NCBI GenBank assembly: GCA_963691655.1
Contig: OY829329.1
Location: 10,802,708 to 10,866,707 of the forward strand
DNA from: Toxonevra muliebris
Taxonomy: Eukaryota > Arthropoda > Insecta > Diptera > Pallopteridae
Direction of reading: 5' to 3'
DNA: 64,000 bases
Positions 1 through 64,000 of this stretch are shown here, piece by piece. Position numbers and translations under genes: made by a program. The notes below the pieces were generated by a model that saw nothing but the letters and a program-made list of their open reading frames with translations, did no database searches and was not told the origin of the DNA. How positions within the stretch are numbered: position 1 is the stretch's first letter; each line of letters opens with the position of its first letter.

Positions 1-2629
1 CAGTCAATTTCTTTAAATTTAGGGCTTTTGAAAAAAGAATTGATGGTTTAATTTAATTTCAATTAAAAAAAATTTGCAAATATTTTTTTGGTAACGGTAT
101 TGTAACGGGTCAAAGTGAAGAAATTTTGTTTTTTTTTTGTTAATTTTCAATCCCTCACAATTTACTCAAACATCATTCCCCATATTTTTTAATTTTTGCT
201 TCCTTTTTTGGAAATACAAGTTTGCTATGGGTCACCGGCGACCCTGAAATCTTCAATGGAAATATTTTAAGAACTTCTTTACAATGAAATGGGACTCGGT
301 TTTGCTCTATCGGTTCTAATTTCCTTACGGTCAAGAAAGGGTTAAGTGAAAAATTAAAATTAAGCTACTTTGTCTGTCTTAAAAAAAAATGTCTATTAAA
401 ACTATGCAGAAAAAAAATTGGCTTTTGTTGTAAAACCCTTTCCCTGGATCCACCACTGATATCCTCTATCTCTTTCTTTTTCTCTGACTTTTATTTTTTT
501 CTTGAATTTTCCAACTGTCAATAACATGCAATTTTCATTACGATAGTTTATTGCAATGTTTTTCATAATTTCAAAAGAAAACCGCATTAAAATGAAATTG
601 AAAAAATTTCTTGCGGCTTTTAGAAAAGAAAATTTCTAATTTCAATTGTGTTAAATGTCAACAATGACAGCTATCAATATGACAGCTAAACTGTCAAATA
701 TCATTTATCAATAAAAAGAAAAACGAAAGAAAAATTGCTCAAAGAAGCATGAAATTAATTGAATGAAAAATATTTGAAACAAAAACTATTTGAAACATTT
801 TAATTAAATTTTTTGTTATTGTTAACAATTAAAACAATTAAAAAAGTTACTTCCCTATTTTTGTTTTGTTTATTATTTGAAGTGGGAAAGAAAAAATGCA
901 ACACTGTAATTTGTGACTTTCCAACTGTCATATTGGTGAGTTTTAAGTGTTAAGTTTTTTTTTTATTCTTTTCTAGTTTTTGTTTTACTTCTTTAATTTA
1001 CAAAAACTTTCTACTTATTTAATAAGTAAGAGAGAGGTAGGCAGGCAGCAATGGAATGTCGTAGCTAGTAAAAAGAAAATGCTATTAAAATAATAAAGTT
1101 TTGTCAGACGAAAAGTTCTGTAAATTGACTTTTGCACAAAATTATTTACTTACAAAAGAGTAGTATAGTATAACAGTAGTTGAAAAAGAAAATAGTACTA
1201 GCTAGATAGTAATAGAGGTAATAAAATGACAAACATAAAATTGCAACTTTGTTGGTGCAAAAACTCCCCCCCTCCCCCCCCAAAAAAAAACAGATAAAGT
1301 TCAGTTTTAGTTTTCTTTTTTGATTATTAAAAGAAAGGTAAGCGAAAAGTTTTTGATTGTTTGTAGTAATTAGGGGAATTTTTGTATAAACCGAAAGTAA
1401 AGAAAATGTAAAGTGAAAGTTAGTAGAAAATTTGCAGGAATGATTAAAATTATGCAACCTTGAAATATTAAGAAGTGGAGAATATAATTTTCAAACAGCT
1501 ACAGAGAGGTTGGTATAAGAGGTTTTTCTAAATTCGGTAATTGGCGTTTGCAATGAAAGTCTTTCAAATCTCAGAAGCTATAAAAAATTCTTAATCTCTC
1601 CTTGAAGCAAACACATCATTCAGCTCATTTCAAAAGAGTTGATATTTCTACTGTATATAGTGAGAGGTTTCTTACTCTCACGTTATGAGAATCAAATGCA
1701 GGCATAAGCATAAAATTTTCTCTCCTTCGCTCTCTCTGTGCATACAAATATCAACTCTTTTAAAGTAGACCATTCCGTTTTACTAAAGTTACTAAAATAA
1801 GTACCTAAGCATTTTTATTTCATTTATTTTTTGATTCTAAAGAAGACGGGAAGGTTTTGGAGATAAAACTCTTACTTCCTTACCGATTCAAAATATTATA
1901 TATAAAGAGAGAAAAAAATCTGGTTCCCCTCTCTTGATCCGCTAATGTTTATATACATAAATAACATGTGCTTCAAATTACTTCGAATCAAATATTCTAA
2001 TGTTGAAATAACCTACATCAACACAAAATAAAAATGTCTATTCTTCTAGTTAATCTTAAAGTAGAAAAGCAAGTAGCAAATAAGATTTTCTGAAGAAATA
2101 ATCTTATCGCGAGTACGCTAGTCTGTCTGTCTGTTGTGTTATTATTCTCCATTCCGCCTACATACATACATACACACATTTCTATCTAGCCCATTCATCA
2201 TGTTAACTGACCCTATGCGATAAAAAAAAAACTGCGTTTAAATCGTATTAAAGCGATAAGGAAATAAAGTATGAGCACATATAATATGATAAAGTGTAGA
2301 TAATAGTTGGGGGGGGGGAAATAGACACACAGAATTGTCTTCATCTATACATAAATAGAAACGTCTTATACATAGTACATACAGAAAAAAAATGTATTTA
2401 TTGTATTTATGATACTTTAAAATGCTTTTTGTTTGGAGTTTTGTGGAGGAGTAATCCAAGAACGTGAGTAGCTGCAATTTTGGGGAACACTTAAGACATT
2501 GTCAATATATTGATTTTATTTAACAATTAAATTTTTATCAATATTTAATTGCACTAGTGCCTTGAATTATATTTGGAATTCTTTGTTAAATCGGATATGT
2601 GATTTTATTTTTTTATTCATTTTTAAAAA

Positions 2630-4990
2630 AATGCCTTCAAAGAAAAAGTCTCGAGCGGAGCTATTGATGCGGAACAAGATTTTTGTTTTAATTTAATATT
2701 TTCAGTTCCAAGGAATTTTTCTAGAACAGATGAAGAAGTCATATTTATTTGGTCCTTTGCGAATCTCGACCGGAACTTTTGCTGCTAAAAAAAAGGTTTT
2801 TGTTTTATTTTAACTTTACATGTTAAACAACGATTAAAAAATTGTTTAAAAGAAAAAGTTTAGCGCGGAACTATTGCTGCGGAACAATATTTTTCTTTTA
2901 TTTTAATATTTTCAGTTCCAAGATATATACATATTTATTCGGTCCTTTGCGGAACTTTATATGCTAAAGAACGACAAATAAATGTCTTGAAAAGAAAAAG
3001 TTTCGAGCGGAACTAATGGTGCGGAACAAAGTTTTTTGTGGTATTTTGAACAGATGAAAAAGACATATTTGTTTGATCCTTTGCGGAACTTTGTATGCTA
3101 AAGAAATGCTTTAAGAGAATAAGTCTCAAGCGAAACTTTTGCCGCTGAACAAAGTTCTTATTTAATTATATATTTTCAGTTCCAAAATATTTGCCTAGAA
3201 CAGATGAAGGAGCCATATTTGCTTGATGATCTTTTGCATTGCTTTACATGCTAAAGAAAGATAAAAAAAATGCATTTAAAAGAAAAAGTTTCAATCGGAA
3301 TTATTGCTGCGAAACAAAGCTCTTGTTTTATTTTAATATTTTTAGTTCCAAGACATTTTTCTAGAACAGATGAAGAAGTCATATTCATTTGGTCCTCGAC
3401 CGGAACTTTTGCTGCGAAAAAAAGTTTTTGTTATATTTTAATTTTTGTTTTATTTTAACTTTGACTGAACGATTAAAAAATGCTTTAAAAGAAAAAGTTT
3501 TGCGCGGAACTATTGTTGCGAAAAAAGATTTTTCTTTCATTTTAATATTTTTAGTTAGGCTTTATTAAAAACAGATGGAGAAGTCATAATTATTTTGTTC
3601 TTTGATGAACTTTTTATGCTAAAGAACGATAAAAAATGCTTTAAGAGAATAAGTCTCAAGCGGAATTTTTGCTGCGGAACAAAGTTTTTATTTTAATTAA
3701 ATATTTTCAGTTCCAAAAAATTTGTTTAGAACAGATGAAGGAGCCATATTTGCTTGGTCTTTTGCGCTGCTTTACATGCTAAAGAGTGATAAAAAAAAAA
3801 TGCCTTAAGAGAAAAAGTCTGAATCGGAATTATTGCTGCAAAACGAAGCTCTTGTTTTATTTTAATATTTTTAGTTCCAAGGCATTTTTCTAGAACATAT
3901 GAAGGAGCCATTTTGCTTGGCCTTTTGTGAAGCTTTACATGGTGAACTTTACGAATAAAAAATGCCTTTAAAGAAAAACTCTCGGGCGGAACTATTGCTG
4001 CGGAATACGATTTTTGTTTTAATTTAATATGAAGAAGTTGAAGAAGTCATATTCAGTTGGTCCTTTGCGGAATTTTGTATGCTAAAAGCGATAAAAATGC
4101 CTTAAGAGAAAAAGTCTCAACCTCAACCTTTGTTGCGAAAAAACGTTTTTGTTTTATTTTAATTTTGGTTTTATGTTAACTTTACATGCTAAAAAGCGAT
4201 TAGAAGATGCTTTAAAAGAAAAAGTTTCGCGCGGAACTATTGCTGCGGAAGAAGATTTTTCTTTTATTTTAATATTTTTAGTTCCAAGTTTTTTTTTTTT
4301 TTGTAAACATAGAGAGAAGTTATATTTATTTGGTCTTTTGCGGAACTTTTTATGCTAAAATACTTTAAGAGAAAAAGTCTAAAGCGGAAATTTTGCTGCG
4401 GAATAATGCTATTGTTTTATTTTAATATTTTTAGTTCCAAGGCATTTTTCTAGAACAGATGAAGAAGTCGTATTTGCTTGGACTTTTACAGAACTTTAAA
4501 TGCTTTAAGAAAAAAAAAAACTAAAGCGGAACTTTTGGTGCGGAACAAAGTTTTTGTTTTATAGAGGATTCATAATAATGTTAAATAGAGGATTCATAAT
4601 TTTTTTGTTTTTAGCGGAACTTTGCATGCTAAAGAAAACAATGAAAAAATGCTTTAAGAGAAAAAGTCTCTACCAGAACTTTTGCTGTGGAAAAAAGTTT
4701 TTATTTTATTTTAATATTTTTAGTTCCAAAGCATTTTACTAGAACAGATGAAGAAGCCATATTTAGGTGTGGAACTTTACATGCTAAAGATCGATAAGCG
4801 GAACTTTTTCTGTGGAAAATAACTCTTAATTTATTTAAATATTTTTATTCCAAGGCTTTTTTTTTTAAACAGAAAAAGAAGTCATAATTATTTTGTGCTT
4901 TGCGGAACTTTATATGCTAAGGAACGATAAAAATGCTTTAAGAGTCAAGCGGAATTTTGTCTGCAAAACCAAATTTATGTGTGCTTCGAA
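2630..4990. repeat. degenerate tandem satellite, about 2.4 kb
   Basis: At least eleven diverged copies of a module: TTTAAAAGAAAAAGTTTCG, GCGGAACTATTGCTGCGGAA, TTTTATTTTAATATTTTTAG, TTCCAAGGCATTTTTCTAGA, ACAGATGAAGAAGTCATATT, TGGTCCTTTGCGGAACTTT, ATGCTAAAGAACGATAAAAA. Spacing of the 'GTTCCAA' anchor is irregular (about 120 to 420 bases), indicating units of about 160 and 210 bases with internal losses. The short ORFs inside are repeat translations, not genes. Confidence 0.85.
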
Positions 4991-7249
4991 TGGAACGTTT
5001 CTGTTTAGATCAATAGTTTTTCAACAGTCGTCGGCGCATACGACGTAGAAGCGACTAGCGCATACTCATATAATCTAAATAAGTTAAAAACGATTTTAAA
5101 AATATTTTTGATAATAACTGATTATCAGTTTGTGTATTTTTCGATTTAGTAGTGGGAAAATGCCGTCAGCCAGATTTTATATATGGATGCGTGTTGACCG
5201 AATTTAGATATACTTTAGTCAAACAAAGTAATCAAATATATATTTCTAGCATTTGTATCAGCACTAAACTTAATTCTTATTTTTCTAAGGTTTTCGATTA
5301 TATATGCTTGTAATTCTACTTTATAATCTATCTATCACTAATTCTAATCTGTGAAAAATTCTTGACAAATTTTCATTTTACTTCCTTAACAATGAGTTCA
5401 GTATTCAGCATAAAATTGCCACTTTATTTGAAATAATATTTTTTCAAAACCAAACAATTTTTCTTACTTATGTAGTTACATTTTTCTTTATTAGTTTTTC
5501 TTCTTTAACTTGAACAATTTTCTTTTGCGCTATTATACAAAAGAATCAATCAATTATAAATTCTATGCTTGTAGCTTTACGTATTATATAAAAAAGCAAA
5601 GTTTTTCTTCAACTAACTAGTTCTTTTTGTTAGATATTTTTGTTGCAGTTAGTTGCAATAGTTTTTCATTGCAATCAAAAGCGACAATGACAATGATGGC
5701 AACAAATGATATTAAAGCAATTTTCACTAGATATCTATATGTACTACAAACGACTACTACTAACTATTCGACGACGTACTACGAACATATTAAATGCCAT
5801 TGTTGAATTAACGCGGATGCTGGTTTCCTTTTTTTATTTAACATTGATTTGGCGGTCACCTACGAGAGCTGAGCCGCTCGTAGATGCCAAAAGATGCTGA
5901 AATGTTTAGATGTGCTGAGCTGGTGGTTATGCATTTTCGCATTGCATTCTCTCCTACCACACATTAACACTTTTATGGTCTCCATATACATAGCTACCTA
6001 CCTATCTACCATAACTTCAACTATGTACGGGTATGTAGTATTTCTTTTGTTAGTTTGTTGTTTGTTCAATGTAAACGTAAAAAAAAAAGAAAAAAAAAAT
6101 TATATTGGTATTTTTCACTCGACTTTGTTTGGTTACAGCCAAGCGGCAATTGTTGCTGCAGTCATTTCAGCGTATTGTGTATTTTGCAGCATGAAGGTAA
6201 AAGTTGCCAATTGTTGTGCTTCAAAGAAATTGCATTTCTTTTTCCCTCCCACCGCCCTCTCTGCAATTCTGTGGGTTTATGCAGCAGCATGGCAAACTTC
6301 AACCAATAACGAACGGTACTTATTTTCCAAAATTGGGATTGCTGGTATTGGCATTGTTGGTTTATATGTGGGCAAACATTTTTATTAAAAAAAATTAAGT
6401 ACCTAATTTTTTATTTTACTTATTTATAGTTAGGTTAAATCATTCGAACATTAAATATAATTTTCCATCAATGATGAACTTTTGATATTTATTTGTATTT
6501 TTTGAAAATTTTTTTTTTTTTTATTGGAATTGTTAAAAATTTGTCACACCATTTTATATATTGTATTAACAACTCATAACATCTTTATGCGCGTTGCACT
6601 TGACACTGTTTCATGCACACTTCAGTACTTTTCAATGCAGTTATGCGCTTCATTGAACTCATAAAAAGTCAATGCTCAAAAAAATACTATGCCATGATTT
6701 TTTTTTTTTCGAAATTTAGTATATATCATAAAAGTAGTAAATTTGCCGCATAGGATATTACCATTTGACTATGGTAGTTAAGTTTTTTTTTTCAACAATT
6801 TTTGTGCGCAATTGTGAAATAGAAAAAAAGTCTGAAATCTATTGAATTTGAAGTTGGTAGCACTGAATATTGTGTGAATTTTCAAATTTTTGCTGTGCTC
6901 AAATATTTGTAAAAAAAAAATAGTAGTCTAAATGGAATGAAATATGACAAATGAAGTGACATTTTCAGTTACGAAATGGCGCGTACGAGGAGAGGTTGCG
7001 TTTGATTTATTGACAAAAAACATTAAAGAAACTCAATTTTAAATTCGTTTTCGACACTGTCAAGTAAAAAGCCGCAAAAGTTGTATAGTTTAAAAGTAGA
7101 TTGAGTACTAAGTAGTTACAACTTGATCCGACAACCGTACAGCAATCGGTCCATAAGTAGAAACCGACATAATGACACCCTACTACACTTTCTATAAGAA
7201 AAAGTGAGATAGCAGCTTGATTATGCCTTAAGGCTTGATTATGCAAACG

Positions 7250-8616
7250 TAACGTAGCGTAACGTAGAAAAGTATTTGAATAGAGAATTTTACGTTTGCG
7301 GTTTTGGTAATTATTTTAGAGTATAGAAATGGGCTGGCTGGTACTATACCCAAGATAAAGCCAGTAGAAGAGAGTAGAAAGACAGTAAAGATATGTGAGG
7401 GGATAAATGGGAAAAAGAAAGATCTAAGGTCTCTCTCAACCTTGAACTTCTTTGTTTCACTGATGAACCTTAGAAGCTCGGAAAGAGGGAGAGTATGGAT
7501 ATTATTCATACTGACGACATCACTACCAAACAGCCTTAATCTGATTCTCGCGAAAGCCAGACAGCTACAAAGGAAATGCTCCGTAGTATCGTCGTTCTCA
7601 AGACATGATTGGCAGGATGGATCGGTGATGACGCCCATGTTAGACATATGCTGACCAAATGTGTTGTGCCCTGTGATGACACCTACCAGTTATTTCAGAT
7701 CCATTCTTCTCAGTTTCAGAAGAAATTCCGCTGATTTCCGGTTAGGTTGCCTCACGAAGCACTTTGCGGTTCTGCAGAAGTCAAGGTCGGACCATCGTTC
7801 TCTATAGATAGAACCCACGAAATCGTTGATCCAAAGCTTGATTTCCCCAGAACTTATGCCAAGAAAAGTTTCCGGACCCCATGGTGTAATTGCAGAACCT
7901 TCATAAGCTAGTTTATCAGCTAGTTCATTTCCTGCAATACCACAGAGTTCTGGAACCCATATAAGGCATAGCTTGTTGTGTTGTGACACTATTTAGCATT
8001 GCCTTACACTCGCTGACGAATTTTGAAGAGTTAAGGCATTCAGCAAGGGCCTTTAGTGGAGCTTGGCTATCACTGCAAGTACCTAGGCACTTCCCTTCTT
8101 TCTTTGCCACCCGTCCTCTCAATTATCCAGCCCGCCACGTCCAAGATAGCGAAATCCTCTCTTAAGAAGACTGTCGCCATCTGTCCAGTGGAAAAAAGAG
8201 TACTTGCCCTCATCGTTCAAGTACCAACCTGATCCAGTACCGTTTGAGGTTTTGGATACGTCGTAATAGAAGACATGACGGAGTACGACCACTGGACTTA
8301 ACCATTGATCTCATCCCGGGAAATTGACATCATATTTTCCTCCGAAGCAGATACAAGGCACATGATTACCCACAAGCATCAAGAACAGTGGGCACTGTAC
8401 TGACAACTGTTGGTAAATCTTACTGTGCCTCATATCCACCTCGACATGCCAGACTCTATTTAACCGGAGTTTGTAGGTCGTTCTCATCGCTTCTTTACGG
8501 ATTCGGAGATCTAGAGGAGCAAAGGGTAAATTAGGGCCCAAGATAAATTCCTCAAAGATTTTCAATCCAAACGAACTTAAAGAAGAACAGTATGTCATCA
8601 AAATAAAACGTATCAA
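7250..8616 (-). pseudogene. non-LTR retrotransposon pol remnant (RT thumb, RNase H, zinc tail)
   Basis: Read on the minus strand, order is as in LINE pol C-termini of the RNase H-bearing clades (R1/LOA/I type). The end of the RT region (PLDLRIRKEAMRTTYKLRL, about 8520) comes first. A degenerate RNase H follows (VSKTSNGTGSG near 8250, SDSQAPLKAL near 8070, IAGNELADKLAYEG near 7920). Then comes LRRMDLK at 7690 and, after a break, a CCHC-like tail, CQSCLENDDTTEHFLCSC, near 7610-7560. Stops and frameshifts split it into at least four frames. No 5' end, ORF1 or endonuclease is seen. Clade assignment is tentative. Confidence 0.8.
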
Positions 8617-10479
8617 CGAAAAACGTACCTGTCTTCTGTTCGAAGTTCAGTTAAAAAGTTAAAAATCCAGGAAGAGACAAATAACCAAATCGGATCAGCA
8701 AAAGGACGGCAACTCACATAAGTCAGAATCCGTCCGAAACCGTGAATCGTTAACACAAAATCCAAAAAAAAAAAGGGAAATCGACAGCAGAGCTCCGGAG
8801 TGAACCAAGGATTTCATAGCTCTATAAGCTCTGGTGGATATGAAATGATAAACTAACGTCATATTCTGAAGAAATGCACACCAATCAACCTATTATACTT
8901 TTCAACAGATAAACACCAGATTAGGATTCAGGAAGTATTGTATTTGAAATTAACTTTGAGTCGCAGTTCCAGAATTTGAGATCCGTTTACAAAGTGCTAC
9001 TATTATGGCACAGCAGCTTACTGAGGGTTAAGGCTAAGCATTTCCACATTCAATTATGCTGTGCCAGTTAAATTTGAGGTCGAATGGAAATAAATTGCTG
9101 AAGTAAACTGCTTTTAGGTAGGATATTGAAATCAGGCAATATCAGAATTATTTGAGGCCGAAAACATTTTCAGCTGCAGAAATAACTACGAACACTCAAC
9201 GATACTGGTTATAATTTTTAGGATCACGTAAGTTTTTAGTTGCATTTATTAAAGACTTAAAGTTTTTGTCTAATGTCAACTTGAAAAATATGTGGGTATT
9301 TATTTCTATTCAAATGCATAAAGTTACTCAACAATTTTTATCTCAACTCAAATGTCAGAATGGCTCGTTAAGTTGTCTACACTTTTCATACTTTTCATAA
9401 TTTTGGGTACACTTTTTTTCTGCACTTTTTATGTGCGCAGTATCTGCACATTTCTAAATAGACTTTTTGACGCTATATTTCAAAATACTTAAGTAGAAAA
9501 TATTTATGTAGCGCCTAAAAAATGCACAAGGAAAAGAAAGAAAAGTAAAGAATTTTTGTATTACTTATGACGGTGTGAGTGTGGAAACACACAAAAAAAA
9601 AAAAAAAAAAAAAGGCTTATATAACAAAAAGAAGCTGTCGTAGTCTCTTCTTTATAGTTGTTGTCTATGGTAGTGCTAACTTTGTAGAAAAGAAATTGTA
9701 AGTAGATATTGTACTAGTGAATATACTTTTTGGATGATTGTCAAAAAAAAAAAAAAAATCAAAAAAGTTTTCTCATACTACTCTGCTACTTTGTGTGACT
9801 TTTACGTTGTTGACAGTCTCTTCTTGTTGTTCTCTTTGCTTTAATTTTTTTATTTTTTTTTTATTTCTTTTGTTGATGTCGGAAAAGTTTCATTCATTGC
9901 TTTATTTTTATCTTAAGTATGACAAAAAGTGTTGAAAATTCATAACACAAAAATGTCTAGATACTTTTATACCTACCTAGAGAGTAAGGACAGGTATGGT
10001 AGACAGACGTATACATAGACTACTAGTGATAAGAAACTAGTATACAACAAGTTGAAATGTTGGAGATAATAAAAATTTATTTAATATTTTATTATATTTT
10101 AGTATTTTGAAATTCATAAATAAAACTAAAAGTTGAGAAAAATTTATTTAAAATAGTGACGGCCAAAAGCGTAGAAAAGTTTTATAATTCTTAAAGCTTA
10201 CCGCAGTGCAAAAGCTTTCTTCAGCACAGCAGCTTTTAGTCGATGTATAACGAAGAGTGTTAGCAATCAAAAAACAGTTTATGGCGCTGGACTCACAATG
10301 ACCTAATGTATCAATTGAAGAGGCAAAAACATGAGATTTTTTCGCCCTTACATCTTCACCCACTTAAATGAACACACTTCCCTAATTGTTACTTGTTCAG
10401 CCTGAAAAATGTTAGAGGCTCCGAAAATCATTTTGAATCCATGCAAAAACCTTTCTCCATTTAATCAGTAATCATGTAC

Positions 10480-11460
10480 AGGCTAGGCCATTTAAGATGA
10501 AAGCATTTGTTTTTTATGAGGCCCAAACATGGCTTTTGTCGGGACCTGGGCCGGGAGTTGATTATAAGCGTATTTTCACTGACGGCTCCAGAACAGAATT
10601 CGGTTCCGGTTCTGGGGTCTTTATTGAAAATGATGGAGTGCACCTTCATTTCTCCCTTGGGTTGTATGCTTCTGTTTTTCAAGCAGAAATTTTTGCAATC
10701 ATCAAGGCAATGGACCATGTTATTGATAATGGTTGGAGAGAAAGGAGTATCTGTGTATTTAGTGACAGTCAGGCTGCGCTTAAATCCTTGCTTAATCCTC
10801 TAACCACGTCTAAACTGGTTATGCATTGCAAATCCAGGCTTGATTGTGTTGGAAAACACAATAGCCTGCTGTTGATATAGGTTCCTAGACACTCCAGAAT
10901 TTCAGGAAATGAATCGGCTGACCTTCTGGCCAGAAAGGGTTCGGAAACTGGTTTCCTGGGCCAGAACCTGTACTCTCTTTGTCGTCTACAGCCATCAAGA
11001 CCACCATTAATGAGTGGGTCGACTTGACCCACAATCGTAAATGGGAGGACCTGAGGGGCTTTAGACAGACAAAGACCATGTTACCTGTTATCTCGAAGCG
11101 TCTAACGGACTTTCTGTTATCACTTAACAGAAAGAGTTGTAGGCAGCTGGTGGGATTATATACAGGTCATTTCTCTTGGGCCAAACATTTGCATATGATT
11201 GGCCTAGGAGCTAGTGCCTTCTGTGCTTCCTGTGGTTTGGAGGAAGAATGTGAAGAGACGGCGGACCACTTTTTTAGTGTCTGCCCCGCTTTCTGCCAGA
11301 TCAGAGTAAGCATATTTGGTACTGGAGTGTTGGGAGACGGACACCTGAGCTCTCTAACACCGCAGGATCTGCTAAGATTTATTAATAAATCTGGTAGATT
11401 TAAAGAATAGCAAAAGGGAACACAGGATATAGTACAATGGACGTAAAACTTGTCTGAGTG
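10480..11460 (+). pseudogene. non-LTR retrotransposon pol remnant (RNase H and zinc tail)
   Basis: RNase H domain with FTDGSRTEFGSGSGVFIEND (from 10575), QAEIFAIIKAMDHV, FSDSQAALKSL and, after a stop at 10878, VPRHSRISGNESADLLARKG. The stop is TAG where the family usually has TGG (Trp) just before VP.H. A frameshift near 10980 leads to a 143-codon frame with the tail FCASCGLEEECEETADHFFS followed by VCPAFCQIR, ending LLRFINKSGRFKE at 11410. The following 'AGTACAATGGAC' (about 11430) resembles LINE 3' tails. Related to, but not the same copy as, the remnants at 7.25-8.6 kb (minus) and 12.3-13.3 kb (plus). Only two lesions make it the best-preserved copy here. Confidence 0.85.
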
Positions 11461-11599
11461 CTGTATTCTTGAATACTTCTTTTGTCTGTTCCAACAAAAA
11501 AAAAAAAAAAAATTCGTTTCTAAAAAAAAACATTAACAAAAAACAATTTTTTTGTTGTTCATTTAGAAAATTATTTATTGTAGTTCTAAGAGATTTGTT

Positions 11600-12066
11600 C
11601 AAGCTCGTTTTGAAAATGATATCGCCACCTTTGGCCTTGACGGTCCAATATGCTTTTTTCGGCATTTTCCAATTGTTTTAGCCAATGATTCGCCCGATAG
11701 CCGCCATTATTTCCTGGCGGATGTTGGCCTTAAGTTTATCTAAGGTTATAGGCTTGTTGATATAAACCTTTGACATCAAGTAAGCCCAGAGGAAAAAGTC
11801 CGGCGGTGTAAGATCTGTCAAACGCGGAGGCAAGTCAAAATCACAGAACTGCTCCATATCATTGTCGGGATCAAAACATCAAAATGATTTCTCTGCGGGA
11901 AAATTGAGAAGTTATTTTGAATGTACAACTGATCAACTTCAGCGCGTTCTTTCGGAGTGTTCTGTTTCATGGTATAAATTTCTTTCGGCTGACGCTTCCA
12001 ACGCGGTATGCCATTACTTGATCTGACAGCGCTGTCAAAAGTAATAGGGTTGCTAGATGCTTTCAA
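11600..12066 (-). pseudogene. Tc1/mariner-superfamily transposase C-terminal remnant
   Basis: On the minus strand about 11845-11690 reads LPPRLTDLTPPDFFLWAYLM, then SKVYINKPITLDKLKANIRQ, then EIMAAIGRIIG and a stop. The 'PPR(S)PDLTP.DFFLWG' block followed by a Lys-rich helix is characteristic of insect Tc1/mariner-type DDE transposases around and after the last catalytic acid. Upstream (12060-11880) the peptide GIPRWKRQPKEIYTMKQNTP is in a different frame and not firmly assigned. No terminal inverted repeats are identified. It sits between two plus-strand LINE fragments. Confidence 0.65.
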
Positions 12067-12289
12067 TTTAAATGGCTTACCCTGTAGTTGATAGTTAAAA
12101 TAGGAAACCTACGGCAATAGATTGCCCTGCCCGTAAATTTTAGCAGTACGTACAGTAACATAGTTTTTTTTAGTAGATGATTTGTGTTTTAGAGGCGAAC
12201 ACCCTTTCCCCTTCACCCCTCTCAAAAGATTTTTTCACAGAAAATTTCATTTTGTTGTCATAGAAACAATAACCCCCTTGGCAAAAATG

Positions 12290-13285
12290 CAATCAAAAAT
12301 GTCGCTATGGCTATATACAGCCATTACTAGACCAATTCTTGCTTATGCGGCAACTGTTAGGTGTAAAAAACTGGATCAGAAAACAGTGCAGATCAAGGTC
12401 ATAAAATTGCACAGACTAGGCTGTGTTTCCACAACTGGAGCAATGAGGTTTGCTCCGACTACAGCCCTTGATGTTTTATTAAACCTTCCCCCAATTCATT
12501 TATTTTTTAAGAAAGAAGCACTGCAATTTGCAGCAAAACTCATCTTAGAAAATGAAGAAGGTGCAGTGTGCTTATGGCGAACCCTACTTAGGGATGAAGC
12601 CGAAATGCGCACACTTAATGTAGCCCTAAGTGACTTCTGTTATCCCAATTATAACTTCAGACACCAATTCAATGAAACATTCCCTGGCAGGGTTAACTGG
12701 GAACAGAACCGCATAACTCTCATGTCTGGTACATTGATAGCTCTAGAACAAATGATGGTTTATAAGGAAAGACCAAAACGATACCTATTTACCAGTATGG
12801 ATCAAGAAAGCTCAGTTTTTCAGGCCGAAATGCATGAAATAGAGTTCTGCCTTGGAGGAGAGTTAGTTAAAATTAAGTCCAAATTAGTCAGGGACTGTGT
12901 GCAACTACTGAATAGACTAGCTACCCGCAATAGAGTTTATCTAATATGGCTGCCAAGTCATAGTTGGCATTTGGGGAACGGAATGGCAGTTGAGCTTAAA
13001 AGAGAACTACACATATTTTTGGATTAACAAGAACAGGTATTCGCGTTGTCTCAGGTTTCTTAACTGGACATTGTAGATTAGACAAGCACCTATATAATAT
13101 GAAGATAAGCCAGAATACGAAGAAGAGGAAACAGCTGAACACTTATTGCGGCATTGTAATTGTCTTAAAAGGACCCGTCTTCGTTAATTAGGAAACTACT
13201 ACCTAGAACCGTACGAAATTGTGAACAAATCTTCCAAGAATGTCTTAGAATTCTTAACGAATACAAGACTCAGGGATGATTTGTA
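12290..13285 (+). pseudogene. non-LTR retrotransposon pol remnant interrupted by a hAT-like insertion
   Basis: An open frame to 13027 begins in the RT thumb (WLYTAITRPILAYAATVR, about 12305; GAMRFAPTTALDVLLNLPP, about 12450; EALQFAAKLILE). It runs into a shortened RNase H: SSVFQAEMHEIEFCL at about 12810, then jumps to RVYLIWLPSHSW and a corrupted GN..A box (GNGMAVEL). The SDS.AA box is missing, so there is an internal deletion. After shifts, FLTGHCRLDKHLYNM and EEETAEHLLRHCNCLKRTRL (about 13055-13185) form the zinc tail. The 3' end is split by the element at 13294-13969. The long ORF is therefore a dead transposon frame, not a host gene; its start codon at 12182 has no support. Confidence 0.8.
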
Positions 13286-13293
13286 ATCTATAG

Positions 13294-13969
13294 CAGGGCC
13301 GTAGCCAGGATTTTGGTTCGGGGGGGGAGGGGCGGGGGCGTTTTCATTCGAAGAAAACCGACATTGACTTGCCATTACTGATGATGAGCCCGACCTCAAA
13401 ACAATTACCAAATGTACTAAAAATAGTCAGAGGCTCATTTTTTTTAAATGATTATCAGTGGGAATTTGGGCCATGATAAGAAATCCGGATGAGGTTGGCT
13501 TATATTCCCGAAATTCGTGCAGTTACTGCATTGAAAGCGGTCTTCCGAGTCGGGGTGCTCTGAGCAATAATGGGTTAAAGAATTAATAACATTTTAAGAT
13601 TGTTTCCTAGAACTTTGGAGCTGATCCACTACTACTGCCCTACATGGGCTTTCCGAATAAAATGGTTCCTAGTGTTTGTGAATGAATTTTTTATACTGAA
13701 CACGAATCTGAGTTCAAAAATTTCCCATCACGCCACGTTTTAGAAAAAATGGGATGGAAAACCCTAAAATAGAATTTTTTGCCATTTTTTTAAATTGAAG
13801 AGGGTGCTACAAACTTCGAAGACCAGAAATTATAGGCTGAATCATATCCTTCCAAATGAGCCCTAAACCCAAAACTGTAAAAAAAAAAACAATTACTGAC
13901 CTAGAAAAACTATAAATGCAAAATGGTCGGAACCCCCAAACGCCCCCTCCCCCCCTAAATACGGCATTG
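13294..13969. mobile_element. non-autonomous hAT-like DNA element, 676 bp, with 8-bp target duplication
   Basis: Left end CAGGGCCGTAGCCAGGATTT, right end (reverse complement) CAATGCCGTATTTAGGGGGG: imperfect terminal inverted repeats starting CA...GCCGTA. Both ends carry a G-rich/C-rich run inside. The element is bracketed by perfect 8-bp direct repeats ATCTATAG (13286-13293 and 13970-13977), the target-duplication length of the hAT superfamily. It has no transposase frame. It is inserted in the 3' end of a LINE remnant. Confidence 0.85.
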
Positions 13970-16628
13970 ATCTATAGAGTTTGTCGCAATAGGCGAAATT
14001 AAGGCCTCGATGATTAAGTGACCAGTTCCCGCTCTTTATTCAATCTAATCAAATCTAACAACGTTTATATCTTAGTTCTAATTTTTATGTTAATTTAAGT
14101 GTTTTTATGGTATCTTCCATCAATTTTCTCTATTTCTTGCTTTTAAAGGCTACTACAATAATTGCGACTTATTCACATAGATCAATTGCTTCGTACAAAA
14201 TCTAGAATGTTCAGACCGAAACGAAAGATACTTCCATTATATTCCAATTCCGCGTTCTTGAGAAATATAGTGATATATGTTTTCTCTATGTATTTTCAGC
14301 GTAGCGTATTTCAAAGTAGCGAAATTTGCTAAAATGAGAGGATTTTCTGATAGGTTAAAAATTTTTGCGCCGCCTTGTATATTGAACGCCTACAATACCC
14401 AGTCAGAACAAACAATCTGAGTTTGGTGAGACTTAAACAGAATGCCCTAGTTTTCTGATTATACTCGAAGTTTACTCATCCCCGGATATTAACGAAACCT
14501 CATAAGAATTTTGACCTTATGAACTATATAAATACCACGCCTTTTTTTTTTGATATTACAAACAACAATCAAGAGGTCAATTGTATTATGCACATAAAAT
14601 ATACAAAAAAATAATAAACAACATTTTGTAAAGTTGGATATTTTTGGTAGCTATTAAAAATCGCCCCCACACATTCATTCGTATCGTAACTTCTCCACTT
14701 CCTGCATCACTACCCACTTCCTCATTGTATCTTTATGGGAATTTTCAGCAAACACAACGACAACAAAAAAACTAAACTTTTATTTGGCACTTTATTCTAC
14801 AATGCTACCAACATTTCAACATAAAAATTCATAGTACCCCCTTGGTTCATGTTGTTGATATTTGTGTATTTAGTTGTTGCTGTGTTTGTGTCTGTCAATT
14901 ATTTATGAATACAAAGTTGTTATATACCAAAAGAATTTTCCATAGTAGTAGTGAAAGCAATAATTTTCTTTTTTGCTATTTTACCTTTTTGCTTTTTTTT
15001 TTTGCTTGTTTTTTGTAATGTTGTAAAATGTCAATAAAATTTGTTTTTTTTTGGTAGTACCGCACACTAACTTGATAATACTCGTAGCAGCATGGAAGCT
15101 GCATGTTTTTTGATAGGAAAAATTTGTTTAAAAAAAAAAAGAGTATAAATTCTGTCTGTCACTGGTGAGAATGTCGTCATTAATCTTAGGTGGAGTTTGT
15201 ATTATTTTTGTTGTCATGATATTATGGTAAATACTGGCAAGGCTACGTTTGAGCAGACCTCACGTGAGTGAATAATAAATGGAGTGGGAGTTTGCTAAAG
15301 TATATGAGTTCAAGAGCAGAAAATTTCAAGAGATGAAGTATAATTAGAAAAGTAGTAAAGAAACAAAAAATAAAAAAAATCACAAAGTAATATTAAATTT
15401 TTTTGCAAATGATTTTAAAAATTTTATACACACACATAAATGGTAAATCAGAATTTTGTAGGATAGATACAGAGAGGAGGGAAATTGGAAAATGCGAATG
15501 TAGTTTGAAAAGTAGTAAAATTTGTAAGTAATGTTAAATTAAATGCCAGAGCGTTTAAAAGAGCTAGAAGGCAAAAGAGTAGTGTCAAGAATTGGAAAAA
15601 AATATAGGGTGATCAAGTATCTTTAGCTGGATTCAAACTGAAATCAAAAAAAATATTCAGACTTCTTAATAAAAGGTTGTGTTAAATTCAATTAATTGAA
15701 TTTTGGTCTGATTTCTGAAAATATACTCTTAAATATAGACATGATTTATATACTGAAATAAAAAATTTAGAGCTGATTTCTATACTCGAAACTTAAACCA
15801 AAATTTTATACAGAAATAGAAAAGAAAAATCCGACCCGAATTCAAAACTAAAATGAACAATTAATTTATAACTGAACTCAAGCCTGGAATGAAAAATAAT
15901 TCGCATATCGCAAAATAAGTAAATAAATATATAAACAAATTACAAATATTTCCTTCCCGGAATAGTTTAAAAATAAATTATTACTACTTTAGTTTTCTTT
16001 CCTTCAACAACAGTAACAAGCAAGAAACAAAAAAAAAAAAACAAAAAACAGAAGAGAAGAAAATACTTAAGCCTAATATTATGCAACAATTTTGTTGCAG
16101 TACCCAAAACCTCATGAATTTTTCTTAAGCATTTTTTGCTGCTTTTTTATGTTGCATAAAAGTTCTCACTGGCATTTTGCCAATTTTATAGAAAAAAAAA
16201 CAAAACAAAAACAACAAAAATCATAACAAAAAGAGCGAAGCAGAAAAAACATGAATTTTTAGTTTGCTACTTATTCGTAAAACAAGTTACTCCTTTCTTT
16301 TCTTTTATTTATTTAATAAAATATATGTAGTGAGCTTATAGAAAATGCTGCACATTTTTCGTGGTTCTTTGTAATTATGCAATTTTGGTATTTTCCGCTT
16401 CTTATATTCGTTGTTCTATGTTATGTTTGTCATTACATAAACTATTAAAACAAAGTAGAGCTTAACTTGGTTACTTGCATAAATACAAAAAACAAAAACA
16501 TTTGCCGCCTACTTCTACTCATTATAAAATTCTGTACACAAATATAAAATTCTGTAACTCCCATTAACCTCTTCCGGAGTATATTGTGTTATATTAAAGG
16601 GCTAAGATTAAAAAATGTTACTACTTAC

Positions 16629-16780
16629 ATTTGTGGAAAGTTGACTACTTAAGCTGAGCACCTGTTCGCGCGCATCTAACAATTCACGTTTCAGTCGACG
16701 TATTTCATTTGCTTGACGCTCTTCAGCTGAACCATATAAAGAACTGCCACCAGAGAGTAATGAAGCAGCGCTTCCATGTA
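16629..16780 (-). CDS. sick: sickie / NAV coding exon e, start of coiled coil
   Basis: A 152-base exon only 141 bases after exon d; acceptor TTTCTTTTAG at 16781, donor ACAAAT|GTAAGTAG, leaving in phase 0. The peptide reads HGSAASLLSGGSSLYGSAEE then RQANEIRRLKRELLDAREQV then LSLSSQLSTN. The heptad-like spacing of Ile/Leu with basic and acidic flanks is a coiled-coil start. In vertebrate NAVs the same block (HGSA.SL...SSLY....E....EI..L.RELE.. ..V..L.SQL..N) precedes 'AHLVAAFEQSL' and, further on, the AAA ATPase domain. The following exon was not found in 1-16600, so the next intron is at least 16.6 kb. This exon is the strongest single piece of evidence for NAV identity. Confidence 0.95.
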
Positions 16781-16921
16781 CTAAAAGAAAACAAAAAGTA
16801 AACGATTTATTAACACAAAATCAAAAAATATTCATATTTTCCAGAGTATACATTTAGGGTTTAGTTTTTTCTTTTGTATAAACATAACATTTATTTGCTT
16901 TATTTATCTATTTCATTTTAC

Positions 16922-17280
16922 CTTCATCATTTTTCTTTGGATATGTTAAACGATGTGCACTTGTTGTGGTCCCAGTTAGGCCAGCCATACCCAGAGTACC
17001 AGCGTGTGTTGGTGATAGAGGTCCTCCGAAACCACGATTAATAGGTGTTGGTGATGTAGGTTGACTCCATGCAACTGGTGTAATGCCTACACCTCCGCCG
17101 CTGCTTCCAACAGATTGTACACCACCATGTGAAGCTGCTGCCGCTGCAGCGGCCATTTGCGCATTTAAAACACCATTTTGTGCACCAATCGTACCAACAG
17201 GCAGACAATAGTATGGTTCAATTTCAACATCAGGACCGCGACTCAACATTGAAGGATACATTTTCTCGGATTTTGTAGAT
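16922..17280 (-). CDS. sick: sickie / NAV coding exon d
   Basis: Starts after acceptor ATCTATAG at 17281 and ends GATGAAG|GTAAAA. Two bases from exon c plus one here restore Arg, giving NSIRSTKSEKMYPSMLSRGP across the junction, which I recognise as a NAV-family block (STKSEKMY). It continues DVEIEPYYCLPVG, an Ala run, a Gly/Ser region and a Pro/Thr-rich tail ending TYPKKNDE. A methionine at 17261 is internal: the frame is open upstream to the acceptor. The one leftover base joins the next exon as Val (DE-VHGSAAS). Conservation of both edges and the matching phase make this exon secure, although the Gly/Ala middle would be poorly conserved between flies. Confidence 0.92.
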
Positions 17281-17365
17281 CTATAGATAGAAATAAATGG
17301 AAGTTATTATGTGTAATCAATATGTGAAATGCTTTCAAGCTACACAGAAAAATTATTTGAAATAA

Positions 17366-17382
17366 CACCTAAAAGTATGCAA
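17366..17382 (-). promoter_or_regulatory. Su(Hw)-like binding motif (exact core)
   Basis: Reverse complement reads TTGCATACTTTTAGGTG; matches YWGCMTACTTHY and the downstream GG half. Confidence 0.7.
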
Positions 17383-17519
17383 TTCTTGCGGTGATTTTAC
17401 AAAATGCAAAGCCAACTAAAGTGTCTACAACACTCTTGTAATATTATTTAAAGTCTGAAACAATTTTCTACTCACTAAAACCACATTTTTATTATTTATT
17501 ATTGTTTTACTGATAAATA

Positions 17520-17538
17520 GCGCCTAAAAGTCTGCAAC
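17520..17538 (-). promoter_or_regulatory. Su(Hw)-like motif, one core mismatch
   Basis: Reverse complement GTTGCAGACTTTTAGGCGC; a full-length match to the extended motif except A instead of T in the core. Confidence 0.55.
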
Positions 17539-17728
17539 ATTCTCTTATTTAATTTTAAATATTCCCTGAAATACAAAGTTTTAATTTCCGTTGCCATTCA
17601 ACCGCAGGCGGTAAGTAGAAAAAACAACAACAGCAGCAACGGCAATTGCAATAAAAATCAATCACGCGCTTAAATCATCACGTTCCGTTCGCTCAGAACA
17701 GCATGTCATTTTCGAGTGATTTAGTAAA

Positions 17729-17745
17729 GTTTACTTTTAGGCGCA
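17729..17745 (+). promoter_or_regulatory. Su(Hw)-like motif, degenerate core
   Basis: AGTTTACTTTTAGGCGC: the TACTTTTAGGCGC half is exact; GCA is replaced by GTT. Confidence 0.4.
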
Positions 17746-18719
17746 CATATTAACACACACACACACACTTGCATCATGCATGCATTGCACCATACACACG
17801 TACCTTAAACACCAACCAGAGCCAGACGATTGCAAATTTCCGCTTTTTCTTTCTATTTTTGGAAAGACGGAAGCGGAATGTTTGTGGCATGAGATTGTGT
17901 TGGTGTTAGTTTTCGGGGTAGTGGTGTTAGTTTAGTTAGTTTATTAGGCTATTATGAGAACACAAATTTTCGTGCTGCCTACTTTTAACCTTATGAGGCT
18001 GTAAATACATATACGAGTATATGTTTGAATGTATGTGAATGCATGTGTGTTTGTGCAGTAAACTGCAGTGTGAAACCAAATGTTGTCATGCTATTTTACA
18101 ATTTTCAACATTTCCGTTTAAGTTGAAGTAAATTTCTGGTTGGACATCATATGTGGTTGGTGAGTGGTGATGGTAAAATTGGAGTAGAGGAAATCATGTT
18201 GTTTGGTATGTCGATACAGGGAAATGTTGCTGTTGCAAGTTCCTGAAACTTTCAGTGTACTTTATTGAATAAAAAAAAAAAAGTTGTGAAAGATTTTCTT
18301 TATAAAGATTTATCGAACATAATTTGGGATGGTAGGATGTAAAGAGTGTTTAAATTACAATCTTTCATTGCTGCGCTGTTGTACCTTAGGAGTTTAATCA
18401 GACTTAAAAATTGTTTCCAAACTAAGTTAATTTCTACACATTTCTCGAAGGTCAATTGTAGCTAGTAAAAAATGTAACATTAGTTCAAGGAAGGAAGGCA
18501 GCAGACTTAAATGAAAAACTTGGAAAAATTAGCTTTTAATGTTGACCAAATATGGAGCAGTATCTCAGCATATTCCCTGTGAATCCGGTATAGTTTGAAG
18601 TATTGAACAGTCAGTCCAGGAAGTTTAAGGATCCCAAAACCAGAATGTTCCGTTGCAACCTTGGATTAAAGATCGAGTAGATAATTTCGATGAGCACACA
18701 AGTATTTAATATCGGTGTG

Positions 18720-20430
18720 TCGCTTAGTATGAGCATAGAACTAACTAGAGTCAGTAGGGTAGTGACAACTGACTAGTCAAAACCGACGACTAACTGATAA
18801 ACTGAATTGAGTTAATACCTTGAATCTGATTTATAGTAAAATTCAACTAGTTGAAGCCGACGAACGTTGAACTAGTTTAAGCGAACAAGTAAAAGCTCCG
18901 AGCTGATTAGAGATAGTTAAAACTGAGTGACATGCACATTAAACTGGTTAAGACCAACGAGTAGGAGCTGGCTACAGAAAATTAAAAGTTGTGTAGGACT
19001 GGAGATAATTAGAACTGGTGCTCAATTAGTTGAAACCAACGAGTACAATCATGTGACTACCTAGAACTAATTAGAAGTGACATTCAATTCATTAAAACAG
19101 ACAAGAGGGAACATCCGACTGATTAAATCCAATGGGTAAAGCCAAATAATTAATTTAAACCGACGAGTAGGAGCATATAACGAACTAGAGGTGAACCGTA
19201 GTGGCATTTAACTAGTCAATACCGACGAGTAGAAGCAAATAATCAATTGTAAGGGATTCAAAGTGGCGTTCAACTGATTAAAACAGACAAGAAGGAAAAT
19301 CCGGCTGATTAGAGTTAATGAGTAAAGCCAAACGATTAGTTTAAACCAACGAGTAAGAGCATACAACGAATTGGAGCTGATAAATAATTTAGTAGAAGAA
19401 TCCGACGAGTAGAAGCAGCTGAGGAACCAGAGCCAATGAATTGTAGCTTCCAGTTAGTTAAAATCGTCAAATAGAAGCATATGATTAACGGAAAGTGATT
19501 AGAATTGGTGCTCAATTAGCTGAAACCAAGTGATTAGAAGTGCGGTTCAACTAATTAAAATAAACGAATAGGAACATCCGACTGAGTAGAGCTTGGACCC
19601 AATGAGTAGAGCTATATATATAGTTAAAACCGACAAGTAAGAGTATATTACCAACTGAAACTAATTAGTTGTAGGATTCAACTAGATTGAGTTGACGAAT
19701 AGTTGCATCCAACGAGAAGGAGTATCCGACGAGTAGGGACATCCGATGAGTAGGGGCATTCGATGAGTAGGGGCATTCGATGAGTCGGAACCTCCGATGA
19801 GTTGGGACATCCGATGAGTAGGGACATCCGACGAGTAGGATCAGACGAGGAGCTAGACCCAACGAATTATGGCGTAAATCTAGAAACATGTGACTTATTG
19901 GAACTGTTAAGTACTGGTGCTCAGCCAGTTGACACCAACGAGTAGAATTCAGCAAATTCAAATCAACGAGTAGAAATATACGGCTAATTAGAGCCGCAGA
20001 TTAGAGGCATACGATTAAGTAAAGCCGACGTGTAAAGCATATAACTAACTCAAGCTGATTTACTGTAGGACTCAACTATTTTAATTTGACGAATAGGAAC
20101 ATCCGACGAGTGGAAACATCCGAGGAGTAGGAACATCCCACAGGTAGAAGCGTCCGAGGAACTAGAGTCAATGAATTGTGGCGTGCAACTAATTAAAACC
20201 GTCAAGTAGAAGCATATATCTATTTTGAGCTAATCAATTAAGGTGTTCAGCCAGTTGAAACCAACAAGTAAGAGCTTCCGACTAACTAGCGCTAATGAAT
20301 AAATGCGTACAACATGAAAAGGATCATTCGACTAACTGAAATTAATTAGTATTTATTGTAGTGGCGTTCAATTAGTAGAACCGACAAGTAGAAGCAAAAT
20401 ACTGATTTGAGCCAGTAAGTAGTGGCATAC
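18720..20430. repeat. diverged minisatellite, about 1.7 kb
   Basis: Dozens of short degenerate units built from 'ACCGACGAGTAGAAGCAT', 'CGACTAACTAGAGCTAATGA' and 'GTGGCGTTCAACTAGTTAAA' words. A more regular subarray at about 19715-19845 repeats a 17-base unit (ACATCCGATGAGTAGGG) about seven times. It lies wholly in the intron between exons c and d. Confidence 0.85.
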
Positions 20431-21808
20431 TAAATTATTTAGCCACTTTAGAAGGCCTGCATTTTCTAATTTCTACTCCGACACCCACTACTCTCACTGC
20501 AACCTAAGAGAAGCCAGAGTATTAAGTTGAGTCTCGACTGACAGGAAAGAAAGCTAAGTCAAATTAAAATTGATAATTTTAAACCGAAATCTTAAACATC
20601 TCTAATAAAAACCTTAAGATTCTCTTAAATTTATGACTTAGAATTAACGCCTAAGACGCTCTTTTTTTGTTTTGGTAAACCTTTCTCTATTTCTGAGTTT
20701 TCTTGTAAGAAAACCACAAAACTTCTACCGCTACCACTCTTATGTAAGAAGCTTTTCATTTAAAAATCTTTGCAGAATAACTTAATATTTTGCATAAATT
20801 TTAATTAACTGTAACCACAAAATATTTTGTGCCATGAGCTTCTATCACTACACAAAAGTGTTAATGCCAACACTGCATGCATTTTGTGGTTTATACATAA
20901 ATTCATTTAGATGCGCATTTTCCAGCATTAAGTGACAAATTTATATACATTATACGACAACGACTGAATGACAGCAACAAAATAAGATAACACATACAAA
21001 CGACTAAAATAAGAAAAAGCATGAGCAAATCTCTCAAAACCTTTGAAAATATTTCGTTCAGCACCGCATAAATATAAACAAAAGATATTTTGAAATATTA
21101 TCAGAAAATGACAAGAAACAAATAATAAAAAGAAAAAAACTAGAAAACTTTGCAAAAAGTTTTTGAATAAGTAAAAAGGGGAAATTTATGCATATAATTT
21201 TTAGTAAATAGGGATTTTTCAAATATGTGTTTGTACACATTACTGTGTATGGGGAAGAATGCAACACTGCTTGTGTTTGTGTATATGAATGCAGCACTGA
21301 GTAATGCACATATGTATTCCCAGCAAAAAAAAAAAAAGTAACAGATAACTGACATTAATGGAATTTTGCAATGCAAAATATAAAATTACATACTATCTGC
21401 AACAACAAAAATGAGTAAAGATGTGATGACGAGACAACGGTTGGTTGGTTGGTTGGTTGGTCGTCGTTCGGTCATTCTGACGGTCATTGATCGCCAAATA
21501 TGCAGTCACTGGTGATGAATGCGCTATGATATCAGAAGCTGACAACAATGCTGTAAAATTCATATATTTACCACTGCAGTGCTGTAATATAATTTGGTGA
21601 ATGTGTTGAAATATGAGATAGCAGAGTGTAGCCATGCATGTATGTGTGTGTGTGTGTGTGTGTGCTTGCAAGCTTGTGGTTGTGTAAAATACACTTTCAT
21701 GCGTGAATAAATTTTCCATTGAATAATGGTTAGTTAGTTGCTGCTTTTATTTTACAAAGTTTTGATTTAAATAAACGTTAGGTTCATTAGATTTCTAATA
21801 AAATTTAC

Positions 21809-21824
21809 AGCATGCTTTTAGGAT
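21809..21824 (+). promoter_or_regulatory. Su(Hw)-like motif, one core mismatch
   Basis: AGCATGCTTTTAGGAT; the same variant (GCATGCTTTTAGGAT) recurs at 47273, suggesting copies of one ancestral sequence. Confidence 0.5.
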
Positions 21825-21922
21825 GGTATCGTGTTGCTGTAAAATTTAATTTTACATATGTGGGTAGCAAAAATGCTGCAGTGTTGCTTTCATTTGATTT
21901 ATTTTTTTATTGTAATATTTAT

Positions 21923-21938
21923 AACATACTTTTAGGAG
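21923..21938 (+). promoter_or_regulatory. Su(Hw)-like motif, one core mismatch
   Basis: AACATACTTTTAGGAG, about 115 bases from the preceding site and in the same orientation. Confidence 0.5.
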
Positions 21939-22328
21939 GTATTAATTAAAAAAAATAATTTCATAAAATATAGATGAAGGATGCTGCATAGATGTAAGCG
22001 ATTTCAATGAAAAATGTTAAAATAAATACAAACTGGCATTTTAAATAATAAAATTTGTTGCATATTTTTTAGCGTAGTATTTCAAACATACAAAATATTA
22101 TAACAATTTGTAGTTTTTTCAATGGATAAAAATTTTATTTATAAAAATTTAACATTAATCATGAGTTTAATGCATATTTTTAAGTGTGTGATGAAATACA
22201 CATCAAATATACATCAAAGATCCCTAGACCATCTCTGACTTTATCACTATACATAAAGACTGTTATTATTAAACGAAAATTCTTTCGGGTATTTAAAATA
22301 ATGAATTTTAGATTATAACAGGTAATTA

Positions 22329-22346
22329 TTGCATACTTTTGGGCGC
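22329..22346 (+). promoter_or_regulatory. Su(Hw)-like binding motif (best match)
   Basis: TTGCATACTTTTGGGCGC: matches the full Drosophila-type motif including the GGGC downstream half as I remember it. Confidence 0.75.
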
Positions 22347-22740
22347 TTTCTTTATCAGTTGTTTATGTACTACTTTTTCCCCTTTGTCATCTTAATTAAC
22401 TTTAAAATTCCTAAGACTGAATTTAAGCATGCAGCCTTTATTTGCACATCATTCACTCTATGATTTAGTGATGTTTTCTTTCATTCTCTTCCAAAACAAA
22501 ACTCAAAAGTTCACAACCTTATTGACATGTCAAATTCTAATATCCTCAACTCAACGCATCATAATTTCCGCATCTCCTTGAATATGCTATAAAATATTTT
22601 TATATGTTACTTCCCTACAACTTTTTACACTTAAGAAAGTTTTCATGTCTCTGCATAAGTATATAAGCAAATAAACGGGCACTTATATACATGTGCATAC
22701 AAAAACAAATATAGCACAAACTATTGCCGTACACATAAAA

Positions 22741-22758
22741 ACCTAAAAGTATGCAACA
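22741..22758 (-). promoter_or_regulatory. Su(Hw)-like binding motif (exact core)
   Basis: Reverse complement TGTTGCATACTTTTAGGT; exact core plus the TGTT upstream extension. Confidence 0.7.
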
Positions 22759-22939
22759 ACATATTTTCTTCTAGTCTTTTCTTTGTAAAATGTTATATTG
22801 TTGTGCATATCTTTTGTTCAAATGTAAGCAGATTATTATCAAGCAAAAACAGAAATAAACTTAAAATTAAAGTTAAAGAAATGTGTATAAAATTTAAATT
22901 ATGCAAAATATTTCTTTTAAAAATAATACAAAATATGTT

Positions 22940-22955
22940 TAGCATACTTTTCAAC
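22940..22955 (+). promoter_or_regulatory. Su(Hw)-like motif (exact core, no GG half)
   Basis: TAGCATACTTTTCAAC fits YWGCMTACTTHY. Confidence 0.55.
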
Positions 22956-23142
22956 ACTTCTCAAACGTGTGTGTGTGTGCGTATTTGTGCGTGCATGCAT
23001 ACAATGTAAATGCGTATGCAAGCGTGCAGGCAAGAAGTAAAACAATTTTATACCGCATTTTAGAAGCATGCAATATGCATGTCAAAAGGCGTGTTTCCAC
23101 AACTTTTACACTTGCAGTTTTTGCATGTGAAAATGTTTATGC

Positions 23143-23158
23143 TGAAAAGTATGCAACA
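23143..23158 (-). promoter_or_regulatory. Su(Hw)-like motif (exact core, no GG half)
   Basis: Reverse complement TGTTGCATACTTTTCA; upstream TGTT and core exact. Confidence 0.55.
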
Positions 23159-23449
23159 ATGCATAAATTATGATGAAGGATAGAACTTTGCATGTAGCAT
23201 AGGTAAAAAGCATAAACATTTTAGATTGTTTATGAGCGGATGTTACCAAAGAACTGTGAAGAATTTAAATGCAGCTAAAATAAATGATAGCGAAGAAAAA
23301 TGAAGGAAACATTTAAGCAAAGTAGAAAATTCATGAAATTGCAAAGTTTATGTTTGGTGTTTATTTGTAGTTGTGAAAATATAAATATATGCGTGTAGTA
23401 TTTACGAAATGGTAGTTTTCTTGTAAATAGAAATCTAGTTGAATTTTTT

Positions 23450-23900
23450 TTTTTTTTTTTTTGTTTGAAAATACGTTTATCCGAAACTTGAAATTTCGAT
23501 ATATTTACGATTTATAATGTTCTAAAATAATAAATAAAATGTTTTCAGTTATAAAACCCTTTTCTAGGTTTTTTGATTTTTATCCGGTTTATCCGAATGT
23601 GAAAATTTAGCCAAATTTCAGTGGAAAACCCAAAAAACGAGAAAAGAGTCTCAAAAACATTATAAACAGATATTTAATTTTTATCCGTTTTATCCGAATG
23701 TGAAAAACAAGCCTTACTACAATGAAAATTCAAAAAGAAGATGAGAAATATTCAAAATAAGATATTGATTCATTATCCGAAAGTGGAAATCAAGGTAAAT
23801 TATGATATGAAAAAAAATTTCCGAAAATAGCATTTAAAATTTGATTCCGCTTCATTTTAAAATGTATGAACTTTATTCGAAGCATCAAATACAGCCAAAA
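23450..23900. repeat. diverged TTATCCG-rich repeat
   Basis: Several copies of 'TTTTTATCCGTTTTATCCGAA' (in part) and 'TGTGAAAA..AAGCC' words. Related to the repeats at 25.3-25.96 kb and 28.76-29.06 kb. Confidence 0.6.
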
Positions 23901-24231
23901 TAATATATATACATGATTTGAAATAATGGATTTAATTATTAGGCATTTAATTTAACGTGAAATTATGCAAATAAGCGAACAAGAAAAAGTTAACTGTTAT
24001 ACATCAAGTAGGTAAAGTGCATAAAATTATGTTTCACCTTGGATATGTCCGTTCTTTCAAGTAGCTTTAAAAGTGAACAACAATTTGAGGTGATGAGAAA
24101 GTATTAGAGGAAAATATATTGGAAAAAATAGTTTGTGAAATGCAAAATATTCATTCCAAAGTGCATTTATACTTGGGAAAAAATATTGAAATAAAGAAAC
24201 ATCCATGGAAGACAAAAAGTCAACTACTTAC

Positions 24232-24600
24232 CTTATACTATTACTGCGATTCAAACGTGGACTTTGCACATAAGGTGACTCTGTGCCTCCAATTGTGCCG
24301 CCTGCACCTGCACTGCAACCTCCACCACCACCTCCAGCAGCTGCTGCCGCCGCCGCCGCCGCTGCCGCTACAGCTGCTGCTGCAGCATTACGATGCTGAA
24401 GTATTTTATGTCCATGCCGTGTCATGGAAGGTGAACCAATTTGTATGTTTTCCAATGTATCACCATCGGATAAACGACTGCCTGCGGTATTGCTATGCTT
24501 TAACCACATAGCATAGGTGCTGTATTCAGGTTTCACTTCGGCATAGGTTTGTGTATCGGATAATGAGCCATCAATCATTTTGCCAGGACGATTTGACATT
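24232..24600 (-). CDS. sick: sickie / NAV coding exon c with poly-Ala/poly-Gly tract
   Basis: Acceptor is a T-rich run ending GTGTTTTTAG at 24601 and donor is ATAAG|GTAAGTAG. The split codon CAT-AG|A from exon b gives Arg, so the join reads FQHR-MSNRPGKMIDG. The exon encodes SDTQTYAEVKPEYSTYAMWL, a NAV-like segment, then LSDGDTLENIQIGSPSMTRH. A run of about 17 Ala interrupted by one Val is followed by six Gly (about 24300-24390), and the exon ends SPRLNRSNSIR. The homopolymer comes from GCN/GGN codons (CCGCCGCCGCC on the plus strand) and is a likely length-polymorphic site. A 1.4-kb intron separates it from exon b and a 6.95-kb intron from exon d. Confidence 0.9.
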
Positions 24601-25998
24601 CTAAAAACACAAAAAAAAAAAACAATTAATAAAAAATTTGAGTTATTAAAGCTCAATTTCCCAATTATATTTAATTATTTTTTTTATGCATAGTCTGCGG
24701 CTTATCACATCAAAACCACAATAGCATGTATGTAAATCTATTGATATGTTAAAAATGATTACAATAAACCTTGACATTTAAATTTGTACATATATTTTAA
24801 ACAACCACAAAATGTGTTTAAGGCAATTAATTATAAAACGCGAAACAATTTGATTATGGAAATATTTTGCTGCTCTCTTTTAGGTGTGTAAATGTATAAT
24901 TGCAATATGCAATTTTAAATTATTCGTTAAGTGAGGAAATGTAAGTATTATTTTAGTAACGAGTAAGCAAGCCATAATATTTCAATTTATAACCACCAAC
25001 AACACATATAATTAATTTAATTTGAAAGCCTTAAATTATACACAAATTACCGATGGGGCTATAATAATGCTAATTAATTTAGTGCGTATACTAATTAATG
25101 CAAATGAGTTTACAATTTAATATCACTAAGTTAATGGCTATAGTAGTATGGATAAGAAAAAATTTATAAATTGAGGTATATTTTTAGGAGCTAGAAAAGT
25201 TTAAAGGTACTAAACTTTAATAAGAAATTCTTTTGAAATTAAACTTTTATTATTTTCAAAATAAGTAAACAAAATCAGAGTGAAGTAATTTTTATCTGAT
25301 AGTTTAAAAAGGTGTAAAAAAAAAACACATTATCCAGATAGGTTTGTTTTTTGTAAAATTTATCCAGATCGAGAATTTCAAACTTGAATTTTGATTTTAA
25401 ATATTTTATCCATTTAATTAGCATAAATTTAGAACAGAGATTAATGTTTCAAAGGATAGGGATAAAGCGAGAAAGGCTGCATTATCCTAACTAGGTCGAA
25501 TATTTATCCGACTTAGTGGCTCGAAAATTCTCTTTAATTTTTGCCTGATTTTGATTTCATAACATAATATTTGTTTCGGTAAGTTGCAAAAGCTTTTATC
25601 CGTTTTATCAATTTTTCATCCGAAAATCTGTAAATAAAAAAACGGGATTATCCGAATTGTTTTGAATTTTATCTCATTTATCCAAACCAAGAATTTCCAA
25701 CATAAATATTTGTTTCAACATTTTATCCATTTTTTGTTTTTAAAACAGAATCTTTATTTCGGAGAATAAAGAAGAAATGAGAAATGCAGAATTATCCGAG
25801 CTAGGCTGATATTTTTGCGACATACTGGTTCAGAAAGAATCTTTATATTTTGCCTAATGTTGCAACCTTTGATTTCCTAATATAATATTTGCTTTTGTTA
25901 AATGCAAAACCCTTTATCCGTTTTATCCATTTTATCCAAACATACAAATTTAACCAGCCACATAAACTACCAAATAATATCTCTTTCATTCAACCTAC
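24601..25998 (-). other. intron between exons b and c
   Basis: A 1.4-kb intron, GTAGGTTG to GTGTTTTTAG. Its upstream half (25.3-25.96 kb) is two diverged tandem copies of a roughly 310-bp repeat containing TTATCCGTTTTATCC words. The other half is plain AT-rich sequence. Confidence 0.85.
25320..25960. repeat. two tandem copies of a roughly 310-bp repeat
   Basis: 'TTTATCCAGATCGAGAATTT' (25360) pairs with 'TTTATCCAAACCAAGAATTT' (25677). 'ATTTATCCGACTTAGTGGCT' (25500) pairs with 'ATTTTTGCGACATACTGGTT' (25811). Offset is about 310 bases. Confidence 0.7.
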
Positions 25999-26143
25999 CT
26001 ATGCTGAAAAATATGCAAATCCGTGCCCGGTTTTGGTAGACTATGCGATCCAGTGGCCAAACGTTCCCTAATCGATTGACTTAATTGCGTAGCACCGGGA
26101 CCAGTAAGTGAGAAACTTCGACATTGTGTATTTGGTGGAATTT
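25999..26143 (-). CDS. sick: sickie / NAV coding exon b
   Basis: A 145-base exon separated from exon a by a 78-base intron, with acceptor TCTACTTTCAG and donor CATAG|GTAGG. Phase fits: one base from exon a plus two here make Lys, then 47 codons, then two bases carried forward. The peptide contains CRSFSLTGPGATQLSQSIRE followed by RLATGSHSLPKPGTDLHIFQH. This Ser/Pro-rich stretch is conserved-looking and low in simple repeats, unlike its neighbours, and I recall closely similar text in vertebrate NAV1-3. No catalytic domain is expected here. It was too short to stand out as an open reading frame and was recovered from the splice signals and phase match. Confidence 0.9.
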
Positions 26144-26221
26144 CTGAAAGTAGATAATAATTTTTGCCTACTATTAAATTTAAATATGCATACCAGCAGC
26201 AAATTTAAATGCACAACTTAC

Positions 26222-26850
26222 TTGACATATCATTAGGCAGAGTTTGAGTCCCACCCGAAACTTTACGTCCACCAGGCTGGGCAACTGCTGTTCGTGGGAC
26301 AGCAGATACATGTGCGGTACGTCCTCCACTACCACAATTATTTTGCATAATACTTCCTCCAACACCGCCACCCATCATCATAATATTTTGTTGTTCTGCT
26401 GTAGCGGTGGCACTACCATTAGCACGTTTAACATAACCAAAACTTGGTGGTACACCTTTAGTACGAGATGAGGGTGAACCTTGTTTTGAAGAGCTACCAC
26501 TATTGGTAGTTCCAGCGCCGTTGCTACCACTAACACTGCGTCTTGAATGTGATGGTGATGATTTTTCTACTTTTTCTGATTTATGCCCGTTTAATGGTTC
26601 TGGCATTTTAGTCCAATTATCACGTCCATTGCTGCGTGATGTAGAACGATGATGTGATGATGATGATGAATGATGTCCATGATGATGTCCTTGATGTTGT
26701 GGGCTTGCATTAGCGCTAGCGTTGCCAGAGCCGCTGCCGTTTGAAGCATCCATTTTATTGTTGGAACCACCGCTTGAGCTAGCTGCAGATGCTGCTGAGG
26801 AGGGAGGTGCGGTACCGATGCTATCTAGGCTTCCGCGACTATTGCGAATT
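26222..26850 (-). CDS. sick: sickie / neuron navigator (NAV) coding exon a
   Basis: Internal coding exon of the fly NAV homologue; NAV proteins are cytoskeletal regulators of axon growth, and Drosophila sickie acts in cofilin/F-actin control of mushroom-body axons and was also linked to Relish activation. Read on the minus strand, the exon follows a polypyrimidine tract ending TTTTTTACAG and stops at TCAA|GTAAGT. It enters with one base of a split codon and leaves with one. The peptide starts IRNSRGSLDSIG, passes a Ser/His-rich stretch (GHHHGHHSSSSSHH), then reaches blocks that I recognise as NAV-like: KGVPPSFGYVKRANG and TAHVSAVPRT followed by KVSGGTQTLPNDMS. The middle of NAV proteins is largely disordered and associates with microtubules, which fits this composition. 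The ATG at 26753 is internal: the frame is open back to the acceptor. Identification is from memory of the family, without a database search. Confidence 0.9.
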
Positions 26851-27030
26851 CTGTAAAAAAAGAGATAAAATGGAATTTTTATACTTTTAGTTTTGCTAAA
26901 TTGGTTAAAATTTATACATGTGAAAACTATAAAAGGTAAGTAGGAAAAGCTTTGACTTTAGTTTAAGACAGTTAGAGAATAGAAAAGGTCAAAAGATTAT
27001 ACAATTTTGTAAACAAATGTTATTCAAGTC

Positions 27031-27299
27031 TAATACTATGTTCCTACTGAGCAGAAATTGCGTGGTTTCGGCTAAAACTGCGTTGAAATGCTCAATTTCA
27101 GCATGTAAAAATATGTCTAACGAAAACTCGAAAATAAGGTGGTTCAACGAAACCGCATTCAAAACCGAGAAAAAATCTGAATGTGCTCACTGAAATTAGT
27201 ATTGAAATGAAACCAGCTTCACAATGTGAACGATTGCAGTTTCGTTCGAAACCATTTGGTAAAACTACGTAATTTAGGCACAGTGGGAACATGGTATAA
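27031..27299. mobile_element. fold-back MITE, about 270 bp
   Basis: Terminal inverted repeats of about 38 bases: left TAATACTATGTTCCTACTGA..., right (reverse complement) TTATACCATGTTCCCACTGT..., roughly 80% identical by eye and continuing to GCGTGGTTT / ACGTAGTTT. Internal 'AAACCGC' and 'GAAAC' words are also mirrored. No coding capacity; superfamily and target duplication not resolved. Confidence 0.7.
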
Positions 27300-28149
27300 G
27301 GCTCTACAAACCTTTTGATCATCGTAGATCAGGAAAAAGCTATCTATATCTGCATTTGAAGTCTTAACAGGAACCCCCTATATTTGAACAGAATTCGTAT
27401 ATTGACTTAGCATTATCACAAAATGGTCAACAATTAATTAAATTGTATTTTAAAATGAAATATTTCTATTGTTGACATAAATTAAATTATTTATTTACAT
27501 TCTGTTATATTTCAGTAGTGTAGAACTGTAATTTTAAAGCAGCTGTTACTTTATGTAAATATTACAAAAAGCCGGTAGAACTTGGTACATTTAAACATAC
27601 ATACATATGTAAAAACTTATATGAATAACTTTGTCTGTTTGCAGGTCAAAAACTTTTCATAGCGTGTCAACAATATTTGCATTGCATTCAAACACGAGTT
27701 CATTCATCATCATCATCCCCCTCTCGTGTTTACAATTGAACTCAGTAGTACAAAGTGTGGTAGATAATTCGTTTCATCATAATAAAAATATTTTCTCTTT
27801 CTTTTTTCTTTTTGCAAATACATATGAATGTTAAAAAAAAAAATCGATTTTAATATTTACATGCAGTCAAAAAAGTCAATAAGGCACAATGATTGTGAGC
27901 CAACAGCTGAACTACTAAAAGCCATTGAGGAGAATTGACGTAGTAAGGGAGAACATGAATAGTAACAAAAAACAAGGCTGAAAGAAATATGCTGACATAT
28001 TTATTTGGAATTATTAATATGAGTATATGCTCGTATTTATATAACTTGAAAACATTTAAAAGTTAATGAGAAAAATACATACCTACATATGAGAAGCTGA
28101 GAGGAAAAATGGTATAACTTCTACGATCAGAAAAAAGTGGAATAAATTT

Positions 28150-28300
28150 GCTTAAGAGCAAAAGTGAAATGAAATATGTTCAGAGCAAAAGTGAAATGAA
28201 ATATGTTCAGAGCAATAGTGAAATGAAATATGTTCAGAGCAAAAGTGAAACAAAATATGTTCAAAGCAAAAGTGAAACGAAATATGTTCAGAGACAAAAA
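28150..28300 (+). repeat. 27-bp tandem repeat, five copies
   Basis: Unit TTCAGAGCAAAAGTGAAATG + AAATATG, nearly identical over five copies. About 140 bases downstream TTTCACTTTTGCTC (28430) is an inverted copy of the unit core, so the transcript could fold back. Confidence 0.85.
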
Positions 28301-28759
28301 CGAAATAAATCACAATGCTGTTTTTGTTCTAAAAGAATTGTTATACCATTTTTGCGCTTACTATTAAGTCGTTTCATTTTCACTCTAAACCGTATTACTT
28401 GTACCATTCTTGCACTGATTACTACATTGTTTCACTTTTGCTCTCATATAAATTTTAGCCCTCTTATCCTCTCAGCCTGTCATATACTATCGTCAAATAG
28501 TTTATACAATTCATTTTTCAATAATGCTACAAATAAAATACGATATTAGTTCACATCTCATCCTGGGCGTGAACAAATCTGGTGGAATAACACAGGTTTA
28601 CACGATTTTGGACACGGGCAGCCAAGAGATATTTTTTTAAGTTAGGTAATTTACGAATCGGCATTTCTGTTTTAAATATCAGATCAGGTTTTCTAGATAA
28701 ATCGTTTTTAGCAATTTTCGACCATAAACTTTGATTTGATTTTACTTTCAAAAATACCT

Positions 28760-29060
28760 AAAATTCCAAAAGAAACTGGGTTGAATATTTATCCGACGTA
28801 CTGGTTCAAAAATGATTTCTACCTGATAATGCAATCTTCAATATTCTAACATAAAATTAGCTTTTGCTAAATGTTCTTCATCCGTTTTATCGATTTTTTA
28901 TCTGATTGTTTCAAAGGTGAAAAACAAAATTATGATAGGTTTGATTTTTGTTTCATTTATCCAAATCAAGAATTTCAAACCTAAATACTTATTCATTTTA
29001 ATATGACTTTAAAAATGTTTCCTAATGGTTCCTCAGGACTCACTTTTGATAAAAAATTTT
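28760..29060. repeat. third dispersed copy of the 310-bp repeat
   Basis: Shares ATTTATCCGACGTACTGGTT, CATCCGTTTTATCGATTTTT and TTTATCCAAATCAAGAATTT in the same order as the pair at 25.3-25.96 kb. It lies on the other side of exons a and b. Confidence 0.65.
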
Positions 29061-30388
29061 GGTGGAAATGGTTGATGTGATTAAGAAGCGGAAAGATTTC
29101 TATATTCTCGACAGCTCTGAGAAAGAATTGAATTGGCATAACCAGAAAGGAGAAGAAAAGGGACCGAAGTCCTAACTCGAAACTAAGTACATCCTTTTCA
29201 GTTGGTTAATCCTTAGCTGTTGGTCTTTTCCGAATGATAAAATTATATAAAAAAAACTTATTTTCTATACAGAGAAATTAAATTATTCATTTACCTATCA
29301 TTGTTTTATACCCTTGCACTTTAACTTAATTAATTTCAAATGTTTTTGAGTGTTTCAAGAATAAGTAAGTATTAAGTGTGGCTCGCCATTGAACAATGGG
29401 TTAATGTCATACTTATATACAATTGTAATACTGCTCTTTGATAAAGCAAATACTTATCTTATTAAGTATATTGTATTGTTTCCTTTGAGGAAGCCCTTAA
29501 ATTTGTGTGTTTTTTTTTTTTAATTTTCTACCCCAATGAAAGGAAATTAGAGATATATCAAAATAACTCATAGAAACATACAAGGATTTAAAAGATTTCA
29601 ATTAGGATTTGCATACCAGTTCACATAAAGTAGAATTTTAATAGTTGAATTAATGGAATGGGTAACTACTTTCAAATTTGAATGAATATATTATTCTAAG
29701 AAATAAACTTTTGTGCAAAAAGCTTAAAATAAAAATGAATCTTTACAATATAACAATAGTAGTTACTATAAGTCTAGTGAAAAAGCAAATACCAAGAGAA
29801 ATACATGAATGAATGAATGCATGACTGTGTGTTTACTTCTGATAACTGCAAAATTTCAATTGAACTGTGAAAACAGAAAACTAAATAAAGGCAGTCATAT
29901 CTATTAAAGACAGACAAATATGTGAAATGATGCACAGATTGAACAGTAGCAGTAGGAATAGAGCAAATAGATAGTAAGACAGGAAACAGACAGACTTTCA
30001 AACAAACATTTAGACAGAGAGACAGACAGAAAGGCATTGCATACATAGATAGTAATGCAGCAGACAAAAGCTAATATATGTATAGCAAAAAAGTAAAAGA
30101 GTAAAATAGCAAAAATCTTCAATTATACAAAACGTTTTTGAATGAGCAAGTAGCAAGTGTTATGACAATGATACGTTGCTGTTGCTGCTACTGCTGCTTG
30201 AGATGTGAATTATAGTGTCAGCATAATTGAAAGTGATTGCAACAAATTGCAAAATTCAACAAAAGTTGAAGTAGTAAAAAAACAATAAAAAAAAAAATTA
30301 TAAAAATTCAGAAATTAAATCAATAAAGTAAATAAATTTATCAAACAAAAGTTAAAGTAGTTAGATAAGTAATTCAATTTATATATTA

Positions 30389-30406
30389 AGCCAAAAAGTA
30401 TGCAAA
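30389..30406 (-). promoter_or_regulatory. Su(Hw)-like binding motif (exact core)
   Basis: Reverse complement TTTGCATACTTTTTGGCT. It lies about 125 bases downstream, in the gene's sense, of the candidate alternative first exon. Confidence 0.6.
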
Positions 30407-30530
30407 AGATATTTTCTAAACATTTTTCAAAAGCAGCAACTCAAAAATGTTTATTCTATAATACGCCAAATTAATTTTCTAAAAAGTAATTAATTTACAT
30501 TACTAACTACAAATACTAAATAAATTTTAC

Positions 30531-30574
30531 CTGTCTCTAAATTTCTCTATATCTTTTCTCCACAAATTCAGCAT
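30531..30574 (-). CDS. sick: candidate alternative first coding exon of sickie
   Basis: Read on the minus strand, an ATG at 30574 opens 14 codons (MLNLWRKDIEKFRD) ending AG|GTAAAA. The two leftover bases (AG) joined to the single base entering exon a (A) make Arg, giving FRDR-IRNSRGSLDSIG. The phase is exactly what exon a requires. The peptide is charged and amphipathic, unlike the hydrophobic junk translations around it. No convincing polypyrimidine/AG acceptor lies just upstream, so a first exon fits better than an internal one. No core promoter is evident by eye. This is inference: a phase-compatible donor near an ATG can occur by chance. Confidence 0.4.
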
Positions 30575-30852
30575 AATATAATAAATATGCATGCATAATT
30601 TTAAGGGTTAATTGAGCGTGACATATGATTTTGCCCAGACATAATAAATAACTCAAGCGTGAAAAATAATAAATAGACTACATACAATTTACCTACAGAA
30701 AATGAAAGTAAGCAAAAAAAAAAAACGAAACGGAAAATATTGTATGTCGTATATTCTACTTAAAATAAGAAATTAAATATGCTTGTTTTGTTAAACGACC
30801 TAAATGCACGCTCAACAAAAAGAGCAACAAAAAATTTCAAATAAATTTTCAG

Positions 30853-30870
30853 TTAGCATACTTTCAAGCG
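30853..30870 (+). promoter_or_regulatory. Su(Hw)-like motif (exact core)
   Basis: TTAGCATACTTTCAAGCG; core exact, downstream half degenerate. About 280 bases upstream, in the gene's sense, of the candidate first exon. Confidence 0.5.
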
Positions 30871-31356
30871 TATTTCGAAAAAGAATAAATTGTTTGTCGA
30901 TACATATTTATTTTTACACATTTATCATTTAATGTGCTTATAGCTGAAGCTAATTAGTCTGGAAATGTTAGTCAGAAAAAAAATGAGAGCATAAATTGTA
31001 ACTGGGCTATAGCATGAGTAAGTGCAGAAAATTTCATTTCATATTTTTTGAAAAAATTATTTAAAATTAAGTTCATAATTATTCAATGTAATTATTTTGT
31101 AATTTTGGTTTTTGCTTTGTAATAGTAATTGTTGTTGCAAAAATGTCTGAAAGACTAATTTTGCAATATAAAGTTTTAAGGCAATTTTGGTGTGAGCATT
31201 TGATATAAAACAAGCAAAAATAAAATTTTTGCCTAACTTTAGGCATTTAACCAAATTTTTGAACTTTGTAGTAAAATAATGCAATTTACATATATTGTAT
31301 ATTTTTGGAATTTATTATATTGTTGGGTGAATTTCCGTAAGGAAATGTGATTAGTA

Positions 31357-31374
31357 TTGCATAGTTTTAGGTGC
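31357..31374 (+). promoter_or_regulatory. Su(Hw)-like motif, one core mismatch
   Basis: TTGCATAGTTTTAGGTGC, first copy in the tandem repeat at 31.3-32.4 kb. Confidence 0.45.
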
Positions 31375-31974
31375 AATTAAAACTTTGTAGTCTTTAATGT
31401 TTGTAAGAAGTTTGGGTAATTTTGGGTTACAAGAAATGAAGTCAAAATTACTTGAAGTGTTTATAGTTGAATGTAAATTATTTGTAATTATAGTAAAGTG
31501 GTAAAATTTGGTATGGAAAATGAAGAAATCGGACGGAATTCAAAACAAATGAGAGATACAATAGCAGATATGAGGAAACAATGAATTGAACTACGAAATA
31601 TGAACCTTTTTGAGAAACAGTAGTAGTATGAGTGTTTAGAGATAAGAGTTATGAATCGAAATCAGCTTTCTACTATTCAAGAAGTTAACATATTTGCAAG
31701 GAAACGTAAAGAGTGTTACATAGTTTATGGTGCTTTTAATGCAAGATGGGGGATTTTAAACAAATTTATGTTGCAAAAGCTGAAGTATAAGTAACAAAAT
31801 GTTGGGCTATTTCATATGCAGTCGAAGTATGAGTTTGAGTTTAGAACTAGGAGGTTCGAATCGGAATAAGTTTTCTACTATTTGAAAAGTTGGAATTGCC
31901 AATTTTCATACACTGCATATTTTTATAGTTTATTATTTTCCTGGGGACATAGTTGCAAGGTAATGTAAGGAGTG

Positions 31975-31990
31975 TAGCATAATTTTAGGA
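31975..31990 (+). promoter_or_regulatory. Su(Hw)-like motif, one core mismatch
   Basis: TAGCATAATTTTAGGA, third repeat unit. Confidence 0.4.
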
Positions 31991-32214
31991 ACTATTTAAA
32001 TTTTGTAATTATTTTCTTTTGAACATAATTCTGGGTTCGAAAACTTGAAATCACAACTATGGTATGAAATATTAGCCTGTTTTAGATGCAGTCGAAGGAT
32101 GAGGGTTTAGAGATATGTAGAAGCTATGAATCGGAATCTGTTTTCTACTGTACTAGAAGATGGAATCACCAATTTGTACACATCGTATATGTTCGGAGTT
32201 TATTATTTTGATCA

Positions 32215-32232
32215 CTGCATATTTTTAGGTGC
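32215..32232 (+). promoter_or_regulatory. Su(Hw)-like motif, one core mismatch
   Basis: CTGCATATTTTTAGGTGC, fourth repeat unit. Confidence 0.45.
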
Positions 32233-32852
32233 TATTTATATTCCATAAAGGGATGCTGCAGAGTTGGAGCAATTTTGGATTGTTGCAAGAATCGAAGTCA
32301 AAGTTTAAAAATATTAGGCTCTTTTAAATGCAGTGGAAGGTAAGTATATACAAGTGAGAACTATGAATCGGAATAAGCTTTCTTTTTTTTCTAGAAGTTG
32401 AGCTCCTGGAAATAAAATACTGAGAGTACATTACAACTCAGTAGAATATCTAAGGTGTGTAATAGAAGAGCTTGATTATCATGAAAAGAAAGCAAAATAT
32501 TTGATCACACATTGTAAAATAAATAAATTAATTTTCTGTTCTGCAACTACCTGCTTCTGTATATACTAATGATGCATTTATAATAATTTTTATTGCATAC
32601 TTATCAATGCAAAAATTATATACCAACTCTAAAGTTAATATAAACTTAAAAATTAAAACTTTTTGCAAAAAAGAAAATTCAATAAACAAACCACTTCAAG
32701 TATTTCTTCACCTATTTCTGTGCTTTTTACCTAAACTCTTCCCTTCCCTTCCCTTTTTTCATGCTGTGCTGAGTTTTTATGTTAAACATTACTTATACTG
32801 GTAACCATAGGCTTCTGTTTCCCTTTAGCTGCTTCCCTTTTATTAAATTAAA

Positions 32853-32869
32853 TTCCTAAAAGTATGCTA
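32853..32869 (-). promoter_or_regulatory. Su(Hw)-like binding motif (exact core)
   Basis: Reverse complement TAGCATACTTTTAGGAA. An additional bare core, TTGCATACTTATC, is at 32593. Confidence 0.65.
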
Positions 32870-33485
32870 TGCGAAACTTTTCTTTATTTTGTTTTTCTTT
32901 TTTCTTTTCTTCGTTATTTGTTCTTGCCTTCCCTTTTTTTGAGTTAAATTTATAATATTAATTTAATCTTGTGCTGTGTGTCTGCTGCTATAAATAATTT
33001 TTTTTTTTTTGCTTCTTTTCTCGCTTTTTTTTCTTTTACTTGTACATTTTTTATAACCAAGTTGTTTTTGATTTGATTTTAATACATATTTTTCCAGTTT
33101 ACAAGATAAGCGCGCAAGCCGCTTTTATTTATTTCAACTTATTTGTTTGTAGTCTGCTTTTAGGTGCGAGGAAAAGCGAGAAGAAGTTGTAGCATTATAA
33201 TGTTAATACAGTAAAAACATTAGATTCAATTGAAACGCATTTTATGCTTTGTATTATCCAAAGCTAATAAGGATTAAAAAAGAATTGCCGACTTTATCAG
33301 AAAGACTAAACGAATTATTATATATATTTGTGGAATCTTTTAGGCGCATTTCTAATTTACTTCAAGTGCCAAAATTATAAATCACACGAATTTCGCTTAA
33401 TGTATTTAAGTTTTTTGTAATTGCCAGACATATTAAAATGTTACAACAGGAAAACACTTCTAAGCGGAATTTCCCTCTTTTTCTA

Positions 33486-33504
33486 CACACCTAAAAGTAT
33501 GCAT
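33486..33504 (-). promoter_or_regulatory. Su(Hw)-like binding motif (exact core)
   Basis: Reverse complement ATGCATACTTTTAGGTGTG. Half-matches TTTTAGGTGCG (33158) and TTTTAGGCGC (33338) lie within 340 bases. Confidence 0.65.
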
Positions 33505-34481
33505 TTCGAAAATTTATAGGTAAAGTGATTTAATGCTTTATTGAGCGTAAGCTCAGACACGCTAACTTCGTTTCCTCTTTGTGTTTATTTCTTTATAGTC
33601 TACCATCAAAGAAACAGAAGCAGAAACAGAAATAAAGAATAAATTTTATTTGTGAAAATAGGCCTCTAGGGTAAAACGCAGAACAATTGATATTTTTCTT
33701 CTTTTTTTTTTTGCTTTTTTCGCTGTGCTGAGTTGAGCGTAAAATTTATAAAAAAAAGAAGAAAAATAGTGGAAAGAAAAGTAAAAAGGTTTCAATAAAA
33801 TACAATTACAGTTATGAGTTTGTCGATAAGAAAACGTAGTCTCTTTAAAAAGGGTATAAAAAAGCGAAGAAATAGAAAAGGGGTTGTACACAAAAGAAGT
33901 AAGCTCATGTTGTGGTAAGGTAAACCAAACATACCTGAATTTAAATGGTGATATAACAAAATATAATAAAAAAAAGCATTTGTACATTTGTATTGTTTGG
34001 TTTATTGGGCAATGTGTTGAAATTGAAAGGGAAGACCGCTTTATACCATAAAAGTCTTATGACGAGCGAGAAGGAGACCCATAAGTGACACATAAAAATA
34101 ATAAATTGTTGCTTTATTTTTTTTAAGTGAAAATCAATAGATCGTTATTGTTTTTAAGTGTGTTTCTTGTAAGTGTTTTAAGCAAAAGTGTATGAATATA
34201 AGAAATGAAAATCAATGAAATAGTTAGCTCAGATATGTCTCTTTGTCAATATTTGTATGTAGTTGGATGTAGAGAAAGGCTGTCATTATGATTGAAGGTA
34301 ATTTCTGTACTCAAGAGGTAAAAGGTAAATGAATTATTCAATGATATGGAGTGTAAATTTAATTTGAAAAATTCATTGACATTTCAATAGTATAGAGGTA
34401 ATTAATTTAATTGCTTAATATATTAATAATAAATTTAAATATTTAATATGTAGAAAACATGGTGAACTAATTATTTATTGG

Positions 34482-34497
34482 TTCCTAAAAGTATGTG
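34482..34497 (-). promoter_or_regulatory. Su(Hw)-like motif, one core mismatch
   Basis: Reverse complement CACATACTTTTAGGAA. Confidence 0.45.
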
Positions 34498-34823
34498 GAC
34501 ATTTAAAAAAAATTTATATTTCTTTTATTTTGATTCATATATAAGAAAAAATTAATGAACTTCCAGTTTCAATGTCCAGACCCCTCCCTCTCTCTTCTCC
34601 CCTTGCGTGCGACTTTATCAGTGATCCAAATTTAAATTTTCAAAGAAAATCAACAAAAACTTAAAAATATGAGAAATTATGTTTGAGTAAATATTTTTTC
34701 CACAGTATACCAGTATTCAAAGTTGGACATATTTGGGCAAAAATTTTAAAAATCAGATCGAATTTCTTGCTCTGATTGCTTTTGCCATCAAATTTCAGCT
34801 CAAAACTTTTATCACGTTTTATT

Positions 34824-34839
34824 TACATACTTTTAGGAT
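34824..34839 (+). promoter_or_regulatory. Su(Hw)-like motif, one core mismatch
   Basis: TACATACTTTTAGGAT. Confidence 0.45.
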
Positions 34840-34994
34840 TAAATAAATTGTATTAAAATAATAATATCATTTATTTTCATTCACAAATGTGCTGCTATAT
34901 TATAATTTTTCTCAATTCTGAAAGCCTTTACATATAAACTACCATGACGGGAAAATTTCATTCAGTCATTTAAACCCGTTATATTTAATATCAA

Positions 34995-35012
34995 CGCACA
35001 AAAGTATGCTAA
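34995..35012 (-). promoter_or_regulatory. Su(Hw)-like binding motif (exact core)
   Basis: Reverse complement TTAGCATACTTTTGTGCG. Confidence 0.6.
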
Positions 35013-35895
35013 AGTATGAACAATTGTTTGCTTTTATTAAACAAAAAAACCCACGAGCAGAAAAAAGGTGTGAATTGTATGCATGCATTTTTTTTCATTG
35101 TATAGAAACTGTCAAAATGACATTGTCGCACACACACACACACATACATATCTACACTCTTTATCCTGTACATATGTTTATAATGCTATCACTTTCGTTA
35201 CGGAATTAATATAAAGTGAGTTTCATTAAACAAGAAAGAAGAAAAAAAAAACAGAAGCGTAGGAGAACAACGAATAGGCGAAACAATGACCAAACAAAGC
35301 AATGAAACGTAGGCAAATGAGATATAAAATGGAACACACTCACGCACACAAGTAAGAGTTGCTCTGACATAAAACAGGATGTGTGTATATGTTATAAATG
35401 TCGTTGATGGTTGATGATAGTAGGAAGGTAGATAGGTATAATCAAAAAAGGGTTTCCTGTTTTACTTTTACTTGCTTTTGGTTCGCATGTTGCATGCATC
35501 TAAAAAGTATATGAAAAGAAGCAGCAATGAAATAAAATAGCGTAGTAGGGAAAGAACTATGCAAGTATGTGGCAGATATGTTTAACATAAATATAACAGA
35601 GCAGTAGCGTTGACATTTTCATACAATTACATTTAAATAAACACAACAGTGGGGAAAGAAATAAAGAAAGAGCGAGAGAGTTAGGTAGACATGTGACATT
35701 TTATTGCGTTGACAGGTTTAAATGGAGAGAAAACAAGCTAAATTAGTTAATGGATATAATGCATGACAGATTGATGAGATATTAGAGAATTAAATTGTAA
35801 AGGTAAATAATTATTTTCTTGTTTTACACATGGGTAAAACTAAAACGAAAGAAATTTAACTAAATTAAAATTAAAAAAAAAAAAACTTTAAAATA

Positions 35896-35912
35896 TTTGC
35901 GTACTTTTGTGC
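35896..35912 (+). promoter_or_regulatory. Su(Hw)-like motif, one core mismatch
   Basis: TTTGCGTACTTTTGTGC. Confidence 0.45.
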
Positions 35913-36089
35913 TGTATACAAATTAACATATTTTCTACACAATATAATTCTAAGTATAAGTGTGTTTTGCAACTTTACATACAAATTAAAGTACATACAT
36001 TAGCTAAAATTATACGAAAAAACAATAAATTTACTTGCCAAACAATAAAATTTATGTAACTGCAAATGTTTTGTATTGTATGCGCACTA

Positions 36090-36107
36090 CTCCTAAAGGT
36101 ATGCAAA
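36090..36107 (-). promoter_or_regulatory. Su(Hw)-like motif, one core mismatch
   Basis: Reverse complement TTTGCATACCTTTAGGAG; C for T in the TACTT box, as in several gypsy-type sites. Confidence 0.5.
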
Positions 36108-37134
36108 ATAAATTTTTGTTGCTGTTGAGTGTTGAGCGTCATGCAATTGAACATTTGTATTCTCTAATGTGTGTATAAAATGCCAAATTCAATGCATGTT
36201 AACACACACAAACACAAACAAAAGCACCTCGGGTGCAATTTCGCAAATGAAAATTTGTATTTTTCAACTAATTGTGCATATGTATTGCTAACATACGTAA
36301 ACACAAAAATACATATTTATGCATAATTAAGTATACATTGAAAACAATATTATTATTTAATGAACGTTTTTGTTTAGTTAAATTCATTTATATTTTGAAT
36401 GTATGTTGCATTTTAAATTCTTCAGCAAAATAAACTTAACAAAAAAAAAAAATATTAGTTACTACTACTTTAATTTATGTACTTTTGACATGAAAATGAG
36501 TGTATAATGTGCATGAAGAACGTGTATATACTACTAAATTGTATATGTGTTTGTGGAAATACAACAAAGCGTATTGACCCTGCGGGTGTTTTACTTAAAT
36601 TACCCTTGAAAAACAAAACAGAACATGCACACACATACACGAAAAAGTGAAGTACACACACGCACACATGCAGGTATTCATATGCTTATGAGTAGATATG
36701 TTTGTTTTTGATTGGCATAGCCAGTACATACATATGTTTAAAGGCATATAATTTACCAACTACTTTGTGTGTTTCAGTGTATTCATAAATGAAAAAAGCA
36801 TCGACACAAAAAGCCTTTTTAATGTAAACAAACAAAGAGCAGGACATTTTTTTTAGTAGTTTTTTTTTTAATGGATTTTTCGGTCTCTTTTGTGTCATTG
36901 AAGTAGAAAGTTTTTGTAATTTGATTACAAAACAGAAATGCATTGAAAACTCGTCGGATTTAAGATTAATGCAATCAGTCACCCTCAAAATAGTAATAGT
37001 TGCACGGATCTATGTTTTTTAAACCCAGGCACTTATCCCTCACGGAATTATTTAATCTTTTAGGTTCTGTTCTGGTTCAACAGAGCGGTAAAATTTTAAG
37101 TAGCAGTTCAAGAACCACCACAAGTATCAGTAAA

Positions 37135-37209
37135 AGAACCAGTACAAGTACCAGTACCAGTACCAGTACAAGTACCAGTACTAGTAACAGTACCAGTACT
37201 AGTAACAGT
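37135..37209 (+). repeat. degenerate AGTACC hexanucleotide leader
   Basis: Units AGTACC/AGTACA/AGTAAC/AGTACT precede the pure array and look like an older, mutated edge of the same repeat. Confidence 0.85.
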
Positions 37210-37935
37210 ACCAATACCAATACCAATACCAATACCAATACCAATACCAATACCAATACCAATACCAATACCAATACCAATACCAATACCAATACCAATA
37301 CCAATACCAATACCAATACCAATACCAATACCAATACCAATACCAATACCAATACCAATACCAATACCAATACCAATACCAATACCAATACCAATACCAA
37401 TACCAATACCAATACCAATACCAATACCAATACCAATACCAATACCAATACCAATACCAATACCAATACCAATACCAATACCAATACCAATACCAATACC
37501 AATACCAATACCAATACCAATACCAATACCAATACCAATACCAATACCAATACCAATACCAATACCAATACCAATACCAATACCAATACCAATACCAATA
37601 CCAATACCAATACCAATACCAATACCAATACCAATACCAATACCAATACCAATACCAATACCAATACCAATACCAATACCAATACCAATACCAATACCAA
37701 TACCAATACCAATACCAATACCAATACCAATACCAATACCAATACCAATACCAATACCAATACCAATACCAATACCAATACCAATACCAATACCAATACC
37801 AATACCAATACCAATACCAATACCAATACCAATACCAATACCAATACCAATACCAATACAAATACCAATACCAATACCAATACCAATACCAATACCAATA
37901 CCAATACCAATACCAATACCAATACCAATACCAAT
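37210..37935 (+). repeat. (ACCAAT)121 hexanucleotide array
   Basis: A 726-bp run of ACCAAT: 108 perfect units, one ACAAAT variant (37858-37863), then 12 perfect units. Because the period is a multiple of three and no phase makes a stop, all six frames are open (Thr-Asn, Leu-Val, Tyr-Trp and so on), which produces spurious long ORFs. In the sense of the host gene the intronic RNA carries (GGUAUU)n. Confidence 0.97.
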
Positions 37936-38042
37936 AATTCTAGCTATTTCTTTTAAAAAAATGTGCTAAAACCGCTGTGACCTCTTTGGCACCTCTTTCT
38001 ATCTTTAATCTGAAGTAATAAACAAAACATAGTTTTTAATAA

Positions 38043-38060
38043 CACCTAAAACTATGCAAA
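38043..38060 (-). promoter_or_regulatory. Su(Hw)-like motif, one core mismatch
   Basis: Reverse complement TTTGCATAGTTTTAGGTG. Confidence 0.45.
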
Positions 38061-40199
38061 CATAATTTTTTTTTACTACTCAAACTCATTTCTTCCACTG
38101 TTTTCCATATTTATACTCTGCAGTGTTGCTTATAAAAAATAATTTACACCCTCAAAAATACACATTTTTCAACTTAAGTAGTTCTACATCGAAATTTTTT
38201 ATGACTTCCGCTTCTCACATTGTATACAATACACATACATACATAGGTACTTATAAAATGGTTTATTGTTATATAATATTGTTTGTCTGGCTGACAAAGT
38301 CTGCCATTTCCTAACAGCATGTGTCACTGCAATAATGAGACAGAGGCCAATTTTTTTCTTTTCCTTTTTGTAACAATGAGAAATAATAAATATTACCTAA
38401 AAATAAAAGTAGGCAAATATATATGCAAAAACCAAAAAAAAAAAAAAAACACTTAAAGTGAATACAAGAAAATTGTAATAGAAGAAGGACAGTTTGATAT
38501 AAACAAGCACGGCATATAATTGAGGGGATATAAACGTAATGGCATCAGGCAAATAATTTTCAAAGCAATATGCTGATATGACGTCATCGCCCGCAGATAA
38601 TGTTAGAATATAAATAACATGTGTATATTTGGTTGGAGGGAAAAGAAGGAAAAGAAATTAAGTAAACAAAATTTGAGACACAAAAATACCAATAGAAATA
38701 AAACGAGGACGTGATTATTTGTGGTAAAAGTTGAAAGCATAAAAAGAAAATTAAAGTGAAAGTTAATCATAAAAATATTGGGGATCTAATATGTCAACGT
38801 GTTTGTATTTGAAATAGCAAATGCATATCTATTTAGAAAATTTATAAAAAATTATTTTCAACATGTTTAGTACACACCAAAAGATATCAATTTAATGTCT
38901 TTTTAAGTACACTTAATTGTTGCTTTAAAGAATTTTTTAATTTTAAATTTTATTATTGCTTTTGATGATGTGCCGCATGCACGCTTGGACTCTATTTTTA
39001 ATTTATTGGTTTATTTATTTGACTTAATTTATAGACAAGCAAATATACGAGTAAATAAATATATTTTTGGTTTTAAATATGCTCGTATATGTATATCAAA
39101 GGATCCATAGTAATTTTTCCATTCAAAATGAAAATATGTTTCACTTTGAAAGTTTCTCTTTGTGTGTGTGGGTAGCAAACATGCATACATACATATATAA
39201 AATTCTGTGTGGGTTTTTTGTATAAGTGTGGAAAAATACTATGAAAAGTTGAAGAATTGCTGATGATGACTTTCATTTAGAAATGTATGTATGTCATAGA
39301 AGCAGATAAAAGATTAATAAATTTATTAGTAAAATAAATATTGAAATATTCTGCTGAAAACGAATTAAAAAATTATGTTAAAGTTTAATTATTTTAATTG
39401 AAATGTTTGCCAAAATTTTTTGTATTTTTGTTATGAAATTTCAACACATGGAAAACGATCAAATATCTTGCAACAAACATTGAAGAACGAAATACTGGCG
39501 GGTCGGTAAATTAATACTAGGAGATATGTATATTACTGGGAGGTTTGTGTGAACAGTAGATCTCTTTAATTCTACATATATATTCAAAGGAAGGAGAAAG
39601 GATTTTAGGGGAAATTGGCGTGCTTGATGAAAATTCTTCTGACATAGATCATCATTATCAATTGTAGAAAAGAAACACGTTTTTGTGTCATTGGTATAAT
39701 GGCCTCAAGGCCTCAAATAATAAAGAAATTGTGAATGTCCTTAAACTCAGTTCGGCACCAGTTCTTAAGAGATGGAGAACTGCTGGAGATTCTACTAAAG
39801 AACCTAATAAGGCAATTCAAAAGCAATTTATAGATATAAAAATTTATAAATGTTCAAGGTATCACATATGGTATAACCACATCATAATGAATCAACTTCT
39901 GGTTCCAGTGGAGCCTTAAGATCTTCTGAGTACTTTTTTTTATAATAAAACCTAGTCCTAAATACTTTTTAATCTTCAAGCGCTGCTACAAATAAAAATC
40001 TAACAAAACTTTTGGCTATACCCACGGCAATTCAAAATATTTTAGAAAAACTTGTTGTTTCTGTAGTAAACTGTGATTTTCAAATTTGAAATTTATAGTT
40101 TGCTATAATAGTGCGGACACACGAGAGTGAATTTCAGGCAAATTTAGCATTTCGTTGAAATGCGATTCAGTCGGAACTTCGTTATACAAAAAATTGTCA

Positions 40200-41385
40200 A
40201 ATGAAATTCTGCATCTCAGATGGAGCGTCATCGAAGGCGCTGGATTTTTATGCGCTTGACTATGTTAATGTCGGCGTATAGCTCATACAGCTCACGGTTC
40301 CATCTTATACGATACACGTCGTCCACTTACACTGGAACATAGATTTTGCGGAGTATCTTCCTCACGAACGCTCCCAACAGCCTCTCATCATTGGTGGTCA
40401 ATGTCCCCGTCTCAGCGACATACATTAGGACGGGAAGGATGAGGGACTTGAAGAGCGTTATTTTCTGCTTCTCAATTGCCTACTGAGCTCGTAGTAACAC
40501 CTGTTGGCAGTAACACCTGTTGGCAAGAGTTATTCTTCGCTTGATCTCAAGGCTGATATTATTGTTGGTTTTGATGCTGGATCAAATATAAACGAAACCC
40601 TTGATGACTTCGAATTTGTAATTGCCAACAGTGGCATGTTGCCCAAGACGACGTGATTATTTTTTTTGTTGACACAAGGTATGGTATTTCGTTTTGTCCT
40701 CCTTCACCACTAGACCCACGCGACGAGACTCCCTTTCTATATTGGAGAATGCTGCACTGACTGCTTGAGCGTTGGTGCCAATGATGTCAATATCATCACC
40801 GTATGCCAGCGCCACTGATGGCGCGGAGAAATCAGTCCCAATTTCCACTGCGCTGGTGGTGTCTGTCAGTGTCATTTTATAAAGAGGAATGAGCTTTGCA
40901 GGGATACCAAAACCAGACATTGCGGCATACAGGTGAACTCTAATCGTGCTGTTGATGGCGGCTTTATAGTCGTCAAATAGAAGTTGTGTGTCAATTTGTT
41001 TTTCTCGGGCCTTTTCCAGGATTTGGCGTCGTGTAAATATCTGGTCGATGGTGGATTTACAAAGCCTGAAGCAACACTGGTACGGTCTTATCAGTTTGTG
41101 TACGATGGGCTTCAGTCTTTCACTCAGCTCGATATGCTCGATACAACCTTATAGGCGATGTTAAGCAGGCTTATCCCACGATAGTTGGCGAGGATCGCGG
41201 ATTGGGCAGAGTGCGCTGAGGTTCAAATCACTGGGCATGCTTTCATCCGACCATATTCTGCATAAAAGCTCGTGCAGGCGTTTTGTGAGCTCTTCGTCTT
41301 CGATTTTAAGCAACTCAGCAGGTAGGCCATCTGCACCCGCAGTCTTATTGTTTTTCAGCCGAGCGTTGGCTGCTAAGACCCCATC
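40200..41385 (-). pseudogene. non-LTR retrotransposon reverse-transcriptase remnant
   Basis: On the minus strand: LKNNKTAGADGLPAELLKIE (about 41360), HELLCRIWSDESMPSDLN, a region with stops, then IRPYQCCFRLCKSTIDQIFT, FDDYKAAINS, an 87-codon open piece with SGFGIPAKLIPLYKMTLTDT, and LAYGDDIDIIGTNAQAVSAA, the RT catalytic box (YADD replaced by YGDD). Downstream pieces IKRRITLANRCY and LRKIYVPV resemble the RT thumb/connection of common insect LINEs (RTE/CR1-like). Multiple stops and frameshifts; no ORF1, endonuclease or 3' tail identified. Confidence 0.8.
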
Positions 41386-42456
41386 ATAGTGGATTCATTT
41401 TAGATGAACCAGTAAGATGTTGAGAAAGGGATCAAACAAAAATGGCGATAACTTCGTCTCTAATTAATTTTTTTTTTAATTTTGTCAAGTAAAGATAAAA
41501 CATATTATAATAACTCTGTATTGATAGTAATTGGAAATTACTGTCGAAAAAAAAAAAATTATTTTAAATACTGAATTTTTCACACTTCTAACTGGACCTA
41601 GCTCCTTAAGTCAGAATAGATTTACATTACACAGAACAGGTTTAATGAGGAATTTTGCATTATCGATGATAGAGTTGAAAATTAAAAAAAAAAAAACTGT
41701 GACCCTAAAAGTAATGGTCAATCAAGCACAGTGCCAGTAAACTATTGAAGAGCTATGGATGATGTCAATGTCCATACCTGTTTCGCAGAATAACTAAACA
41801 CTCTTTGAATAACACGACCGACCAGAAAATCCCTAGTACAATTCGATTTGATTATTACTGTATTTTTTTTATGCAAAATAATCTACATGCACCTACAATT
41901 TCTTGACACAGTGTAAGCAGTTTTTTATTTTATTTTTTGCGTCTAAACTCAATGAAAGTTTCACCACAACTAATATTATAAGTTATCGTATTTCTATAGA
42001 AATGAAGCTGCAATAATTGTGTATAAGCTATCGCCATAATGTCGCAGAAATTTATTAACAAGCAGTACTCAACGTTTTTCCTATCGCAGTCGGGACATTT
42101 TTTACTCATGTCGTGTGCGCAATATGATCTCATATTGAATTTCACTCAGTAAATGTTTTCTGTTCTACTGAAATTAATTTCAGTTCATTTTCAGAGCAAT
42201 TGACCAAGTTTTTGTGTTCTCCTCAGAATCAGCTCTACAAATTACAAGTGTCCTATGAAATCCTCAATAAATAAATATAAAAAAAAATATACAAGACATG
42301 CTGCTCTCCTACCCCTCCCTCTTCTTATTTTTTTTCTTTCCATACCTACGCATGTAATTTTGTCATAGAAAAGCTTGCATTAAACTTGAGTATACCAAAC
42401 AATCTTCAACAGGGAAAACTCTCAACTCTAAGACATTCAACTTAAATTCGTAATTC

Positions 42457-42475
42457 TTTGCATACTTTTAGACAC
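42457..42475 (+). promoter_or_regulatory. Su(Hw)-like binding motif (exact core)
   Basis: TTTGCATACTTTTAGACAC. Confidence 0.65.
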
Positions 42476-43578
42476 TAGAAACTTTTCTCATAGCATTTTA
42501 ATTAAATGACAAAAAAAAAAAAAAGAAAAAAAAAATTACCCTCCATTCCTCTCCCTTTCATTGTCGATTTATAACAACTTTCCTCTTCATTAACCGTCAT
42601 TAAAAATCCTCACATACCAAAGCATACATAAAATATACCCAAAAATTTTCCACCGAAAATATATGCGACTTAGAAGTTTTTTTTTTTCACCAACATACAC
42701 ACTAACAAACCAAAAACACAACAGCAATTAAACTTCATTAAAGTGCAATGAACTTTTGCCGTCCCACCATCAAAACAACAACAAGCAGAGTATAGGTATC
42801 CTTACTATTTTACACAGTACCTCCTTACTATTTAAAATAAGGTGGCAATACTCTTCACTTGGGCACTTATACCCTATATTCAATACAGAGAAGACGGGGA
42901 GGATAAAGAAGAGAACGACTATTTTATTTAATAGCACATACAAACAAATACACATGTACATACATACAAACATATACAGAAATATACACAGACAAGCAAA
43001 GCACAACCAAAGAGGCTCATTAAATTTTCCTATACTCATTTAAGGTGTACTATGTCTGTAGTATCTGTAGAATATTCAGTAAGTAAGTAAGGCGCACTTA
43101 ATTTAATGTTAAGCTGATGTTATGCTTCTTCTTTTTATTTTGCTATTCATTTGTTAATACATGCATACATACATACATAAGTAAGTGTATGAGAGCAGGA
43201 AATTGAGGAGTGAGATATAAGAGAAGACAATCCAGGATATGAGGGATATAAAACTTTAGCCTGATAATATTATGTAGTAGAATTTATTAAGACAATTGAG
43301 AAACTGACTGCTGACTATAGCAGTGCGAAATTGTTTACCTCAATTTCAAATAGCTTTTTCCAACAGGCATACAAAATACACACACCCAGGCATATGTATA
43401 GATGTGTGTGTGTAACATATGTGTCTGAGTGTCTGTTTTTTTGTTTTTGTGTATATTGTGCTATATAAGTGTTTGTTGTTGTTGTAGCAACTAAAAATAG
43501 GCGGCGGCAGCTAGTAAAATTTCAACGAACGAAAGTGTAAAAAAAACAAGGAAGAAACATTGATTTTACAATATGATT

Positions 43579-43595
43579 AAGCATACTTTTAGGCG
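43579..43595 (+). promoter_or_regulatory. Su(Hw)-like binding motif (exact core)
   Basis: AAGCATACTTTTAGGCG; core and downstream half both exact. Confidence 0.7.
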
Positions 43596-43985
43596 AGAAC
43601 TTTCCTTCTCAAATACATTGAGTGAGTGTGAGTGGATTTAAATACAAAAAAAAAAATAAAAATAAAAACTAGGATACTGCTGCTATCCTCTTTCAGCATA
43701 TCATGCTTTCATGTGTGAGTTCGTTATAAATTAGGTTATGGCAGTAATAAAAAAAAATACAACCCGAGCTACCCAGCTACTGCAGTGTTGGGGTAATTTT
43801 CTCTTTAATTTTACTACATAAATAGGTTAACAGTTTAGCGCAGTGTGTGTCTATTAGTTTCACTTCATTCATTTATTGTCTTGCATGATTTTTGTAATAA
43901 AATGAAATGGAATTTAATTTACAATACATAAAAGTTTTCATAAAAAATATTGAAATATATTTACGCTTATTCAACAGAGTAGGCA

Positions 43986-44040
43986 GTGGCGGAGCAAGGA
44001 TTTGAGTTCGTGAGGGGCGGATTTTGAGGAGATCAAAATT
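43986..44040. mobile_element. possible hAT-like terminus adjoining the minisatellite
   Basis: CAGTGGCGGAGCAAGGATTT followed by GAGTTCGTGAGGGGCGGATT resembles the CAGTGGCG ends of the element at 56857. A mirrored, weaker end may be near 47040-47085 (GGGGCTGCAGTCCCC ... CTTCTCACAATCCACCAC), but no target duplication was found. Confidence 0.35.
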
Positions 44041-46940
44041 CAGATCGAATAATTCAGGCCTCAAATCAGATTAAAATTTAGGGTAAATACAGACCAAAAA
44101 TCAAAACAAATTCTGATTAAAATTCAGATAAAAATTCAGACCGAAATTCTGATCAAAATTCAAACAAAAATTCAGGCTAAAAATCAAACAAAAATCAAAT
44201 CAATATGCAAACCAAAAGCAATCTAAAAATCCGAACAAATTCGCACCAAAATTTAGATGCAAATTCAGACCAAAATCCAAACAGATTTCCAAGCCAAAAG
44301 CAAACCAAAAATCCAAAAAATTTTTCAAAACATTACACTAAAATTCAGGCTGAAAATCAAACCAAAAGCTAGGCTAAAAATTTGCACCCAAAATCAGACA
44401 TTATGGAAAATTGGAGCAAATTTAGACCACAACTAATGTTTAAATTCAAACCAGAAATCAGACCAAATTCAGACCAAATTCAGACTAAAATCCAGACAAA
44501 AAGTCAGACCTTAAATAATCAAACCAAAATTCAGGTAAAAACTGGCATAAATTCAGAAAAAAAGTAAGACCAAATTTTGCACAAAACTCAGTCCAAAAAT
44601 CAGACCAAATTTAGACAAAAAATCAGACTAAAAATCACACTTAAACTTAGACCAAAATTAAGACAAAAAAATTTTACTAAAATTCAAACTAAAATTCGGA
44701 CTAAACACGGTTTAAAAATTAGGTCAAATAAACACCAACAATTAAACCAGAATTCATTTCAAAAAGAAACGATAAGTTATAAAAATCAAATAACATTTCA
44801 GATAAAAAATCTGACTATAATTTAAACCAAAATTTGAACAAAAAATCAAAAGAATTTTTGGATCATATTCAGATTCATACTCAGGCAAAAAAAGGAGAAA
44901 GTTCTGAACTCTGTCAAAAACTTAAACCAAAAATCGGACCAAATATTAAACCGAATTCAGACTAAAGTGAGACCAAATTTCAGACTTATTTTCAGAAAAA
45001 ACATCCGATCAATTTCTAAACAAAATACAGACCAAAAATCAGACCATAATTCTCACCAATAATAAAAACAAAACAATGTAAAAACCGGAATAAATTCAGA
45101 CAAAAAGTCAGATCAAATTTTGAACAAAACCCAGACCAAATTTAGACCAAAAATTGCCCAAGAACATAGACCTAAAATCAGACCAAAAATCGCACAAGAA
45201 CTTAGTTCAAAATTCAGACCAAAATTCAAACTAAAATTTAGACCAAACACGGTTTAAAAATTAGGTCAAATAAACACAAACAATTCAACCAGAATTCATT
45301 TCAAAAAAGAAACGAAAAGTTAGATTATGATTTAGACCAAAAATCAAATAACATTTCAGATAAAAAATCAGATTATAATGATTATAATTCAAACCAAAAT
45401 TCGAATTAAAAATCAAAATAATTTTTGGATCACATTCAGATCCATACTCATACGCAAAAAACGGAGAAAGCTCTGAACTCTGTCCAAAACTTAAACCAAA
45501 ACTCGGACCAAATATTAAACCGAATTCAGACTAAAGTGAGACCAAATTTCAGAATTATTTTCAGAAAAAACTTCCGATCAATTTCTAAACAAAATACAGA
45601 CTAAAAATTAGACCATAATTCACACCAATAATAGAAACAAAACAAGGTAAAAACCGGAATAAATTCGGACAAAACGTCAGATCAAATTTTGAACAAAACT
45701 CAGACCAAATTTAGACCAAAAATTGCCCAAGAACATAGACCTAAAATCAGACCAAAAATCGCACAAGAACTTAGTTCAAAATTCAGACCAAAATTCAAAC
45801 TAAAATTTAGACCAAACACGGTTTAAAAATTAGGTCAAATAAACACAAACAATTCAACCAGAATTCATTTCAAAAAAGAAACGAAAAGTTAGATTATGAT
45901 TTAGACCAAAAATCAAATAACATTTCAGATAAAAAATCAGATTATAATGATTATAATTCAAACCAAAATTCGAATTAAAAATCAAAATAATTTTTGGATC
46001 ACATTCAGATCCATACTCAGGCAAAAATCGGAAAAAGTTCTGAACTCTGTCAAAAACTTAAACCCAAAAATCGGACCAAATATTAAACCGAATTCAGACT
46101 AAAGTGAGACCAAATTTCAGACTTATTTTTAGAAAAAAACATCAGATCAATTTCTAAACAAAATACAGGCCAAAAATTAGACCATAATTCACATCAATAT
46201 TAAAAACAAAACAAGGTAAAAACCGGAATTAATTCAGACAAAACGTCAGATCAAATTTTGAACAAAACTCAGACCAAATTTAGACCAAAAATTGCCCAAG
46301 AACATAGACCTAAAATCAGACCAAAAATCGCACAAGAACTTAGTTCAAAATTCAGACCAAAATTCAAACTAAAATTTAGACCAAATACGGTCTAAAAATC
46401 AGGCCAAATAAAGACCAACAAATTCGATCAGAATTTATTCCAAAAATAAAACAAAATGCTAGACTATAATTCAGACCAAAAATCAAATCAAATTTCAAAT
46501 AAAACATCAGACTATAATTCCAAGCAAAATTTGAATTCAAAATCAGAATAATTTTGAACCAAATTAACACAAACTCAGGTAAAAATCGGAGCATGTTCTT
46601 AACTCTGACCAAAACTTAAACCAAATATTAGAACGAATTCAGACTTAAACTTAGAAAAAAAATCGGATTAACTTCTGAATACAACACAGACTAAAAATCA
46701 GATCATCTTCTGACTAAAAATAAGACCAATTTTAGATCAAGGATCAGAGTAAGTTTAGACTAAAAATCGCAACAAAATTTTGACAAAAAATCATACAAAA
46801 ATCATATCAAATTTTGAGTATAACTCAGGTCAAAATTCAGACTTAAGTCAGATTTAAAACCAGACTTAAAATAATGTTAAAACTCAGATCATAAAATCAA
46901 ACCTAGATCAAAAACCAGGACAAAGAACTTCAAAAGTAGA
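44040..46940. repeat. 2.9-kb minisatellite with 569-bp higher-order repeat
   Basis: Built from a short A-rich word, roughly AAAATTCAGACC/AAAAATCAAACC. On top of this, long blocks repeat. The anchor ACACGGTTTAAAAATTAGGT is at 44705, 45247 and 45816, with a diverged copy at 46385. Spacings are 542, 569 and 569 bases. The last blocks are nearly identical over long stretches (for example ATTGCCCAAGAACATAGACC at about 45152, 45721 and 46290). Confidence 0.9.
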
Positions 46941-47272
46941 ACCCTAAAACTTCACATTTATTATAATCGAACTATTTTTGTAATCAGTTTCACTGTAGAA
47001 AGATTTTAAAAGGTCATAGTTAAACGTTCATATTTTTGAAAGGGGCTGCAGTCCCCACAATCCTTCCCTTCTCACAATCCACCACAAATCGCTGTATATG
47101 TGTTTCATAAATCATGCCCATAAATATTTATTGTAATTGGCTATTCGGTTTCGGTTTATCGCTTTGTTTTCTTGTTGATGAACTGTCATGTCTATAAAAA
47201 ATCAATATAATTTATATGCTACCTATCACTAATAAAACAAAAAGCTAGTCACATATGTATTTATGTATAATG

Positions 47273-47290
47273 TTAGCATGCTTTTAGGAT
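47273..47290 (+). promoter_or_regulatory. Su(Hw)-like motif, one core mismatch
   Basis: TTAGCATGCTTTTAGGAT, same variant as at 21809. Confidence 0.5.
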
Positions 47291-47639
47291 GATAATCATA
47301 ATGGTTTGCATGTCTAATAAATATTTTACTATTTAAATACTAGAAGATTGCACCTATAAATTAAATGTTAAAAAGACGAAAACGACTTTGATTAATATAA
47401 GTCTAAGAAATAAAAAGTTAATGTTTGAAGAATGGAAGAGAATGATGAAACCAAGGAAAATATTTCAAAATTTAGTGTTTTTCGCAAAAGTCAGAGTTTT
47501 TCAGCACATGGATAGCGAATATCAGAATGAGATAGGTGAATGGAAATAGATATTGCAGGTATATTTCACAGCGATTAACCCTTTCAAGCACACATATCTC
47601 TAATAATTGTTTTTTTTATCTAATGGACATATTTTAAAG

Positions 47640-47960
47640 CTTTTATGGTCGCTGATTACGATTTTGATATCAGATTTTTCAAATTTAAAATGGCGGATCC
47701 AATATGGCGGACTGAATCAGTAAAACTTATTCATATCAATAGGAAAATTGGTGTACGGAGGTCTTTGGGGTCGCTGATTGCGATTTTGATATCAGATTTT
47801 TCAAATTCAAAATGGCGGGTCCAATATGGCGGACTGTGAAACTTATTCTTATCAATATGAAAATTGGTTTACGGGGGTTTTTGGGATCGCTGATTACGAT
47901 TTTAATATCAGATTTCCAAAATTCAAAATGGCGGATTTAATATATGGGACACAATATATT
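47640..47960. repeat. three tandem copies of a roughly 120-bp repeat
   Basis: GTCGCTGATTACGATTTTGA, AAATGGCGGATCCAATATGG and ATCAATAGGAAAATTGGTGT recur at about 121- and 117-base spacing (47648, 47769, 47886). Confidence 0.85.
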
Positions 47961-48144
47961 TTTGTTGTAAATATCAAATACCCTCTCCATAGAGACTCCT
48001 TCTGACGAGTATGCGCGGCGAGTGGAGGGAGAAGCCAGGCAAGTATATAAGGTTACAAATCTGATTACAACTTCTTAATCAGCGACATTTAAAACCTATA
48101 TTTTTTAAATTTTCATACCAATCCGTTGAAAACTTTTCAAGATA

Positions 48145-49386
48145 ATGAATTTTTATTCTAGGTGGGATATACGTCTTCCCACCGTGCTGCAAAGGGTTAA
48201 TGGATCTATTTTATCTCCAATAGCAGCTTCATCATTAGCTTTGGAAGAAAAAAAGATATGTTCTGTTGTCTTCCTTGATGTTTCCCAAGCCTTCGATAAG
48301 GTATGGCAAGAAGTCCTTCTGAAAAAAGTGCAAAATAAATTGCCAAATGCTTACGTTAATATCCTGCGAACATATTTAACTGAGAGATATTTTCGAATTA
48401 AACAAGAAGATTGTTATTCTGATTTAAAGCCAATTAAAGCAGGAGTGCCTCAAGGCAGTGTCCTAGGTCCTCAATTATACTTGTTATACACTTGCGATCT
48501 CCCCACTGATGAGAATTATACAACAGCAACATTCGCTGATGATACTGCATTGATAGCAGTTGAAAATACAGAAGCAGAGTCAACAAGTATTCTACAAACA
48601 GCAGTAACAAACGTATCTTCTGGGACAAAGAAATGTCGACTTCTTAAATATAAATGCACAGCACCTTCCCGTGAATATTGACGGCAATGTAATACCACAC
48701 TCAAATACTGCAAACTATTTAGGTATGACACTCGATGCAAAGCTTCGCTGGAATGCTCATATTAAAAAGAAAAAGGAGGAACTTGAACTAAAATTTAAAA
48801 GCATCTACTGGCTAATTGGCAGGAAATCTGTCTTATCAATTCATAATAAACTCATGATTTGCAAACAAATCTTAAAGCCGATTTGGCTCTACGGAATTCA
48901 ACTTTGGGGTTGTGCAAGTAACGCACAAATCCTGATTATCCAAAGATTCCAAAATAAGGTATTGAGATGCAAAACCAATGCTCCCTTAGTACGTGCGAAA
49001 CTCTGATCTGCATCGTAATTTGAACATCAAAATGGTCAAAGATGAAATTCAACTAGTTGCTAAATCACACGAAATGAGACTAAGAACTCACATAAATGAA
49101 GAGGCAGCCGTACTTGTAAATACGGAAAACCTGTATCGAAGATTGAAAAGATTGAAACCTTGTGATCTAACAAGATAATCCCAACACCATCTAATTGGTA
49201 AATTTAATTATATTAATTTAACTGAAAATTGCTAGATAGTTAATGAATTGAACTAGTTGCAATTGTAATTGAAAATTTTTGGATTGTATGACTTTGGCAT
49301 AATAATTTTGTTATTTTCTATTAATTGCATTATATTTTGTAAAATTCTTATAAAATAAAAAATTCGAAATAAAAAAAAAAAAAAAA
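48145..49386 (+). pseudogene. 5'-truncated Jockey-type non-LTR retrotransposon with poly(A) tail
   Basis: RT fragment open from 48145: FLDVSQAFDKVWQEVLLKK, IKAGVPQGSVLGPQLYLLYT and TFADDTALIA (catalytic FADD, about 48530). A frameshift near 48630-48670 leads to ANYLGMTLDAKLRWNAHIKK, ILKPIWLYGIQLWGCASNAQ, IIQRFQNKVLRC. A second shift near 48995 leads to LHRNLNIKMVKDEI and a C-terminus LKRLKPCDLTR with a stop at 49178. The order and motifs are those of the Jockey clade RT and thumb. After a 190-base 3' UTR with AATAAA-like words it ends in a 16-base A run. ORF1, endonuclease and RT N-terminus are missing (5' truncation); only two frameshifts suggest a fairly young copy. No clear target duplication seen. 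Confidence 0.87.
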
Positions 49387-51894
49387 TCATTAGTATTCAG
49401 AAAGACCAATCTTACTAAGGAACTTTAGAGTTTTGGCTGTAATGTGATAATGCCCATTCAGTTCTGTGAAAAATAAAAAACTTCAATGTCTTGAGAACCA
49501 GGGATGAAAACCGGCTATGAACCTAACCAGTTTTTGATCGAATCATCCGGAATTTGAGTGGCTCGAACCGAACCACGAATTCAACCGGTTTTTGCTTTAT
49601 TCTAGTTAAACCGAAACAAAGCCAAGCCAGTTTTGTTTAGAATAAAAATTATTTTACAATATATGAAGTTACTGTAGGTATTTTGGAGGAAATGACCCCT
49701 CTTAAACCTGCTAGAATCAGAAAATGTCTAATTCTACCTACACTAAACTCATAAGTATAACTTGAGCAATATATTTACTTCGTCGAATCACTTTATCATC
49801 TCAGAACAATCAGCAGTTCCTGTAGCAAGGAAAAAACATTTAGAGACTGGTAAACTAAATAAATATATATTCTAAAGAATGCAAAATGAGTCCAGTGACC
49901 GTGAGCGTATACATCCTCTATCATTCTTTTCGCTACCATTCCGAGCAGAAAGTGACTGGTTGATCTAAACATGTACAAATTCCGCTATAGCTGATTTCTT
50001 TTTTTATACAAATATATTTATACTTGCACCTAACTAAAGCGACTGAAGAGACGATTTAAAAGTATTAGCTTAAGACCTTATTGGCTTTTCACATAGTGGT
50101 TTTCCAATTTTTCCACTTATTTAACAAAAGTATTTTATACTCAACAATGCATTAAAGTTATTTTCTTTGAGACTTTACACTAGCAAAAAAAAAACAAAAA
50201 ACATAATATTATTTTTTTCACGAAAACTTAAAAGCAAAAACAAAACCATTTCAGTTTTACGCAGATAAATAATCTCATTATTCAGCTACTACTGCTACTA
50301 CTATTTTTCGGTAGCTTTTCATTCAGCGTTTGCAACAAATGCTGCCTGTTGCTACTACGACTACAATACCAACTTATACATATACACATATTCGTATATA
50401 TATATATGTGGAAGAATTTTATAGCTCGATCCTTTTTATAGAGGTATGTAATCATGTGTATATGTTTCCTTATAAATATAATTTCGTCTGCTACCTTTTT
50501 GCAGTGTTGCTTTTTTTTTGGCATTTCTTTTACTTTCTTATCAACCCCCAGATATTTCTTGTGTTTTATTGCAGCATATTTGTTTTTTCGCTTGTATGTT
50601 TTTTCTCAGTTTTCGTAACAAATTTGCTGCTTTTTTCTTTTCTTTTCTATTAAGGAAAGTAGCAAGTTTTTGTTTTTTTTATAGTATAAAGTAACATGTT
50701 TTTGTGGGCTATAGAAAAAAGTATAAATATTTTGGTAGTATGTTGAAACTTCAGTCTCCATTATTTTTAGTTTTTTTTTTTTTTTTTTTTTTTGTATCGC
50801 TCAGGGGAAATGGCAAGATTTATTGCTCTTGCATTCAAATAATATAAACTGTTTCGACAATTTTTTGGCACATTTGTTGAAATAAACATACCAAAGAAAA
50901 GTAAACGAAGGAAGCGTCAAGAAACGATATTAAGAAAATATTTTATTTTATTTGATTTTTCTTGTTGTTTTTTTTTTAGGGTTGAAAAGTCAAAAGTTGC
51001 AAGAATATTTCAAAGTATGAACTTAATGCTATAATAAATTATGCATTTACTGAGCAACATGTGTGGAGTGGTTGTCATTGCTATATTTCTCTATATTTCT
51101 TTAACTTGACTTAATATTTTTAAAATATTTTAAATAATTGTTGATAAGTAAGCATTTATACGTGAGGACAGCAGAAAATTGGCAGGTGAAAATGTAAAAT
51201 ATGAAGTTAGCGATACTTTAAAAACAAGTCTTTAAAGGATTATTTAAATCGTTTTTTTTTCTGAATCACTGGTTCCTTTACCTTCATATAATTCAATATA
51301 CCGCTTTATATATAAAATAAATACACAAGTACCTGCCCAAATATATTTTACCTTTTGAATTTAAAAATATTTTTTCACCTGCTGTTGACATGTTGTGACA
51401 TGTTGATGTCACAAAAAAAAAATAACAGAGTGAAATATCAACCTTGCTTGTTTTCTTTATTCAATATTAACATTTAACCCTTTATTATTTATTTAGCTGT
51501 ATGCGCTCTTAAAAAGACTCATCAACTTTAATATTCATACAAAAGGAAATATATATTCTCTGTCCTTGCTTCATTATAATTCAATGTCAATGACTTTTCT
51601 GCATGAATACAATTTTCATTCATGTATTTTATGATTCGATATAGTTACTCGTAATTGTGTCAATAAATGTCAAAAGTTATTATGCATTAAGTAATTATTA
51701 TGATTGGGTATGATTTTAGGCGCTGATTATGTATTAAAATAATATAAAGAGAAACTCATGTACTTTATGTTAATTCTAAGTTATCGATTAGCTTCAGGGA
51801 AATAAAAACTTGCCAAGCACTTATACTTGGAAAACATTAAATATAATTGTATTAAAATTAGCGTAAATGCTATGCAATAAAATTAAGACATGCT

Positions 51895-51908
51895 GATAAG
51901 TATGCTAT
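51895..51908 (-). promoter_or_regulatory. Su(Hw)-like motif (exact core only)
   Basis: Reverse complement contains AGCATACTTATC. A weaker extended match, GGTATGATTTTAGGCGC, is nearby at 51707. Confidence 0.4.
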
Positions 51909-53244
51909 ATAAAAATGTACTAATTTTTGATTTAGTATAGCCGGAGGTATACGAAGAAATAATCAGGGAAGAAATATTCAGAAATGAAAGAAATAATCAA
52001 GGGAAAATCCTACACAATCATGAAAAATATTTTGTACAATAATAAGGTAACTAAAATTAAGTTTATCTCATTAAAATTGCATGGATTTAAAGAAAAGAAT
52101 AACACGCAAATGTTAAAGTATTGAAAAGCATGTAAAGAATAATTCATATTGATAAATTTTCTGATAGTCAGGCTAGTAATAAGACTCTGTCAGCTTTGAT
52201 AGTAAATTTTGGGTTATTCAAGGTTGACATTATTTTGTGGACTTGACTCCCACAATAAAATAACTTTTCAATAAGTTTTTGTTTTTTTTTTTTGTTGTAT
52301 TACGACGGATTTGAAGGCAAAGAGACAGCACGTGAATTACTCACTTCTGACTCTCATTCTAAATTTTGACCGGATCAAAGACCTCATATGGTATAAATTC
52401 GTATTTGGTAAGGTCTTTGATTAGTAAAAATAGAAACAAGAATAGAAATAATTGCAAAAAATATTGCAATCAGGTTTTCTTCTCAATCTATTTTTATGAT
52501 CCGTGCCCTTGAATTATAAACTTTATTTTAAAGAGAGGGAAAATACTTAATCACACCCCTTTCCATCTTCTTCAATCTTTACATTCAGGTCTATGACAGA
52601 TAAAGTCCCAAAATCTTCAAACGTGGTCGTTATTACTGAATTATGGATTTTTTAAACAACTAGCGAACAAATTGAATAACATCCCACTCCCTTTTCTCAA
52701 CTTCCGAGAGATTTCCGGAGGAGGGGTCTTCATTTCTTCTGCAATTTTTTTTCTTGATTAGTAAAAAATGATCAAAATGTATGAGTTTTTCCTCAGTAAA
52801 AGACCCGCCTCACCCCTTGAATTTGCTAGTGATGCAGATAATCTATCAAGTCCACTAGCAGATCGATCCAGAGATGACCTACAAAGAGGCTTTTAATATG
52901 TTTAAAAGCCTCTTTAAAATTAAAATTGGATCATGAGCTACAATCAAAATATATGAGATTTTCATTGGTAAGAAATGAATGAGGTTTTATCCTCGTACCT
53001 ACAAACCCCCAGTTCCCCGCCCCGCCCCCCCCCCCCCTGGTCACAAAAAAACCAAAAGCAATAAAAGCGCCGATGAATTAGCGATGCGAGATTCAACTCT
53101 GGATTTAACTCAGGCGCCATCTGAAGCAATGAAAGAATGAAAATACCCTTGCAGATAGCAGATGAAAAAGCCTTTCTACATGCGACGTAACTCAGGAAAT
53201 TTGGCAAAAATTCAACCATAGCAGAACTAGGGACCTTCTTTCTC

Positions 53245-53630
53245 ACTCACTCGATCTGATAAAGCTAGATTGACTGCAGCACTGGCGGGACATTGGGCAT
53301 TAGAGAACCATGAGACCAGACTCCGCATCCCACACAACACACATTGCAGAAGCTGCAGAAGAAAGAGAGACTCTAACCCACTTTCTCTGTCATTGCTCGG
53401 CTCTTGCTAGGACCAGACTAAAATTATTCCACAAACCTTTTCTAGATGACATAACCAAGATCTCCAAACTCGAAACTACTCCAAATTTCTTAATCTTACG
53501 AAACTGGCGCTAGACAAAAAACAGCAAACACCCATTAACAAATGAGGTTGTGTTATCAAAACGGCGCTCTAGCGCTAACTGTGAGACAGTAGCCATTCTA
53601 CCTACCTACCTACCAACCCCCCTCTCTCCC
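53245..53630 (+). pseudogene. LINE C-terminal zinc-tail fragment and 3' UTR
   Basis: Contains AAEERETLTHFLCHCSALAR followed by TRLKLFHKPFLDDITK, the H/C-rich tail seen at the C-terminus of the RNase H-type LINE remnants elsewhere in the window. It is followed by TGTTATCAAAACGGCGCTCT and a CTACCTACCTACC tail. The first paired cysteines are missing. No RT or RNase H precedes it, so it is strongly 5'-truncated. Confidence 0.65.
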
Positions 53631-54404
53631 CTTGATCTGCTCTCAGATTTATAACAGATCAAGTCTCAAAACCATTATAATCCTCATTTTTGAATTATAG
53701 ACTTTTTGAAGTAAAGAAAGAATTTAATCACTCCCCGTCTCTCCTTCCACAATCTTTCAGATCCGCAATATATTGCGATAATTTTTTTAGTTCTGTACCA
53801 CAAAATACATCAAAACCTTCTAGACTTTTTGGAAAAACAAAAGATAGAGTTTTTAGAATAAACCCTTAAAACCCTTAAATGACTGCGACTTCAAGTATAA
53901 TGTAAAGTCATGTGAGTGATTGTGACTTATTTACCTTTAAGTCTCAAATTGATTGCTATAATCAATGAGCAGTCATTGACTTCAAAAAGACTGGTAACTT
54001 AATTTTTTAAAGTCATAAGTCTCAAATGAAATGAAAGACTGTAATCATAAAACGCAATTCAATTGCAGTGACTTCAATGAATGCAGCTCGAAATGACTGC
54101 AATCTTTTACAGCTCTACTGGATAAATATCACAGCTTTCATGATGGCCACACTCTTGAATTGCAAATTTTTTGATAGATGGACGAAAAAACTCAATCTTT
54201 AGTCTTGGTTTTGGTTGGGATAAACTTTCAGGCCTATACCATTAAAAATCGATTTTGATTTTCTGAGTTTTTAGAAAAAGAAAGATCTTAATAACATCCG
54301 ATCTTTTTTTCCGCAACTTTTAAATCCGTAAATAACTGGCATAGTCTTTCTGGTCCACACCAGAAAAAACACCAAAACTCTTAGTCAAAGTCCTTGTAAG
54401 TTTC

Positions 54405-54505
54405 TCTAATTTCCCTCCGAAAGGGCCTCGACAGCAGCAGAATAAACATAGATAGAGCCTCGTCAGCAGCAGGATAAACATAGATAGAGCCTCGTCAGAA
54501 ACTAG
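54405..54505 (+). repeat. short tandem duplication, unit about 37 bp
   Basis: GCCTCGACAGCAGCAGAATA + AACATAGATAGA, two copies and a partial third. Confidence 0.8.
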
Positions 54506-54996
54506 GCAATTCTAGGGACAAAATTTCAGGACGTTTTATCGAACGTGTGTTTGTAATTGGAAATATTTAATATACTTTTCATGACAATTTTTATTATTAT
54601 TTTAATGCTCAAGCACTATGATCTGAAAGATTTTTGTGCCAAATCGCTATTAGGATAAATAAAATTAATGCTTAATACTATTCTAATGAAGATGATCTGA
54701 TTATATTGGTCAAAAAGAACTCCAAAGTGATTTTTATTCTTATGGGTTTCTTATACCATCCACAGCTTTTGAATATATTTTTTTGATTTTTTTCTGGACA
54801 TGTACTGACAATAAATGCACTACCCACTAAAGCGTTTTCAGGTAAACTAACTTCTCACTATAATCCTTAGTGGTGGTCTATTAAATTGACAAGTTCATGT
54901 TGTTTGGTCAAAACCTAAGCATGACAAAGTTCGCTCTCTGAAAATTTATGTTACTGATTTGAAATTGTAATCTTCTCTCCTATTGAATAAAAATAA

Positions 54997-55014
54997 CACC
55001 TAAAATTATGCAAA
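54997..55014 (-). promoter_or_regulatory. Su(Hw)-like motif, one core mismatch
   Basis: Reverse complement TTTGCATAATTTTAGGTG; the last clear copy. I found none from here to 64000. Confidence 0.45.
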
Positions 55015-56856
55015 ATAAAAATGATGCTTTATCAATATTATCGCATCTCTTTTCTTTCTTTCTTTTTTCTCATTACCATTTCTCTAATCGCATGCAAACA
55101 TCACAAAATATTTATTTATACTGTTTACCTTTAAAATGAGAGTTCGTGTAGCGGCATATTCAATTCATCCGTTAAAAATTATGTATTTCTTGTCCGCAGA
55201 ACATCAAAAAAGATATGAATAGATTCTACTTTTTGATAGAGCACACAATTTTCCTTTTTTTAATTTAATATTAAAAACAAAAAACTTCACAATAACTTTT
55301 ACTAATCACATTAAAAGCTTTTCTAACAACATTCATACATATAAAAACACTTTAATTTATATTTTCATTTATTTCCAATTTTTTAGTTATGCTTTAAATA
55401 AAATTCTTACTAAAAAACATATCACAGCATCAAGTAAGTAAGTAATAAAGTGAAATTGTGCACCACAAAAATTTTAACAAATTTAGAATTTAATAGAATT
55501 TAAATAAACATTCACTAGCAAATAGTAATAGCAAAACAAAAAGGAAGAAAAAAATAACGCGCGATTTTCGTAAATGCAATAAATATTCTTTAAGCCTTAA
55601 AGCACATTTTGATACACACAAGAGAGCGGTGACTTCCTAAATCACTTCTTCTTTTTTTTATAGAAGCATCAATAAATTTAGCACTTTGTATTAAAACTAT
55701 ATTATATTTGCATAGGATTATGTCTTCCAAAATTGTTTTGGGGAACACTTTTATTAATTATTATTTTTTTGTATATTATTATAAATTTAACTAAACAAGT
55801 TTTATATATATTAAAAAAATTTGCGAAAGAACGCGTTTTTTTCTTTTTCTATTCACCCGTCAACTATTTTATTTGCGACCGCACCGCCCGAGTGTCAAAA
55901 TACGTTTTCGGGGTGGTTTCCTTTTTAGTTTACAAATGTTTGTTCTATACACTCTCGGATGACAGTGCATGGAATATGAAAAAGTTTCCTATATTGATGC
56001 TTCTCTTTGAAAGAGCAAATAAATTTCGAAATTAAAGAGTATTTTTGTCGAAGTGAGTGAGAATGGTGAAGTTAGTCGAAGTGGTGAAAAGTTTGTTTGT
56101 TGTGGTGAATTGAAATTAACGGATAGAGTTTGTATTCTTCGATGATGTTATTCGAATTTAAAACGAGAATTCAATGCAATATTATTTACACAGGTTTGAG
56201 TTGTTGAGATCTGAGAACTAGAATAATCATATTCTATCGGATTTTAAATGCTGAATCTGAATTAAGCCATAGAATTGTTGAATGACTTAAGAATGTTCAA
56301 AAATCCTGGAATAGAGCAAAATCTGCAGTCAGATTCGAATTTCGCGTAAATAGGTTTCGAGTTTTCGAGTCTGGCTAACTTAATATTACATAGGGCTGCA
56401 TTTTTTAGATCCGGCAACCAGAATAGTTGTATCCCAAAGAATTTACAATTGTTATGATATTCAGGCTGAAGTATTTCAAAATCTTGGTGCGATAGAATAA
56501 TTATATGGCTAGATTCGGATTAAGGTACAAAAAAATCTCATTAAAAATGTCTATCTACTTTAGCTGTAAAATGTAGGAATTTTTGCAGGCTTGTGTTTTT
56601 TATACTATATAATCTATTCTCAGTAAGCAATTTTTACTCGTCCTTGGTTGAATGATAATATCTGACCGTTGCCAACCAATCCTTGGCATTAGTCGTGCTT
56701 GAAATTCAAAATTTGAAAGCTGTTTTAGGTAATGCAGAAAGGCTTTAAGTAAATTCGAAAACCATAACCTCTTTGTAAGCAATGGCAAATCTATGACAGA
56801 TTGTCATGAAAAGTAATTCATTTTCATTCTAATGTAACATATAAAACTGTGAGCCT

Positions 56857-57451
56857 CAGTGGCGTGCCTAGCATTTACTGATGAGGCAAGCCCAGTGCAT
56901 TTTTTTATCAAACCAAAAAGGCTAAAATTGACAAATTTAACCGGTTTGAAACTCTGCTAAAACTAATGGCGCAAAAATATAGGAGTAAAAGAAATTGGAG
57001 TAAATACTTTCCAAATGCCAAACAAAAACTGAAAGCCAGCTTTTAAGTTCTATATAAAATCATACATAGTAGTAGAAAATTGGTATGCTGCTACTTTTTA
57101 TGGAACCGCACATACTAAAAAAGCTATTGAACTTCCTATAAGAATAAGCGAGATAGCATGTTACGAAAACATACGTTTTCAAATTTTAAAAGCCTCGTAA
57201 GCCAAGCCAACTTGATGAACTGCGATAGCATGAATGCTTGTGTGTATTTTATATAATCCACATTTAATTTTTTATTAGTACATATACGAACTATTGAAAA
57301 ACAGGGTAATACAAATACAAATTTTTAAAAGATAATTATTCTTTCAGTTAAAACAAAAGTAGTAATTTTGTAAGTACATATTGTACAAATTTTCAGTTAA
57401 CAATTCTTAGGCAAGCCCGGCTTTTGGGCTTATTTGGACGTACCGCCACTG
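56857..57451. mobile_element. non-autonomous hAT-like DNA element, 595 bp
   Basis: Left end CAGTGGCGTGCCTAGC, right end (reverse complement) CAGTGGCGGTACGTCC; inside, GGCAAGCCC occurs near both ends in inverted-compatible arrangement (GGCAAGCCC / GGGCTT). Flanks GTGAGCCT (56849-56856) and GCGAGCCT (57452-57459) are 8-bp direct repeats with one mismatch, as expected for a hAT target duplication. No transposase. Confidence 0.8.
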
Positions 57452-57889
57452 GCGAGCCTTGATAGCTAAACCACCCGAATATTTAGTCTCGAGCGACCCA
57501 ACACGTTTATTTTCAAACTTGCTTCATTATTACTTGGTTTTTTTTTTTCAATCAGCATCGGTCAAATTTTCTCAATTAATGCTCGTCCGACCGTGTCTCT
57601 TTGGCTGAATGCCAATTTTCGATTGTTAGCAACCAATTCTTGCTACAAGTACTAAGTAATAATACAAATTTCTTTAGCATCCGACTAACATTCAACCTCG
57701 ACTTTTTTGCCTGCTTAATTTGATCTTGTACTGATAGGTGACATCGGCTCAATATTGGAAATTTATGTTGAGGTTTTTAGATTTTGATATATCGAAGCGG
57801 ATCTAAAAGTTGTGGAGGGCGACTAGAGCTAATTCAAGTCTGTTTGAAGTGAAACTTCTTTAGTGAGGGTAAATCGAAAATTTTGCAAC

Positions 57890-58390
57890 GCGTTGTTGTT
57901 GCACTCATATGAAACTAATAAGAAACGAAGTTATGCTGTTGTTAGTGTTTAGCGGAGGAGGTCATATAGAGATCGGCTACATACAATCATGCAGAAAGTC
58001 GAATTCGCGCGTTTTATCTCATGTGCTTTAGTGAGAGAGTTTGATTCCATATAGATGAATTTACCTTTCATGTGTTATATACGTGTACTACGTCGTGTTT
58101 GTGTCGATAATTGTAGAGAGTATCAACAGAAAAAAAGTTTCAGAAAATGGAAAGAGTATGAGTACAAAAGCTTCAACAACAACGGTCACGTGAAAAATCG
58201 CGTTTTTGTTGCACTCATACGAAACTAGTATGAAGCAAAGCTAAGCAGTTGTTAATCGGCTACATACAATCAAGCAGGGAGTCTACTTCTTGGATATAGC
58301 GAAACTTTCCTTTCTTGTGTTATATACCTATACTACGTCGTGTTTGTTCCGATAAGTGTAGAGAGTATCAACAGAAGAAAAGCAAAAACA
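57890..58390. repeat. imperfect tandem duplication, about 300-bp unit
   Basis: TTGTTGCACTCATATGAAAC, CGGCTACATACAATCATGCA, TACTACGTCGTGTTTGTGTC and GTAGAGAGTATCAACAGAAA occur twice in the same order (about 57893-58130 and 58205-58380). Confidence 0.8.
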
Positions 58391-58767
58391 AAATAGAGGA
58401 AAACTGCAAAAATTTCAACAGAATTTGTTATAAATGTTTTGTAATAATTTTCAAATAAACAACAAAGTTTCACTTCTACTATGAGTGCCTGCCGACACTT
58501 AATTTTTCTATCAAACTTTTAAAATTTTTATGTGATAGAACAATTCTGCAGTTGGATTGTAATTTAGCGGGAAGTAGGTACTTTGATTCTTGAGTCAAGC
58601 AAAACCCGAAATTTTGCAGGCTTGTATTATTTAAATTCGATTTCGGCAGACATTTCAGTAAGAAATAAGTGTCGTGCCAGAGTTTTTCTGAGTTTGGCTG
58701 CCATTATCCGTCCGGTGACAACTAACACTTTGCCTATTTTACTAGTAATCAATCTCGACGATCCATT

Positions 58768-58912
58768 ATTGCATGAAATATGTTGACCGCGGACTGGAAA
58801 ATTCAGTGGTTTCCGTAGAGAGAGGAGCAGGGGGAGAGGGGAGAGTGGGCCCGGAAGAAGAATTAGCTCAAATTTTTTCGCTTTATCAAAAAATTTTATT
58901 CTGGAGCAACGA
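58768..58912 (+). repeat. direct repeat flanking a SINE-like element, copy 1
   Basis: From GAAATATGTTGACCGCGGAC through a GA-rich stretch to GAGCAACGAT; about 85-90% identical by eye to 59224-59365. Confidence 0.85.
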
Positions 58913-58931
58913 TAATCTAGATGACTTCGAT

Positions 58932-59215
58932 AGTCTAGTGGGTAGTGCTCTAGACTTTCATCCGGGAGGTTCGGGTGTGATTCCCGTCTTCATCCAGTGG
59001 TTAGTTTTCATAACCTTCTTATATTCACTTTCGATATAAAGTGAATTATAAGAAAGTAATGGTAATGGTAATGGCAAAACCACCGAGCTGATAAAAAATT
59101 GCCACACCGCCGTTCGGAATCGGTGTTAAACTATGAGCCTAACTATATGTTATCACAATGGACCGTTTAGGCTTAAGTGTGTTTTTTGACAGCCACTCCA
59201 ACTTAACCTAACCCG
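58932..59215 (+). mobile_element. tRNA-derived SINE-like element with LINE-like 3' tail
   Basis: Head TAGTCTAGTGGGTAGTGCTC (A-box like) then GGTTCGGGTGTGATTCCCG (B-box like) 36 bases on, the layout of an internal RNA polymerase III promoter. The body (TAATGGCAAAACCACCGAGC, TGATAAAAAATTGCCACACC, GGAATCGGTGTTAAACT) is shared with the inverted copy at 62323-62560. The tail TTATCACAATGGACCGTTTA ... CAACTTAACCTAACCC resembles fly LINE 3' ends such as those after the pol remnants in this window. Confidence 0.7.
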
Positions 59216-59223
59216 GATTCACC

Positions 59224-59365
59224 GAAATATGCTGAACGCGGACTGGCAAATTCAGTGGTTTCCGAAGAGAGAGGGGCAGAGAGAAGGGGAGAGTGGGCTC
59301 GGAAGAGGAATTAGCTTAATTTTTTTCGCTCTATCAAAAAACTTTTATTTTGAACCAACGATATT
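59224..59365 (+). repeat. direct repeat flanking a SINE-like element, copy 2
   Basis: GAAATATGCTGAACGCGGAC to GAACCAACGAT; paired with 58768-58912. Confidence 0.85.
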
Positions 59366-59644
59366 TTTGTATTTTTTAAAGAGAAACAAAATAGACTGTG
59401 ACGAGATCTGATAACGAAAAACGGAAGATTTCGAAAAAAAAATTCTTCGCAAAATCAGGAACTATCTTAGGTTGTTTTTAGGGTAATGCTGATGTAGTTA
59501 CGTTAATTTTTAAAAAATTTCAAGATTTCATATTATTTTTTTAGCGGGGGAAAAAAAAAACTTTAACACTTTAAGAAGTTAATCTTCGAAATCTATTTAA
59601 ATCAAATCCATAATTTTTTTATTTCAGGGGAAAGACATTAACAC

Positions 59645-59838
59645 CCGTGGCCTGGTGAATGAGTGCTAGACTGGAGTCCCAGCTGCCTCAGGTTCGATTC
59701 CCAGATGGGGTTAAATTCTTAAAAAAAAAGTCCAATTAAGTGAGTCACTTCCTCGACTAAGTTCTTAAATGCTCGACGGACCAATTCGACGGTTTCGATT
59801 CTCAGATAGAGAATTGAAAAAAAAAAAAAAAAATAGAC
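59645..59838 (+). mobile_element. second type of tRNA-derived SINE-like element
   Basis: GTGGCCTGGTGAATGAGTGC (A-box like) and a consensus-quality B box GGTTCGATTCCC (59691-59702) near the 5' end. A second B-box-like GGTTTCGATTCTC lies at about 59790, and the element ends in a 17-base A run. It cannot fold as a normal full tRNA by eye, so it is called a SINE rather than a tRNA gene. Confidence 0.6.
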
Positions 59839-62249
59839 TCAGATGAAGCCTAATTTAAAGCAAGAATGAGAGTTTTCAAAAACAGATATAAAAATCAAAA
59901 TTAATACCGCCCATTTAGAAAATCTTTAAATTTACATTTTTTTTCCAAGACATAGACTCAAGCGAAATCTAATGAGCATCAATTTCAAAAAGAAAATTCT
60001 TCTACAAGTTCTTGGGTGATGCCAATAAAAATATTCAAGTAAATTCTTAGGGCATAGGAATCATAAAAATTGTTTCTCTTTCGCCTAAACTAACAATGAT
60101 CGCTTTTGACTTAAAATCAAAGAAAATAAATTATCTTCATTCTAAATATAGAGTCAAAGTTCAACATTTTTCGAAGAAAACCAAAAGATATTACTAATTG
60201 ATTTCATTTTTTGTCATTCGCCGTGTGTATCTTCAATGATAAATCAAGATTATGTGATTTTGGATTTGATTGACTAATAGGTTATAGATTAAAGCATAAA
60301 ACTCAGAAAACTAATCGGTTTTTTTTATAAAAATATTGTTTATTTCGATTTGAAATGCCTGGACTTTAAAATTTAGAAATATAATCTTGATATAGTGATG
60401 CTGAGTCAGGTCAGAATACATGGAGTAGGGGCTATAAAGTGGCCAGAAATAGCAGAGATTTCAGAGAAAGTAAATTTTCTTCTTACAAAGGTCATACAAT
60501 AAAATATTTTGGTAGAATTGAAACTTTTAAACTCAATCATTTAGAAAAATTCAATAATTTCGAATAACATTTCAAGAGTTTTGCAATATTACCATACTGT
60601 TGCATATGTAAACTTGACATTTTTTCCAAAAATATTTATAATTTTTAATTGAAAATCTGACATTTTATTACCAAACGCTTAGTTAGAATCTTTAGCATTC
60701 AGTACCTGATATACACATAGTCTCCTCATTCACGCCGCCATTCGAAATTTGAAATTCGAACTATCGCAATGTGAAAACAAAAACTTTAAATGTCAAAATA
60801 CTCATAACTAATACTAACTAACACCCACCCACCATCTAAAAAATAGAAGGGAAAAGGAAAAACAAAAACAAAAAACTCCTCCACAAACAAAGATGGAAAC
60901 TGCAAGTGACGGTGGTGGGTGGACCATTAGATACCATGAAATGGCAATGAAAATATTTACGAATTTCGAAGTCATTAGTAAAGCAACAATTGATATTTTC
61001 GCAAATGATTACAAGAAGAGAGTAAAACAGAAAGAGAGAGAGAGAGTGAGAAAATATAACTCTCTTAAAACTGAAATTCATTCACAAAAATTTTGCCAGA
61101 GAAAAGCTGTTTTTGTTTTTGTTTTTATTTACAATCAAATTGTTTTTCTTGTATACAACACAAGGGCGGGCTTGTTTTCCAACATTATCTTGCAACATAT
61201 AACAAAAAAAAAAAAAAAAAAAGCAACAATATTGTTGCTTGCTGCTGACTACATTGGCAATAGCAGCCTCCATACTATTATTATTTATCAAAGTGTTGCC
61301 AACTACTTATGCTCAGTAAAAAAGTAAATGTCGAATGAAAGCGAAATTATTGTAGGATTTTATTTTTTACAACCGTGTTGTTGGTGTTGTTTTTGCTAAT
61401 GTTGTTGTTGCTGTTTCTATTGCTGCTGTTGGCGTTGAAACTTGTCTATAAGTAAGAAGTACACAACTGTGTAATAAGTAGGAAGCTTGTAGTAGTAACT
61501 GCAGCCAGCAGCTAGCATATTTTGCCTACTATCTTAAGCAATCAATTTTATATACTTGTGTGTTTGCAAGTTGTTTGCATATTTGGCAGCAAATTTTTAT
61601 GAATTTTTATTACATATACATTTGATTTTGATTTATGAATGAATTTGAAAGTGATTGTGAAAAAATTGAAGATGGAAAAAAATACGTATGCAGTTTGCAG
61701 TTGAAGTGTTGAAAATGTTAAATCAAATTATTAAAACTATCAAATTTGATTTTAGGTTAAGAATGTTTGATTTCTGGTAAAAATATAAATCGAAATCTGA
61801 TGACAGATGATCAGAGTGCTGGTAAAAATAGCTATAATCGTGCTACTCGCGAAGTCAATAATCATTGACGACGTTGATACTTCGCTTCTCAACTTCAAAG
61901 AGAATTTTCTATTGTTTGCCTGAAAAAATAACGAATCTGCGGGAGCAAATGGTTTCCCTCTTCAGCTGTACAACCCCAAAGTGAAGTGTTTGCGAAATGC
62001 TTATACAAGTTTCGGCGAAAATAAGGTCGAATTACGGAACCTTGTGACCTCAATGAACTCGATCCGATCCACAGGAAAAGCGATTTCGATTACGATTTGG
62101 ATAACTCTTCTTATTACTATTATTATTATAATTATTTGAAGGAAGGAGGACTCGAAAGTCAGGTACTGCGACCTATAAGATCTATTGCACCAAAGCCCCA
62201 AGTTATGAATGAAAGAAAGGAAGAGAGAAAACCAGATAGATAAAAAACA

Positions 62250-62322
62250 TACCCAAGCCGAGAACCGAAATCGGGTCTTCAGAAACAAGAGCCTGGCATT
62301 TTGCCACTAGACCACAGTGGCG
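62250..62322 (-). mobile_element. tRNA-like segment fused to the SINE-like element
   Basis: Reverse complement has TGGTCTAGTGGCAAAATGCC (A-box like) and CGATTTCGGTTCTCGGC (degenerate B box). It directly follows the SINE body, giving a two-headed structure as in the mosquito 'Twin' SINEs. Confidence 0.5.
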
Positions 62323-62560
62323 ATGGTTAGACCTACAGTTTAATGCCGATTCCAAACGGCTGTGTGACAATTTTTTATCAGCTCGGTGGTTATGCCATTA
62401 CCAACCAAGGTGTGTTCTTGTACACTTTCTTGTAATTCTCATCCGCTTCATATCGATAGTGAATATAAGAAGTTTATGAAGTCTGGTGGTTAATAGACCA
62501 AGACGGGAATCGAATTGGCAACCTTCTGGATGAAAGTCTTGTGCACTATCCACTAGACAC
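62323..62560 (-). mobile_element. tRNA-derived SINE-like element, inverted second copy
   Basis: Reverse complement begins GTGTCTAGTGGATAGTGCAC, then AGGTTGCCAATTCGATTCCC (good B box), and shares ATATTCACTATCGATATGAA, GGTAATGGCATAACCACCGA and GCTGATAAAAAATTGTCACA with the copy at 58932. About 75-80% identity over some 220 bases by eye. Confidence 0.7.
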
Positions 62561-62922
62561 AATAGATCTTAATACACCTTAAAGGTCGCAGTGCGCTACC
62601 CCAATAATAATAATCCACTAGACTATCGAGGTCAGCTATAACTTTTCTTAATACCACATAAGTCTCTTCCAGCCATCCATCGTCGTCAATCTGATTGGAT
62701 ATTATCAGTTTGGTCTCAAACCTGCCAAATTGATCAGAAATTAACAAATCTTAAAATTCGATAAAACCTACAGAAGGCCAAATTGATATTGCAGCCACCT
62801 GTGACCGAACAATCTGGTTGTCAAAATCTGGATTTAATATCTCTGCAAAGCTTATTCAACTTAGCAACTTATGATCCTGATCCATAGCGCTTGAGCAGTA
62901 AAAATTGTTACGGACTCTCCAG

Positions 62923-62984
62923 TTATCTAATACCAAACGAGGTTTCAGGTCTCTTTATCTGAAACCTCGTTTGGTATCAGATAA
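62923..62984. repeat. near-perfect inverted repeat, 26-bp arms, 10-base loop
   Basis: Left arm TTATCTAATACCAAACGAGG + TTTCAG; right arm CTGAAACCTCGTTTGGTATC + AGATAA. One mismatch; the loop is GTCTCTTTAT. Confidence 0.95.
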
Positions 62985-63699
62985 AGAAACTCTCTATCGT
63001 CAGACTACTTCAACTTTCTTTTGGTGATAATTCCTAAATTGTACATGAAAGAAAATCCCATTTACTATGGAATAAGTCTTCTCAATACCATATTGCTCAT
63101 TTACTAAAACACTGTCATAACTCAAAAAACGCGATTTTGCAGAAAACGCGTTTAAAGTTTTCAATTGATTCCCACTTTGCATAAAAAAGGAAGAAATCTT
63201 ATAATTCTCACGCGCAGAGTATACAAGATATTAATATGAAATTTTTACACAATATGAAGTGTGATATAATGAATAATTCTGCATCATTAACTCAAAAGTC
63301 GTGTTTTTTGACTTATGACAGTCTTTTAGTAAATGAGCGATATATAAAAAACCATCGTCAAAAAACTTGTTGGTACTTATCCGTTTGGCTTCAAACATGA
63401 CAAGCCAACTATAGACTTGGTATTACCCCCCCCCCCTGCCCCCCTCAAATTTTTGAGAAGGCTTGGGAAAAACTGAGGACATTCAAGGTCTAACTTTGGT
63501 ATATCTGCAATCGACCTATTTGAGCCTGACCGATACTAGTGTCACAGACTTTCTCAAACTATTTGCTACCAAATGAGATTATGACATACGCTCTCATAGC
63601 TGAGGCAACTGGCGAAGCCTCTTCGGTGCATCCAAAACTGACATTTCGGTAGTAAATCTGGCTCTAAAGTTCCAATACTCAGAAGGAAGAAATTCATTC

Positions 63700-63990
63700 A
63701 GTTCCTATTCCTTTATGACTTCCAAAGTTCTGTACTGACCACTAGTGGATCCAGGGGGATATCCTATTACCAAAGTCTTCCTCCCTTGTTACCCCTCGCC
63801 TCCTCTCCCCTCTTACCTCTCGCCTCCTCTCCCCTCCCCACCTCCCTCTACCCTATGGTTCCTATTCTTCTATGGCTTCCAAATTCTGTACCTACCACAA
63901 GTGGATCCAGGGGGACGTTTTATTACCAAATTCTTCCTCCCCTCTTACCCCTCCTCCCAATCTCCACAATAGTGACTGCTCAAATAATAG
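63700..63990 (+). repeat. tandem duplication, period about 159 bp
   Basis: TTCCTATTCCTTTATGACTT, AGTGGATCCAGGGGGA and the C-rich CTTCCTCCC...TTACCCCTC block occur twice (63700 and 63859). GTGGATCCAGGG also occurs inverted at about 443-454. Confidence 0.85.
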
Positions 63991-64000
63991 AGCAATAGAG

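What the first reader, a model, noticed from the sequence alone, without database searches (positions are those of the whole stretch)
17366..55014. Distributed cluster of Su(Hw)-type insulator/silencer motifs through the sickie introns
One motif, TTGCATACTTTTAGGCGC or its complement, recurs in both orientations. I count about 14 exact GCATACTT cores and about 15 one- or two-mismatch copies with the TTTTAGG(C/T)GC half. Five copies keep the 13-mer GCATACTTTTAGG. By hand, assuming about 32% GC, a random 64-kb sequence should give about 2-3 cores and far fewer than one 13-mer. The motif equals the known Su(Hw) consensus YWGCMTACTTHY plus its downstream GGC half. Copies lie between tandem repeats and transposons and are not a gypsy-type 12-site block. 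In Drosophila Su(Hw) represses neuronal genes in the ovary, and sickie is a neuronal gene. A spread array of this density inside one gene, possibly acting as a long-range silencer or looping platform, is not something I know to be described.
Basis: partly seen in the sequence, partly recalled or inferred. Interest (0 to 1): 0.93.

Follow-up and report, generated by a model that had tools for sequence, protein, structure and literature searches.

The report
Insulator-protein binding sites crowding fly sickie
Introns of the neuronal gene sickie in an unnamed fly carry about twenty DNA sites matching the binding sequence of the insulator protein Su(Hw); the crowding is real, but it belongs to larger site-rich stretches of one chromosome rather than to this gene alone.

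Summary
The motif cluster is real: 14 exact GCATACTT and 5 GCATACTTTTAGG, and 22 hits at 12 bits or more to a matrix from the published Drosophila Su(Hw) consensus, against 2 for the reversed matrix and 1.5 in simulation. The gene is sickie; none of the 22 overlaps the four mapped window exons. No second genomic copy of clusters A (17.3-18.0 kb) or B (21.8-23.1 kb) was found. The genome encodes a Su(Hw) ortholog with conserved core-reading fingers, and the 13-mer occurs 2833 times, 15 reversed.

A sickie-specific silencer is not supported. The left 100 kb is near background, and strong sites concentrate in three 0.8-2.9 Mb domains of the same chromosome, one holding the window, with gypsy-like arrays elsewhere in two of them. 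Best reading: genuine Su(Hw) sites acting as multi-site insulator and pairing elements of a Su(Hw)-rich domain; occupancy and function untested. Side find: su(Hw) has at least five partial paralog copies within 62 kb; the three aligned have altered core fingers.

The parts
16069..16088 (-). Leftmost matrix hit, TGTTGCATAATATTAGGCTT (15.6 bits)
17365..17992 (.). Cluster A: four Su(Hw)-type sites (17365-, 17520-, 17725+, 17973+), about 80-700 bp upstream of a sickie exon
   Evidence: matrix hits; 17520 is 1 mismatch from TTGCATACTTTTAGGCGC; only its own place matched in the genome
21806..23158 (.). Cluster B: six sites of 12 bits or more (21806+, 21920+, 22056+, 22327+, 22739-, 23139-) plus the core at 22942+
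   Evidence: only its own place matched in the genome; no tandem duplication seen, one weak 63% inverted match
30388..36108 (.). Cluster C: seven sites of 12 bits or more (30388-, 31355+, 31973+, 33148+, 34994-, 35895+, 36089-) plus cores at 30856+, 32595+, 32860-, 33495-
   Evidence: genome copy number not obtained
31282..32431 (+). Decayed tandem array (63-70% between units) carrying three sites in one orientation (31355, 31973, and 32215 which is below 12 bits)
42456..42475 (+). Isolated site CTTTGCATACTTTTAGACAC (12.2 bits)
43577..43596 (+). Isolated site TTAAGCATACTTTTAGGCGA, contains the 13-mer
47272..47291 (+). Weak site (13.3 bits)
48577..48596 (-). Matrix hit inside a LINE reverse-transcriptase reading frame; probably spurious
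38042..38059 (-). Weak site, 3 mismatches from the 18-mer
51898..51905 (-). Exact 8-base core without the downstream half
54996..55013 (-).
16629..17282 (-). sickie exon as aligned by tblastn (acceptor near 17282; a donor near 16921 would make it shorter)
24231..24602 (-). sickie exon
26055..26144 (-). sickie exon (30 aa aligned)
26205..26957 (-). open reading frame with relatives at up to 67% identity, probably sickie coding; exact exon ends not set

Best explanation
The motifs are genuine binding sites for this fly's Su(Hw). About twenty lie in the introns of sickie, grouped in clusters of four to seven within 0.6-1.4 kb or spread over 6 kb. They form one edge of a megabase-scale, Su(Hw)-site-rich domain. 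Most likely each cluster recruits several Su(Hw) molecules with partners such as CP190 and Mod(mdg4), and so forms a strong insulator and pairing element that contacts other clusters of the domain and organises silent, lamina-type chromatin in which a neuronal gene sits. Shown here: site enrichment, match to the published consensus, non-repeat context of clusters A and B, an ortholog with conserved core fingers, domain-scale clustering. Inferred: occupancy, partners (not looked for in this genome), looping, chromatin state, any effect on sickie.
For: Consensus identity. Window 22 vs 2 reversed at 12 bits or more. Genome: 13-mer 2833 vs 15; 18-mer with up to 2 mismatches 1915 vs 11. Among 76 one-mismatch sites on C1, changes avoid the GCATA core (3 vs 21.1 expected) and pile up at the last three bases (39 of 76), as a protein-read motif would. 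Similarity between site regions is mostly confined to the motif or to short stretches; no second copy of clusters A and B was found. Ortholog at C2:8.692-8.696 Mb with 12 fingers (counted by eye) and a C-terminal region alike to Drosophila; 62% identical over 364 aa to Eupeodes Su(Hw), reading helices of fingers 6-9 nearly unchanged. Domain clustering: 240 strong sites, C4 has 91 vs 40 expected; C4:9.1-11.75 Mb 18 vs 1.3. The GGTT variant shows no such clustering in its first 100 of 326 places, all on C1: no gap under 1 kb, at most 4 per Mb. Literature: four reiterated three-module sites block enhancers as well as gypsy (PMC5825117 passages); Su(Hw) binds at multiple sites within lamina-associated domains, placed by sequence; shared Su(Hw) sites promote boundary pairing (abstract of PMC13405320).
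Against: No occupancy, chromatin or contact data. One of the four lists (32 sites) has none in C4:9.1-11.75 Mb. Only one of the 240 strong sites is in the window itself. Eight of nine pairs under 1 kb are on C4; of the three C4 places with such pairs that were fetched, two proved tandem duplicates (L036, L038), so part of the C4 excess is mutational. Given the local density, spacing inside the array is near uniform: 12 of 21 gaps under 1 kb, 10.3 expected. The C of TAC, described as highly conserved in Drosophila (position 10), is not so here: 7 of 76 single mismatches, 4.2 expected if even. Domain boundaries were drawn after seeing the lists.
Confidence: 0.55

Rival explanations
1. Gene-specific silencer: the intronic Su(Hw) array evolved to shut off sickie outside neurons, for example in the ovary.
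For: sickie identity; Su(Hw) represses neuronal genes in Drosophila ovary; cluster A lies just upstream of an exon.
Against: Site-rich domains extend over megabases and stronger ones lie elsewhere; in Drosophila repression is reported for promoter sites; no promoter was mapped at clusters A or B.
Confidence: 0.12
2. Bound but mostly neutral: Su(Hw) sites arise easily in this AT-rich genome and by local tandem duplication, and persist without function of their own.
For: Tandem-duplicated arrays (L036 89%, L038 87%, window 31.28-32.43 kb 63-70%); 6 matrix hits vs 0 reversed in four other 10-kb stretches.
Against: About 190-fold excess of the 13-mer over its reversed control, though at least 326 copies are a repeat-type variant; position-specific mismatch profile; clusters A and B show no duplication.
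Confidence: 0.2
3. The motif is the conserved part of a dispersed repeat, not a set of protein sites.
For: L001 and L003, 2 of 8 fetched genomic 13-mers, share a 75% repeat; the variant TTGCATACTTTTAGGGTT has 326 copies.
Against: That variant is absent from the window and both flanks; no second copy of clusters A and B; flanks of most window sites are unrelated.
Confidence: 0.04
4. A different zinc-finger protein, for instance one of the su(Hw)-like paralogs, reads these sites.
For: At least five paralog copies near su(Hw), one with a clean spliced frame.
Against: In the three aligned, fingers 6-9, the core readers in Drosophila, have changed helices, while the ortholog keeps them.
Confidence: 0.08

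Closest known systems
Endogenous Su(Hw) binding sites of D. melanogaster (Adryan et al. 2007, PMC2374998; passages and section 10 read)
   Same: Same 18-20 bp consensus; intronic or intergenic, none in coding sequence.
   Different: There most sites are single (40 of 41 enriched fragments; six pairs under 1 kb in 3 Mb); here clusters of 4-7 within 0.6-1.4 kb. Thresholds differ between the two studies.
gypsy retrovirus insulator (12 reiterated Su(Hw) sites; as described in PMC6441048 and PMC5825117, passages read)
   Same: Reiterated sites in AT-rich DNA, most alike in L036, L037 and L038 on C4.
   Different: Window clusters A and B have mixed orientation and wider spacing; no second genomic copy found, no sign of a retroelement; several sites carry the downstream GC-rich half.
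Su(Hw)-bound lamina-associated domains (PMC2991331; passages read)
   Same: Multiple Su(Hw) sites within a domain, distribution set by sequence.
   Different: Lamina contact not measured here; the domains here are 0.8-2.9 Mb and the three strongest are on one chromosome.
Su(Hw)-mediated promoter repression of neural genes in ovary (PMC6441048; passages read)
   Same: Neuronal gene with Su(Hw) sites.
   Different: Sites are intronic, not at a mapped promoter; repression untested.
Pairing of eve boundaries through shared Su(Hw) sites (PMC13405320; abstract and section list read)
   Same: Shared Su(Hw) sites as a basis for contact.
   Different: A single Su(Hw) site per boundary there; multi-site clusters here; no contact data.

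Membership tests
Su(Hw) binding sites | Match to the in vivo consensus over core and downstream GC-rich half, above chance | tested here: met
   22 vs 2 reversed and 1.5 simulated; consensus
Su(Hw) binding sites | A Su(Hw) protein with conserved core-reading fingers is encoded | tested here: met
   finger-to-module map; helices compared by eye
Su(Hw) binding sites | Occupancy by Su(Hw) in vivo | not testable with these tools
   no ChIP data for this fly
gypsy-type insulator | At least four reiterated sites close together | tested here: met
   Cluster A 4 sites in 628 bp; cluster B 6 matrix sites in 1.35 kb
gypsy-type insulator | Carried by a gypsy retroelement | tested here: not met
   Clusters A and B each match only themselves in the genome search
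gypsy-type insulator | Enhancer-blocking activity | not testable with these tools
   needs transgenes
Su(Hw) ovarian silencer of neuronal genes | Sites at the promoter of the repressed gene | tested here: inconclusive
   Sites are intronic; sickie promoters were not mapped
Su(Hw) ovarian silencer of neuronal genes | Derepression on loss of Su(Hw) | not testable with these tools
   none
Lamina-associated Su(Hw) domain | Multiple Su(Hw) sites within a domain | tested here: met
Lamina-associated Su(Hw) domain | Contact with nuclear lamina, low expression | not testable with these tools
   no DamID or RNA data

The most novel reading that the evidence does not exclude
In this fly lineage the Su(Hw) system has expanded on both sides: su(Hw) became a local family of at least six copies in about 62 kb, with paralogs whose core-reading fingers changed, while target sites multiplied, partly by tandem duplication, into gypsy-like endogenous arrays packed in three domains of one chromosome, one of them at sickie. 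This would be a chromosome-specific, multi-site insulator landscape unlike the mostly single-site landscape of Drosophila, possibly in conflict with a dispersed repeat family that carries the same core.
Probability: 0.2. Interest if true: 0.75.

Novelty: new variant of a known kind. Interest (0 to 1): 0.5.

Why it matters
To my knowledge (recalled) Su(Hw) is studied almost only in Drosophila, where endogenous sites are mostly single and the gypsy array looks like an exception. A fly whose genome carries natural multi-site clusters, domain-scale site enrichment on one chromosome and several su(Hw) copies would allow a direct test of whether site number sets insulator strength in the genome, and how an architectural protein and its sites co-evolve.

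Tried and rejected
Rejected: repeat origin of clusters A and B; the genome search skips simple repeats and very common words, so this says that no second copy was found. Rejected: a uniform genome-wide density, since the left 100 kb is near background and strong sites are clumped. Rejected: the sickie window as the most extreme place in the genome; a rough negative-binomial estimate gives about 1-10 of 7678 64-kb tiles with five or more 13-mers. Not counted as evidence of selection: identical sites in diverged duplicate units of L036 and L038, because those pairs were found by exact site match.

Led nowhere: Pfam on the sickie exons (no families for them); paper search for suppressor of hairy-wing with sickie (0 papers) and for hairy-wing with long introns and binding sites (0); su(Hw) paralogs or duplication (170 papers hold 4 of 5 terms; among the 15 listed titles and abstract starts I saw none reporting them); on other insects gave listings only, of which passages of PMC5094011 were read; two papers not held; PDB search on part of the ortholog fingers gave other zinc-finger proteins. 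Genome copy number of cluster C, a whole-genome count of GCATACTTTT and the 3' end of sickie were not obtained. No cross-species DNA comparison was possible: the tool holds no relatives of this genome.
Full report
Observation. The window is 64 kb of C4 (10,802,708-10,866,707) of an unnamed 491-Mb genome in 96 contigs. I scored the window and 100 kb on each side with a matrix made from the consensus of Adryan et al. 2007, TGT(TA)GC(AC)TACTTTT(GAC)GG(CG)(GT)(CG), read in passages of PMC2374998. The column weights (0.88 shared by the allowed bases) are my choice; the published matrix was not available. At 12 bits or more the window has 22 hits, the reversed matrix 2, Markov simulations 1.48 on average (maximum 5 in 60). 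The left flank has 5 vs 1 and the right 7 vs 2, each in 100 kb. The window exceeds its reversed control and the simulation mean at each of the seven thresholds from 8 to 20 bits.

Gene. An open frame at 78,637-80,451 (window coordinates, in the right flank) matches proteins named sickie: Lucilia cuprina 58%, Scaptodrosophila lebanonensis (sickie-like) 55%; the best match is an unnamed Ceratitis capitata product at 60%. Ten such proteins were mapped. Nine reach only the exons at 78.5-85.2 kb. One, an uncharacterised Anopheles atroparvus protein, runs collinearly on the minus strand from 85.2 kb through 80, 79, 26.1 and 24.6 to 17.3-16.6 kb, so the assignment of the window exons to sickie rests on that protein. 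None of the 22 sites overlaps the four window exons tested. The identities suggest a cyclorrhaphan fly, probably not a Drosophila (inference). The 3' end of the gene was not located, so the left flank may still contain sickie introns.

Repeat or not. Regions of 420 bp around 32 window positions and 6 right-flank positions were compared with 264 kb of local sequence, eight genomic sites and four other 10-kb stretches; matches are mostly confined to the motif or to short stretches, except in a decayed tandem array at 31.28-32.43 kb. Cluster A (751 bp) and cluster B (1501 bp) each match only themselves in the genome search; that search skips very common words. Cluster C did not complete. Genome-wide the picture is mixed: 2 of 8 fetched 13-mer sites share a 75% repeat, and the variant they carry, TTGCATACTTTTAGGGTT, has 326 copies, 11.5% of the 2833 13-mers. 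Its first 100 places, all on C1, are dispersed (at most 4 per Mb, no gap under 1 kb), and its core 16-mer is absent from the window and flanks.

Genome-wide excess. The 13-mer occurs 2833 times against 15 for the reversed word. TTGCATACTTTTAGGCGC with up to two mismatches occurs 1915 times against 11. Among the 76 single-mismatch copies on C1, changes are rare in GCATA (3 vs 21.1 expected) and frequent at the last three positions (39 of 76), chi-square 85 on 17 degrees of freedom. This is the profile of a protein-read motif, with one departure from Drosophila: the C of TAC changes in 7 of 76. For comparison, Drosophila has 2,986 SU(HW) DamID peaks.

Where the strong sites lie. Four whole-genome lists, each listed in full (70, 65, 32 and 86 places, 240 after merging), are far from uniform. 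C4 has 91 against 40 expected, C1 64 against 86, C2 46 against 54, C3 38 against 45, C5 1 against 10. Three C4 domains stand out: 4.1-7.0 Mb (24 vs 1.4), 9.1-11.75 Mb (18 vs 1.3), 26.1-26.9 Mb (11 vs 0.4). The window lies in the second, and its site at C4:10,820,072 starts the second densest non-overlapping 1-Mb stretch (12). The densest 64 kb is at C4:6.34 Mb (7); the window has 1 of the 240. These domains were drawn after the lists were seen. One list has no site in the second domain, and tandem duplicates raise the C4 counts (8 of 9 pairs under 1 kb are on C4). On the looser 13-mer the window is extreme: 5, against a maximum of 3 in any 64 kb of C1:0-29.4 Mb, with about 1-10 such tiles expected in the genome by a rough fit.

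Arrays. Small pieces of C4 show what some close pairs are. L036 has three GCATACTT cores in 351 bp, two of them in an 89% duplicate; L037 has four in 901 bp; L038 has three matrix sites in 651 bp, two of them in an 87% duplicate. All matrix hits of 8 bits or more are on one strand, in 75-77% AT DNA. Other stretches also show neighbours: of four 10-kb stretches at round coordinates one has three good sites in 3.5 kb and the others one hit each (6 vs 0 reversed in 40 kb), and the eight 13-mer loci have 4 extra hits in 24 kb against 0.56 expected. So clustering is a trait of this genome, not of sickie alone. [quoted passage not shown]

The reader protein. Using Drosophila Su(Hw) recalled from memory, the genome shows an ortholog at C2:8,691,818-8,695,983 with N-terminal part, 12 fingers (counted by eye) and a C-terminal region alike to Drosophila. 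Its finger region is 62% identical over 364 aa to the protein named suppressor of hairy wing of Eupeodes corollae and 71% over 191 aa to a partial Teleopsis one. The helices of fingers 6-9, which bind the central module in Drosophila, are nearly the same. Within about 62 kb lie at least five more su(Hw)-like copies; two were not fetched. One, paralog A, splices in my model to a clean 435-aa frame ending within finger 10 at a donor-like site; further exons were not found. By eye, fingers 2-3 are kept and fingers 4-9 changed at contact positions in the three aligned. Whether any is expressed is unknown.

Mechanism. Four reiterated three-module sites block enhancers as well as gypsy in transgenes, so clusters A and B reach that number of sites, though not all their sites have three clear modules. 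I take them to be Su(Hw)-bound insulator and pairing elements in a Su(Hw)-rich, probably lamina-type domain. Binding, pairing and chromatin state are inferences. A sickie-specific silencer is possible but less supported.

Noticed in passing
G000 C2:8,634,436-8,695,983 (L034, L035): su(Hw) ortholog with at least five su(Hw)-like copies within about 62 kb; core-reading fingers changed in the three aligned; paralog A has a clean 435-aa spliced frame without complete fingers 10-12.
   Followed up: partly
G000 C4 (91 of 240 strong sites) and C5 (1 of 240): Strong Su(Hw) sites are 2.3 times over-represented on C4 and nearly absent from C5; the reason, for example a sex chromosome, is unknown.
   Followed up: no
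L001, L003; pattern TTGCATACTTTTAGGGTT: A dispersed repeat (75% between the two copies compared) carries the Su(Hw) core; 326 exact copies of the 18-mer genome-wide.
   Followed up: partly
L036, L037, L038 (C4:11.507, 6.373, 11.168 Mb): Same-orientation Su(Hw)-site arrays in AT-rich DNA, in L036 and L038 partly tandem duplications.
   Followed up: partly
window 37138-37936: Tandem ACCAAT hexamer, 133 copies, 98% matches.
   Followed up: no
window 40657-41148, 48130-48681, 10437-10880, 7228-7689: Fragments of non-LTR retrotransposons (reverse transcriptase, RNase H, zf-RVT; all but 48130-48681 below Pfam's curated cut-offs) in or beside sickie introns.
   Followed up: no
window 44085-46869 and 47649-47978: Degenerate short-period tandem repeats and a 116-bp tandem repeat with relatives in the flanks.
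   Followed up: no
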